From the NCBI GenBank assembly GCA_963969365.1, contig OZ017757.1:2480001-2544000 (forward strand): a stretch of 64,000 nt of DNA, given 5' to 3'. Below are positions 1 to 64,000 of this stretch, in pieces. The notes beneath the pieces are model-generated. The model was given only the letters and a program-made list of their open reading frames with translations. It did not search any database and was not told where the DNA came from. Made by a program: the position numbers and the translations under genes. The DNA comes from Asterochloris sp. CNOR1. Its lineage: Eukaryota > Chlorophyta > Trebouxiophyceae > Trebouxiales > Trebouxiaceae. Positions within the stretch are counted from its first letter, which is position 1. The number at the start of each line of letters is the position of its first letter.

Positions 1-62
1 GCAGCATATGTATATCAAGCAGCAGACAGACCGCGATGCATAACAAGCTTGTCCTTAAGGAC

Positions 63-386
63 CCACTCTAGCACGATGTAGGAGCGCTCCTGCCCGTCCT
101 GGTAGGCGAAGGAGGCCCACTCCATCTGCACAACGTGGCTGCTGCCAGACATGCGCCGCATGATCGCAGCCTCCTGCCGTGTATCAACAGTGGTGAAGGC
201 ACTCTTGCGGGCGTCCCTGATGTCCTTCTGCAGGCACAAGTCAGAGATGGCTCGTTGCTGCCAGCAAACAGGCTGTTGTTATGCGGCTGTTCCCGGATCC
301 AACCTCACCTTGACAGCGTAGAGTCGGCCTGAGGCATCGTAGCACCTATGCACCTCTGCATGACCTCCCAAGGCAAAGGGGGCTGA
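63..386 (-). CDS. Protein kinase N-lobe, partial (gene continues left of window)
   Basis: Two exons are visible on the minus strand, 386-309 and 227-63, both phase 0 with CTGCAG/ATGCAG acceptors and a GTGAGG donor after the first. The first encodes a glycine-loop strand and the VAIK-type lysine (ALGGHAEVHRCYD, then SGRLYAVK). The second encodes the alpha-C helix glutamate region ([11 protein letters not shown]) and the strand leading to the hinge (SYIVLEW). These are kinase subdomains I to V; the catalytic loop and C-lobe would lie beyond base 1. The pattern (LxGGxAEV, IMRRxSG.xHVV) recalls the NAK/AAK1 and TTK/MPS1 groups, but the family cannot be fixed from this piece. The start codon and upstream exons were not found. 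A degraded copy of the second exon lies inside a GPN1 intron near 10.6 kb. Confidence 0.7.
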
Positions 387-389
387 CTG

Positions 390-1703
390 CATATGCAGTG
401 CACAACGTTGTTCACTCCTGCTGTGCTGCTGGGACGAGTCGGCACAACATCAAGGCTTGGACTGGGAGGCACCTGGGTGGGCGCATCGACTCCGGTAAGA
501 ACATAAATGGGCCATGCCGTTGCACATATGTTGCCGTTGCAGATAATGCATGTTTGGTGGACGTGAGAGGCTCTCGAAGGTCTATCCAGCCTCTCACTCA
601 GACCCCTGCTGGTGCTGCAGAGCCTGCCGATGCATCGCGGCTACGCGAGGCCGAGGCAGGATCCCCAGCATGATCGCCAGCAGCGGGCACAGCCTGCAGA
701 GCCTGCGGGGCTACAGGTGAGCCAGCAGGAGGGGGCTTTGAGTACTGGCATCTCATGTCGCCACTAGTGATCTGAGGGCAGGCCATCCCAGCATTGCCAG
801 CCCCTCCGTCAGCATCAGCAGTGTTTCCAGCTTGCCAGGCAGCTTGGCAGATGGCAGCTGGGGGTTGTAGCTGCAGTCTGGACCTCATGATCATGTAGTC
901 ATTGCCAGCCGGTCTCAGCAACACATAGCCACTGTGGGCCACAGTCTTGCCTTTGTGCGGGACTGCCCTCCCTGCAGGGAGCCAGCTGGGCCGCAGCTGC
1001 TGCAGCCTTCGATCCCCGACATGCACAGCAGCTCTGCAACCAGGCCGCCTTCAGCATATTAGCCACACCATGGCAGCCTTGAATCAGCATTGATCACTGG
1101 TTGCAACCAATTGGCACACTGACTTACTGCCACCCACCTTTCAAAAGGCTGCAAATTGGCAGCCTTTTGGATAAGCTTATCTTAAGATGGCAAGCTGACC
1201 ACAGAGCTTGCTGGGCAGTCTGCCAGCAGGCACAGCAGTCTACGACATGGTGCCAATGGCTTGCCCTTCTTTCCTGACATGCATGCCATATGGCATGACT
1301 CATGTGATGCAGGATCTTGTCAAAAGATTTGTGGCTGGCTGGCTGCAGGGCGACCGCAAAGCCCAGAGGAGGGCACTTGTTGCCAGAGAAAAGGCTGTGA
1401 AAGCCTCCATCAAGCATGCTATGCAGAACGTGGACACGGTGGGTGCTCTTCTTGCTGGTCAGCATTGTCCAGGCTGGCTCTGCAGCTGCAGATGGCATCT
1501 GGAAACCGGTGCCTGCTGGGATCAACTCGTACGAGCACTGTGACTTTGCACCTGCATGAGGGTGGCATGCGTCGCTCATGCTATAGCTAGGTAGCCCTGT
1601 GCAGGTGGAGTCTCAACATTAATTGCTGACACCTCAGATAGAGTCTATGCTCCTGCTGCTGTAGCTGGTAGCTGACTTGCAACGCAACGCCGGCCGTACA
1701 ACA
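390..1703. other. Stretch without an assigned gene
   Basis: Upstream of the kinase fragment. The only coding-like piece is a plus-strand open stretch at 1313-1438, flanked by ATGCAG and GTGGGT, encoding 42 mostly basic residues (DLVKRFVAGWLQGDRKAQRR at its start). It is exon-shaped and phase 0 at both ends, but I could not connect it in frame to the small gene at 1704. It may be a lone exon of that gene or a relic. Nothing else convincing was seen. Confidence 0.35.
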
Positions 1704-2071
1704 ATGGAGGATGAGCGAGAGGTCACTGTGGGGCTGCTGAGGAGTCTCGCAGAGAACTACAAGAAGGGGCAGCTAAGCGATCCTCAGCGTGGAAAGGTGG
1801 CCATTGACACCAGAATTCCTGCATTTCTTAGCCTCTGGTATGTCTGTGGCGGGCAACCACAGAAGCCTGTCCTGCTGCTCTGCAGATTCTGAAGAAGGTG
1901 GTGGCCCTGGAGAGCAAGGACGAGCTCTGCCACGAGATCCTCCATGATATACTGCCTGCTGATTTTGTCATTTCTTGCTGCCCCCAGGCAAGAGAGCTGG
2001 AGACTGTGGCGGCTGCCATGCGGCGCCACAACATTGAGCCGGAGCCCCTGCTGCCCACCCAGCAGCAGTAG
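1704..2071 (+). CDS. Small hypothetical protein, two exons
   Basis: Exons 1704-1796 and 1886-2071 join in phase 0 across an 89-base GT..CTGCAG intron to give a 92-residue protein. It begins MEDEREVTVGLLRSLAENYK, continues KKGQLSDPQRGK, and after the splice ILKKVVALESKDELCHEIL; it ends PEPLLPTQQQ. The composition is helical and charged, with no signal peptide, membrane segment or motif that I recognise. The in-frame upstream codon at 1677 would add nine residues; 1704 is preferred because the sequence becomes strongly charged there. The middle of exon 2 (DILPADFVISCC) is less protein-like and might be a short retained intron. It could also be the last exons of a longer gene. Confidence 0.45.
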
Positions 2072-5000
2072 CGCAGGGGCAGACAGCCCCCTCCCCCCTG
2101 CCCCTTCTTGCATTGTGAAACGCATGACGACTGCCCTGTGAAATGCTTTGTACAATGCTTGCATCGACTTTGGCTTCAAACTGCATCCCTGAAAAAATTT
2201 GACTGACACGTGTCCAAGTTTGCAACTGAGACAATAAGGTCAAGTCTTCGAAGAACACGAGACATGGGAGAAGTGGCTTGGCAGAGCTCCTACTAGCTGA
2301 CCAAGAGGTAGGTCCGAGCCAGTGCTTTTGTCTTGAGTCTGCTTGCAAGCACCAATTGGAGCTCTGCTGCTCTGTTGACATTGCATAAGACTGCTGTGCT
2401 TTTGAGCCATCCATGTGTGCTCCCAGAGGGGGCGCAGGGTGCTGGCAGGGTGTGCAATCAGCATCAAGAAGCACAAGCATGCAAGTCACTTGATGCTAAA
2501 CAGATAAGGTCTAGGAGTGACGGGACCTGATTTTTCCCATCAAAGCTGCCCACCTGCGCCATGCACAGTGGCAGCATGAGCGCAGGCCTGACAGGGGAAC
2601 CCAGTGCAGCTTTTGCACAAGCCCAAAATGCTCTGTGCTTAGGGGGGATTGGATGAAAATTGTGCTGTGAGTGCCGCACAGGCAGGGCAGACAAAGCTTG
2701 GGTGCAGCCTTGGTGCACATAGTAACGGATGTAACAGCCTGTCCCTGCACTTGTGGATGCTGAAGCACAACACGACATGAAGTGCCCACCTTGCACTTGT
2801 GGACACCGCACCAAAGCATGACAAACCCTGCAGGCATGGTCTGTTGCATCGCGCTCCGTCCCTGAGGGGCAGCCACGTCGGGTACGGCACCCCTGCACAC
2901 AGGATACAAGACACGAAGGCTCGCACTGTGCGCTCCATGCACCTTGTTGGGGCCGGTGCAACTCAGCGCAGAGGGCAATGGGCCTGCGGGAGTTGCCCTC
3001 AGGCTGGCGCAGTGGTCAAGGGGTGCAGCCTCGTGCAGGGAGGCTGCACCGCATGACAGCCAGGCAGAACGCAACAGCGCTGCTTGGCGTGCGGACTAAG
3101 CAAGCATGGCTGGGGGAAAGTCATGGCAGATTGGGGACTTGAACCACGGAACACTGAGGTGTGGCCTACTCCAGGACGGTGATTGCACTGCAGCCTGGCT
3201 GGCAACATCGTACACTGGCGCACCTCGGTGTGATGGCTGCACTGCAGCCTGGCTGGACGAGTGTCAGGCTCAGGCCAGAAGCAAGCACTGGCTCCACTAC
3301 ACCGGCCTTCAAGATGACGGGAGTGTTGATGACGGGCACCTGCAGCCCAATGTTCAGGGTTGAAATGGAGAGGCTCCAAGACATGCAGGGCTCCACCGCA
3401 TGGAGCCTGCCAAAGACTTGGGGTACACAGTGATGCCCTTGCCTGCAGGGGACGCCTGCTGCCAAACCGCACCTCCTTGACCCATCCCACACTGCAGAGC
3501 GTGACGCTGGGCCTGCAGCCTGCTACAGGAAGCAGGCTAGACGGCGGGCAGCTCCAGCCGCTGCAGTGGCCAGTGAAGCAGCCTTGGTGCCACCCGGGCC
3601 TGCACTGCTGAGCACATCCCTGGGACTAGCTGCAGCTGCAGGAGGTTGCCTGCTGCCCGCTGCATCATATGCGCTGCTGTTAGCTGCAGAGGCAACAGGA
3701 GGGGCTGAACCTGCAACTGACAGCGTGAAGGTGAAGTGCAATGCATGGCCTGCAGCCTGATCTCGTTCAACAGTCACTACTGTGCGGCCTGCAGGGTGCA
3801 GTGATGAGGGCAGTCAACCAGTGCCTCACATGACTGTGTTGCACTCTTCTCTCTGATCTCACAATGCACTGGGACCTCCCAGGGCAGTGGTGTGGTGCTG
3901 TGCGGGAGGCATCAAGCAGAGCAGCAGGATGAAAGAAACGGGCATAGCACACCTGCTTTGCCCAGGGCATGACTGACACCATGCGCCTCCTGCAGAGTGC
4001 TTGAACCTCTGCGGCTAAACGCACACGAAGCCCTCGATGCAGAAGCCTGGCCCTGCACACTTTCAAGGACAGCATCGTCTGGCAAGACTCACATTTTAGA
4101 AACGTGGAGCAAAAGGCAGCTGCAGCTGTAGGCAGCTGCCTACAGTGCTGTGCATAGTGGCAGGTGTGTGGCTGTTAATTGCTGGAGGGCCCCATGGCGA
4201 GCAAAAGGCTGCATGGAGCTGGGGCACGCTGCAGGCTGCTCTTGCATTGGGGCAGGCTCTCACTGGCCTGGCAACAGCCTGTAGACACATCAGTTTGCGG
4301 GGGCCTTGCCAGCCCTCTGACAGGCTTCAAGTGCAACAATGTACAATGAGCATCCATGACATGCAGCAACCTCTCTCAAAACATGACGTCTGGCCCCAGG
4401 CTGTACTGGCAGAACGCCTCTGCCAGCACCCCCAAATGCAACCTGCTTCTGCAAGTTGGGGGGTGGGCTTTACACTGCTCTTGGCGTCCGATGCACAGCA
4501 CCTTGCCCTATGAGCCATGACCTGCCGTCCAGGTCCTGGCTGCATGTGTGCTGCTGTCATGTCATGGCTGCTGCCACTGCTGCTGGGGTGCTCTGCTGCA
4601 AAGGCATGGCTGCTGCAGCCATCAACAGCATGTACATCAGGGCACTTCTCTTCACTCCCATCCTGATCTTTACAAGCTGACCTATACTTTGTTGTGAGTG
4701 ACTTTTGCCTAAACCATTTATCTCTTCCATCTGTGAGGGTACTTTCCTCGCAAGCAGCCAGAATCACCCATCCACATGATAAGTTCTCCTCCTCTGTACC
4801 CATGCAGTTCAAAGTTCTTGGCCAGGAAGGACTGGTGCCCTCCCCCAGAGTGAGCATTATGCTGCTCAGTCTTCATGGTGACTGCTGTGCAGTGTTTTCT
4901 GAGAGGGTTGGAGGCGCTGCCATACAGGGGCCTAGCCCACTTGCAACCAGCCTAGCTGGGACAGGCATGCACCTCAAGCAGAGTTTTGCTCAAGCACACA

Positions 5001-6600
5001 GTGAGGGACAGCCAAGGAACTGCTCACTCAGCACGCCAGCTTGGTCCCCAGCCCACAGCAGTGACGCTCATCTGGTGCCCGGCAGTAGCATGACCATGCC
5101 AGCCTGGGGGTGCAGCAGTTTCCTGAATCTACAACCTGCAGCTGCAGGTCCTGCAGCACGCATGCACCCAGATGTACCCTTGAGGCCGGCAGCTGAGGCA
5201 TGCAGCCCACAGCCAACAACCTGCTGCATAGCCTCTGCGATCCAGCATCATGTATACTGCTGCTGTTCTCTGGGCCGCCGCCAGGACTAGCAATACCTGC
5301 AGCAGCTGGTACCTGCTGTAGCTTCGCTTGCTCAGTGCCACACACCTGCTGCACAGCCTTTGAAATTCAGCACTGCATTCTGCAGCACAGAGTTGCTGCT
5401 ACTCTCTAGGGCATCCCAGCTGCAATGCCGGCCATTGGGACTGGCTGTACCTGATGCAGCTTGCTGGCTCAGTGCTACACGCCCTTGCAGCCACAGCTGG
5501 CAGAAGGACAGCAGCATCCTGGAGCTAAGCAGCGGAGCTCCGAGCTCTGCTGGTGGGATTGGTGACCTGACCTGTCAAGTGGTTAATGGACACTCTGGAG
5601 GGGCTGGCCACAAGGCAGAGAAGCACAGGGTCAGAATATTCTGGGTGGCGTCAAGAAGGCGCGGCATAAGGCCTCTGCTGAAAATGGTGCAGCACTGTGC
5701 TGTGCTGAGCTGGACTGTGATTCCAGCTGTGCATGTGATTCTAGGACACAATCTGGCTAGCTGGGCTGCAGGACGTCTGTGCAGCCCAGAAGGAGGAGAC
5801 CCAAGCCAAAGCTCCAAGACAGCATCAAGACAGGCCATGAGTCAAGGCCAGATGAGGTGGGTGCCCTTGCAGATGTCCAGGCAGGCTCTGCAGCTGACTG
5901 CTGCCTGCTGGGAGGAAGACCAGCACTGCGTGCCCTCAGGCTGTTGCATTTGCCCCTCAAACTTTGCTAAAAGTGGTTCTGGAGGACTCCTTTCCTTCAC
6001 ATTGAGTTCAGTGTATGCGCTCCCTGTGCACCTTGAAGCACTCTGAAGCCACAGTGCAGGACTTTCTTTCTGAACAAACTGACATGGTCTTGTTGGTGTT
6101 GCCTGCGATTGCTGAACTGTGCAGTCATAGCGTGGCATCCACAGATGTCACACAGGCTTTTCAGGCCCTGGAGGCTATGCGCTTGGGCACCAACCCCGCT
6201 GATGATGCTGGTATAGTATAACTGCCTGTTGCTCTCAGAATTGCTGCTAGGGCAGCTGCACATGAGGGACCAATGCCTCAATCACTGTCATTGCCAGCTC
6301 TTGCTGACTCAGCACCACACAAGGCACCACTGCCTGCATCACTGCTGCATCACCACCGGCACCAGCCACAGTGCCTGCCACTGCAGCAGTCCAGCACTGG
6401 TTCAGAGCTGTGACAGGGCAGATCGCGCTTCTCCTGACGCTGCCCGTTAGGGTGACGTCCCCTGATGCAGTGGCGTCCAGCGGCAGTTTTGATGAGCCCA
6501 GCCCCCTTCCTGACGCTGTGCGCTCGACCCTGCAGGGCCTCAGAGAGTGTCATGGCCCAGGGGGCACAGCAGAACAAATTTTACCAGGGAAACATTTCAG
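2072..6600. other. Gene-poor, repeat-rich stretch
   Basis: No continuous gene was found in about 4.5 kb. It holds short local duplications, for example the phrase TGCACTGCAGCCTGGCTGG twice near 3187 and 3239, and two related blocks near 5290-5350 and 5430-5490 built around GCTCAGTGCCACAC-like text. It also holds a block at 2255-2425 that recurs near 9440-9585. The open frames present are short, overlap on all frames and show no family features. Exons upstream of the kinase-like gene at 6601 may be hidden here. Confidence 0.5.
2255..2425 (+). repeat. Dispersed duplicate, copy 1
   Basis: This block and 9440-9585 share the order of phrases GCAGAGCT, CTGTTGACATTGC, GAGACTGCTGT or AAGACTGCTGT, and GCCATCCATGTGTG, with small indels between them. 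They lie in the same orientation about 7.2 kb apart. Neither copy looks coding, and no target-site duplication or terminal repeat was seen. Confidence 0.6.
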
Positions 6601-7903
6601 TGCACAACCAGCCCTGGTTCTACACTGGAATGTTGCCCTGGACAATCTGTTCTGCTATCGCCCTGGCAGCGAATTGCAGCCAGGCAACTGTGTGAAGCTT
6701 GTTGATTTTCGCGTGCACAAAGTGCTGGCGGGCAAGCTTTGGCCCTGCTGTGTGTAAAGCAAATTTGATGTGATTTGCAGATGTGTACTCTCCAGTCCAA
6801 ATGCACGCACTCTGCACCTGCAACCTTGTCATTGCATTTTGACCAGCCCTGCTGGGTGCAGGCCAATCAGAGTCCAATTGGCCGGACACCTATGACAAAG
6901 TGAGCTATGGCTCACCAGAGGGCGAGTCTGGCAGCACTGTCGACCTGCCAGCCCAGGACATGTGGGCGCTGGGGGCCTGTCTCCTCAAGCTGCTGACAGG
7001 TAAGCTTGCCGTGACTGGCTGCTTTTGTACTGTTCACTGAAACCCTGGAGTTGTGAAAGTGCCTGACCAGAGCAAACTGTCCTAGAACGTAAGCTGAGGC
7101 CGCTCTGAACTGCATGATGACCAGGCGGGCTTTACTTCTGCTGCTGGGAACGCAGTACATGTCAGTGACCAGTTTCAGATGTTCCCACAGATGACTGTTG
7201 AGTTGCTGCCGTGCGCCTGCAGATCAGTACCTTCTGGACAAGCTGTACCTGGAGTCACCTGCAGATGACAAAGTACAGCAGTGGGTGAGGAATTGGTGCC
7301 CAGCAACCTCAAGTACTTCTGCCCTGCGTAAAAGCAGAGGCCCCTTCAGGTGGCTGCCTGGTGTGTTTGCCTGTCTGAGCACAATTCAACACAGACTTGG
7401 ACGTTTTTTCTGCATCTGGTACAGAAGTTGCATGGCAGCATTCAAGGTTGTGCACTCTGTCACAAGCTATTCATGGACGCCCCTGCCTTGGCCTGGTTCC
7501 CTGTGCGGGCATGCTCTATGGCCCTCTTGTATGTCAAAGCTGCATGGCTTGCCTGGCCTGCATATGCATGGCCAGGCCTGCGGCAGGCTGCCTCATGCTG
7601 TGCCTCAGCAAAGCACTGAGTTACCATCTGCTGTTCCATGGCAGCTGCAGGTTGACCTATGCTATGTGCTCCAAATGCTCACTGATGAGCTACTCTTTTG
7701 GGCTGCATTGTCAACCAGCATGGCATTGTTGCTGCTTCACAGTCACCCCCTGCTGACCCTGCCATCTGCCAGGGCATGCTTGCAAGGTGTATGCATGTCT
7801 TCCAGCCTCTTCATCATCCCATTTCACAGCTTCATTTGTTTGTTCGCTGCTGCAGAGCCTGCACGGGGCGCAGTGGCAAGCAGAGGTGGTCAGCTCCTCC
7901 TGA
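6601..7903 (+). pseudogene. Kinase-like C-lobe, probably a pseudokinase or pseudogene
   Basis: Exons 6601-6731, 6871-6999, 7223-7284 and 7856-7903 are in phase. The first encodes the catalytic-loop region as LHWNVALDNLF where kinases have HRD..N, then VKLVDFRVHKVL where they have DFG. The second encodes SYGSPEG and DMWALGACLLKLLTG, the APE and subdomain IX signatures. The catalytic Asp is therefore Asn-Val, and DFG is DFR. The first intron uses a GC donor. The last exon reaches a TGA at 7901-7903, after which the same frame continues with AQALLQCPLTERA, like the end of a kinase lobe, which suggests a nonsense change. An alternative acceptor just after the TGA could skip it. No N-lobe was found upstream on this strand. 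It could be an expressed pseudokinase or a decaying copy related to the kinase at the left edge. Confidence 0.6.
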
Positions 7904-8832
7904 GCCCAGGCGCTTTTGCAATGTCCACTCACAGAGCGAGCCTTTCCAACGCTGTCCAGGAAGCCATCAAGGTGAGCCCTCAGGAGGGGCCACTGTGTGG
8001 TGGCATGTAGTCTCACTGGCTGCTATAGCCGACAGCTGCCAGTAAGATGCCACCACAGCTATGTCCCAGCATGCCAGCAGGCAGCATGCCTGCTGGCAGC
8101 TTGACAGACCACAGCCAGAGTCTCCAGCCACAGCCCTCAGGATTGGCACCTGGTGCAAGATCATTGACATGCACCGCAGACCAGCGTCTCATGCAGCCTA
8201 CGGCATACATGCCACACCACAGGGCATCCGCCAACCTGCATGGCAGCCCTCAACTCTGACCGGGGCTGGCGGTACCGCTGGGGACCTGCTGCGGCGCATT
8301 GACTCCTTCATGTCGCTGCCATTCATTTGCTACACAACCTGTCAAAACAAGCCGGCAAGCTAACGCTGAAGCCTGGTGGGCAACCACCAGACGCAGCAGT
8401 CTGCCATGATGCTATCTTGCTCTCAGTTCCAAGATGGTATGACCCATCTGATCCTATGCAGAGGTTTGGTTGGCTGACTGCAGGCCGCACAGGTGGCCAG
8501 GCCTAGGCAGGATGCCGCCAACAGAGTGAATTATGTCCAGCTTTTTGACTGTGTTGGCGGCCTCCTTAAGGAGGGACCAAAGGAGGTGGGTGCCCATGTT
8601 GATGCTCAGCACCATCTAGGCTAGCCCTACAGCTGGCAGCTGCAATGCTGCAACTAGTTGCAGCAGCTGCTGCCTGGTTGTATCAACATCCAGCCTGTGA
8701 TTGCATGGCCATGGCATGTGCTACTCATGCAAGCTCTGTGCAAGTGGTTACCCAACGTTGCTGAGATCACATTTCTTGCTGCCGCAGATTGCAGAACTGA
8801 TCTATCAGTATGCCAGGCACGTCAGGATGACG

Positions 8833-8930
8833 GAGGAGCAGGTGGATCGCAATCGTTTACGTTCTCTAGAATTTTGCAGACCGTCTGCGACCTTCTCAAG
8901 AATGTATGTGATCACATCCACCTGCTCCTC
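8833..8930. repeat. Inverted repeat with 15-base perfect arms
   Basis: The left arm GAGGAGCAGGTGGAT (8833-8847) is matched in inverse by 8916-8930, and similarity continues imperfectly outward for about ten bases. The 68-base spacer is not repetitive. Both strands can encode the peptide TEEQVD because of the inversion, so the piece looks like an inverted partial duplication of a coding segment. Confidence 0.7.
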
Positions 8931-9439
8931 TGTTACCTGAGTCAGACAGTCATGAGCAGGGCCCTGCCAGCGGGTGACAGCAAGCACGGTGAGCATTGAC
9001 AGCGACAGTTTCCGCATGGTGAAGCCCGAAACTGCTCATGCGTGTGCCTCAGTTCTGTCATTCCATACCAGCAGTGACAGAAGCCTGTCCATTTGCTGTG
9101 CAGGTCCTGGATGCAGTGATTGATGCTCTGCACCACAACGGCATGCTCTCTCTGAGGCGTGGGGGTTTTGATGCCCTGCCCGTAATCTTTGAGCTTACCG
9201 TGTCCCCGCATGGTCCCCAGCTGCCAGAGGTGCCGGCAGTGATGCAAGCCAACTGTGTAACCATGCTGCCCCCACCCCTAATAGTGCTTCTGGCAGGCCC
9301 CCTCCCCGCTCCACTCAGTGTCCTTACAAAGGACACTACCTGCATTGTGCCATGCAAGGACCCGTGATCTGATGGTTGTCATTTAAGCATACAAAACAGT
9401 GTGTGGCTCAGGAATGCATCCCTGTGAATGGCCTGAGAT

Positions 9440-9585
9440 AACCAATGGCAGGTGAGACAACCCTTCGAGTCTGTGTATGGGAGAAATGGGTTTGCAGAGC
9501 TTCAAGCCCTAACCCCCTCTGCCCTGTTGACATTGCCTGAGACTGCTGTTGTTTCAGCCATCCATGTGTGGCCGCTGCAGGTGCT
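9440..9585 (+). repeat. Dispersed duplicate, copy 2
   Basis: Partner of 2255-2425; the shared phrases are listed there. This copy runs into text with a CTGCAG acceptor at about 9580. Confidence 0.6.
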
Positions 9586-10360
9586 TACAGAGGAGTTGGT
9601 GGGCAGGCTGACTTTGGTCTCACCCAGTATTGCCTGGAAAAGGCTACTGGAAAGCCTGCCATAAGACGCCTGCCTCTGTCAATTGCCACTCCAGGATATG
9701 GAACAGATGCAACTCTTGAACTTAGCATCAGCTTGCTGGAGCACTCTGTGGCGTGCGCAGGCAGGTCAGGCTATTACTTGTGCACTTGAGTCCAAAAGGG
9801 CAAAGCAATGGCCCATTCAACATATATGATATAGACCGTAGTCTGAAAGGCCTATCTAGCTACCTACCTAGCTAGGCAGCTCCACCAATTACTTTGCAGT
9901 CCTTTGGTTCCTTTGCAGGTCCATGCGTCTTTGCTGCTCTTCTTTGTGGTTGCTGCGCAGCCTGCACAAGCTCAGGTCTTACTTCAAGCATCCACCATGC
10001 CCCTCAAGGGAGCATTCAAGGCACGCAGAGGCCTATGAATCACTGGCCATTCATTTCAACATGCTGACACTGGCACTCGACTATTTGGCTTGGCCTTACA
10101 AGGCACAGGCTGGGGGTAGCATGCTGAATGGGTTACACGACCGTGCTTCACACTGAGACCTGGTCATGGCTGCATGCAACATAGGGTGGGGACGCCTGGC
10201 TGTGGGTGCTAGTCGGCAGGGCCAGGACTCAGGCCGCTCCTGGGCCGGGGCAAGCTGGACACATGTTCCGTCTTCTGAGGCCTTGCACTGCCTATGGGCG
10301 CCAGCGCAACTGCAAGCTGCTGCGCACATCTGGGTACATCTCCTTCTTCTCTCTCTTCTG

Positions 10361-13300
10361 TCAGACTGCACCCTTCGCTGCAGGCGCCTGAGGGGGTCTG
10401 TCCAGCTGCAACTTCTCCATCTGAGCTGCCTGGCGCTGCAACTCCAGATCTGCACGCTTCTGCAGGCAAGTAACGAGAGCGTGAGGCGCACTGCACTGCC
10501 AAGCATGGACTCATCCAGGACACAGTGTAAGAGCGCTCTTGCTTGTCCTGGTAGGCAGAGGAGGCCATCTCCATCTGCACAACGTGGCTGCTGCCAGACA
10601 GGCGCCGCATGATTGCAGCCTCCTGCTTGCTTCTGCAGACAGGTAGCAACCACGTGAGGCGCTGGCAGCAGCGTGCACGCTCCTGTGCAGAGAGTGGCCA
10701 CCTGGATGCAGCAGAGGGGTGTGCTCAGCAGCTCTGCATCTGCAAGTGTTTCATGCCGCTGTTGCAGGCAGGCTGGTGGAAGCAGCGGGCTTTTCAACAA
10801 CAGCATGAATGGCTTGCAAGTCATTCGTCCTGGAGTGGGTCTGGATACTCTTGCGCACACACACAGTGCCCGTAAGCCTGTGAGCAGGCAGCAGCGTGCT
10901 ACGCCGTTCACAAAGTAAGCAGACATTGTGCCAGCCCGTACAGCAAAGGAATGCAGAGCAAACCCAAGAGCAGGGAAGCCCTCACCTACTTGTGCTGGGA
11001 CATTGACACAAGTAGCGCGGCAGCAAGCGCTGTGCAGACAAGCCAATACTCAATGCTGCCGGTGGCAGCCCTCATCTGTTGAACCTGCCCAGGTCTGGCC
11101 CGATTGACTCGTGCAGCAGAGTTGCAAATCGTCTGCAGCCAGGCCGACCTCGCAGCACTCAAAATGATACACACCCTCCACACAGCACCAGCATTACTTT
11201 CAGGCCTGCCATTCAGCAGCGGACCAGCAGGTTCCCACCAGACAGCATGAGCAATGGTACCAACAAGACCCTCACCTGCTGTTCTGTTCAGGTTGGACTT
11301 CAGGTAGCCTTCATACCATTTTCTATGCATCTGTAGCACACAATGCAGGCCCAAGATGACTGCATTGGGCTTCTCGTTGGGGCCAGGATACAAGTAAGAG
11401 CACCCGAGCAACCTGCTGCTTGTGTTCCAGTTCAGCCTTGAGCAGCAGCGAACTGCAGCAACCCCAGAGCCACCTGCTTCCTCATGTCCAGGTCGGGCTT
11501 GTAGAACCTGAGATAGTCCTCCCCGCAGGAAGTCACTCCCGCGAAGAAGTCGTCCATTCCCTCCCCAGTCAGGGCCGACACCCCTACTGAGCGCAGCTCC
11601 TGGTAAAACTCGTCCAGCACCTGCGGGTTACCCAGAGAAGGGTGCAGCCAAGCACAGTACAAAGTCAACTGCTGCCTGACCCCATGCAGAGTTGAGCACT
11701 GTCTACTCTGCCGAGCACAGTTCTGATCAAAAGTCAGCTTGTGGTGAAGCAGAATCGAGGCTCAGTCACCACAGTCCAGAAATGAGGCCAGGTGGGGATC
11801 AGCCCAAAGCATTGTCTCGGGTAAAAGCACCTGTAGTCAGACCATGAGGCCAGGCAGGGGTGGATACCTGACTGATGCTGACTGCTCCAATGGTGTTGGA
11901 GTGCAGCCACACACACAGCTGCCAAGCTTGGATTGTAAGCAAAGACCCTCCAGGGCGCAGCAGAGACGTCAAGCATGCTACTGCCTTGCACAGGACACTC
12001 CCCCCGCTAACCCCTGCAGGGCCATTATGCATACAAGACCAGGTGCAGAAGAGAGAGCACAGCAGGGAGGGCCAGGGGTCTGCCTTGCACCTGTTCTGGC
12101 AGGCAGGCATGCTTTGCACACAGGCAGCAGCACTGCCCTGCTCACATGGAACACAAGATGCAAAAGACTGGTGGCACAGGAATCTGCCTGCAAAGTGTTG
12201 CCTGAGGGAGCAGGCACCAGCTTGTCAGCACTGCTCCTCACAGGTGCAGGGTCTACAACAGGCTGAATGTGTGGAAACATGCCTGCAAATACAGCACGCC
12301 TTTTCAAGCAGCTGTGGGATGCCATGCACTGCTGCTCACCAGGGACAGGGAGCGTGACAGGCTGGAGGCATAGGAGGAGTCGGCCTGCAGTGCTTCGTGG
12401 AAGGTCTCAAAGTCGGCCATCCAGTCCAGGGCGAACTGGTGGCGGGCCACGTCCACCTTGTTGAAGACCAGCAGCAGGGGCAGCTTGGTCTTGTACAGGA
12501 TGCTGCACGCCTGCAAGCAAGAAGCTGGGGTGCTGAAATATTCTGAGGCAGCTGACATGGAGGCAACATGGTCTCGGCCATAATGCTGCAGGCCTGCAGG
12601 GGAGGACGCTTGAGTACCGGCTGTGGTAGAGGCAGCTTCCATCTCAGACAAGATGCTGCAGGCCTGCAGGCAGTAAAGTGGCTTTCAAGTCAGGACATGG
12701 GGGTATGTTCCTTGACGCCAGCAGCAGGGGCAGCCTGGTCTTGTGCAAGATGGTTCAGGCCTGCGCTTTGAGCACAACAGGGCAGGCCTGCAGGCAAAGA
12801 CAGGCATCATGCTTGACAGGTCAGGGACGCTTTCTTCAAGACTAGCAGCAGGGGGCTGCCACAGATGCCGCAAGCCTAAGGTGAGGAGATAGGATGTGTT
12901 GGCATGTGCAGGTCAGGCCTGCATCTGAGTATGGCGGTTCTGTGGGTTGATACCCGATGCAAGGTCCAACGGCCTCAAGCATGCCTGAACTGTGGCAAGC
13001 CTGCTTGTCAAGCCCTACTGGTCCAAATTGTGGAATGTAAAGGACTTCACACCCCAGAGCAGGTTGCATGGCTCCAAAGGCAGGGCTCAGCTGAACACCC
13101 CTGTGAAGCCTGCAGCTGGGAACCTTTCGTGATAAGCACTGCCACCTCACGCCCACAGATTGCAGCCATCAGCACAGCATCAGGCGGCCACATACCTGCA
13201 GCATATTACTCATGAAGGTCTGGGGTTGCGTGCATCGTGGGGTGTCGATGACAAACGCCACCATTGTGGGGAATCCTGCACTACAGGAATGAACGTGACA

Positions 13301-15648
13301 GCCTGAGGTGCTTGCAACACTGCTTTCAGATGACGGTGATGGGGAGTCTAGAGATCACCAAGAAGTCTTCAGGGTGAGTGGCTCAAATCATGTGGCACAT
13401 GCAGAAACTGCCTGCATGGATCGTTCGCCAGGCCCGGCACAAGCTGCAGTGGAACCTCTCGGAGGCACGTTGGATAACATGTATGAAAGGAGCTGCAACA
13501 TCAGTCACAGCAGGCGCAGCACAGCAGGCTCGGCACAGTAGGCGCGGCACAGCAGGCTCGGCACAGCAGGCGTGGCACAGCAGGCACGGCACAACAGGCG
13601 CGGCACAGCAGGCACGGCACAGCAGGCGCACGGCAGGCGCGGCGCAGCAGGCGAGGCATGCACAGCGCCTGTGCTTGCAGGGCACCAAGCACAACTTTGC
13701 TGGCAGCCAGCAACCGGCAAGTGGTGCAGGCAGAGTAGGTCTTGGTGCCAACCAGTGCAGCACACCTGCAGCAAAAGCCTCAGTGATGATGGCTCCTGAG
13801 GCTGACCATGTGAAGATCTCGATCTGGCCCGGGGTGTCTACGATGATGTACTCCAGCGGGGGTTCCCGCTTTTTCTCGCAAAGCGCCAGCACCTGCAGGT
13901 AGACAGATTGCTTCTCACACAAACAGAGCGGAAACTCCACAAGGAATCTAGTGCAGCGATGTTGCCAGATCACAAAGTTAAGTCTGGAGATCCACAAGGA
14001 CCCTGGTGCTGCAGCTTTGCCAGGAAATGTAAACAGTGCACCTCCAGGGACCAGATGAGCCAACTAAAGTGTAAAGTGTCAAGGAGGCCTGAACACTGCA
14101 GCAGCCTGCCAATGCTCTGCTGCATGGCTGGGCACTAAGGGGCAGGTGGAGCTACAAGGAGGCAGCTGAGCAGCAATGCAGCAAGCTGAGCCAGCAGGGA
14201 TGAGGTATCAGCAGTCACTGCCTGATGTGATGGCTCTCTAAGGTGCAGGAGAGGTTCAAGCCTGTGTCGTCCCACCTGGTCAAAGCGTGTTGCAAACAGG
14301 TTGAGGGAGGTCAGGATGCCGCCGTTGGGGCCCAGGCTGTACTGCTTCATGACATTTTTGTAGTTGACCTGCAAGGGATGCACAACTGTGCTCAACCTGT
14401 TGAGCTGCAGCCCATGAGAGGCGACCAACAGCTGCAAGCCGGGTCCTGCAACAGGCTGGCGGGACTTCCAACCCACCATGGCACAGGACCATGAGAACGA
14501 TGAAAAAGATGCTTCACACGGTGTACACCTTGTGCCCCCAGATGGAGGCAAAGACGCAGGGCAAACAGGCACCGCAGGGAAGTGCAAGTCAATGAGATGC
14601 AGGGGTCTGGTTTGCGCTGGACGCCCTTGCCAATCCCAGAACACTTTGACAGCTCAGCCCTTGCTGAGCCCCTGCTGAGGTCCCAATAATAAGCTGCCAT
14701 TTGTGCCAAGCACAGTATCGCACCCCTGCCCAGGGCGTTGGCTCCAAGCCAGGACACCACTCTTCCCTCTCAGCACCCACCGTGTCTCGGATGTCAATGT
14801 TTGGCTCGTAGGGTGTGTCAGTGACGGCAGGGTCCAGGTTGAGGACGTAGCCGGGCCTTTTCTGTGCGTGGAGATGCGCGTTTAGGCGCTGCATGAGTGT
14901 GGTCTTGCCGGAGCCTGCCATGCCTACACATGGAAGGAGAACAATCATGTCAGACCGGTTGGTGTGCATGCTCCCAAGGCCTGCTCCTGGCAGCTTTGGG
15001 GGCTCCTTGCTGCAGGAACATAGATTGACTGGAAATCCTTCCATGCCAGCAGGGGATGGCAGGACATCAGCACCTCAACATCAAATGGAACCCTCACATC
15101 AAATGGAGCCCAGCTCCCAGTGCTCTGCTAGCCCTGGTTGCATAAGCGAGGTCCTGTCAGGGCCTGCCATGTCCTTGCGCATGTGGGGGAGATGTCCACA
15201 AATGACAGCCAGTATGCACATGCTTAGGGCCTGGCTCCAGCTGTTGACATTGCCCTTGCTGCATAAGGAGTGTGATGGTCTTATTTACCCCTCCCAGCAG
15301 GGACTTCTTGTCTGGTGCAGAGCACTGATGGGGAGCAAGCCAGACCTGCGATGCACAGCCTGAGAGCAGCTCTGGATAGCCAGCTGAGGCCTTGGGCAAA
15401 GCTGCATGCGTGAGTAGCCACAGCACAGTCTGACACAACGCTGAGACCTTGGGCACTGACGGTCCTGAATACTATCCGCAACGTGCAGAGGAATGGCTGT
15501 CACCTATAACAAGGATGACCATGGGCTTTTTGGGCTGTGTTGCTCCATCTGTCGCACTCGTCGATGCCTGAGATGGCCCTGATGCCTTCCCTGCTGACTG
15601 ACCAACCTTTGTGTTCATCTCAGCCTTGGCACCGTCATCTTGGGGCAT
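10361..15648 (-). CDS. GPN1: GPN-loop GTPase 1 (XAB1-like)
   Basis: GPN1 is a cytosolic GTPase needed for RNA polymerase II assembly and nuclear import. Eight exons are in phase: 15648-15504, 14923-14781, 14368-14276, 13892-13766, 13275-13196, 12510-12340, 11620-11474 and 10459-10361, giving about 334 residues. After a 45-residue Ser/Thr-rich start come the P-loop GMAGSGKTT (near 50-58), the GPN insertion SLGPNGG (near 106-112), DTPGQIE (near 145), the base-specificity motif FNKVD (near 212) and [27 protein letters not shown] matches the family block well. The start is the first ATG in a good context; a second in-frame Met lies ten codons later. The final exon is the uncertain part: [20 protein letters not shown] fits the charged C-terminal helix of the family, but an alternative short exon near 11436-11413 (AELEHKQQ) is also in phase. 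The acidic tail of plant and animal GPN1 is absent. It is divergent from the tubby-like gene. Confidence 0.92.
10545..10645 (-). pseudogene. Decayed copy of a kinase N-lobe exon inside a GPN1 intron
   Basis: On the minus strand this reads [20 protein letters not shown] and then [11 protein letters not shown], close to the exon at 227-63 ([29 protein letters not shown]). After that the hinge strand is disrupted: SYIVLEW has become SYTVSWM. A pyrimidine-poor CTGCAG lies upstream. The copy is in the same orientation as the host GPN1 gene and would not join it in a sensible frame. Confidence 0.8.
13506..13660. repeat. 14-bp GC-rich minisatellite in a GPN1 intron
   Basis: Eight to ten imperfect copies of a 14-base unit with consensus GGCACAGCAGGCGC, ending with shortened units near 13640-13660. 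It lies in the intron between the DTPGQIE exon and the next one. The spacing is strictly tandem without unique spacers, so it is a minisatellite and not a CRISPR array. Confidence 0.9.
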
Positions 15649-15985
15649 GGCTGCCCCAGTGTCAAGAGGAAAGGTGGTAGAGGTGCCTCAAGCAGTGGCG
15701 TTAAGAATCAAGGGGTGTTCCTCATGCCGCACAAATTGCTGGGTAGGTGCGTCGTACAACTTAGAACGGGAACAGTCACTCGATCTGCAAGCCCAACGTG
15801 CTGCCCTTGGGAAATGCTGCATGAAGCACAAAGAAAGCAAGCAGAACGTAGGTCACAACGCTCCACATGGCGCAGTCCTTGCTTTCCTCTGCTTACTGTC
15901 CATGCTGATTGACGAACCCACAATTGTGACCTTTGCCAGGCGTGCATGACGCTTTTGGAAGACTGAGGCGGTCACGTGGGGAACC
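15649..15985. promoter_or_regulatory. Shared divergent promoter region, GPN1 / tubby-like
   Basis: The start codons of two divergently oriented genes are 337 bases apart, so both core promoters and 5' leaders should lie here. No TATA box or recognisable element was seen; the call rests on geometry only. Confidence 0.5.
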
Positions 15986-18900
15986 ATGTTTATGTCCCAA
16001 GACCAGCTATCGCAGTCTCAGCAGCAGGCCCAGGACAGGTGCACATGCAATGCATGTGCTGCTGCACTCCTCTGGCGCCATTCAGCATTGCACCAACCCC
16101 GCTTCTGCAGGCGCCCCTACTCGCCGAAGCAGGACCCTGGCAGGCAGGCTGCTCCTGTGCGCCCTGTGTCAGCCAACACCTACATGCGGAATGCTGTGGA
16201 GGGGCCCAGGCCGAGCTCAACCTCAAATTCAGGTGCCATGCCTGTGCAGCTGTGATGCATTCCTGCATTGCCTCGGGGCAGTGCGCAGCCTCCTGCAGCT
16301 GCACTGCTGTACTGCCTTTGCTTGGGGCAGGACACAGCCTCCTGCAGGGAGCGCATGGCTCCAAAGCACCAGGGGTTCTGCAGCTGTGGTGCCCACAGAT
16401 TTCTGCAGGTTTACCATCTGAGCTGGGCAGGCAGGCTCTCCCAGGCTCTCCCAGGCTCTCACCCAGGCTCCGCGCCCCTGCAGGCAGCCCCCTGCAAAAC
16501 TTCACATCCTACAGCAACGTGCTGTTTGGGGATGAGCAGGGAGGGGACGTTTTGGCTGGGGAGCCTGCTGCTGCCAAGCCGCAGGCAGAGGCTGAGACGC
16601 CGCGGTCAATGTCTGTGGCGGACAAGGTGCAGCAGCAGATCGCGCTGAACCAGCAGAAGAGGCTGGCGCGGCTGCAGGTGAGGCTCCCGGCAGGCTGATT
16701 GGGTAATGCACGCTGGAGTCGGGGCGTTGAGTGACGTGGGCTGTCCCTCTGAGGGCGCCCTGACTGCCACAGAGCGTGAGCAGCATATGACGCTGGACCA
16801 GCAGAGGAGTCCGCGGCAGCTGCAGATGAGGCCCCTGGCGGGGATGTGTACGCACTCATGAAGCTCGAGGCTGCACATGTGTAGCTCCTGCGCTGCCTCT
16901 CCGGCTCAGCTGGTTCTCTTGGTGCGGGTGGCTGCCCCTCCAAAGGACGACGGGCAGCTTTGAGGAAAACAGCTGCACAGGGTTGGTGTGGGGCGTGCCC
17001 ATGTCCAGTGTCCTGGCCTGTGCTCCAGGCTTTATCTCTGGAGGGGTCCCTGCTGGTGGCCGGCACATTCCACCAGGCGTGCAGCAGGTGGCTGCCAGTG
17101 CGATGCCTGCCGCCCTCGGAGAACAGCCACAGCTCTAGAGGCTGCAGCATCGGTCAGCCGGCACATGCAGCGCTATCACTAGGCTTCAGTTCTGGAGCAC
17201 CTACTGTGGAGCACCTACTGAGGTCTTGGGGCAGGCACAATCATTCTGAAGCCCCCCAAAAACCTGCCTGAGCATTAGCTGGCAGGCCTCTCCTGCTCAA
17301 TGAAGCTCGACTTGTGCTTCTCTTTGCTCAACAGGCGTCAAGCGCATGCGTGAAGGGCGGATTAGCAGCTCAGAGTTAGCAGCCCAGCTTCAATAAGGCG
17401 GCTGCCTGCAGGGTGGCTGACAGCAATGTGTCTCTCGTCTCCACCTTGCAGCTTCAGTGAAGCACCTGCCTGCAGGGTGGGCTGGCATCCCAGTGGTTGC
17501 TGGCCAGCCTCCAGCTGAACCAACTGCCTGCCTACAGGGCGGGCTGGCACTTTAGGCATAGCTAAGCAGCCACTGGCTTTAATCAGGTGCCTGCCTACAG
17601 GGTGGGCTGGCACTCCTGATATCACAGTCCAGCCTACAGTCAGCTGCCTGCCTGCAGGGTGGGCCAGCATCTCATTGTGCACTGTCTAGCCTCAAGCTGA
17701 ACAAACTGGCTGCCTCTAGGGTGGGCTGGCACTGCAGAGAGCGCAGTCCAGCCTCCAGCTTCAATCAGGTGTGCCTGCTACAGGGTGGGCTGGCACCCCA
17801 GTGCTCAGCATCCAGCCTCCAGCCTCCATCAGGTGCATGCCTACAGGGTGGGCTGGCACTCCAAAAGATTGCAGTCCAGCCACCAGCTTCAGGGAAGTCC
17901 CTGTGTGCAGGGTGGCCTGGCAGCTCAGAGTTCGCTGTCCAGGCCTGGCACCCCGGGAGGCTCCCATCCCGGCACGCCTGGCGGCACATCGACGCCTGTG
18001 ACGCCATTCAGCGCCAACTATGTGCCTCAGGTGGGGCACTCATGGGCCGCGTCCGGGGGACCAGTGGCACCCACAGAGCCCCAGGATGGTGGTGACTTAC
18101 ATAGCTGCCGCATCATGCACAACAGCCGCCACACCAGGCTTGCAGCAAAGACATGGCAGTACAGCAAAGGGCGCCTTGGCAGCAGAACATGGGGTGCCCC
18201 TGCTTTGCCCCTTCCCCGCCTTACCAACGCAGCCTCCTCCACCCCTCCAGGCATGTCTTTGAGATGGTGAATTGTCACACCAGCAGCAAGCCTCAAGCAA
18301 AGTGAAGCAGGCAGCAGCAACAAGTGCTCTGTGCCCTGCAGGTGCCACCACCGCTGCCCATGACTGCATCGATGGGTGGCGGCCTCACATCGCCGCAGCT
18401 GTCGCAGGGCCTGACCGGCAGAGGGCTCTCCGGCCAACTCCCAGAGGTAAGGCGTTCACATGCACAAGCTCTGCTTCCCTTTCTCAAAGCTTCGGCTCGG
18501 CAGATGTGCAGCAGCTGCGCACATTGGCGGCAGCCCAGCCCCTGTCCTGCTGGGTCTAGATGCAATGCAATGCAGTTTCCTTCCACTTCACAATTCAGTA
18601 TTTACTTTTGGATTTGTGCCTGCAGGGCATGTCCAGCAGCCCTCGCCCTCTGCTCCAGCAGGCGACGTCCTTCCGGCGCCAGTCCTCCATGCAGCGGACG
18701 AGCTCGGCGGCAGAATCCCAGAGCTCCACAGCAGAGCAGAGCCTGGCTGCGCGGGGGTTGCCCGCCATGTATGACCCAAATGGTGAGAACCCAGCTGCAG
18801 TAATGTCAACTCTCAAGGAATTGACGAGGGATGAGTTGCTGTCATTGGGCTGGGAACGTCACATTGCTGCTTCAGCCAAGCACTACAAGGGACAGGAAAG

Positions 18901-21900
18901 TAGTGGTCATGTGTTGCAGAGCTGTGTTTGAAATATGGGGTGTGAACACTTGCTTCTTAGAGGGTCGCCCCAAGATGTTGGGTGTTGTGAGGACAGCAGC
19001 AAAGGTTTCCAGAAAGATGTTTGCAATTTGTGCCTGCTGGGTCTTGAGTCTGGGCTGATATAAATGAATTTGGTAGGCTTGCAGTTCGAGAGGGCTCCAT
19101 TCCTGGTGAGCAATAGCGTCAACAGAAAGCACTTCTGCTCTGCCTGCAGAGGAGGAAGGCTTGAAGAAGAAACAGGAGAGCGTTGCCAGGCTGAGATTGA
19201 CAGCTACGCCCGCAACATCCAGTGGTGTGGGGGCTTCTGGAAGGCCCCAGTTTACAGATGACAGGTGAGTTATGTGCCATAATGTCCTTGCTTTCTAAAG
19301 TGGGTTGTAGCATCCAGATAGACAGCAAGTGTGACGCAGGGCAGATGTGCACTTGAGATGGCCGTCCCTGCGATGCAGCACAGCTTCCAAGCCTGGAATT
19401 TACATCAAGATTGTGTGTTCAAAAGGAGAAGGCATCGGCACAGCTGATGAGACAGCACTGCTGCTGCTTGCAGGTCCTTCGTGGGGCAGCCAGGTCCACA
19501 ACAGGGGACGCCTGTCCAGTGCAGCATTGTGCGCGACAAATCCAGCAAGATGTACCCTAAATACACCCTCATGCTGGACGGCGAGAACAGGTGGCCAATC
19601 CTGCTGGTGCCACCCCTTCAAGTCTATGCAACACTCCATGGCGAACACCCCCAGCACGCGGGCTGTCCTGGCGGCTTTCCAATGTGTGCTGTGACACTTG
19701 CCCTGCCCTGACATTCAGCAGCCACCATTTTCATCCAGCCTGCAGGCTGGTCTCGGGCACCTTTTTGCCTCACAGCCAGTTGTGAGGGTAGCATGCTTTC
19801 AGCCAATTCTCAGCTGTGAGGGCGGCATGCAACGCTCCACACCAGCAGCGACCTTTTTTGTCCAGGCTGCAGGCTGGTCCCATGCACCATCTTGCCTGCT
19901 GCCTAATCTAGTTGCGAGGGCAGCATGCTACACCCTCAGCCAGATCGCCCAGGAAGCCTCCACAGACATCATGTCCTCTAAAGCACTCTGCCAGCCCCAT
20001 GTCGCTTGCTACACAGCCAGGACCTGGCCCTTGGTGCAGCAAACGCACTGCAGCCCCACTCATTCACATATGTGATTTGTGTCCTCTCGCCTGGCATAGC
20101 TCAGTGCGCCGCCTGCTTTGCTGCCAGGTCCCTGCTTTCTTCGCGTAAGTGCAAGAAGAGCAGGTCAGCCAACCACCTCATCGCGCTGGACGCAGCCAAC
20201 GCTGCACCTGCACCTCTGGCTGACTTGAAATTGCCTGCCCACTTCTCGCACTGCCCTGCCAGGTCGCTGCCGCTGGCATAGAGCCTCACACAAGGGCAAG
20301 ATCAGCTGACGCTCAGGGCTGCAGCAACGCATCAGCCAGGGTTGCTGCCGCACTGCAGGTTCCTGCTTTCTGCGCGCAAGCGCAAAAAGAGCAGGTCTTC
20401 CAACTACATCATCTCGCTGGATGTGGCCGACACTTCCAGGCACAGCCCCCACTTTGCGGGAAAGGTCCGCAGCAACTTTCTGGGCACAGAGTTTGTGCTT
20501 TACGATACAGGGGACAAGCCTGGGAAGCAGCGAGGAGGTGAGCAGACTCCAAAGCCTGCAATCGCTGCACAAGACACTGGCTATGCACCTCATGCCTTAC
20601 TTATGCGCTTTGTCCTGCCCTCAGCATTTGGCCCACTGCGCTCGGCCTGTGGCTTGTGCAGCACCGCAGGGGGCATCGTGTTGTGCCTCGGGATCCTGCC
20701 GACTTGTCGCCTCTGTGCCATCCACAGCTCACCACTGCTTTGACATGTTGCACATCTGTACGGACCAGCAGCATGCCACCTATGTTTCCTGCTGCAGCTG
20801 AGGTACATCCCATGCAGCTGGGGTGCTTCCCTTTGATCCTCTCCCCCGGGCAACCCCACTGCTGGGATGACAGAGTTGACTCCTGACATCCCATCAGCCT
20901 GCCAGTGCCCCTGCTGCAGAGGGCGACCTGCGCAGGGAGCTGGGCGGCGTCCGCTTCGAGTACAACGTGCTGGGCACGCGCGGGCCCCGCAAGATGGTGG
21001 CGGTGGTGCCAGCCATGGACCCCACGGGGGAGCCCTACATCTTCAGGCCAGAGGTGGAGAACGACAGCATCCTGGACAGGTGATGAGGCACTGGGACTGG
21101 GCTGGGTGGCATGTAGCCATCTGGGAAGTGCCCCCTGCACCGTGCTGGTGCATGGCATGGGCCCTGCGGGGAGAGCCTTGTGTTGTCAGGCTGGGAAAAT
21201 GGGTGGGCAGGCGTTGTGGATCATTGAGTGTGCTGGGGCCCGAACAACAAAGTGTCGGGCAGGCTAGTGAATGCCTTTTTGTCCAGGTCTGGGGTCTCAG
21301 GCCTTGCCCTGCTGGCTGCAAGGGGCAAGCTTCATACCGCATCTGCGCAGCCAGCTTTTGTGTCATAACTGCAGTGTCGGCTTGCTGTCTGCAGGCATAA
21401 AGCCAAGCTGCACCTCGAACAGATACTGGTAATGATAAACAAGCCGCCCAAGTGGAATGACCAGGTGACCATCCTATATCGCTCACAGTGCCAGGCCCCA
21501 ATCAGCTTGCCAGGGCTTGTCCTGAGCTCGCACAGCTCAGTCCTGTCAACTCTGCATGTGTCATCGCAGCTCTGGCAGCCAACATGTTGCTGCTCAGCCT
21601 CTGCACGTCAAGCCTTTGAGGTACTGATGCCTGCAGTTGGGCGCATACACGCTAAATTTTCAAGGGCGTGTGACCTGCGCTTCGGTGAAGAACTTTCAGC
21701 TTGTGTCCCAGACAGACCTGGACCGTGTCCTCCTCCAGTTTGGCAAGGCAAGCAAATCCTGTCAAGTCAAGCAGCATTTAGCATGCTGAGGCCCAGTTGC
21801 TTGCAGTTCTGTATGAGGCAGCTTGTCAGCTGCTGCTTGGCCTGGATACCTGGACAGTAATGAGATGGACCCCAGCCTGCAGCTGCTGCAGGCCCGGCAC

Positions 21901-22051
21901 GCCTCCCACACCGCTTGCACATCTCAAGCTTACCTGGTGGATGCAGGTTGGCAAGGACAAATTCACCATGGATTTTGCCTACCCGCTCACAGCTCTGCAG
22001 GCCTTTGCTATCTGCCTGACATCCTTTGACAGCAAGCTGGCCTGCGAATGA
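15986..22051 (+). CDS. Tubby-like protein
   Basis: Thirteen exons in phase give 529 residues: 15986-16038, 16111-16232, 16484-16677, 17929-18030, 18342-18446, 18626-18782, 19150-19264, 19474-19590, 20359-20537, 20920-21079, 21395-21464, 21637-21747 and 21947-22051. The first 285 or so residues are Ser/Pro/Gln-rich and look disordered; there is no F-box, unlike land-plant TLPs. The C-terminal half is a full tubby domain: [20 protein letters not shown], then [20 protein letters not shown] with the basic phosphoinositide-binding patch, [36 protein letters not shown], and the C-terminal signature [19 protein letters not shown]. Tubby proteins bind PIP2 membranes, and the animal TULP3 type carries cargo into cilia, which would fit an alga that has a SPATA17-like gene. 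Intron 12 has a GC donor. The introns hold several decayed exon copies, described separately. Confidence 0.95.
16436..16480. repeat. Short tandem repeat before a tubby-like exon
   Basis: About four imperfect copies of CCAGGCTCTC lie directly in front of the acceptor of exon 3 and form most of its pyrimidine tract. Confidence 0.75.
16768..16850 (+). pseudogene. Decayed copy of the 3' edge of tubby-like exon 3
   Basis: The text around CTGGACCAGCAGAGG, GCAGCTGCAGATGAGGC and CCTGGCGGG repeats, with about one change in five, the end of exon 3 and its donor (CTGAACCAGCAGAAG, GCGGCTGCAGGTGAGGC, CCCGGCAGG at 16640-16695). The donor GT has become AT in the copy. It starts about 90 bases after the true donor. 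Confidence 0.7.
17360..17945. repeat. Tandem array of about ten intron-end / exon-start units in the tubby-like gene
   Basis: Units of about 55 to 66 bases share CCTGC(C/T)TRCAGGGTGGGCTGGCA followed by a variable stretch and then CAGTCCAGCCTCCAGCTTCA-like text. The last unit contains the true acceptor of exon 4 at 17928 and its first codons (the AGTTCGCTGTCCAGG part). Each unit therefore carries an old copy of the 3' end of intron 3 with one or two AG acceptors plus the exon 4 start. The second unit was identified near 17435 and later ones near 17520, 17590, 17650, 17710, 17780, 17840 and 17900. Confidence 0.85.
20128..20281 (+). pseudogene. Decayed or poison copy of tubby-like exon 9
   Basis: Following an acceptor GCTGCCAG, the frame that exon 8 would deliver reads [20 protein letters not shown] and DAANA, a clear copy of exon 9 ([25 protein letters not shown]) located 231 bases downstream. 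Splice phase is preserved. The copy loses similarity after about 75 bases and reaches a stop at 20279-20281. A perfect GTAAGT donor has arisen 18 bases into it. In a transcript it would truncate the tubby domain. Confidence 0.8.
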
Positions 22052-22251
22052 AAGGCATCACCACAGCCCTGCAGAGGTTGCTCAGCTGTGCAGCGACATA
22101 TGAATGCCCAGTGTTCAGTTTTGAGCTAACACCACAAATAACATCAGAAGTATTGAGGCAGCAATGCCTTCGGTCATTCCTCAGCGTTGACCACCCCTCC
22201 CGATTGATTGAAGAATCGCATTCAGACGGTTTTCTGAGCAGACTGGCACCC

Positions 22252-25200
22252 ATGGCACAGAAGAAGGTACCCCCTGCACTGGGGAAGAGAAGTCGAGAGC
22301 CCGATGTACCAACGGGCAGAATCACCAGGGCAAGGACCAGGGTGGACCCTGCAGCGGCCGCACAGGTGCAAAATGACAATGGCAATCAGGGATGTCTCTG
22401 GCAACTAGGTGCAAGCAGGCACTCCACATGCATGGCAGCGCAGCCCTCTCTGTGGCATGTGGACCCATCAAGCATGTGTGTCTCAGCAGCTCTGTTCTGC
22501 AGTCTTGTTGCGCTTGCATGAGCGCAGTAGAGGTGATGATCCTGTTCATTAGCACTGAAGCTCAGCAGAATGTTGGCTTTAGCAGCCCATGAATGTGGAA
22601 GCTCAGCAGAGTGCTTGTTGTCCATCTGACTGACTCGGGCAATGCTTAGATCGTTTAGCTCCCTGTGGTGCTGCAGCTCACACCGGCAGAGCAGAGCGTC
22701 TGTTCTTGTATAGCTGCCGCAGCGGCGCAGGGTTGCTCAAACTCAACAAGTGCTTCTTGATCTTCTAGAGCAGCTCATGTTTGACTGGAGGCCATCAGAG
22801 TGCTTGCCTGCTCCTGCAAGTGGCGCCAGCACATGCATCACGTGAGCTTCACAGAGTGCATCTCGGCCCTGCAGGCGGCTGCTGCACAACTTGAACATGC
22901 TGCAGCGCATCAGCCAGGCTGTTCCCTTGTGCAAGGCAGTACTGCAACGTTCTGTGGCTGACCCAGCTGCTTGCCTGCTCCTGCAGGTGGCTGCCGCAGC
23001 AGCTGGCTGCAATGAGCAGTTCCCGCACCCCCAGCGCCCCAAGACAACTGCTACAACTGCCGAGCCCATTGCGCCCTCTGGCTGCCGCCGACAGGCCCCT
23101 CCGAAGCGCAGGACACGGAGTGTGCAGGCCAGAAGCCGGGCCGCCCCTCAGCCCACGAGCACCACTGAGCCCTCCACCATGAGCAATGCTGCAGGCTCGA
23201 CCCAGCCCACGCCTGGCATGACCTCCAACGTGGCAGCAGGTGAGGGTTTTCCATGGTCCACTGCTGGCTGCGTCTGAGATGGCTACTGCCAGCTGCTGAG
23301 CTTCTGATGCAATTCGCCTGTTTGGGCCAGACTGGAGCTGGGGCAGCAGCTCAGTTTGCAGGGGTCCCCTGCGGAGACTGCTGCACGGTCAAGCAGACTG
23401 CCATGTCATCACAGCATTTACCTGTGGTCTTGACCCAACTTTGAGCTTGGAATGCTGGTGCGGTACGATGTTCCAGAGGCAGCAGCTCCTTGCAATCTGG
23501 AGCAGCCTGTTCAAAGTGCTGCACGCCATCCTCTAAGAACCTCTGGTGCAAATGCACATCAGATCACCTGACAGCTTTTGCCCAGCCAGCCCGCCCAACG
23601 CATTACACCAACATGCCTGACAGGCTCTGTACAATGTTAACCTCATGCAGGCCCAAGCGCTGCCCAGACGCAGCAGGCAGCGGCAGCAACACCTGCCGCA
23701 GCAGTGCCTCCAACAACAGCAGCGACGAACAGGGCAGGCTACCCTGACGTCTTAGCACCAGGCATAGTCAGGGTTCATGTGGCTGCCCACACAAGCAAGC
23801 AGGCCGCGCGACTGAAGTCAGTGGCAGGTAGGTGGCTGCCTCAGTCAAGATCAACATGCGTTGCAACATGCTGCATTCACAAATGAGTGCCACCAGCTGG
23901 AGGTTGGTCTGTCATGCTTGCAGCAAACTCTGCAGCATACCAAGCAGGTGCCGCAGCTCAAGTGACAGGTGGGTCATGACTGACTCACGCTGGCGGCTTG
24001 CTTCGTTTCCGAGTAAATGCCACCGGCTGCATATCTGCCTACCACGCTTGTCCGGCCAGGCCTGCTGCATGTCAAGCAGGTGCCGCGGCTAAGTTTATGG
24101 CAGGCAGGTCATTAAGAAGATGCACTGCAGCTCGCCACATTCACAAGTTGGTGCCACCAGCTGGATGTCTGCCTGCCATGCTTGCCAGGCCTGCTGCATG
24201 CCAGGCAAGCGCTGTGCCCCAAGTCTGTGGCAGAGCAGCAGCACTTTTGGTCAAAGGCTCTGTTAGCATTGCAGGTGCTGTCGAGCAGCCTTCTAGACTG
24301 TCCATGCTTGAGCTATGTGCAAACCCAGGCCTAGCTTATGATTGCTTTTAGTTGCTGGTCATGCTTGAGGAGCGCTTGAGCTTGCTGCAGCTGCAGCTGC
24401 TGCTGCACATGCATGATCTGCCCTGCACATCTTTCCAGGCCTAGGCCAGCTTGTGGCTGCTGCCTCCTGCATTGCCCGTGAATTCTGGACTGCGCGCTCA
24501 GTCGCTGTGCAGTAGGCTGCCCTTCTGCTCCCAGCTCCTTCAGATGGTCCCTGCTGCAGCAATTCTGGAAGCCTGGCCAGTGCACTCAGGCTCTGTGCAG
24601 CAATCTAGTCTGCTGCTCCCAGTTTCTTGACGGCGCCCCTGCTGCTGCAGGCAAGACAGAGGCTGCGGCATTGGGCGCGGGTGTGTCGGAGCATGAGGAT
24701 GCCACAGCCACTGAAGAACCAATTTCTAACTCGGCAGCAGGTGAGATGCTGCCCAGACCGTGGGCAACTTGAGCCACCGCTGGCCACTGCTGCACTCGCA
24801 GTATAAGAGGGCACGAGCTTGCCTGCCGTGCCTAATTTGCCTGGCCTGCAGATGCTCAGGCTGTGTGCAGTGGCCTCACCTGCTGCTGCCCTCTGCTTCA
24901 GATCACCACTGAGGTGTTGACTAGTTGTAAGCATGTTGCTTGTGGTGGTTAGCTGCTCCCCTTTGTGTCTCTGCAGCTTGCATGTGGAGATCTGCCTGCC
25001 TGGACGACATGCCAGGGCGGAAGCCTGCCAGCCTGTCATGTTCTGCCCTGCCAATCAACTCTCTGTCCTACCTCTGTGCAGGGTTGACCAAGTCACACAA
25101 ACACCGTCACACCCCCTTGATGCAGGCACTTCTGTCAGCAACAAGTCTTCTCTGTCAATGTACCTCATGGGGCCACTCTGCACTTCAGGATCTATTTGCT

Positions 25201-28200
25201 GCTGCAGGCGAGAGGGGACTCGCCACCTCAGGTGGTGCGATGGCTGAGCCAAAGACCACAGCATCTGCCCGAGGCCTGCCCACCATTCCGGCAGCGGGTC
25301 TAGAGGCAACCAACTCCCAGGGGCCAACAGCAGGCACACTAAGCCAGGTGCGGGCGCAGTAGCGTGTGATAGCAAGTGTAACAGGCAACCCCTTGCTTGC
25401 TCTTCAGCAAGATCTGTTGATTGTCCTTGCTTCGCGCAGAGTGCTTTGCTTCTGAAGCACATCAGGACACGCAAAGCACACAAAGAACATGTTTCCTGAA
25501 CAATGCAGGGGTCTGGCGCAAGCACCTTTTCTTCTGCCCCGGGCACTGCTGCAGCTGAGGCCACCATGGCTGGGGCAGCAGCACCCGGAAGGGAAGCAGC
25601 TGGCAAGCAGGTACACTTTGTCTGGACCTGCCTTGAAAGCACAGACGTCGGCCTGGGTTTTGTGGTGACCTGCCTCAGAATCATGCCTTCCACATGCCTC
25701 CAGTGAGCAGCAGGCCTTCCAACCTCAACTGACCTGTCTGTCACTCAGTGTGCAGGCAGAGCTGGCACAGCTGCCGGGGACTGGGGGCAACCAGCCCGGC
25801 CCCACCATCACGATCCAGGCAGCCGCAGGTGGCGCTGGGCTGCAGAGTGGCTCTGCTGCCAACCACTTGTCACTGGAGAAGGCTGCGGTCTGCCAGCAGC
25901 GCGATCTGCAGGCAGCCTGTGAGAGGCTGCAGCAAGAGCTGAAACAGACCATGGCAGCCGCCGAGCAGGAGAGGGGGGCAGCCCAGAAGGCCCAGGCCTT
26001 GGCAGACAAAGAGAAAAAAGAAACCCTGGCAGCACAGCAGCAGCTTGCCCCCCTCCAGCAGCAGCTTGGCCCCCTCCAGCAGCAGCAGGAGGGGATGCAG
26101 GGGCAGCTGGCTGCTGCCCAGGGTGCACGGGAAGCTGCTGTGCACGAGGCCCAGGGGCTGCGCCAGGCCCTGGAGGGGGCCAAGCGCCAGTCACAGTCAG
26201 CTGCTGCCGAGCTGGGGGCGACCCGCAGAGCTGCTGCCCAGGAGCAGGCCGAGCACCAGGACATGTGCACCTCCCTGACAGCACAGCTGGAGGCAGCCCG
26301 CACTGGTGCCCAGGAGCAGGACGCCCTGCACAGGCTTCTGAGGGCAGAGCTGGAGGCAGCCCACACTTGGGCCCAGGAGCAGAATGACCTGCGTACAGCG
26401 CTGACGGCCGAGCTGGAGGGTGTACGCAGCACTGCAAGTCGCCATGAGAGCCTGTGGGCAGCACAGCTCGAGGCAGGTCGGGCAGCGGCCCAGCAGCAGG
26501 GAGACCTGCACGCATCTGCCCTTGAGGCAGCGGCCAAGGCTGAGGCAGAGCTGGCCCAGCTCCGGGCTCAGACCACAGGGGCAGAGCAGACCCTGCAGCA
26601 GCAGGTGGCTGCCCTGCAGGGGGAGGCAGGCAGGCAGTCTGCCTCTGCGGCCGCAGCCCAGAACCAGACTCAGGCTCTGCAGGATCTGGTCAGACGCCTG
26701 GAGGGGGAGCTGCTCAGGCAGGCCGACAGCGCCGACCAGCAGCAGAAGGTCCTGCAGCAGAAGGTAGACCAGCTGAAGCGTCATGTGGACAGGCTGTCCG
26801 CCGCTTCTGCCGCTGCTGCCAAAGCCCAAGAAAAGAACGAGGCCCTGCAGCAGCAGGTCAGCCAGCTGGAGAAGGAGGTGGACGAGGCTGATGCCAATGC
26901 TGAGAGTGCTCAAGAGGAGAAGCTGGCCCTGCAGCAGCAGGTCAGCCAGCTGGAGACTGTGAAGCGCAGGCTGTCTGCCGCTGCTGCTGAAGCCCGGAGC
27001 GACAAAGAGGAGAGGCTGGCCCTGCAGCAGCAGGTCAGCCAGCTGGAGGATGAGAAGCGCAGGCTGTCTGCCGCTGCTGCTGAAGCACAGAGCGACAAAG
27101 AGGAGAAGCTGGCCCTGCAGCAGCAGGTCAGCCAGCTGGAGAATGAGAAGCGCAGGCTGTCTGCCGCTGCTGCTGAAGCCCAGAGCGACAAAGAGGAAAA
27201 GCTGGCCCTGCAGCAGCGCGTCAGCCAGCTGAAAGGGCAGCTCGGCAGGCTGAGGGGCCAGACAAACGAGACTCTGGAGCGGGCGCAGCAGCGGCACACA
27301 GACGAGCTGCAGGACGTGTCCTGGCAGCTGCACGAGAATCAGACCTGCTTCACAGCAACAGAGCAGCGCCTGCAAGCCCGTGTGGACCGGCTCAGGAGCA
27401 AGAGGGTGAGCAGTGACCCAGTTGGGGTGTACCGTGTGGGTGGAGTCGGCGTGTCAGCACAAGACCTCAAACAGCGCATGGAACTGCACGTGGTGGCCGC
27501 TCTGTGCGTCTGTCTCTTCACTCATGATTCGATGTTGTTTGTGTCGACAGGAATCCTGAGCAGACCATGGCCCATGGGAGTCCATGTCCTTCCTGCGCAC
27601 CTGCTGACCGCTTGGTGGCAGCATTGTTGAGCCTTGTCAGTGGAGGATTCCTGCTGAATGCTGGTACCATCAACCAATTCAGACATCATCCCTGACCCTG
27701 CAGCTTTTGCAAGCCTTGTGTGGCTGCAGCCGGCACAAGCAATCGGCCATGACCAGAAGCACTGAAATCTCACCTTGGGCATCCCAGCACACCTGCCACA
27801 CAAAGGCAAGCAAGGGAACCCCAAAGAGTTGCTGACCTGAGCGTGGTGCCATTGCAGAAGGAACTGAAGCACCTGAAGTCGGACCTGCGCAAGGAGAAGA
27901 AGGAAAACCGCAACATGCACCGCCAGGTGCAGGAGGCCCTTGCGCAGGTGCTTCTGCAGGACAGGCGCCACGTGGTCATCCAAACGGCATTCAGGCAGCG
28001 AGATGCTGAGGTGGCCAGGCTGCGGGCCGAGCTGAGCCGATGGGTGAGCACACCTGCGCTTGCACCTGCATGGTCCTGCAGTCATGAAGCTGAGTGGCTT
28101 ACTCAGCCACTGTCAAACCCCAGAAGCTGCGCCTGGCAGATGATGTTCGCCAGATCATGCGTGATGCAACAATTGAGCTGGTGCTCAGGCTGGGCTGCAT

Positions 28201-31200
28201 TGGCATGTGAGCTCACAGGGATCTGCGCCTGCATGCGGTTCCTGTGACAAGCATGGTTGTGGGGGCTGTCTGCGCCGGCAGGTGAGCTCCTCAGCATCTG
28301 CATCAGGAGGATCATGACCTGGATAGCCTGCTGGGGGCAATCGCTTTTTGTGCTGCTCAACACGGCCCTTGCCCATTGGCCAACACGCCTTGTTCCAGTC
28401 TGTGCTGCTGAAGACAGCCCATGTTGGCAGGGGCAGCACCTCAAAGTCCTGCCAGGGGCCGACTCTCTCATTGTCAACACTCCACGTCTGCATAACTCAC
28501 TGAAGCCCAAGCCAGGGACAGTAAGCTGTGTGCCACCAACCCTCTGATGTCAAAGTCTGCGCTGCTGATCGCAGGCCTTGTGGCTGCAGGGTGATGTGGA
28601 CGGCCTGCTGACAGCCACAGTCGAGGGGCTGGTGTTTGGCAGCCCCGCTGGGGGGGGCACCTCTGCTGGCGGTGAGCCACAGCCGTGCATGAGCAGCCTT
28701 GTTGGGCGCTGGCCCTCCTGAGGGGTTCTGAAGGGTTGCAGAGCCTGAAGCCGGCAGCGGTAGTCAGAGGTGTCACAGCAGGCCGTGACCCTCCAGCGCT
28801 TCACTGACAGCTGTGCTGATCGCTGTGGGGCCAGGCGGGGTCGCAGGCGGCCAGCCTGTGCAGGCAGACGCCACGGCAGCCTACTGTACTGCCCCTCTTC
28901 CACTCTGAGCTCTCCCTTTGAGTCCAATTCAGGCGGCGCAGCCTGACCTACCCGCAGCAGGCCGCGCAGAGTATTTGCTTTTCAGTCTTCTCCTTTGCAA
29001 GCAGCCAGCCTGTGCAGGCAGACACCACAGTGACCGGTCATGCCTCTTGTACCACCCCCCTCTTTTGGTGATCCTCCCCCTGCAGGCGGCCAGCCTGTGC
29101 AGGCAGACGCCCCAGCAACATGCCAGGCCTACTTTACTGGCCCTCTTTCTTTTCTGACTTCTGCGCTGCAGGTGGCTAGCCTGTGCAGGGCCAAAAACCT
29201 CCAGCAATAGGCCACGCCTGCTGTACTGCCTCCTTCCTGAATAAAATGCTGGCTCCTGCCCTGCAGGCGGCCAGGCTGCGCAGGAGAACGCCTCAGCAGC
29301 CGGCCACGCCCCTAATGGCGCCGGCAGCCAGAGCCCTCTCCCCCAGGCGACTCAGGCAGCCACCTCCCCACGCACCTCCCAGGTGGCGGCGGCATTCCTG
29401 CAGCTGCATGCTGGTGCGGCTGCTCAAGGTGAGGCAGCAGTGACTGCAGGTGTGCATGCAGCGGGTGCGGTCAGAGAGCTGCCTGGGGACAGCATGCAGG
29501 ACTGCAAGGCAGCAGCAGCAGCCCCTAATGGGGTGCCTGCGTGCACCCACCAGGCTTGCGGTGCAGTGTGCACATGTGGCATCCTCCAAATCTCGGCCGA
29601 ACAGCAGCTGTTGCCTGTGCATGCCTGCGCCCAGTCTGCAGCCGCAGGGCTGCCTTTACCAAGAGAGGGGGAGCAAGCCTTGAGTGAGCACCAGCAGCCA
29701 GCAGCAGCTGCCCCTGCAGCAGGCCACCGCTGATACCCCTCCGCTTTCTTTCTGCCGCTGCAGACCAACAGCCTGTGACGGCAGACCTCCACGCAGCAGC
29801 CCACGCAGCTGCCCCTGCTGGTGCCAGCAGCCTGGACTCCCGCCCACAGGCTACCCAGAGGGCTGCCCAGATTGCTGACGCACGCAGGCAGCTCCATGCT
29901 GACGCAGACCCTGCAGGTGGGACACCGCCACCCAATGCTGTCCATGCCCAGTCCCTTGTGCATGCCTGCACCCGCTTGCAGCAGCACCAGTGCCGTCCTC
30001 TAGGAAGGAGGCACAGTCAGCACAGTCTAGACACCTGCATGGCCCCTGTGCATGCCTGTGCACTTTGAGCAGCTCCAGCACAGCCTTCACCTGGAGATGT
30101 GGTCGGTGAGCCAGCTCAGAATGCAGCAGCAGCATTCTCTATGCACCGCACACAGCCTCTCCACAGCCTGTGCTAAGCCACTCGAATGGTGAGCAAGCTC
30201 ACAAAGCAGCAGCAGCCGCCTCTGTGCCTGTAAACAGTGAGCAGCCTCAGCACAGCCATCATCAGGAGACGTTGACGGTGGCAGGTTCAGACAGCCTCTG
30301 TGCAGGCTGTCACATCCTTGACAGCGGCAGCACAGCTCACCCTCAGCAGACAGCAACGCATGCAGAGGTGACTTCAGATGCGCTTCCCAGCTTGGGTACA
30401 GCGGTCGAGTTGTTCAGCATCTGTTTGGGGGGGTCGCTTCACACAGAGGCATGACTTCCCACCTGCACACCATTGCAAGCTGCACGCTTCTCATTGGACC
30501 CTCCTGGCCTCCAGGGTCATTGGCAACAGCAGGCCGCTGGCACCGGTGACATATTTTTGCAACAAATGCCGGGGGCACTCTTCCCCACCTGACGCTGATT
30601 GGGCGGGCATGCGATGGGGGATACCACAACATTCCTCTGCTGCCTGCGCAGGTGCCCAGCACGGTTGATCCGTGCGGGTGGCAGGAGTCCATGCATTGCA
30701 CACACTGAGGCTCCTGTGCGAAGGGCTGCAGGCCACGCTGGCCCAGAGCAGCAGCCACTGCCCGCCAGGCCTCCTGTGCAACGCTCTGCCCTCCCGTGCA
30801 GGTCATGGGCCTTGCTGTGCTGCCCCGCACCAGGCACTGATGCTTGCTGCCTCCTCTGCAGGCAGCGCAGGGACGGGTGACACAGCCCCCATGTCCCTGA
30901 ACCCCAACCAGCAGCCAAACAGCGCTGGGATCCCTGCTCAGGCGTCAGACCACCCTGCGGGCAGCAGGCCTGGGCAGGCCCAGCTGCGTTGCTGCATGCG
31001 GCGCGCCAGACCCCTCCAGGCAGCCAGTGCTGGCAGCCGCAAGAGGGTGCGCTTTGCAGCCCTTCCCCCTCCGCAGAAGCGGGCCCGCCGCGAGGCTCCC
31101 CCTGGTGGCCTCATGCACGAGCCTGCAGCTGCCGCTGCCAGCGCTGCTGCTGCGGCCCAGGAGGACTCCCCTCTCCCAGACGAGTGGATGCCGGATGTAG

Positions 31201-31610
31201 CTGCCGGGTATGCATCAGCTGAGCGCAGGTGGGACTCAGAGGCGTCTCAAGAGCTGAAGCGTGCGGTGGAGGCCTACCATTATCCTGACCAGCTGGATTG
31301 CGAAGAGGGCGTGGAGGCCCTGTGGGAGGACGCAGACATGCCCCAGGCAGAGCAGGGGGTTGCAGGCAGCAGTTCAGACCAGCCCGCAGCGCTTGACGCC
31401 GGGCACGGCCTCGGGTGGGCGGCAGCTGGCGTCCACCCTGCAGCGCTTACAGTGGGGAGCTTGCAGGCGCACCAGCACGCCTCAGCAGGCCTCTTTGGCC
31501 CCATTCAGCCAGAGCTTGAGGCTGATGACGGCATGGGCTTCGACTGTCCCTCTGAGCCAGACGCAATGCTGAGCGGCGGCGATGCGAGTGATATCTATGA
31601 CCTATCCTAG
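22252..31610 (+). CDS. Large coiled-coil protein, unrecognised family
   Basis: Thirteen exons in phase give about 1304 residues: 22252-22365, 22987-23239, 23651-23827, 24651-24740, 25208-25347, 25509-25610, 25756-27405, 27858-28043, 28124-28180, 28590-28671, 29267-29428, 29764-29916 and 30862-31610. The start is MAQKKVPPALGKRSREPD, 200 bases after the tubby-like stop. Residues 1-290 are low-complexity, basic and Ala/Thr/Pro-rich (PPKRRTRSVQARSR). The 1.65-kb exon 7 is almost pure heptad coiled coil with three exact-length 31-residue repeats plus a partial one. The C-terminal 250 residues hold a bipartite basic cluster (SRKRVRF, PPQKRARRE), an acidic helical patch around WDSEASQELKRAV, and the end GGDASDIYDLS. 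No catalytic motif, signal peptide or membrane segment was seen. A nuclear structural or scaffold role is an inference from the basic clusters only. The 28180 and 28590 junctions and any small exons between 29428 and 30862 are the least certain. Confidence 0.8.
23870..24245. repeat. Three copies of the 3' edge of coiled-coil-gene exon 3 with donor
   Basis: Intron 3 holds three units of about 130 bases containing GTGCCACCAGCTGGA-type text and CAAGCAGGTGCCGC..AAGT..TGGCAG-type text. The latter matches the end of exon 3 (AAGCAGGCCGCGCGACTGAA, then GTCAGTGGCAG before the GTAGGT donor at 23828). The units start roughly at 23870, 24010 and 24150. Confidence 0.7.
26914..27230 (+). repeat. 93-bp in-frame coding repeat (31 residues)
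   Basis: Units start at 26914, 27007, 27100 and, partly, 27193. Each encodes EEKLALQQQVSQLE, a variable three or four residues, then RRLSAAAAEAQSDK with very few changes. The period is 31 rather than 28 residues, so heptad phase shifts by three at each unit, which implies a periodic skip in the coiled coil. A more diverged relative precedes the first unit at 26833. Confidence 0.95.
28840..29270. repeat. Array of copies of the start of the 29267 exon
   Basis: Blocks beginning near 28849, 28997, 29086, 29172 and, as the real exon, 29267 each carry GGCGGCCAGCCTGTGCAGGC or a variant, usually behind a CTGCAG acceptor and pyrimidine tract. In the phase used by the gene they read GGQPVQADA and related text; some run into stops, and the copy at 29086 stays open to the next CTGCAG. 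They may be relics or alternative exons. A related start (DQQPVTADLHAA) opens the true exon at 29764. Confidence 0.75.
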
Positions 31611-32610
31611 GGCCGCAGCCGTTGCAGTCCACCTGAATATCTGCCTTTGCCTGTGGCAGCACCTACACTCCATGCTGTTGGGACATCCAAGATTTCCAGC
31701 CATTTTCCAACAACAAACCGATCCTGTCCATCAATCTGTCACACTGCTGTTTTTAAGTCTGACATTCCACATTCTGAGAGGCCCTTCCAAAGAAAATGGC
31801 GCACCTCATCTGTGAAGCGCTTGCATCAACAGCGCTCAAGGAGGGCGAGCGGCTGCAGGAACACAAAGGGGTTGCCTTTCTCTGAGGCTGCCTACAGCGC
31901 AGTGTGCATTTCTTTAAACGAGCACTGCACTGCTCACAACAGAGAGGTGCCTGCCGCTGCCCATGGCTGCTGCTGCAGCCCAAGAGGACACTCCTCTGGG
32001 GATGTGGCTGCTGACGGTACAGCAGCTGGGCGAAGACGGGACTCAAGGGAGGCTCATTTCCTGAAGTACGGGGTGGCCACCTTCATGGAGGCCTGGCATA
32101 TGCGCGAGTAAGTCAGGAAGGCCCTGTAGGAAGATGCAGACATGCCCCAGGCACAGCAGGGGTTGCATGCAGCAGCTGTGATCTTCACTGGCGAAGTATC
32201 TGGTAGTCTATGCGCTCTGCTTGAGTCACCATAGCTGTGCTGTTTTGCTGACAGCTCATGCAGCTCCTGGCAGCTTGCTGACAAGCATGACAAATGAGCT
32301 GAATGCTGAGTCTTTGTGACCTTGATGCTTGGAACCCCTGTCGACTGTGGAAGTGCTTACAGCATTTCACAGGCTGCAAAGAGCAGGGCACATGAATCCT
32401 AGGTGTCATCCCATACACTTAGATAATCCAGACAAACAAAGTATGGCATTGTGCTGCCAGGACATAGCTGCCTGTGCTGTGTGCATGCTGCAAGACTTAT
32501 AAGAGCAGAGCATGCAGTGAGGGGTCAAGGAGCACCCAGTTCAAGCGGCAGGTCCGAGGAAGCCTGTGACAGTCTGATTGGGCACCTCAACTCAACCACA
32601 GCTCCTTGCT
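31611..32610. repeat. Intergenic tandem duplicate of the ends of the two flanking genes
   Basis: From left to right the region holds a decayed antisense copy of the last DUF3054 exon (about 31826-31935; minus strand reads AASEKGNPFVFLQP where the gene has NKQGNPFEFLQL). It then holds a decayed copy of the last coiled-coil exon (about 31940-32190; GACATGCCCCAGGC recurs at 32139, original at 31335). Offsets between originals and copies are close to 790-804 bases for both, as expected if one segment spanning both gene ends was duplicated in tandem. Confidence 0.8.
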
Positions 32611-34188
32611 TCACCAGCGCTTGGTAAGCGATGCCAACAGCTGCAAAAATTCAAAGGGGTTGCCTTGCTTGTTCCTCCTCTGCTGGGGAGAGTCTGAGGC
32701 TGCCTGCAGCGCAGCGGCAAGCAATGTAAGTGTGTTAAACAGACAATGCACTGCTGGCACAAGAGCCAGGCAACAGTGCTAAGGGTTACCTTTGGGCTGA
32801 GGGCCGCAAACAGAGCCCTCCAAGAAAACAGTAGCACTGCAGTAGCCAAAAAGGTGACAATGACAAAACTCTTGTCAGGAAGGTAGCCTTTGGACGCTGT
32901 CCTGATGATGAGACCAGCCTGCAGACCACCAGCAGTATGTGAAGCGCCTGCTCCTGCCAAGAGCTCGTTGACTTCTGTGCTCTACATCGCTGGCCTGTCA
33001 GGAGACAGGTCACCACTATGCTGCGGGCTGCTGGTCTGGCCACGCTGTTGAGGGCAGGGCTCTTTGAAGATACATGCCTGCTGCTACATACTCCGTTGGG
33101 TCTTCCAGTCAGTTCATCCAGGCCCTGTCCAATGTGTCAGCAACACTTGGAATTTTGCAGTCTGCTCTCCTCTTTGATGTCCTGCCATTCAAGCAGCTGT
33201 TGCCAGGCAGAGCTGTGCAAGGCACAGCAGGCCGGTGCCGGAGCTCACTGGAACGCCTGCCGCCCACACGCGGGCAGCGGTGCCCACCGCTGACCCCGGC
33301 CCGCTCTGCTGCGCCTGCCTGGTGTAACCTCCCAGCAGCACGGCTGACAGCAGCCAGCCTGCACAGCAGGCCTCAAGCGGTCAGCCTGAACTGCATGGCT
33401 GCATGTTGGTGGAGAGGACGCTGGATCCAGGGTACAGAAAAAGAAGCATGTATTGTAGAACATTCTTAGGCCAGTACAGGACTCAGCTTAGCACCAGGCT
33501 GTCCTGCAATACTGGTGAGTTGTGCAGCGCCCACCAGCAAGGAAGGGTGAAGCTGTCCCAAGGATGCCCAGCAGATCAAGGCCCTCTGCATGATTCCGGC
33601 GCCCGACAGCTGCAAACAGCAGCAGCGCTGCCGCATCGCCGGCAGCCAGTGCAGCTGTCGCCCTGCAGGCGCAGCATGGCACCGCTCAGTGGCCACAGCA
33701 TGGATGCAGCAAGACGGGCCACACAGATTGCTCAACAGTGCAGCTGCCAGCTGGGAGAGTCCTGAATGCATGTACTTGGGCAATGCTCGACAGCCTGCAC
33801 CCTCAGTCAGTGGCCAACAGCAGAATGTTGCCAGCAGAAGCCTCACCTACCCCCAGGCAGTTTGGTCGCCCTCTCCCCGGTCTACAGCTGCCACCCCTGC
33901 CCATGCTTCCTCATCCAGCTGCTCCACACGCTCCAGCTGCATGTTACATTCAAGGTCAGCACGCCTGAATAATGCAGTCGTGCTGGTTCTGAAACTGCAA
34001 CTGACCTTCATGCCACGGGGCACAGGCGAAGTTCTGGGCCGTGCAGCAGCATTGTCCTGCTGAGGAGAGTCCCCAGATCCACCTGGGGTTGCAGCTCTGG
34101 TCAAGCACCGATTATGAGGGGTCAGCCTTCTGTCTTGGGTTGAGGTGGTGCAGGGACACCCAGAGCTATGAATTCGGGCTGCCTGCAT
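32611..34188 (-). CDS. DUF3054 membrane protein, probably plastid
   Basis: Five exons in phase give 265 residues: 34188-33851, 33662-33535, 33358-33249, 32918-32790 and 32703-32611. The N-terminal 110 residues are Ser/Thr/Arg/Gln-rich and transit-peptide-like, with a start at 34188; an internal Met at 34014 is the alternative. Then come LAAGDAAALLLFAAVGRRNH, a second hydrophobic block around ILGTASPFLAGWLLSAVLLG, then AGLIIRTASKGYLPDKSFVI and a third hydrophobic block, and the end NPFEFLQLLASLTKRW. This order and the final aromatic-rich tail match the DUF3054 family of cyanobacteria and plant plastids, whose function is unknown. The gene is convergent with the coiled-coil gene and divergent from RPS9. 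Confidence 0.88.
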
Positions 34189-34330
34189 GGCTTTGAGTGC
34201 ATGTATTGAAGTTGGTTCGGTTCTGGAGCTTTAGGTCAAGCAGGACGGCTACCTGTGCGAGGCCTGCTGCAGACAGATGAGCCTCTGAGGGCTGGCAGAC
34301 AAGTCCCTGAGGCATTGAGGAGGCCACAAC
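34189..34330. promoter_or_regulatory. Shared divergent promoter, DUF3054 / RPS9
   Basis: Only 142 bases separate the two start codons if the upstream DUF3054 Met is used (316 with the internal one). No TATA box was seen. The assignment rests on gene orientation. Confidence 0.5.
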
Positions 34331-36881
34331 ATGCCTCACGTCGCATATTACCGCAATTGTGAGCCCTCTGCTTGGCAGGCGCCAGATCCTGGAGTCATTG
34401 CCTGAGCTCTGCTGATCTGTACCGCCAGCTTGCATTCATTACTTGCCTGGCTCTCTGCATTACATGGCCGCCATGTAAGGAGTGCACATCACCGCTCTCA
34501 GCACCTCTCCCATTGCCCTACTGCAGTCGGAAAGACCTTCAAGAAGCCCAGGCGTCCCTTCGAGAAGGAGCGTTTGGATGCAGAGCTCAAGCTGGTGAGA
34601 TACTATGTGTTGTTGCCAGCCCAGATGCTGGACAAAGCCATCTGTGGGGACTGGGGGGGCGGGGCAAAGCTTGGACGCCCCTTGCAGCTCTCAGAGCCGG
34701 CCCCCAGGCACAGAACGGAGGAAGGCAGGGCAGACCCCACACATCAGCTGCAAGAGGCGTCCTTACAATGAGCCATGAGTGTGTCTCCTGTGCTCAGCTG
34801 ATGGCCTAAGCCACTGCTGCTGGGGCTCAAGGTGTTTCAGCACTTGGACCTAGTCTATCAAGGACTGGCTGCAAATAGCCCTCTCAAAAGTCATGCTCCC
34901 TTGACTGTGCTGTGCCTCCAGCATCAGAGCTCTGTGCTGACTCTGTCCCCAAGGAGCGCCATGTGCTCTCGCAGCGGGCAGCCACGCAAGGCCGCGGCCC
35001 AACACTAGCTGCCATTCCTGCATTGTCATCGTGCTGCTGGAGTGGTGCAGGTGGGCACTTCAGGGCTCTGACCGCCACTCCCCACTGTGATTGCAGGATG
35101 CCAGCATCCCCTCTGCTGCAGGCAGCGCAGGAGCGTCTGCATTGGACTGCTTCGGCTGATGTCTGTGCAGCTTCACACTTCAAAGCTGAAGCTGCTTGCT
35201 GCTGGGCTGCTGGACAGGAGCGCAGCTGCGCAACAAGCAGGAGCTGTGGCGAGAGCAGTGCTGTCCCAAGCTGTCTCGCTCAAGCCTCACTGCTGACACC
35301 CTGCTGTGCTGCAGGTGGGCGAGTATGGGCTGCGCAACAAGCGGGAGCTGTGGCGCGTGCAGATGGCTCTGTCCAAGATGCGGAATGCTGCCCGCAACTT
35401 GCTGACAGAGGATGAGGGCTCCACCAGGCGCCTCTTCGAAGGTGAGCTGGGGGGAGTACATTTTGTTACCCAGAGGGGAACACATCTTGTGAATGGAGGA
35501 TGAGGGCTCCATCAGGCGACTCTCTGAGGGTGTGCTGGAAGACATGAATGCAGCAGGGGGCCGCTCTGCCCTGAAGCTCTAGCAGTAAGGCATGTTTTTT
35601 CTCAGGGGCGGACTCTATGGGGTGGACTCCACCAAGTTCTGTGCAATGAGAGGCTGCTGCATTCCGACAGGCTTTGGCCTGGCACAGTAACTTCTGGGCT
35701 GCACAGGTGTGCTGGAGGCTGATGATTCCACGGCTTGATCCGTCTGTTGCTCCTGTCCTGGTCATCCTCAGGCAGCTGAAGCTTAGGTACAGGGGCTGAA
35801 ATCTGCCGGCAGCCAGAGAGTGCACGTGGTGCTCTGGCTGCTCCAAGAAATAGCCCCCTCTCGCCTGAATAGCAACCGTCGTGGAGCCATAGAGCCAATG
35901 AGCCGCTGGCACAGCTTGTGTGGGAAGCCTGCTGTCCCCCCACCCACCGAGTGCGCCCTCGGCCACCAATGGCCTGCGGCTGACGCTGTACTCTGCGCCC
36001 TCCTGCAGGCGAGGCCCTGATGCGGCGCATGTACAAGTATGGCCTGCTGGACCCCGCGCAGAACAAGCTTGACTACGTGCTGGCCCTCACACCTCAGGAC
36101 TTCCTGGAGCGCCGCCTGCAGACCCAAGTCTTCAAGCTGGGCCTGGCCAAGAGCATCCACCACGCCCGCGTGCTCATCAAGCAGCGCCACATCAGGTAGG
36201 GGAGGGCGCACAAGTGCAGGGGCTGGGGATCTGAGCTTAGGAGTGCTGCCGGTGCTGAAACGCTCTGCAAGGTGACACAGCTGTGGGGCAGCCTGGGAGA
36301 TGTGGCCGTCATAGACCTGACAAGCCACTGTGTGCCACTGGGAGGCATTGTGCGACCTTGTCAGCTCACTTCATGTATTTCCTGACCTGACTGAGTGTGC
36401 CTGTCCGTGCAGGGTGGGCAAGCAGATCGTTAACGTCCCCTCCTTCATTGTGCGCGTGGACAGCCAGAAACACATCGACTTTGCCCTGAACAGTCCCTTC
36501 GGCGGCGGCCGCCCTGGCCGTGTCAAGAGGAAGAATGCCAACAAGTGAGCGGCGTCGATGCCAGTGCTGCCCTGAGCTGTGTTCGGGCTTGCCACTCTCT
36601 AAAGGATAGGCAGCCTCAGGGGCTCTGATGTTTGGCTTTTTCTAAAAATGGTCACTCTGCTTGTCATGCATGCAACGGCAGCGTTGCCATCGGGCTCGAG
36701 CAGCAGCTTGTGCAGCACTCGGGTTGCGCAACCTGCAGCAGCATGCGGCATGTAGGCGTTGCGTGCGTGCCTCATGTCCCGCCTAATTGATCTTGTGTAA
36801 TGAGCTGCTCTTTCTTTTGTCTGCAGGGGCAAGGGCGGCGGTGGCGGCGGCGGTGATGAGGAGGAGGAGGACGAGGAGTGA
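34331..36881 (+). CDS. RPS9: 40S ribosomal protein S9 (uS4 family)
   Basis: Six exons in phase give 198 residues: 34331-34358, 34527-34594, 35315-35441, 36009-36195, 36413-36544 and 36827-36881. The first exon codes only MPHVAYYRN plus one base; the join gives [20 protein letters not shown]. Then follow [37 protein letters not shown], the S4 RNA-binding region ([37 protein letters not shown]), and [15 protein letters not shown]. The last exon adds a Gly-rich then acidic tail ([11 protein letters not shown]). This is close to the full family length. Retention of the last intron would end the protein at KNANK, because the donor GTGAGC makes AAG TGA in frame. Introns 2 and 3 contain decayed copies of both edges of exon 3. 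Confidence 0.98.
35205..35280 (+). pseudogene. Decayed copy of the start of RPS9 exon 3
   Basis: The text GCTGCGCAACAAGCAGGAGC followed by TGTGGCGAGAGCAG..CTGTCCCAAG copies exon 3 (GCTGCGCAACAAGCGGGAGC, TGTGGCGCGTGCAGATGGCTCTGTCCAAG at 35330-35377). It lies 60-110 bases before the true acceptor at 35314. Confidence 0.75.
35494..35545 (+). pseudogene. Decayed copy of the end of RPS9 exon 3
   Basis: GAGGATGAGGGCTCCATCAG followed by GCGACTCTCTGAGGGTGTGCTGG copies the end of exon 3 and its donor (GAGGATGAGGGCTCCACCAG, GCGCCTCTTCGAAGGTGAGCTGG at 35409-35450). It is about 90 bases downstream of the true donor. Confidence 0.8.
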
Positions 36882-37688
36882 TCTTTCTGCTCTGCGTTGC
36901 AGCAATGCTGATGACAGCCTCGACCACCACACTGAAATGCTTGAAATGCTTCAGCAGCTGTGTAAGGCTATCATACATCATAGTGTGGGGTGACAATGGG
37001 ATGTGCATGTAGCCTTGAGCTACACAGCACCTCACGGTCAACATGACCTGAGAGCAGCTGGGAACGAGTGCATCGGGTCTGCAACATTGTTATGCTGGCC
37101 CAGTCTACAGGGAGATCAGCAGTTGTTGGTGACAGAGCATAGGTGGGAACGTGGCGACACAATAACTGTGGGAAGACGGTGGACAGCATCGCGCTGTCAC
37201 ACGTCCCTTCCAGGAGCCCAATTACACAGTGGAGCTGACACCAGTTGACGCCCATGGCGGCTTTGACCAGTAGAAAGTAAAAAGCTTGGTCAGACAGGTG
37301 CCAGTTCCAGCTGCACAGACTTTCTCTGCGCAGCACGTTCATCGAGCGCGCGAATTCAACTCCCTTTTGACTCTCTGACGCGCTGTGCCCAATCAAGCTT
37401 AGGCTGAAGGTGTAGCTTGGACAAGGTGAGTTGATGCCTCGGCAGAGCCTGGCTGCGCACAAGTGTTGGGGTTGTCTGCATTGTTCAGCAGCTTCAGGAT
37501 CCTCTCTCCCCTCCGGCTCAGCACGAGTGTGCTGTCCTTTAGTTGCTGTACCGCATGGCCTGAGGACTCTGAGCAGCATCACTCGATCACCTCGAGCTGC
37601 TTCATAGCCTGCCTCCAAGACTCCCCCTCTTCTTGCCCACAGATGAACAAGCTTAGTGCCTGCAGGCTCTTTTCCTATTTGAGTAGAC
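36882..37688. other. Intergenic stretch, RPS9 to FAS1
   Basis: It holds the RPS9 3' UTR with its TGTAA signal and then DNA without a convincing gene. Short local duplications are seen, and the region should include the FAS1-gene promoter, though no element was recognised. Confidence 0.5.
36961..36965 (+). promoter_or_regulatory. TGTAA polyadenylation signal of RPS9
   Basis: TGTAA lies 80 bases after the RPS9 stop. TGTAA (UGUAA in RNA) is the usual chlorophyte polyadenylation signal, and the distance is normal for a short 3' UTR. Confidence 0.65.
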
Positions 37689-40446
37689 ATGCCTCCTGTC
37701 AGCAGACTCGCAGGCCTCACCTGCTGCCTCATCGCACTTGTGGCAGCTCCAGGTGAATCATCCACACTTGTGCCAGGTGGCGAGACACAGAATCTCCATT
37801 TCACCGTGTGCAATCCACTGCTGTGCGCTGTCAAAAGGCCAGCCTGGAGGCCCTCAGCCTTTGCTTGCCCCATCAACTTCTGCACAAGGTGGTCCCACAG
37901 GAGCGCACCTACACAGCTGCAAACGTAGATTTTAAGAAAGCAACGCTTTGCACTGGAACCTTCATGCTGACATGAGTTGACATCCTCCCTTCTCTGCCCT
38001 GCCAGGTGCCTCTGCTGCCGGGCGCACCCTGCAGCAGGCCGCCACATACAACACCTTCCCTGGTTGCACCTTCCTGGCAGACTCTCCAGTGCTGACCAAC
38101 CCCCAGTTCACCACTCTGGTGGCCGGCCTGAATGCAGCGGGGCTGACATGTGAGCATCAGGGCAGTGCAGTGCAGCATGGCAGGCTGGCTGGGCCAGCCT
38201 GCCAGAACCTGTTGCCCAGTCGCGCTGCTGGCAGCTGCTGAAGCATGTGGCGTGCATGTACAGTCCCCCACACCAGCATCAGGTCTTGTGTGCCGGAACC
38301 TGTGGCCCAGAGCTGCTGGCAGCTGCTGAAGCAGCAGCCGGTGGCCCTGAGGACTGAGTTGCCTGCACACAGGTCTCATGACATGCCTTGGGGCTCTGCT
38401 TGAGGGATGCCTGTCACCTGTGCAGTCTGCAGAGCAGCATGTAGTGCCCTGAAGAGCACCTGCTGATTGCAAGCAGTGCTTGGCACACCAAAAATTGGTA
38501 CTGGAGAGTGGTATTGAGGGGCTCATGTCTGCCCGCCTGCAGCTCTACTGTCCAATGTCTCCACCTCCATCGCCACTGGCAGCCATTCTGCCCTGACGGT
38601 GTTTGCCCCCACCAACGCCGCCTTTGCCGAATACCTGTCCGCCTTCAACATCACAGCCGCTCAGCTGCTGGCCAGCCCCACCTTGCGCGATGTCCTCCTG
38701 TACCATGTTGTCCCCCAGGCTTACTCCGTGAGTGCTTGTGGGGGGGGCCAACCCCTGCTAGCATGGCAGCACAGCTACCTGTGCACGAAGAAAATGCATT
38801 GCAGATGTGTGTGGTTTGCCTGTGTTGGCTGTGGCAACTGCTGGGCAGACGAGATTCTAACAGTCTTAGAAGCCAATTCAAAGCTGCTTTTGGAGCCTTA
38901 CGCACACACAGATGTTCAGCTGTTGCATGACTGGCATTCGTCACTGGCAACTCCCTGCATCAGCCCACCACCTGCAAAGTCACGTGTTGGCCCTCTCAAA
39001 TCTCCAGAGGCTGCATGGACAGCCCTCCAGCTCTGCCAATGCTGTGCTTCAGGCGCACAAGCCTGCCGCTGACTTGCAGTCCGCCTGCTTCTGCTGCAGA
39101 CACTGAGCACCTTCAGGGACGGCGCTGTGCTGCCAACCCTCTTGGGCGGTGGCAACAACCTGACGATCTCAGCTGACAACGGAACCTTTGTCCTGGCATA
39201 TGGCAGTGAGGCCCTCATCTCTGGGCCTCCCATCCAGGCTTGCAACGTGAGTGGGCAGTGCCTGCAGGCTTTTGGTATGCATGCATGGATGCATATGTGT
39301 GTCGCTTGGGCCATGTGGTGTGTGGGCGCGCAGCATGTGGTTCACATGGGTCCTCAACACTTCCCCCTTGGGGTCTCCCCACACAAGTTCAGGTGGCTGC
39401 CTGGCCATGTTGGGAGCAAAGCACTGCCATGCAAACACTGCATGCCTCGTGGGGTCATGGTGGCACGAATGGCTTGTAACACTAGTGTTACAACTGTAGT
39501 ACTACAGTTGTAACCAAAAGTTTTTAGAACTGCTCAACCACTTGCGACCAGGTTGTCACATCGTGCTGCAGCTTCTGGTCTACCCTGTCGATGAGGTGCT
39601 GGTGCCAGCTGAGGCCTTGAGTGTCACGTCTGCCAGTTTCATGAGCTACCTGGTCAACTCCCTGGAGCTGGCCCCCGGCGGCGTGGGCCACACCCCGGCC
39701 AGCCTGATCTTCTCTGCTGTGCAGCTAAATGCTGGCAACAAGGTGGGCGCTGCTGACTCAGAAATTTTGAGCAAGGAACTGGCCCCAACAGCATGCCTGC
39801 ACGCTGGCTGGCCACAGCTGGGGGGCTGAATGCTGCTGAGCACAAGAAGTGAGATTCAGGTACCAGTTTGCATAGATGCGTGTGTTTGTTGGAGCTCGAT
39901 AAGGCAAGGCAACTTGATGGCTGCCTGCCTGCTGCAGGTTGCTGGCGCCTTTGTCGAGGCCATTGCAGACGGCCACACCAACATTGTAAACCAGGTGAGG
40001 GCCACTCATCTGTCAAGGGCATCCAATCCAAGGCACCTGCAGACTATTGCACATGTTTTGCCTGCAGCAAGCCAGTTCATGGCTTGCACTGCAGTCACGG
40101 GTCGCAAAGCTGTAAGCACCAGTGGGCGCCTGCCTTTGCAGCTGAGCAGCGCTCGCTGCTCCTCAAAGCATCCCCTGTGCGCTCAGAATTGCCTCTGCTG
40201 CAGGTCATCTACTCTGTGGCTGCTGCACCTGGTGGCATTCCCGTGACTGCAAACATCCTGGAGTCCGTCTTCGAGCTGTATGGCAACTCCTGCACCAACG
40301 TACGTCCCCTGATCACAGCTGCCAACATGGCTCTGGTCGTCAACTCTGCTGGCGGTGCCACCTCCATCAACTCCTACCTGACCCAGAAATTCCCTGCTGG
40401 TGTGGCCACCTGTGCCCCCAGCAGCACATTTGCTGCTGACAAGTGA
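37689..40446 (+). CDS. Secreted FAS1 (fasciclin) domain protein
   Basis: Seven exons in phase give 336 residues: 37689-37752, 38006-38149, 38543-38727, 39100-39246, 39572-39742, 39938-39994 and 40204-40446. The first exon is a signal peptide (PVSRLAGLTCCLIALVAAPG). One FAS1 domain follows at roughly 35-185: the H1 box LTVFAPTNAAF, the central LLYHVVPQAYS, LTISADNGTFVL, and the H2 box LVYPVDEVLVP. The C-terminal 145 residues (from SVTSASFMSYLVNSLELAPG) have Cys pairs and no recognised domain. There is no clear GPI-anchor tail or membrane segment. FAS1 proteins act in cell-wall or matrix adhesion; the exact role is unknown. The gene is convergent with HCF101. Confidence 0.92.
39476..39514. repeat. 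Two overlapping perfect palindromes in a FAS1-gene intron
   Basis: GTAACACTAGTGTTAC (39476-39491) is a perfect 16-base palindrome. Positions 39487-39514 form a perfect 28-base palindrome with half-site GTTACAACTGTAGT and no spacer. They share GTTAC, so RNA or single-stranded DNA could form one hairpin or the other. They lie in intron 4, between the exons ending at 39246 and starting at 39572. Confidence 0.97.
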
Positions 40447-40942
40447 GCTGGTGCTGCCCACTTGGCACATATCCTTCAGGGCCCTAGATCCTCAGTTCCC
40501 AAACCTGCCCTCCTAGCAGCTGTCAGTCAGTACACATGTTATTGGGGTGGAAACGTATGCACAGAGAGAGGTGACAATTTCTAAAGATGCTGTGTTCCAT
40601 GTGAGTGATTCATTGAAAGTCCCTTGCCTGCACAAACTTCACTCCGGAGTGATGAGGGATCCCTTCACAGGCCCAGTCTTCCGCGCTGGTCATTTCGATT
40701 GTTGGCACCCTCATGGGGCTGTTGTGAATCCATCTAACGACCATCCGTTTTGAATGAACATGACTGCAGTCCACCATCTTGAGTGTAAAGACCACCAATG
40801 ACATGATGGCTTTGAGCAAAGATTGCCAGTAGACAATGCCCTGAGGGACACAGCTGAAGGAACAACATGGAACTTGATCACAAGGAGGGTTGCAATAAGT
40901 TATTCTGAAGATGTCTCACAACTGTTGCATAATCATCAACTT
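40447..40942. other. Intergenic stretch between convergent FAS1 and HCF101 genes
   Basis: It should contain both 3' UTRs. A TGTAA occurs on the plus strand near 40783, about 340 bases past the FAS1-gene stop, a possible but distant polyadenylation signal. No gene was seen. Confidence 0.5.
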
Positions 40943-43900
40943 TCATGCTGTTGGCTGGTATTGCTGAGCAGTCTGCAGTATCTGCTGGGCCCCTGTCACT
41001 TCTTGGGGCTGCTGTTGGGCACCGTTAAATCCTTTGCGGTCATTGGGCCCATTGCTGTCAGCAGGAAGTGTTCCTGGCTGCTTCCGTGGGATGCTGAGCA
41101 ATAGTTCAAAGGGGGCCACCTGCAGCACACATGCAAGCCTCAGACAGGGGACAGTTGATCAGGGGCAGCCACAACATGTACGCCTGAATGGTGCTAACTT
41201 CATGGGCAACTTTGCACTTGCTCACTTCTGAGCATCACCCATCTAAGGCTGCCACACCAGAGACCAGCACAGCTCACTTGATTAAAGCCGTCCTGCCATA
41301 GAATCTGGACAGCATAGTTGCCCAGTGCGGCCACGGATTCGGGCGTGATGTCCTCTGGGATGTCTGAGTCCCTTGACATCTTCTCCCCCGTCCACTCGTT
41401 GATGCTCTTGGCTGAGGTGTCATTGCGGCGCACAGTCGCAGGGTCCAGCAGCAGCTGCTCAGACCCAATGCTGGCCACGAAAGCATGCTGGGCTGCATCG
41501 TACCTGCAGGCACACACCTGTCTCAGGTGTGGTTCTGCATGCCCTGCAGCAGCACACGTGCAGGCCAACCCTGTCCGCTTAAGCCCTCTGTTGCTATCAA
41601 TAGGGGCTGAGCACATTGCACTGCAGATGTATTGTCTGCAGTCTGCCAATTTCTGGTAAGATTGAGGCTGGTCAACACATACAATCATGATATTGTACCA
41701 GACAAGCTTGTTCTCCATTCTATATCTGGGCACAGCATGTCCAGTCTGAAGCTCTTGTACTGAGCGTGACACTCTGGGTCATTGCATCAAGTATCAAAGG
41801 TAACATTGCAGGCTTGACCTCCAGTGCTCCTCAATGGCTGGAGCCAGCAGCTCTGGTACATAGAGCAAATGCTGTGCAGCTTCTCCCACAGGCTGCCTCT
41901 TGTCATGCACAGCTGCGCTGGGCAAAAGCGCACCTGATGCTTAAGGGTGTCTTTCTCTGTTGCTGAATTCAGCAGCACAGAAATGCCCCTGCAGACTCCC
42001 TCTGCTCATGCAGAGTTGCACCGGCATACCCCCATGCCAGATGGAAAGCCTACCTGACACAGTGCCATGTTGAGCTTTGGCCTTCCAAGCTCATCCACTA
42101 CATAAGCCATCAGCTTTGTGACACACAGAGGCACGGCCACTCCGTGTCTCCTTCTGCTCGTGCATAAGTGCACTGGTGTTCTTCCTGCAGGCTCATGCAC
42201 AGGTGCAACGGCATGCCCTCATGCAAGGTGGAAAGCGGACCTGACGCTGTTGCGGGGCGCCAGCTTCAGCTTGGCCACCTCCTGCACAACTGCTGCTCCC
42301 AGGTTCATGAACGCCTGGGAGGTGGAGCTCATGGGATCAGATACGACCAGCGGCTGCCCACCTGCAGGGCAAGCAGTGGCCATCTTGAATAATCCGTCTG
42401 CTATATGGGGGCACAGGAGGGGGGTTGACTCGCCCAGCAGCTGCCTGTCTGTAGGCCAGGCAGTGTGGAGTCCCCAAAAAACCAGATCTGCCAAACAGCA
42501 CAGGAAAGGCATTGCAGCCAATACCAGTGGCAACAGCAGCCACACAACGATGTTGTGATACGGGGTACAGCAGAAGGACACCTTGCGCGGCTGCAGAGCA
42601 GGCATATGAAGACCTGAGAGCTTGTCCTGCACACAAGAGACAAGCAGCCCTGCTCAGCTGCAGGGCCAGGCCTAAATTGCGCCTAAGGCCAACATCCAGA
42701 TTCAGTGTGGATGGCAGCCGCCGACAGGGGTCAGGTGTTAGCCACAGCAGCATTGTCCCAACACACATGGTACGAACATGCATTGCAGCATGCGCTGCCA
42801 CGCCACGAGGACAACAGCAGCACGCTGCGTGTCCCTTGATCTTATAGACAGACAGGCCTGACTGTCCCCAGCTGTTAAGGTGCTCCACAAATGGAATAAA
42901 TGGGCTGATCCTATGCGGATCACAGCTGCAAGCTGCCCACACACCGCTGCAGAGAGGGGGCCCCCAGTTGGGGACTGCAGCAGCGTGCCCGCAGCCAGGC
43001 AGCGTCTGGGGCACGCTGACTCACCATCCCCAGCTGCTGAGAGGTGCTGCTCAATGGGGAACTGGAAGAGGTTGGGCAGCCCAAAGTCCTTAACCACGCG
43101 CTGTCCCGACCCCTTCCCAAAGGGAAAGTAGCGCCGCCCGTCGGCCTCAAAGTAGGACATGTTCTCCACCACAGCCACACAGGGGACCTGCACACGCACA
43201 AGCATCAACAGTCAGCTGCAGAGCCACAGGCCTGACCCAGAATCCACTGCACATCGAGCAGCGAGACCTGTGGCTCCCTGAGTGGGGCTCCTGAGCAAGT
43301 TTCTGAGAAGAAGCAGTGAGGCCTGTGGCTGCTTGAGTAATGTTCCTGACCAGGTTCCTGAGTACTGTTGCTCATGAGCCTTGACGCAATGGCCAAAACA
43401 GCCACGCGGGGAACCTGCATATTTATCTAATTTTTAACACGCTTCTGACTGATGTTCAGAACAGTGCTGTGGCGCAGTAAGCGTTGCCTGTTGGGCAAAC
43501 AAGGAGCTGTGGCCTTGAAACCAGCACCAGCACCAGCCACAGCCACAGCCACAGATCATGGCATGCGTTCCCCACTCTTGACTGTGAGCTGCAAGCAAGA
43601 CAGCTCAGTGTCCTGCCAGAGCGGGCTGCATGGAAGTAAGTCACTGTGAAAGCAGCACAGGGGGCGATGACTGCTGAGTGGGAGGTTCACTAAGGGGGCC
43701 AAAGCCTGCAGTACAGACCGCACCTGATTCCGGCGCCAATAGCTGGCACCTGTGCCTCATGTGCCCACTCTTCGGGCGTGCGCCCAGCTCCACCACTGAA
43801 GGAGATTACTGTATCGAGCAAGCCTCTAGAACCCTATGAATGCGCAGTCACAGCTTTTCAGCAGAACCTATTGAGGTATACAAAGCAGGACCTTACAACC

Positions 43901-46900
43901 AAGTGTCAACACAGCACATATGCTCACGCCTATGACCACAGCAACAGCACCAGCTGCTGTGACAGTCACGGCAACCCCATGCCCAGAATCCCAAGCCTCA
44001 CAGCCCTGCAAAGCTACCAGAGCTTGAGTATAGAGCCAGCAGCCCCTGGCTCACCGCCAGCCGCGCAAACATGCGCACACCCTTGGCCACATCGATGAAG
44101 GCCAGCTTCTGGGGGGTGGTCACGATGACTGCGGCTGAGAAGGCGATCGTCTGGCACAGGGTCAACTGGATGTCGCCTGTCCCAGGGGGGAAGTCAACGA
44201 CAAGGTAGTCCAACTCCCCCCAGTCTGCACTGGCCAGCTGCTGAATCACGCCTGCACGCCACAGCCAGAGGGACGATGGTCAGATGGCTGCTGAGCCTGT
44301 GATTCTGGTGCAGCACAACTCTGACATTCACGACCCGAGAGGGTGGCCGATCTCGCGCAAGCCATAGAAGGTGGGTTCATGATCTGAGGATTATGCAAAG
44401 AGAGGGAATCTGGCCGGCTATTCCAGCTCTCCCCAGCCCAGCAGAATCACACCTACATGGCAGTGAATGCTCTAGATGGCTGCTGAATGTCTTGGGGAGC
44501 CTCCACAGCTGAGGCCCAATGCTGCATTGCACATGTGCAACAACCACATGGTGGTGTGGCGTGATCAAGGGGTGGAATGGGTAGGCTAGCTGCCTCCCAG
44601 TCTAGACTGGCCAGCTGCTGCGCATGCCTGCATGCCACCCACAGGTGGTATTTGCAGACAGGCAGGTTGCAGCACACCTGCTGGACCACGCTTGGAGGCA
44701 GGCTGCAGTCATGCAGTTCAGCGCCTATGTACAGCTGTCCTGCTACTGGATCACGCATAAGGGTGCGCTGCAGCCCAGCAGCAGCTGGTGCAACGCAGCA
44801 GCCGTGAGAGACGCCCACAAGGCCTGCTGTCAGACACAGCAGAGGCACAGGATCTGGCTGGCAGAGCCCAGCCTGCCTCGTGCAGGTTGTAGCAACATGT
44901 GACACTGCCCCTGAGGCAGTGCTCCCTGCAGCTTGTGCACACACCCAGGGAGCAGGAGCCCACCTGACACCATGGGCCCCCTCATGATCGCGCTGCCCTG
45001 GCCAGCATAGCCAAAGGACACCAGCTTGACGCCCTCGTACTCTGTGGGCTTGATAGCGCGCGTCTGGGGGTCCATCTGCAGAAAAAGGCAGGGAGGTGCC
45101 TCAGATGACAGCCCATGCTGCAACGGGGGGTGCACAGTGCAGCCTAAGCTACAGCAGTGGCCCCAAACAGCAGCCCTTCGTAAATCAGGGCCACAGAGTG
45201 CAGCCTGATCCACAGCAGGGCAGCAAGCGCATGCTGACTGCCTGATCTATGGTGAGGCAGCAGGCGCAATGACTATTGCCTGATTGACAGCAGAGCGCAA
45301 GGCACAAGCTCACAGCCTGGGCAGGGACGCGTCCACCTCAAATAAGAATGCGCTGCAGTTTGGCTGCTCTGTTGACAGCAGTGCCTCTGAGGTAGCGTCA
45401 CCCTCTGTGCCGCACCATGTCCAGGCTACACTACTCGTGTAGTTGCAGAGGAGGCAGTGTGCAACAGAGACCCCCACAAGTCACAGTCATGCCTCAGACC
45501 TCCATTGTGAGGGCGCCTGTGGCACACTGCCCCGCTTTGACCTCACCTGCAGCACTTTGACCTCTGGGCTAACCATGGTGGGCAGGCTGGGGCCGAACAC
45601 GTCGGCATCAAAGATGCCCACTTTGGCGCCCATCTGAGCCAGTGTGTAGGCCAGGTTGACGGTTGTGGTCGACTTGCCCACACCTGCAGGGGTGGTCAGC
45701 AAGACATCCCAGTGCCTGGCATCACCACTCTGGACAAGGAATGGTCTGCTGAACATCCAAGTCACAGCATGTCAATGCACAGCAGCAGTGTGAGAGTGCC
45801 GAATTGCGCAGCTGCAATGCCAGTGTCGTGTCGATCCCATATCGACTGCAAAGGCAACCGCCGATGTCTGAGGGTGCTCTGTTGGTGCCTGCCTACAGCC
45901 GCCACAGCTGGAAGCTGATGCGGCATGCATGTGACCAGGAGCAACCTGTCTTGTGTATGGACAGGTCGTTTGTCCAGGCCAGCGACTCCTGCTCTGCCTT
46001 GCGACACACAGAAGAGGTACAGTGCAGAACCTGGGAGCACCCACCTCCTTTGCAGCTGGACACGGCGATGACGTGAGCGACCTTCTGCAGCCCAGGCGGC
46101 CTGTCGTCTGCAACCAGAGGCCGCGGCGGCTGCGCATCCATGGTCACCTCAACCTGGCGAACCCACTCCAGGGTTTCCACATAGGCACGAGCCTTACGCT
46201 CAAACTCATCCTTGATGGGGCATGCTGGGGTGGTCAGCTGCATGCGAAAAGACACCCGGCCTGCATGGGGCAGCATGGATGTTGAGCATGAGCTCAAGCG
46301 TCACGACTTAAGTGAGAAGTGCTGGTGAGCTCATAAAATCTAAGCTTGCTTTGCACAGATTGCCTGAGTTTGTGACACAACATGGCTGAGCAGAGGGCTG
46401 CATCACAGGCCCTCTGCTGCAGCACCAATGCCTGCCAAGCACCGGCGTCACAAGCAGGACTGCAGACGGACGGCCTGTGCACTGCCCTCAATAGCCCTGG
46501 GGCTGCGCACCTGCTGCAGCATCAATCGCCATGTCCTTGATGAAGCCACAGGCCACAACGCTCATGCCAAGGTCCGGGTCTATGATGCGCTCCAGCTGAG
46601 CCAGGACCTGGGCCTCCAGGGGCTGCACATGGGACTGCAGGCAGACAGCGACACGGCGTATCAGGCGGCAGACATTGCAGAGATGGCACTGAAACTGGGT
46701 GAGGCAGCTAGACCTGTTGGCTGGCAGCAATATGCCTAAGCCATCCAGGCAGTCCTGCAGCTTAGAGGATCAGCCAGCTCTGTGAGTTTGTGCATGGGAG
46801 TCTGACTGGCCCCTGGCGGCGCTTCAGCTGGGGGAGCCAAATGTGTTGACTGCGCTTCGGCCTTCATTTAAGGCATGGCAGGCCTGCAGATGGGATGTCG

Positions 46901-47172
46901 CAAGACTTTGTACAAGTGGTTGCAGGACAGGAGCATATCATGGGTGCTGTGCATCGGGTCGTGCTTCTGTGGAGCATCAAGAAGAAGGCTGCTGTGAAAA
47001 GCTTATGGGCTCTAGGGCGGCACACTAGGTGAGCTGCTGGCAGCAGACGCACCTGCACAGCCTGTGCTTGGGCAGCGACACATCTTCGCTTGCAGTCTCT
47101 CTTTGGAACTACAATCTGCTTGTGAGTTGGCTGCGCCAGGGAGTCCTGCTGTCTGCTGTGCTTTTGAGGCAA
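40943..47172 (-). CDS. HCF101: HCF101, plastid Mrp-type P-loop iron-sulfur carrier
   Basis: HCF101 assembles [4Fe-4S] clusters for photosystem I in the chloroplast stroma. Ten exons in phase give 530 residues: 47172-47053, 46634-46511, 46260-46045, 45683-45547, 45075-44964, 44251-44055, 43187-43025, 42361-42241, 41503-41278 and 41119-40943. Order: a basic Gln/Ser-rich transit peptide (about 1-40), a DUF59/MIP18 domain ([33 protein letters not shown]), the P-loop SSCKGGVGKSTT near 150-161, [25 protein letters not shown] near 250, [20 protein letters not shown] near 309, and a C-terminal DUF971 domain ([33 protein letters not shown]). The length and three-domain order match Arabidopsis HCF101. 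Two positions where I recall conserved Cys in the plant protein are Ser and Ala/Val here. It is divergent from the SPATA17-like gene. Confidence 0.95.
42010..42115 (-). pseudogene. Decayed copy of the 3' edge of HCF101 exon 8
   Basis: The plus-strand text GGAAAGCCTACCTGACAC.. and CAGTGCCATGTTGAGCTTTG mirrors GGAAAGCGGACCTGACGC.. and CTGTTGCGGGGCGCCAGCTT at 42230-42265, which is the end of exon 8 and its donor on the minus strand. The preceding GCATACCCCCATGCCAGATG also matches GCATGCCCTCATGCAAGGTG. Confidence 0.65.
43521..43556. repeat. ACCAGC / ACAGCC microsatellite in an HCF101 intron
   Basis: Three ACCAGC units run into three to four CACAGC units. The stretch is intronic and has no apparent function. 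Confidence 0.85.
44573..44645 (-). pseudogene. Decayed copy of the 5' edge of HCF101 exon 6
   Basis: Plus-strand CTCCCAGTCTAGACTGGCCA followed by GCTGCTGCGCATGCCTGCATGCCAC copies CCCCCAGTCTGCACTGGCCA, GCTGCTGAATCACGCCTGCACGCCAC at 44215-44262, the start of exon 6 with its acceptor. It lies within the intron upstream of that exon. Confidence 0.75.
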
Positions 47173-47435
47173 AAGAGATTGGGCGGAATGCAGCCTGACA
47201 CATCTCGCTCCAGCAATCTCTGGCAGAGCCTGCAGCAGAACTGAAGAGTCAATCAGCAGCCTGAAGACAGGAGGAGGTTTGTCACAAACCCCAAGTTTGC
47301 CTCACCCTCTGGGCAGGACACAGAGAAGCCATGCCGGCACAAGGATTCGGGACCGGATGTGTCACTTGGGGTGATGCAGGTTAAGAAAAACAATTTGATG
47401 CTTTCCATGCCTTTGCATTGGACCTGGATTGCCGG
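47173..47435. promoter_or_regulatory. Shared divergent promoter, HCF101 / SPATA17-like
   Basis: A span of 263 bases separates two divergent start codons. No TATA box or X-box-like cilium-gene element was recognised by eye. Confidence 0.5.
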
Positions 47436-50277
47436 ATGACCACGTTGAGCAGGCTGCGAGCCAGGGCTCACGAGATCACACTGCAGTACTTCGAGCTCAA
47501 CAGGTGGGTGTTCAATGCTGGCCAGAAGAAGCCTCTTCACCTGGGGAACAACCACTGACATCTGCAATGACTGCAGGCTTGCTGAGGTGGCCCGCCCTAC
47601 AGAACTTAGGGCTGCAGTCCAGATTCAGGCAGCTGCGAGAGGCTTTCTACAGCGCAAATACCTCAAGCAATTTATGTGAGCAGTAGAGCCCTGCGCCTGG
47701 CACTGGCCTGCACATTGGCAGTGGCTGGCTCCTGATCCACACAGCTGCAGCACACATCCCTCTGACATGGCAAATTCCTCAGCCAAGTTGTTACTTTTGG
47801 CACAGGCCTGCCTTCCCCTGAGCAGGGCGCCGTGTACGCTGCAGAGCAACAGTCACCTGCATCCAATGCTGCTGGCGTGGGTACAAGGGCCGGCAACGCT
47901 TCAGCGCAGCGCAGGAGGTAGCCAACCAGGGCTTGAGGCAGGTGAGAGGCCCCTGTGACGGCGCTAGGCATGGCCTGACCTCAAAGCCTCATGCCTACAT
48001 GTCAGCAAGCCTCCTGTCTGCAGACTGGCAGGCTGGAGGGCCTTCCTTAAGCTGTGCTGAAAGTTGTTGTGCAGGTGCAGCCTGGGCTGCTGCTGCTGCT
48101 TGCAGGGGTGCAGGGCTACACTTTGCTGCTGTGCAGGGCTACTTTGATGCCCGTGCAACCTGTATCCAGCGTCACTTCCGCGGCTTCTGGAGCCGCAAGT
48201 ATGTGCACAGCTTCTATGAGTGGCAGGCCTACCTGGCAGCTGTGGCGCGCAAGAACGCAGAGGTTAAGGCGTTGTGCCAGCAGGAATACGAGAGCGCTCT
48301 GAGGTGGGTAAGAGGGAATAGTGTGCCCTATCTGACTAGTACAAACAGTGGTGCTGGGCAGATGTGCAGAGCTCAGCGCTGCCCCCCCAACAGCAATAGG
48401 CGACCAGCTCTGCAGCCACAGATCATGACTTGGGGTGTGGGCGGTCCTGTCCGAGCCCACTGGATACCACAGCAGGAACAAAGCACAGCCGTGGCCGTGG
48501 ACAGACCAGCGCGTTTGCAGAGTAGAACATGGTCTACAGCACACACAGAGAGGCCCGGGCCTCCTGCATGGCAGGGGATAAGTGTGCTGCACCAAGAGAG
48601 TACCTCTGCAGGCGCTGCGGCCTGCTGCAGGGACCAGCCTGGCTGAGCGGTCTGGCCTGAACGGCAAGCCCAGCTGAAGAGGTGGCCAGCAGTGCATCCC
48701 ATGGGGTGTCTCCCGCAGCAGCATGATCAAGGGGCCTGATCCTCATGCAACTCATGCAGCCAGTTCCCCTGTAGGCCCACCTGCACAAGCAGGACGAGGG
48801 CAGCATGAAGACATGTAGATGGCGTGCCAAGCAGAGGTGTCAAGCAGGCTTCTCTGTGCCATGACCGTGCCTCTGAGTGACTCTGCAGGGCTGCAGGGAA
48901 CTGCGGCCATGTATGTGGCCTAGCATTTTTGCTGTGGCTGTGAAATTGCCCATTGCCTAGGCGGCGGGCAAGCTGCCTTGTGCAGCAGTGCAGCCGCTGC
49001 GACCTAAGTTCGCCCGAGTGCACAGTAATGTGGCTGGCAGAGGTGAGGCTGATGGCAGCGCCAGTTCGCGCTGTGACTTGCTGACTAAGCAGCTGTGTGC
49101 CCTCTCCCCATGCAGGCACTGTGGAAGCAGAGCAACACCTGCCTGATGACTTGCAGAGGGCATGCTGCGCAGAGGTGCTGCATCCACTCCCCGCCACAAA
49201 TGTTTTGCCCCTCAGCTCCTCCGCAGGGAATGTCTCCAAGTCAGCAGCTGGGTGCCCACGCATCATGCAGGTACCTGCAGGAGCAGGACGAGGCCGCGGC
49301 CCGCCAGCGTTTTGAGCGGCAGGCCAGTCGGCTGCACCACCTGGTATCGACGTCGGCCATCCCCAGCATCTACGCCTCCCCCTACGCAGTCCTGACGGGA
49401 AGCATCCCCCGGGTGGAAGGGGTGCACCTGGAGGAGCACATCAGGACGCTGAGCAAGAGCCTGGTGAGGCGCGTCTTAGTTATAGGGTGGTAGTTCTGGT
49501 CACAACATGAAGTGGGTGCAGCCATTGGGCCGCCATGGTAGCAGCCTCCTGTTCTTTGCACATGTGTGCCAGCGACCACACCTGCTGCTCAGGACCTGGG
49601 CGCCATCTGGACAGTTTCCTGTGGCCAAGCATTGTGTTCTCATGGCAACCAGGGCCCAGGCACCTCCTGACCTCAACCCTCTGCATGGCTGCAGCGTGGC
49701 AGCACGCCCCGCAGCAGGACAAGGCAGAGGCATCAGCTGCCACAGATGAAGGCCAGGCGGCATAAGGTACACTCATTGCCTTGATTTTGCTTTGCTTGAT
49801 GCTGCAAGTGACGCAGGCCTGCATGCATGGGGCCCTCCGCTTTGTCTGTCATTGACAAGCGGTTTACACTGCAGGGACCAGGCCTAACCCTTCAGGCAGC
49901 CTCCAAGTATGACGCAGTGCACGAGGCTGAGCGCCTGGATAGGTTGACAGAGAGAGCTCTCATGACGAAGAGCGGGCGCGTCCAGCAGTTCTCAGCTGCT
50001 GTCAAGCGTGACGACAATGTGAGCCTCATTGCCATGCCTGATGCACCTCAGAGCTCACGTTTACCTGCGAGAATGCAGCACATCAACACGACGTCATTGT
50101 CATTTCCTGCAGAAGCTGCCACCGCTGATGCCACGCACAGAGTACAGCCCCCGCATTACAGCAGTCACTACAGACAGAGGGTCTGCATTTGATGAAAAAA
50201 TGGCAAAAGTCAGCGACAGGCCGTTCTCGCCTGTGCATCACAAGCAGCAGACATTTCAGGAGACACTGGTGATGTGA
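47436..50277 (+). CDS. SPATA17: SPATA17-like IQ-motif cilium protein
   Basis: Eight exons in phase give 334 residues: 47436-47503, 47577-47675, 47845-47941, 48137-48303, 49271-49463, 49695-49766, 49875-50018 and 50113-50277. The start MTTLSRLRARAHEITLQYF resembles the human SPATA17 N-terminus. Three IQ motifs follow: AAVQIQAAARGFLQRKYL, ATVTCIQCCWRGYKGRQRF, and ATCIQRHFRGFWSRKYV. A helical Gln/Glu segment leads to the family block RLHHLVSTSAIPSIYASPYA. The basic exon RGSTPRSRTRQRHQLPQMKA and the C-terminal part end in QQTFQETLVM. IQ motifs bind calmodulin or related light chains; SPATA17 is associated with the sperm and ciliary axoneme. This implies the alga makes, or recently made, flagellated cells. 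It is convergent with LIG4, 128 bases between stops. Confidence 0.9.
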
Positions 50278-50405
50278 TATGTGGCTGAGAACACACCAAT
50301 GAATTTTAGAAAGGGGGTACAGGGTACAGCATGCTGAGCGGGATCATCATGACAAAGACTCAATGCAACAGGCCTGGTGAACAAACACATGCAGCTCATC
50401 CTATC

Positions 50406-53400
50406 TCAGCGCTGCCGCTTGCCATACTTCTTGAACAGGTTTACTGGGCGGCGGGAAGCTCGAGGCAGGGCAAGGTGGGCGTGGGGGGGTGGGGCTGTTG
50501 TTGGCTGTGCATCTGCATCAGCATCAGCAGCTGCAGGTTCAGCGACTGCCAGGGCAGACTCCAGGGCAGCAATAGGTGCCGAGTCAGGCACCACGTCCAC
50601 AGGTGCTGGGACTGGAGGGGGCCCCTGTGCCGCCGTCGGCGTGGCCTCAGCATCAGACGCGTCACTCTCATAGCCGCCCTGGAGGACTGCCATCAGCAGC
50701 GAGTTGAGGGCAGGCTTGGCAGGGGCAGCGGCTGCTGCTTGCCGGCCGCCCCCAGATGACCCGACAGCACCTGGTGCTGCCGGCAAGGCTGCACCACCAC
50801 CATCAGAGCGCGCCCCCTGAGCCGCAGCATTGGCTGCTGCTGACGACGCTGCGTCATGGCTGCTTGAGCCTCCCATGCGGGTTCTGGAGGCTGCAGCACC
50901 TGCTGCGTGGGAGCTCTCCTCCTGAGCCTCTTTGGGCGCCGCGGCCTCCGCTCCTATGTCCTCTGAGTCCATGGGAGCTGCCACGCTGGTAGGGAAGCGA
51001 GCAGCTGCACCCCCGCGCGCTACAGGGGGCAACAGGAGTGAGTGGCAGTGGCAGTGCCTGCACCCGCCGAGGTCTTGGGAAGACATGCAGCCCAGTCTTA
51101 CATCACTGCACGTAGCCAAAAGACAAAAAGCACTGAGGACCCCAAAATGCCTCATGAGTGGTTGGTAACACAAAAGTAAACTCCTCTGCAAAGCGTACCC
51201 AGCTTATCCCTCAAGGTGAGGCCGTGAAATGGGGAGGGGCGCTTTGGAGATCAGCAAAGGCGGAGGCGAAAGCGCGGCTCAGCAGTTCGGCAGCTTACCA
51301 TGCTTTGATGGGTCGGCTGGCTCCTCCTTAATGAGAGGGGGGCCCAGCCAGTCCTCTGCCTTAGCTGTATTTGGCTTGCCCTGTCGCGACTGTGGCCCAG
51401 CCTCGGCTTCATTATACTCATCCTCAGGGATAGGCTTGCGCTTTGGCCCGCGGCCTGCAGGTTGAACGTGCAGCAGTGAGGACAGGGTTTGATGACCTTA
51501 CAGAGGCCATCTTGGTAACAATGGCAGCCTGGCTGACAAGCTGGGCAGCACTGCTGGGACAGAGGTGGGCACTCTCTTGAGGTGGCCAAGCTACCCTGGA
51601 GGACTGACATGCTGCTGCCCAAGCCTGGCATAGGAGAACGCAGCTCCCCCTTTCCAGCAACACGCTATCCTGAGGCAACAAAAGTGATCAGCCTTCACTC
51701 ACGCATGCAGCAGCCGCCACAGCCCTCACAAGCGGCAGTGTCACCAGCCCTGAACCAAACATTGAACACAGCAAGGGAAACAGTCTGACCAAAGCCCACC
51801 TGCCGGGCGGGATTTCTGGATGTGGGCGCCCACACTCAGTGGGGAATTCTTGGCTGGAGCTGCCTTGCGGCGTGCCTTCTTCACTGGCGGCTGGTCCACA
51901 GCCCCCTCACCTGCAGCAAGGGGCATACGATCGAAAACAGCCCTGATCTGGCGCATTTTAGACAGATGATCGAAAAGGCCTTTGCTAAGATGCAAAAAGT
52001 TCAGCCCTTCTGTGAACCAGCTGCGTGGTCCTAGAGCGTCTGGTCCAAAGTGCCCTCCTCTCCAGCACAGCCACCGTTAAATAACCGCTCTGATCTGGCG
52101 CTTCTTTGCAGGCTGGTCCACAGCACCCAGGACTTGCAAAGCATCCAGCTCTGGTGCGACCAGCCCCATGCCACCAGAGCTGCTCATCCTCAGAGGGCCT
52201 TCCCAGGATCACATGGGGGGCACCACAGCATTCAGCTCTGAGGCGGCCCTGACAGGCCCGGAGTTACTTTGCAGCTCATCAGCCGTGCATACTGCTGCCC
52301 TCCTCATGGTCATGTAGCCGTGGCAACTGTTGGGGCATGTGACAAGCCCCAGGACTTTGACCTGCACAGCAGAGAGCATGCAGGAGAGCAGTGACTTATG
52401 CTGGGCTTTGAAGCGCTGCAGGCCCCAGCCTTATGCCAGACCGCCGGCAATTCTGTGTGCACTGCACCTCTAACATTGTCAAGGGATGAGCGCCGTGATG
52501 CTGTTCACCCCTCCTTCAGCGCCCACTGTCAGCAGCTGCTGCAACAGCACCCTTGCAAGGCAACAGGTCAGCAATCGCGCAGCCCTCCAGCTCACCTCCA
52601 GACTGCGCCTTTTCAGTGCTGCTGCGGCTGCGGCTGCCCCGGCTGCGGCCGCGCTTCCCTGCGCTCCCCTCGCCCACCCCAAACAAGCCCCAGGGCCAAC
52701 AGTCAACCCTGCAGAGGGTCGATATGATGTTATGTGCCTTCATCGATCCAAAAGCTCGCCGCCTACAAAAGTCTGGGGAAGCTTGGAAGGCAAGCCCGCC
52801 ACAAGCCATGTGCCGGCAGGTAGTTGGGGGGGGGGAAGAGGGGGGCAGGGGTGCTGCAAGGATCATGCTGCTGCAGCTGCAATGCCCCTCAGCAGGTGTG
52901 GCTGCCAGCGTGGCCCATGTGAGTCCGAAGTGGAGTAAAAAGAGACAAGCAGTCATCCCTGAGACTCCTCAGGTAGAAACATGGTTCACCTGTAAGTGTG
53001 CACCTCCCTGGCCTCTGTGCCCTCATCAGGGTTCCCTTGCAGCGTCACCTCCTCATCGGTCACCATGGGCACGATGTGCGCCTCTGGCTGGGGCAGCATG
53101 GCTGCGACTGGGTGGATGTCTAGGTCATCCAGGGCAGCCTCCACCCAGCTGCAGGCGGCAGAGGATGCCGTTGTGGTGGTTGGGGCAGGTGTCAATGGTG
53201 GTGAGAAAACAATTGCTGCTTGAAGGTGGCCTCCATCCAGCTGTACATGACCCACAGACACCCATGCTTGGACGGCAGGTTGACAGTTGCACTGGCATGC
53301 CGTGAGGCAGGACTGATCAGATGTTACGCCCAGCAGCTGCCTGAAGGGAGCCTCTTCCCAGCTGCGCACGACCCACACACATCTTGACACTGGTTTGTGT

Positions 53401-56400
53401 TGACCTGTCAGCCTGTCTGAAAGCGCTTATGAGCTCTATGTGGACGCCATTGACTCTGGCTCTGGCAGGGCCTGTCCTGTCCATGCAATTGCGCTTCCAC
53501 TCACTTTCAAACAGGGGGTCAGAGAGGCACCGTTCACGCTGCCAAGGAGTGGAACCGCTGTCATGTACAGCTGCGGCACAGCTTTCACAAGACCCGCAAG
53601 GAAAGAAAAAAGCAAATCAAAGACCTACCTGAGGCGCACCACGTCCAGGGCCTTCTCCCTGAGCAGGCGCTGCATGATGATCAGAGCAGACTTGCCCCCC
53701 GCCTGCTCGCTGACAGCCGACAGCAGCTTCTCAGGATGCACCTCCCCCAGCACATCCCCGGGGGCTGGCACTGCCACCACATGGGTGGTCGCGTCGGTGA
53801 TGCGCTCCGTGACATGGCCCCCGGCCAGCTGCACCTGGCACACAGAACAGAGCAGACTCACGGGCGGAGTGCTAAGACAGTGACTCAGGTCGGCATCAGC
53901 ATGGTCCAGGACATGTATGTGCCGCTGCACTCCGCCCTTTGCAGCAGGCTGATGCAGCATGCAACATGAAAGGCACAGCTACACGGGCAGTCCCTTGCTG
54001 CAGCTGCAATGGCAGATATCAGCTGTGCACGTAGTGGCTGTGGGCACTCTTCTGACCAGCTGCCCCCACAGCTGCTAATCTCGTGTGCCGGCTGCATACA
54101 TTGGCCTTGCAGCTGCCCGGAGGCAGCTGTGAGGCAGACATTGGCACTCATGCCCAACTGCCCACAGGCAGTCAATGTTGCACACCTGTTGCTTCAGCCT
54201 GTTCAGCTTGAGATGGTGCAGATTCACAGTGTTCTGCCTGATGTAAGCCTCCGCCTGTAGGACAGCCCGTGATGGAGGTCCATCAAACTTGGCATCCTCA
54301 GCATCCAAGTAAGCGCCTGTAGACAGAACATTACATAGGATTGGCTGCTGCAAAGTTGCTTGAGAGCAGCTTCAGCCTGTCACCTGACAGCTGGTATGAC
54401 ACCCCAAGACAGTAAGCACACGGGCGCTCTCCCTTGCAGCTCTAACCTGCATCTGGCCCTGTCAAAGGCATACAGTGCTGCCAGCATGACTTTGCTGCTT
54501 TACTAACCGAGCGCAGAGAAGCATGCGCAGGCATGACCAGCCCACCTGAGGCAGGTGGAGGTGAGGCCCGCGTCGGCGCATCCGCTGAAGGCAATTTAGG
54601 AAGGTCCACAAAGCACAGGGTGCAGGCGCGGAACAGGCTGACCGAGGAGTCTGCCAGGCCATTCTCCTGCAGCACTGTGTCCACCAGCAGCAGCACCCTG
54701 TCCTCGGCTGAGGCACGGAGCGCCCTGCAGGCAGCAGCAATACTTTGGTGGGTTGGCACAGAGTTTCAAAGATCCTTGATTTCATACTATCTTGCTCAGA
54801 AGTCTGTCAGGGAATAAGGTGGGCATTGCGCTGCAGGCAGGTACAGATGCAAGATCAGCAGTGAGGCGCAGGAGTCTGAAGTATGTGCGGCTGTGCTAAG
54901 ACATCAACAGCGCGGCGCGCGCCCTGCGGCCAGGGGCAGACCGGCAAGTGAGGTACAGCAGTCACAGTGTGCATGGAGCTTGGCTGAGACGTGGCCTTGA
55001 CAGAGCAGTGCAGCGCACCACAGGCTGGTGCAAATGCAATGTTGGCGGTGAGGCGCAGAGGGTGGAGTGTGTATGGAGGGTGGCTGCGCTGCCACCTTGA
55101 CAGCACCTTGCAGTCAATTGGGGGCCTGGGAGGGTGCTCTGAGCCCTGCCAACAGCATGAGCATGCAAGAGGGATACAATGACCTGCAGCGCCAGCACGG
55201 GCACCCGAACAAGGTGTTGGGCAGGGAGCGCCACGTGAATCTGGGTGGGTGCGCATTGCGTCACGGCAATGACCCAAGTGCTCTGTGGGTCCAGAGTAAC
55301 AGGATTCAGGGAGGAACTCGAAAGGCCTGCAGACTCCTGAGCACAGCTTGCACGGAGGTGCACAGTGTTTGTCTGAGCAGGCCTTCTCTGTCTTGGTGTC
55401 TAGCTCGAGGCCAGCTTTTTGAACAGCAGTGTTGTCTTCTGAGGGCTGCGTCAGCAGCGCTGCAGCATGCACTCTGCAGGCCTTTGTGGTGAGCTAACCA
55501 TGCATGTTAAGAAGCATGCAGCAGGACAACCCCAATAAGGACTGGAAGGCTCACCTGCCAGCTGGCGTGCCCGGGACCGGTAGCTGCCCTGCCACCTCAC
55601 CCAAGACGCTCTTTGCATAGGCGGATCTGCAGGTGCAAGACTACTGTTAGCTGTGGGGTTGTGGCACTGCAAGTCAGGTGTGAGCTGTTCAGCTGTGGGC
55701 TGGCAGTGCCTGGGGTGCCCCCCAAAGGCAAGTCACAGGTGAATCTGCAGTGCAGTATAGAACTCTGTTAGCTGTGGGGCTGTGCGCGGGCAGTGCAGTG
55801 CCGCCACCTAAAGGAGGTCACAGGTGCACCCAGGTTTTCAGAGACCCAGCACGAAGGTTGCGGGTCGGTGACAGTCAACACTGGTGTCCCAGGCCACTCA
55901 GAGGTAATGAAGCACGTATGGGGCAGCTCAGGGTGAGGGCATTGTTGTGACGTGCAGGGGCAGCACTGCATCTCTTGAGTGCACAGAGTGGCGGCTTGGC
56001 AGAAGCTCCTGAGCCATCTTGCCTGCGCCTTGCTTCTCAGCTGTGCCCTCGCTCAAGCTCTCTCTCAGACCCTTCTGCACAAAGTGGCGGCTTGGCCAGC
56101 TGGCTGTATGGTCCTACCTGGCTATGCCATTCACATCGATGTCCTTCAAGTCTGCGTGGTTGTTAAGGCTGCAGGCAACGTCTGTGGCGTCGATGTTGCC
56201 ATACCTCCTGCAGGTGAGAGCGCACATGGTCCGCAGTGCGTGCCAGCTCACAGCATGCAGACCTAACAGCTGCCCAGCCGTGCAGAGCAGAGCGCCTCTG
56301 CAGCAGGCAGAGTGCAGCTGGCCAGCATTCAGGCGATCAAGGTCAGGCACCAGCTCAACATGGGCACTTGGGGCCCCAGCCAGCAGCCTCCAAGATGCCA

Positions 56401-59400
56401 CCATATAGGCGTCACCAGAGCGATCACATCTGCAAGAAAGGAGCGCCAGGCCACCGGCCCAGCTACAAGCACAAGAGTGCTGCCAGGACAGTAAGCACAA
56501 GACCACTGGCAGCCTGACTCACGAGAGGCCATATTTGCCCATGGCGGGCATTTTTGCCAGCTCCTCCTTGGGCAGGTTCAGGTAGTGGCAGGGGCGGGGC
56601 TGCACCCACTGCAGGCAGGCAGGTGCAGCCAGTGAGGCAGCAGGCAGGGGCAGGGACAGATCAAGATGTGGGGTCCAGTCCTGTGCAGGCCAGCTCCAGC
56701 ATGCATGCATGGGCAGGGGCAAGGCTGCAAGCAGCATGCATAAGCAGGGGCATGGGCAAGGCTGCAGGCAGCACGCATGAGCAAGGGCTTTGGCAAGGCT
56801 GCAGGCAGGTCAAGGGGCACTTGTCACTGAGGCTGCAGGCAAATTAGGGGCCACCTGTCAGTGGAGGCAGCAGGCAGGTCAGGGGGAACATGACAGTGGA
56901 GGCTGCAGGCAGCACTGGGGTTACTTGTCCGTGGAGGCTGCAGGCAGCACAGACATTACTCACAGATTGGAGGCTGCCTGCACAGCAAGCTCTGTGCCAC
57001 AGGGCAGGACTCAGATCAGTAGCCTTACGTGCCCGCACGGGAGCTGACTGCTTGGGAGCCAACAAAAGAGAAGGAATCAGCTGGCTCAACTGGTTGATCA
57101 GACCAACAGCTGCTTGTACCACTTTCCCCTGTCCTTCAGCGCAGTCAGCTCCTACGTTAGCTGACAGCTGACGGCAGACAGCCAAGCAGCCTCCTGCTGC
57201 ACAGACTGCTTGCTGCCTCCTTCCGAGAGTCCAGCAGCACCTTTTATGCATCATCAGCAGACAGGCTGACAGCGACCAAGGGCGTCACGCCACCCAGGGC
57301 TGCTTCACACTTGTCTCTGCTTTGCAGTCTTGCATCACCTCCATGCCAAATCTTGCATCACCTCCAATAGCCTCATGTGAGGTGAGAGCCATCAGCCGCT
57401 TACCTCCTTTGCCTCATAGCAGTCCCGCAGCCAGCCTATGGACAGGATGGCACGTGGCTTCTTTGTCTTCGGTGCAAACCTGTACCTGTTGAAGGAGGCT
57501 GCGTACAGGCCCTCCTTGCTGCCAGCCACAAGGTAGTCCGTCGGGGTCTTGCTGTCTTCCAGAAAGTTCATGTGCATCTGCAGGCACAAGAGGGGGCGCT
57601 TACTGGCGGGCTGCTGGCAAGACGGGGCTGTGCTTGCTACTGACCCTGGGCAGAGTGGAGACAAGGCCGCGCAAGGACGCGCAACACCCTTGCAGCTGCT
57701 GGGCTTCTACCAACCTGATGCCAACCTGATACCAACCGTCAGAGCATGCTGAATGCTTCCGTTACTGATTGACTGCTGGCAAGGAGTCAGCATGCTTCAG
57801 CTGCAGAACCTTGGCAAAATGCAGACTCAAGTGGCAGCGCAAGGGTACATGACCCTGCACGAACCAGCCATACGATGCAAATTTAGGATGCACATACCTC
57901 AGCTGCTGGGTCTGGCCCCCGCCTTGCGCCAGCATCAAAGCATGCTGGGTGCTCAAGGGCAGTGCCACAAGCTGCCTGAGCAAAGGCCTGATGGCTGCTG
58001 CGATGCGGCACTCAGATGAGCTACAGTAAAGCCCTCATGGCAGCCTGAAAGGGGGCCAGAAACAAGACCACAGCCCAACAAACCCACCGTGGCCCCAAGC
58101 TTATGTACGAGTTCCTCCAGGTCCTGCTTGTCGCTGTCTGGGCCATAGTTGACCACTGCAACAGTCTTGTCCTCCAGGGCTTTGCACTCTACCTGCACAG
58201 CACCAGACGAGAGCATTCCTGCCAATGAGAGAGCCACCCCCCACATGCACTGCAAGGGTGGCAGTGCAATCAAGTGCTGAGGGCTGCTGGCCAGGACACC
58301 TGCAGCACAGCTGGTCTGCAGGGCACCGGCTCTCCCAAAACATGCCAATTTGCCTCCACCGACTTGCAAGGGCGTCCTTCATGTGGACGTGGTGCTGCCC
58401 TGCAGTGCCACGCAGCACCACCAGGTGCAGATCACAAAGTGCAAAGCACATAGTGCATTGATCAATCCCATCGTGATGTCCGCCACAGTCAGAGGTTCAG
58501 AGGGAGAACCCTCCCATGCTGTTCTGCAAGGGGAGGCAATTGTGAAAATCCCTCACAGACCTGCAGTAGTCCACCTGCACATTGAAGGCATGGTGTTGGC
58601 GGCCCCAATGACCTCACTACACGACAAGACTGGAGGTCAAGCTGTGGGCAGCATTACGGACCAGCCACCACCTAACCGTCAGGGGGCAGGATGTGGGCAG
58701 CCTTGCTGATCAATACTCACCTTGACATTGTCCAGCTTGGCGTGCAGGCGGTGGTCGATGACAGTCACACTGGCAGCTTGCTTCCTGGCCTGCTTCTGCT
58801 GGCGCTTCCTGGAGGTCCGGTTGCCCTGGGCAAACGCATCCTCCGGAGTTCCACCTTGACCTGGAGGCGACATGACAGGGGTCAGAGCTGTGAGCCTGCG
58901 CTGTCTCAGTGCTGCTTCACAGCTGTGCCTCACTGCTGAGAGGGTAGGCCATGACGCTGTGCTTGCATGGCAGCAGAGTCCAGCCTCATGTTGCAAAGCG
59001 CATGACCATCATCTGCAGCTTGAGAGCCGACCACAGTCAGACCCAGAGTTATGGACCATCTGATCGCAGCAGAGGTGCTGAGATAGTGCTTTGCTGTCAC
59101 GGCAAGGTGCTGAGCAGCACAGCATGTGCCTCACAGCTGTGCCTCACAGTACAGACTAGGGCTTTGGGAGCACCGCCCTGGCCTGCAGGCAGCACGACAG
59201 CAGTCAGAGGAGTGGGCAGGCAAAGACGGTGCAGGCTGTGCATGTAGGGAGGATTTGGCGCCCTGCAGACAATATAACAGGGGTGAGACCAGAGAGTGCC
59301 TGGCAGGGGAGGAAGTGAACATGTTCTGCCAGTGCAGGCTGCGCTGCACCAGTCATCGAATGAAGGCCTGCAGCCGTGAACTCAAAGTACATGCTGCATG

Positions 59401-62400
59401 TGTTAGCAGCTCTGCATTATGAGCCAGCCTGTGTGTCTCAGGGGGGCTCAACCTCCTGAAGGGCCTGTGACTCCCTGTGGCCCTGTGCTGACTGCCACCA
59501 CAGCGATTGTGCTCAGCCGCTCCAGCCAGCTAGATCAGCATACCACAGCCTGGCCAGCCCACTTGGTTGGCATACCCTAGCCTGACCACGCCCAGGATGG
59601 ACCCCATCTCTGTGCAGCCTCATGTCTGAGCCTGCCACCCACAGCTGTGGCAGACTGCTTCCATCAGGCACCCAGGCAGGCCAGGCTGCACCTTGTCACA
59701 CTCCATTTGGGAAGGGGTGCAGGTTACAACCGGCAACTCACCAAGGAATGTCCCCTTTGCGTCCGCCAGCAGCCTGTTGAAGTGCTCTGTGGTCTCGACA
59801 TCTGCTGCCCCCTTGTCCCAGCGTATCCCATGATCCACCACACGGGGAAAGCGCAGGCTGTGATATGTATAGAACTCTCTGGACTGAATGCCACGAATGT
59901 CAGCAGTGACCTGCAGTGCAAGAGGGCATGTACAGATTGTGCTGAGGCGGAACGCACTCGCTTCAGGTACTGTAGGCGTCTGCAGTGACCTGTAGCGCAG
60001 GAAGGCATGGCACTGTGGAGCCCTTGCGACTATGCTCATAATGCTTGCCATCGGTGGAAACCGCACGTGCAACAGCATGCGGTGCAGCTGCACAGATCCC
60101 TGCAGCGCTTCAAACCACTGTGGCAGTATGCATGAGGACTGCACGCCCAGGCAGGCTGGCATTTTTTCACGCACCAAGGCTGACTTGGCGCCTCACTGGC
60201 TCTGGCAGGCCATAGGCAGGCGTGTTTAGGGTTTAGGGCGCAGAGTAGCCAAGGTGTGCCCAGCTTGCCTTCAGAACAAGCGATTGGTACGGGTCTTTCA
60301 CCCAGAAGTCTGGCCTCTCCTGCAGCCGCCCGGTCACTTTGTAGCATTTCGGCCAGTTCTTTCCAGTGTTGGGCATCAGGTGAGGCTGCAGACGCTCCCG
60401 CACTTGCATCTGCTGTGCGTCTGTCAGGCCTGAGCCCACCCTGCAGTGCATGGAGGTGGCGTGGCTGATGTGGGGGCCTACTGCTGCAAGTGTCTGGCGG
60501 GCATCAAGCCCCTCAGAGGCAGATGGGGCCGGTGTTGCCATGCGTCGGGCTGTTGAGGGTGGGCTCCTGGAGCATGAGACCAGGTGACAGTGCCCAGTTC
60601 ATCGCATGTGTTGCCCAGGTGACAGCATTTGTGATCCCGTCTGTGCCCACATCTGTGCCCACCACTGTGCCAGCATACAGGTCTGTGCCCGCCACTGTGC
60701 CAGCATGCAGAACTGCGACGCACAGAGGGGCCCTTGTGGTAGGTTGCCAGACTTCAACATGGACACATCATCTTCAGTCACAGGGTCATGTGATAGGCAT
60801 ACCATGCTCCTGTGCTGTCTTGTGAGCAATGGGCGCAACCTCCCAGGTCCTGCCCCTTCAGCCACAGTTGCCAGGCAAAGCTGGCTAGTAGTTGCCAGCA
60901 CATGCTGTCTGGCACTCTGGGCCTCACTTGCAGAAGCTGTGGAAGGTGTGCGGGTTGTCCTGGCCGTTCTTGGGCTCTTCAGCCAAAGCCAGAAGGTACT
61001 GAGACACCTCCCCTCCGTGCCTGCAGTGCCAGCAGCCAAGTCAGCAGGCACACACTCTCAAACACAACATGAGCGGCAACCCAGCACAGGGAGGTGATGG
61101 GCTGAGGTCGGCAGGACTACGCAGGACTACGACGTGAGACCTGAAGGCTGAGTAGCACCTGGAGCCATGTAGCAAAGCATCTGAGCCTGCACATGGCCAT
61201 GCAGGGAAGCCAGCATGAGGGTGCTGAATGCAGCCCAGCCCCGGTCACCACATGTCAAGGGATAGGCTGGCGCTGCAACACATTCAGGTGAACACAGCAA
61301 TGCAGTCAAGCCACACCAGTCCAGTCCATTCACGCAAATGCGGCATGACATTGCACCAAAATGAACCGACGAATGCTGTCAGGCTCAGCCTGCCCTCTCC
61401 TACACCCGAAAGCATTGGGGCTGGCACTCACCCATGCCAGAGCCAGACCTAGGGTGCTGATAACACCCAGCTTTTACCTGCCTTCGCCCCACATGGCGCC
61501 AATAATCAGGCAGTCCACATCTGCAGCATGAGTGTGGTCCGGCTTGATCTTGACCCAACACCCCGAACGATCATTGATCTGCCACTCTGAATGCAGGTCC
61601 TTGACAATGACGCCCTCCTCCTGCAGAGCAGCATTTCTTCGCTGGGATCTTAGGCCACACGCTGGGCCAGCTGTGGGCTCTCAAGAATACTCAGGATGCA
61701 TGTCCGTGACCGCAACATCCTGAAGAGCAGCTGCTGCTTGCTGAGGGTTTCGACCAAAACATTGGGGCTGACTGTGGGACCTTGAGAACAGTAAGGGTGC
61801 AGGTCCCTTGATCATTGTGCCGCTCTCCCACATGGCAGGCACTTCATGCTGAGATGGTTGGCCAAACATTGGACTGACTGTGACGCCTTAAGACAGTTCA
61901 GGGTGCATGTTGGCGACCACAACACCCCCTCCTGCAGGGCAGCCACTGCGTGCTGACATTTGTGTGGTCACATGTGGGATTGACCATGGGCCTTCAAGAA
62001 CACTCAGGGTGCAGAGTTTGAGATTCTGCGCAGGTACCAGTCCACAAGCCCTGATACTACAGACCACACCAGCTGACACAATGTGTCCTGTATCAGGCTG
62101 CAGGCTAGCACATGGCGGGTGCTGCCTTCAGCAGAGGGGGAGGTTGCTGCGCTTGGCCAGATCCTCTGCACATACTATGCAAGACGTAGAGGCTGCAGGG
62201 TCCCTGGTCAAACATGAGAGCAGCTGTGGGATGCCTGGCTATCAGTCAAAGGCCCAGCAAGTCTTTCAAGGCAGCAACAGGCTGAGATTGCCACTGCCCA
62301 ACAGTGAGGCGGTTCTGGGCCTTCTGGGTCCTTGGCAGGCACTGAAACTGCCATGGCTCATCCAAGACTCACCCCCAGGCTCAGTGCATGTTCATAGCCA

Positions 62401-63962
62401 GTCTGGATGTCTGCCACACTGTGCCCGATCCTGCAGGAGGGCTCATCGTGGTTCAAAATCGTCTCCCCGGGCGCCTGCACCACTAAGGCTGCCCACAGGT
62501 TGTTCAGTGGGTGCCCTGAGGGGGGCGCACGGCGAATGGCGCGCTTCAAGATGTGCTGTCGCTCCTTCAGTGACCGCTTGATGACACTCTGCAGGCAGCA
62601 AGGCAGAGGGAAGCTCAGGCGGGAGCTAGCTCAGGCCTGACTCCAGCACCTTCACAGGCACTGACTGCTTCCAGATCAGCTGTTTGAGCAATCTGTTGCA
62701 TGACATGGTGGGAAAGAGACATGCATTCGAATGTGACTTCAGCGAGCAGGGCTGCCTTTGAACTGGAGCAGTGTACAGGAGATGCACCGTTGCAGGATGT
62801 CTGGCGCTTCAGGTTGAGCTTGGCCGCGCAGGGCTGCTTAGTGCAGAAGAACTCAGAGGCCCAGCCCTGTATGAGGTACAGTCTGTGCCTCTCCGTGCAG
62901 AGGGACCATCACGCCAATTGCACTGACAGACGGCTTCATTGTGTCCCATGACCTAGTCAAGCCAGTCAGACATCAGCTCTGGCCTGGATTGCTCTCTGAA
63001 ACAACACACAGCAAAGTATTTGACTGCAGCTCACCCCGTCAGGCTCCAAGAACATGATGTCGAACACAACATAGGTGAGGCACAGCTCCCCCAGCACAGG
63101 CTCGCTGTAGTCTGGATCGGCTGTGTTCACCTCTGAGGTGTTCACTTTGTGGTCGGCAGGACGAGCATCCCGCGCGCCAAGCACCACGTTTTTGAGGTTC
63201 CCGAAGGGTTCAAAGCGCTTCCTGCAGGGGGTACATAGAGAGCATGGAAGACCATGCTTGTGAGGCTGCTCAAGGCATGTGGCTGCGTCTAACCCCTTGG
63301 CAGCCAGCATGTGTGGGAACCAAGCTTCAGCACCACACTGATAAAGCACAGCCAAAGTTTCTGCCACCAGCTGCCTGCTTGTTGGTCACAAACAATGCCT
63401 GCACGCAATTGTTGCATCTGCTCCTTTTCACCAAAGCAGGCGGACCAGGCAAGCCACAGATGATGCTGTGGTCTCATGTCCGACGTCTTTACACAGAAGG
63501 CAAGCAGTGTGCTCGTCCAGGTCTACATTCAAGCACAAAGCCTGCACAGCTGCAGGCCTGTACCAAGTCTGTTGGCAGCCAACTGCACTTCCAAGCAGCT
63601 CACCTGCTCACCATCAACACCAACAGACCTCTATCTGGCTGCATGGCGGCAGCACACTCAGGCTGCTAAGCTTTGCACTTTGTGTCTGTGAAACCTTGGA
63701 CGCCTTGCTGCAAGCTGTGCAGGCTCTGTAGACACGGCTGTGCTCCAAGCAGGGCTGTATGCATAAGCTAGAGGCAACCCAGGCCCTGACCTGCTCTTGT
63801 TCCACACAACGAACTCGCCGTCCAAGATGCAGCTCTCAGGGATGATCTGGAGAGCCGCGACGGCATTCATGACAGAGTACCATGACTGCGCACCATGCTC
63901 CTTGTTGTTCCTGCTCCAGTACTGGAACTTGTTCCCCATTCTGTGCAGCTGGATGCGTTCCC
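50406..63962 (-). CDS. LIG4: DNA ligase IV, 5' end outside window
   Basis: ATP-dependent ligase of non-homologous end joining. Twenty in-phase exons are visible, giving 1138 residues and a stop at 50406: 63962-63791, 63221-63035, 62588-62373, 61620-61478, 61020-60928, 60440-60269, 59910-59742, 58860-58721, 58192-58088, 57577-57404, 56608-56523, 56207-56118, 54724-54546, 54316-54186, 53834-53629, 53148-52990, 52708-52596, 51910-51800, 51454-51299, 51019-50406. The first begins just after the catalytic KxDG (GERIQLHRMGNKFQYWSRN), then ESCILDGEFVVWN, motif III YVVFDIMFL, motif IV EEGVIVKD, motif V WVKIKP, and the OB part ending SLRFPRVVDHGIRWDK. BRCT1 is in exons 9-10 (GWLRDCYEAKE), an XRCC4-binding-type linker follows, and BRCT2 ends SWVEAALDDLDIH. 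An unusual tail of about 330 residues follows. The DNA-binding domain and the lysine lie right of the window. One intron has a GC donor (60268). Confidence 0.94.
56690..56985. repeat. Two nested minisatellites in a LIG4 intron
   Basis: The left part repeats a unit of 36-40 bases around GGCAAGGCTGCAGGCAGCA(C/T)GCAT. The right part repeats a unit of 45-50 bases around TGTC(A/C)GTGGAGGCTGCAGGCAG. On the LIG4 strand each unit ends with a CTGCCTGCAG acceptor-like box, as in the true acceptor at 56609. Confidence 0.85.
60225..60238 (+). repeat. Interstitial plant-type telomere motif (TTTAGGG)2
   Basis: Two perfect adjoining TTTAGGG units lie in a LIG4 intron, just downstream (on the gene strand) of the exon at 60440-60269. 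Two such units by chance are very unlikely in 64 kb. Confidence 0.9.
60629..60715. repeat. Short minisatellite in a LIG4 intron
   Basis: Imperfect units around TGTGCCCACCACTGTGCCAG, with shorter TCTGTGCCCACA units at the left end, repeat about four times. Confidence 0.8.
61675..62000 (-). repeat. Three decayed tandem copies of the LIG4 motif IV exon start
   Basis: Units of about 105 bases lie upstream (on the gene strand) of the exon at 61620-61478. Translated on the minus strand they read LQDVAVTDMHPEYS, GTMIKGPAPL and GGGVVVANMHPELS at the position where the real exon reads EEGVIVKDLHSEW. Each keeps a CTGCAG-like or CATGG-like junction and loses the frame or meets a stop shortly after. Confidence 0.8.
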
Positions 63963-64000
63963 CTACAGGCACAGCAGCGTGTGCATTTGCCTCAAACTTG

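Follow-up and report, generated by a model that had tools for sequence, protein, structure and literature searches.

Decayed copies of exon edges in introns of Asterochloris sp. CNOR1 are probably relics of small tandem duplications tolerated by splicing

Introduction

Introns in a stretch of 64,000 nucleotides of contig OZ017757.1 of Asterochloris sp. CNOR1 (the window) raise the question of whether exon edges are copied into introns by a process that seeks out splice junctions. The initial annotation described diverged intronic copies of an adjacent exon edge, with its splice site, in the tubby-like, coiled-coil, RPS9, HCF101 and LIG4 genes and less clearly in GPN1, and argued that random microduplication would be expected to centre on junctions less often. 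Here the copies were confirmed, both in the window and outside it. Small tandem duplications that are tolerated by splicing and then age probably account for them.

Sample and gene models

The sample comprised 304 kb, namely the window and six stretches from other contigs, and an additional 40 kb was fetched later as a late comparison. A gene finder trained on the same 304 kb yielded 55 genes with 531 introns. False exons in control DNA with replaced introns disappeared at an exon score of at least 5; a score of at least 6 was therefore used for tests, which retained 290 of the 531 introns (termed trusted) and 580 trusted splice junctions. The six proteins of the window that were scanned with Pfam all gave the expected domains (GPN1-like, Tub, RPS9, HCF101-like, LIG4 and an IQ-motif protein). 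RPS9 was joined to its fasciclin neighbour in the first set of models and separated from it in the second. Exons measured approximately 128 bp, introns 283 bp and the duplication unit 130 bp.

The search for local similarity yielded 245 non-redundant pairs, 142 of them wholly within the retained set at offsets of up to 700. These comprised 105 intron-intron, junction-intron or exon-intron pairs and 37 exon-exon, junction-junction or exon-junction pairs. Clustering gave 64 loci, 56 of which had offsets of 60-400.

Copies of exon edges in introns

Local direct similarity greatly exceeded chance: 289 segments scoring at least 18 were counted at distances of up to 1.5 kb, where far offsets predicted 5.5. 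Copies in the junction's own intron were found at 30 of the 580 trusted junctions of the 304 kb, 37 copies in total, all of them direct, and no inverted junction copy was observed in the same set. The expectation from introns of unrelated genes was 0.02 copies, and among junction windows there was accordingly no sign of introners or other dispersed elements. Chance similarity was ruled out by the far-offset, unrelated-intron and inverted controls, and spurious exons by models rebuilt with a minimum exon length and an exon-score cut-off. Approximately one in ten trusted introns (32 of 290) carried a decayed copy of its own adjoining exon edge; these were mostly long introns, with a median of 612 bp against 332 bp for all introns.

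All six named genes contained such copies (Table 1), and GPN1, previously called less clear, was among the strong cases; the two LIG4 pairs were the weakest. The tubby-like array carries an acceptor-like box in every repeat, the last being the used acceptor at 17910. The HCF101-like copy sits past a small predicted exon at 42141-42184.

Table 1. Exon edges and their intronic copies in the named genes (positions within the window; offsets in bp)
Feature	Strand	True site	Intron copy	Offset	Identity	Score	Remarks
GPN1-like exon edge, acceptor 12502	-	12468-12514	12718-12764	250	0.87 over 47 bp	33.8	direct copy
Tubby-like exon end, donor 16677	+	16631-16694	16779-16842	148	0.78	33	
Tubby-like intron array	+		17340-17942				about nine repeats of ~62 bp; repeat families and TRF, pairwise matches
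Tub-domain exon start, acceptor 20358	+	20356-20434	20125-20203		0.81 over 79 bp	46	Tub domain by Pfam
Coiled-coil gene, acceptor 22986	+	22968-22998	22801-22831		0.87	22	
Coiled-coil gene, acceptor 29266	+	29259-29310	29078-29129		0.81	30	
Coiled-coil gene, acceptor 29266, further copies	+		28843-28881, 28987-29047, 29154-29189		0.69-0.82		
RPS9 exon end, donor 35441	+	35408-35450	35496-35538	88	0.86	30	
RPS9 exon bases, upstream intron copy	+	35329-35362	35225-35258		0.91	27	near start of exon 35315-35441
HCF101-like, donor 42240	-	42191-42250	42004-42063		0.82	36	
LIG4, acceptor 58860	-	58845-58895	59167-59217	322	0.73	20	
LIG4, acceptor 59910	-	59899-59930	59978-60009	79	0.84	21	

The junction-intron class made up 33 of 94 duplication loci outside the window and 10 of 33 inside it. 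The late 40 kb agreed in kind, three of six classifiable pairs being of this class. Sizes of 30-90 bases within about 50-800 bases of the original had been proposed; these values are corrected here to mostly 25-75 bp, with offsets of 73-360 for own-intron copies and one of 62 in the late 40 kb. Because of this last value, the idea that a copy must lie at least 73 nt from the true site was dropped. Donors made up 11 of the 30 copied junctions. Acceptors outnumbered donors by 37 to 19 in one count and by 18 to 10 in the 56 trusted loci, a bias that was rejected as little above simulation (about 1.05-1.5 to 1).

Comparison with random tandem duplication

Local duplications occurred at about equal density in intergenic (0.15 loci per kb), intronic (0.21) and exonic (0.15) DNA. 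Offsets were divisible by three in 13 of 14 exon-exon loci, as against 13 of 43 junction-intron loci (p = 8e-5) and 13 of 37 intron-intron loci, indicating a frame filter within exons.

The null model was an age-matched simulation in which tandem duplications of the observed unit sizes were placed at random and allowed to decay. At matching age, 63-76% of simulated pairs touched an exon, compared with 40 of 56 observed (p = 0.44 at an expectation of 0.76). Younger ages gave 46-58%. Simulations with young, uniform ages were rejected; their segments were too long and the exon-touching share was 42-50% in most settings, and older ages were needed.

Observed copies nevertheless lay closer to exon edges than the simple random null allowed (p = 0.001-0.006). 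With no limit on exon length, junctions were involved in 28 of 40 pairs against 0.48 simulated (p = 0.006), copies reached more than 60 nt into the exon in 6 of 40 against 0.40 (p = 0.001), and similarity extended on the exon side in 2 of 27 against 0.34 (p = 0.002). Most of this misfit was removed by a filter under which a copy survives only if it carries no more than about 80-100 nt of exon. With a filter of 80 nt and ages of 0.25-0.65, the three class shares were 0.28, 0.50 and 0.23 against 0.29, 0.50 and 0.21 observed, the ages and the exon-length limit having been fitted afterwards on the same 56 loci by which they are judged. Even with the filter, two of the four settings left one or other measure misfitting (p = 0.022 and p = 0.027). 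Young, long duplications were few, and the age spread therefore presupposes a bias towards old copies for which the model does not account.

Random tandem duplication tolerated by splicing and followed by decay was enough to explain the pattern; a junction-seeking process was not needed, although it retains a low probability. The premise that random duplication should rarely centre on junctions fails because duplication density is about equal between compartments, because exons and introns are short relative to a unit of ~130 bp, and because the conserved exon half of a copy stays readable for longer. Of the explanations offered by the initial annotation, selection that spares a duplication only where the true junction remains intact was the best supported.

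The following sequence of events is proposed. Small direct tandem duplications with units of roughly 60-350 bp arise at about equal density throughout the genome, plausibly from break repair or slippage. If a unit spans a splice junction, splicing would probably continue at the original junction on the outer side, and the inner copy, with its exon edge and splice site, would be left stranded as the intron grows longer. Duplications confined to an exon survive almost exclusively at lengths divisible by three. The stranded copies would go on to decay. Because the true exon is conserved, the exon half of each pair would remain recognisable after the intron half had faded, and what similarity survives would for that reason centre on the junction. 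Copies with more than about 80-100 nt of exon would plausibly be spliced in and so be removed by a splicing filter.

Flanking homology and alternative explanations

The principal alternative is a mutational process that copies exon edges themselves, in which exon-intron borders attract breaks, nicks or strand switching, and blocks from about -10 to +50 are duplicated into nearby intron. Copied positions do peak sharply at exon edges, falling to near zero beyond 100 nt into exons. Intron-intron pairs retain flanking homology, as tandem units would, whereas no homology outside the best segment was detectable for junction copies, on either side, in two flank tests. In a third test, 7 of 30 junction copies showed flank similarity at p < 0.05 against 1.5 expected by chance. 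Lenient gapped alignment was discarded as a measure of whole-unit homology, a control with replaced flanks having given nearly equal extents. The tight edge limits and the flanking homology missing from junction copies give the central impression of the initial annotation a quantitative core. However, intergenic, intronic and exonic duplication densities are similar, inverted copies are absent, and the lost intron side can be explained by old age and the lost exon side by the exon-length limit. An edge-copying process is therefore considered improbable. The same low probability attaches to its fuller form, in which exon-intron borders are hot spots for short direct duplication: blocks of about -10 to +50 would be placed 60-350 bp away in the neighbouring intron, which would grow longer and acquire decoy acceptors, some of them kept and used. 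Two specific mechanisms had been suggested. Donors, which have no pyrimidine-CTGCAG box, are copied as well, and TGCAG words are common and slow to change throughout this genome; a process focused on that box is therefore unsupported; template switching, with no inverted copies against 37 direct, likewise found no support.

It is somewhat less probable still that some copied acceptors are live, serving under selection as alternative acceptors or poison exons. Acceptor boxes were kept at 59 of 75 positions in the copies against 0.54-0.60 in age-matched simulation, the copies having been picked on exon sequence alone, which would favour such a role and counts against the preferred reading. By eye, TGCAG appeared more canonical in three copies than in the gene-model site. 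Against this, donor boxes were kept only at the simulated rate (40 of 70), and the junction-intron offsets showed no preference for frame. TGCAG words are abundant and slow to mutate in this CpG-poor genome, outlasting other bases in intron-intron pairs as well, and mismatch rates by codon position in the copies (0.21, 0.15 and 0.28) are consistent with the copy being free of constraint and its source exon being under it.

Intron gain by the Rogers model, in which an AGGT-containing exon segment is tandemly duplicated and one exon copy becomes intron, also leaves exon-like sequence within introns according to PMC3443670 and PMC4974935. It predicts, however, that the start of an intron resembles the start of the exon that follows, the two lying one intron length apart. 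None of the 290 introns reached a match of 60% (mean match 0.254 against 0.261 in the control; 0.252 against 0.252 in a mirror test), which makes this model, for detectable ages, highly implausible.

Relation to known duplications and significance

Tolerated tandem duplication, the preferred reading, places the copies within a known kind of event, internal gene duplication across an intron-exon boundary: they are local and direct, and the aligned block crosses the boundary at each of the 30 junctions. Internal gene duplications (Gao and Lynch 2009, as cited) are described in PMC3443670 and PMC4974935 as direct tandem duplications within genes, common in eukaryotes. The Asterochloris copies resemble them as direct tandem duplications within genes and differ in being aged relics within introns, with no new intron implied. 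In the RNA-dependent RNA polymerase gene of potato, a tandem duplication across an intron-exon boundary gave rise to a new intron within the duplicated region (PMC4974935); in Asterochloris, in contrast, a single longer intron seems to have absorbed the inner copy. Small tandem duplications are also produced by break repair through CST and polymerase alpha-primase, and PMC8355091 calls them the commonest short insertions in the human genome. The present copies are similarly short and direct, whereas many of their offsets exceed 100 bp and the repair pathway of this alga may differ.

These results provide a quantitative null against which exon-like relics in introns can be judged: where exons and introns are short, a duplication of this size that can still be detected will mostly involve an exon or an exon edge, and the intron relic stays readable through its conserved exon copy. 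The results also point to a route by which introns lengthen. The offsets of the 64 loci total 8,825 bases, to be set against 107,800 bases in the trusted introns, and affected introns are the longer ones (median 612 against 332 bp), although a long intron also presents a larger target. Gene prediction can be misled by these relics: the first set of models placed very short exons on them.

Sample and gene models

The genome comprises 56.4 Mb in 21 contigs, the window forming part of contig C12. The main sample of 304 kb consisted of the window, 50 kb each of contigs C1, C5, C9 and C17 and 20 kb each of C3 and C13; an additional 40 kb, fetched later, served as a late check only. Among the contig ends listed, TTTAGGG repeats of the plant type were present at the two ends of C1 and the beginning of C2. 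A self-written gene finder, trained on the sample itself, yielded 55 genes and 531 introns, with a median intron of 283 bp and a median exon of approximately 128 bp. Splice consensus sequences in the models were AG/GTGAG for donors and TGCAG/G for acceptors, with TGCAG near-invariant. Two in-frame stops were found across all gene models, and no false exons of score 5 or higher were predicted when synthetic DNA stood in for introns. Expected Pfam domains were present in all six window proteins submitted, including that resembling HCF101, a protein with a role in the plastid. Together with the TGCAG acceptor, this gene points to the source being probably a green alga. Quantitative tests were limited to exons with a score of at least 6, leaving 290 introns.

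Across all sampled introns, TG, CA and TGCA were in excess and the observed/expected ratio of CpG was 0.32 (0.48 in exons), a pattern expected from the decay of methylated CpG. As a consequence, CTGCAG is approximately 16 times commoner in introns than base composition predicts.

Copies of exon edges within introns

Direct similar segments scoring at least 18 and lying within 1.5 kb numbered 289, compared with 5.5 expected from far offsets, and yielded a non-redundant set of 245 pairs at 127 loci. A splice junction was paired with intron sequence at 43 of these loci; the 94 loci situated outside the window accounted for 33 of the 43. When 80-base windows over 580 junctions were each searched against their own intron, 37 copies were recovered at 30 junctions (19 acceptors and 11 donors), where 0.02 were expected from unrelated introns (a search space 42 times larger); no inverted copies were found at the 580 junctions. 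The affected introns numbered 32 of 290, with 23 falling among the 74 introns of at least 480 bp. The intronic copies of exon edges described in the initial annotation are therefore real, and each of the genes it named (tubby-like, coiled-coil, RPS9, HCF101, LIG4 and GPN1) has at least one, LIG4 being the weakest case. Junction copies were present in all the larger stretches sampled apart from that of C13, for which none was listed in 20 kb.

Distinct repeats were also present in the window (Table). The peptide common to the two copies lying 10 kb apart appears kinase-like, and the GPN1-like model may be over-extended, one copy of this pair lying within its last exons. Low-scoring minus-strand exons predicted on the downstream copy of a stretch of the last coiled-coil exon may be artefacts.

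Table. Other repeats in the window, and sites where by eye an intronic TGCAG acceptor appears more canonical than that of the gene model
Feature	Sequence	Positions	Details
Copy pair 10 kb apart	Window	59-177; 10507-10626	Minus-strand gene models; 88% identity over 118 bp
Repeat of last coiled-coil exon stretch, ~805-820 bp downstream	Window	31129-31372; 31951-32175	77% identity, 223 bp
14-bp minisatellite	Window	13506-13658	~11 copies; intron of GPN1-like gene
Coding 93-bp tandem repeat	Window	26887-27252	86-91% identical; coiled-coil exon
More canonical acceptor in copy	Window	58845-59217	
More canonical acceptor in copy	C17	33286-33443	
More canonical acceptor in copy	C17	38796-38971	

Simulation of random tandem duplication

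Random tandem duplications were placed in real gene structures with the outer junction kept in use; the true exon and splice site were constrained, all other sequence decayed through substitutions, CpG excess and indels. The detection procedure was that applied to the real sequences. The fit was poor with young uniform ages, under which mostly 42-50% of pairs touched exons; intermediate settings yielded 50-58%. With ages of 0.2-0.6 substitutions per site the predicted share was 0.76, compared with 40 of 56 observed (p 0.44). A high share of exon edges is thus expected, which speaks against the proposal that random duplication would fall too rarely at junctions.

Three misfits accompanied these ages: the junction share of exon-touching pairs (28/40 against 0.48 simulated, p 0.006), a reach of more than 60 nt into the exon (6/40 against 0.40, p 0.001) and continuing homology on the exon side (2/27 against 0.34, p 0.002). 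Under an added rule that a surviving copy holds at most ~80-100 nt of exon, all three returned to p >0.05 in the four settings run, with the exception of exon-side extension at ages 0.2-0.6 with a 100 nt limit (p 0.027); an 80 nt limit at the same ages lowered the exon-touching share too far (0.56, p 0.022). Agreement was closest at ages 0.25-0.65 with an 80 nt limit, where simulated and observed shares were 0.28 and 0.29 for intron-intron, 0.50 and 0.50 for junction-intron and 0.23 and 0.21 for exon-intron pairs; even this setting overpredicted coverage 11-20 nt inside the intron (0.51 against 0.26 observed, in relative units). Because the 56 loci also served to tune the ages and the rule, the agreement demonstrates sufficiency and is no independent proof. 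With the gene model unchanged, the late 40 kb contained nine pairs, six in the trusted set (three junction-intron, two intron-intron and one junction-junction), which is consistent with the main sample and too small for testing the exon-length filter.

Origin of the copies

A duplication process focused on junctions is the principal alternative, and we consider it unlikely. In its favour, copied positions peak at exon edges: their density per 1000 bases is 50-78 at exonic positions 1-20 nt from the edge, 0-1.5 at exonic positions more than 100 nt from it and 5-15 at intronic positions 21-200 nt away (ranges spanning clustered and unclustered counts). Duplication loci were nevertheless about equally dense in intergenic (0.15 per kb, 5 loci), intronic (0.21) and exonic (0.15) DNA. 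Homology in intron-intron pairs extended past the best segment, in line with tandem units, whereas the same flank analysis found none retained in junction-intron pairs; no other observation favours a distinct mechanism as much. In the simulations, older ages account for the loss on the intron side and the exon-length rule for that on the exon side. A separate flank test found similarity at p <0.05 in 7 of 30 junction copies, against 1.5 by chance. Extents obtained by gapped alignment were discarded, as a control with replaced flanks yielded almost equal ones.

The copying of donors as well (11 of the 30 junctions) weakens the initial suggestion of a process focused on the CTGCAG box. Among copies picked by exon sequence alone at score 15 (15 acceptor, 14 donor), matches were found at 59 of 75 acceptor positions (-1 to -5) and 40 of 70 donor positions (+1 to +5), and identity deeper in the intron was near background. 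Simulated matches over the five positions were 0.54-0.60 when age-matched, 0.67-0.75 at younger ages and 0.42-0.47 with more indels. Relative to the age-matched values, donor boxes fit and acceptor boxes are kept better than expected. Ordinary intron duplicates retain TGCAG words at 0.86, compared with 0.80 elsewhere and 0.59 at CpG, which narrows the acceptor excess and leaves part of it. Intron gain of the Rogers type, through tandem duplication of an AGGT-containing exon segment, was tested and its pattern was not found in any of the 290 introns.

Selection was visible where expected: offsets were divisible by three in 13 of 14 exon-exon pairs, against 13 of 43 junction-intron and 13 of 37 intron-intron pairs. 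A literature search found no survey of introns for decayed copies of exon edges, which is not proof of absence. In published work, introns can stem from tandem duplication of exonic segments (review, PMC3443670), a duplication spanning an intron-exon boundary has been reported in potato (PMC4974935) and break repair commonly yields small tandem duplications (PMC8355091). The best explanation of the copies is ordinary tandem duplication: duplications would arise in the usual way, splicing would sort which of them survive, and exon conservation would preserve their halves unevenly.
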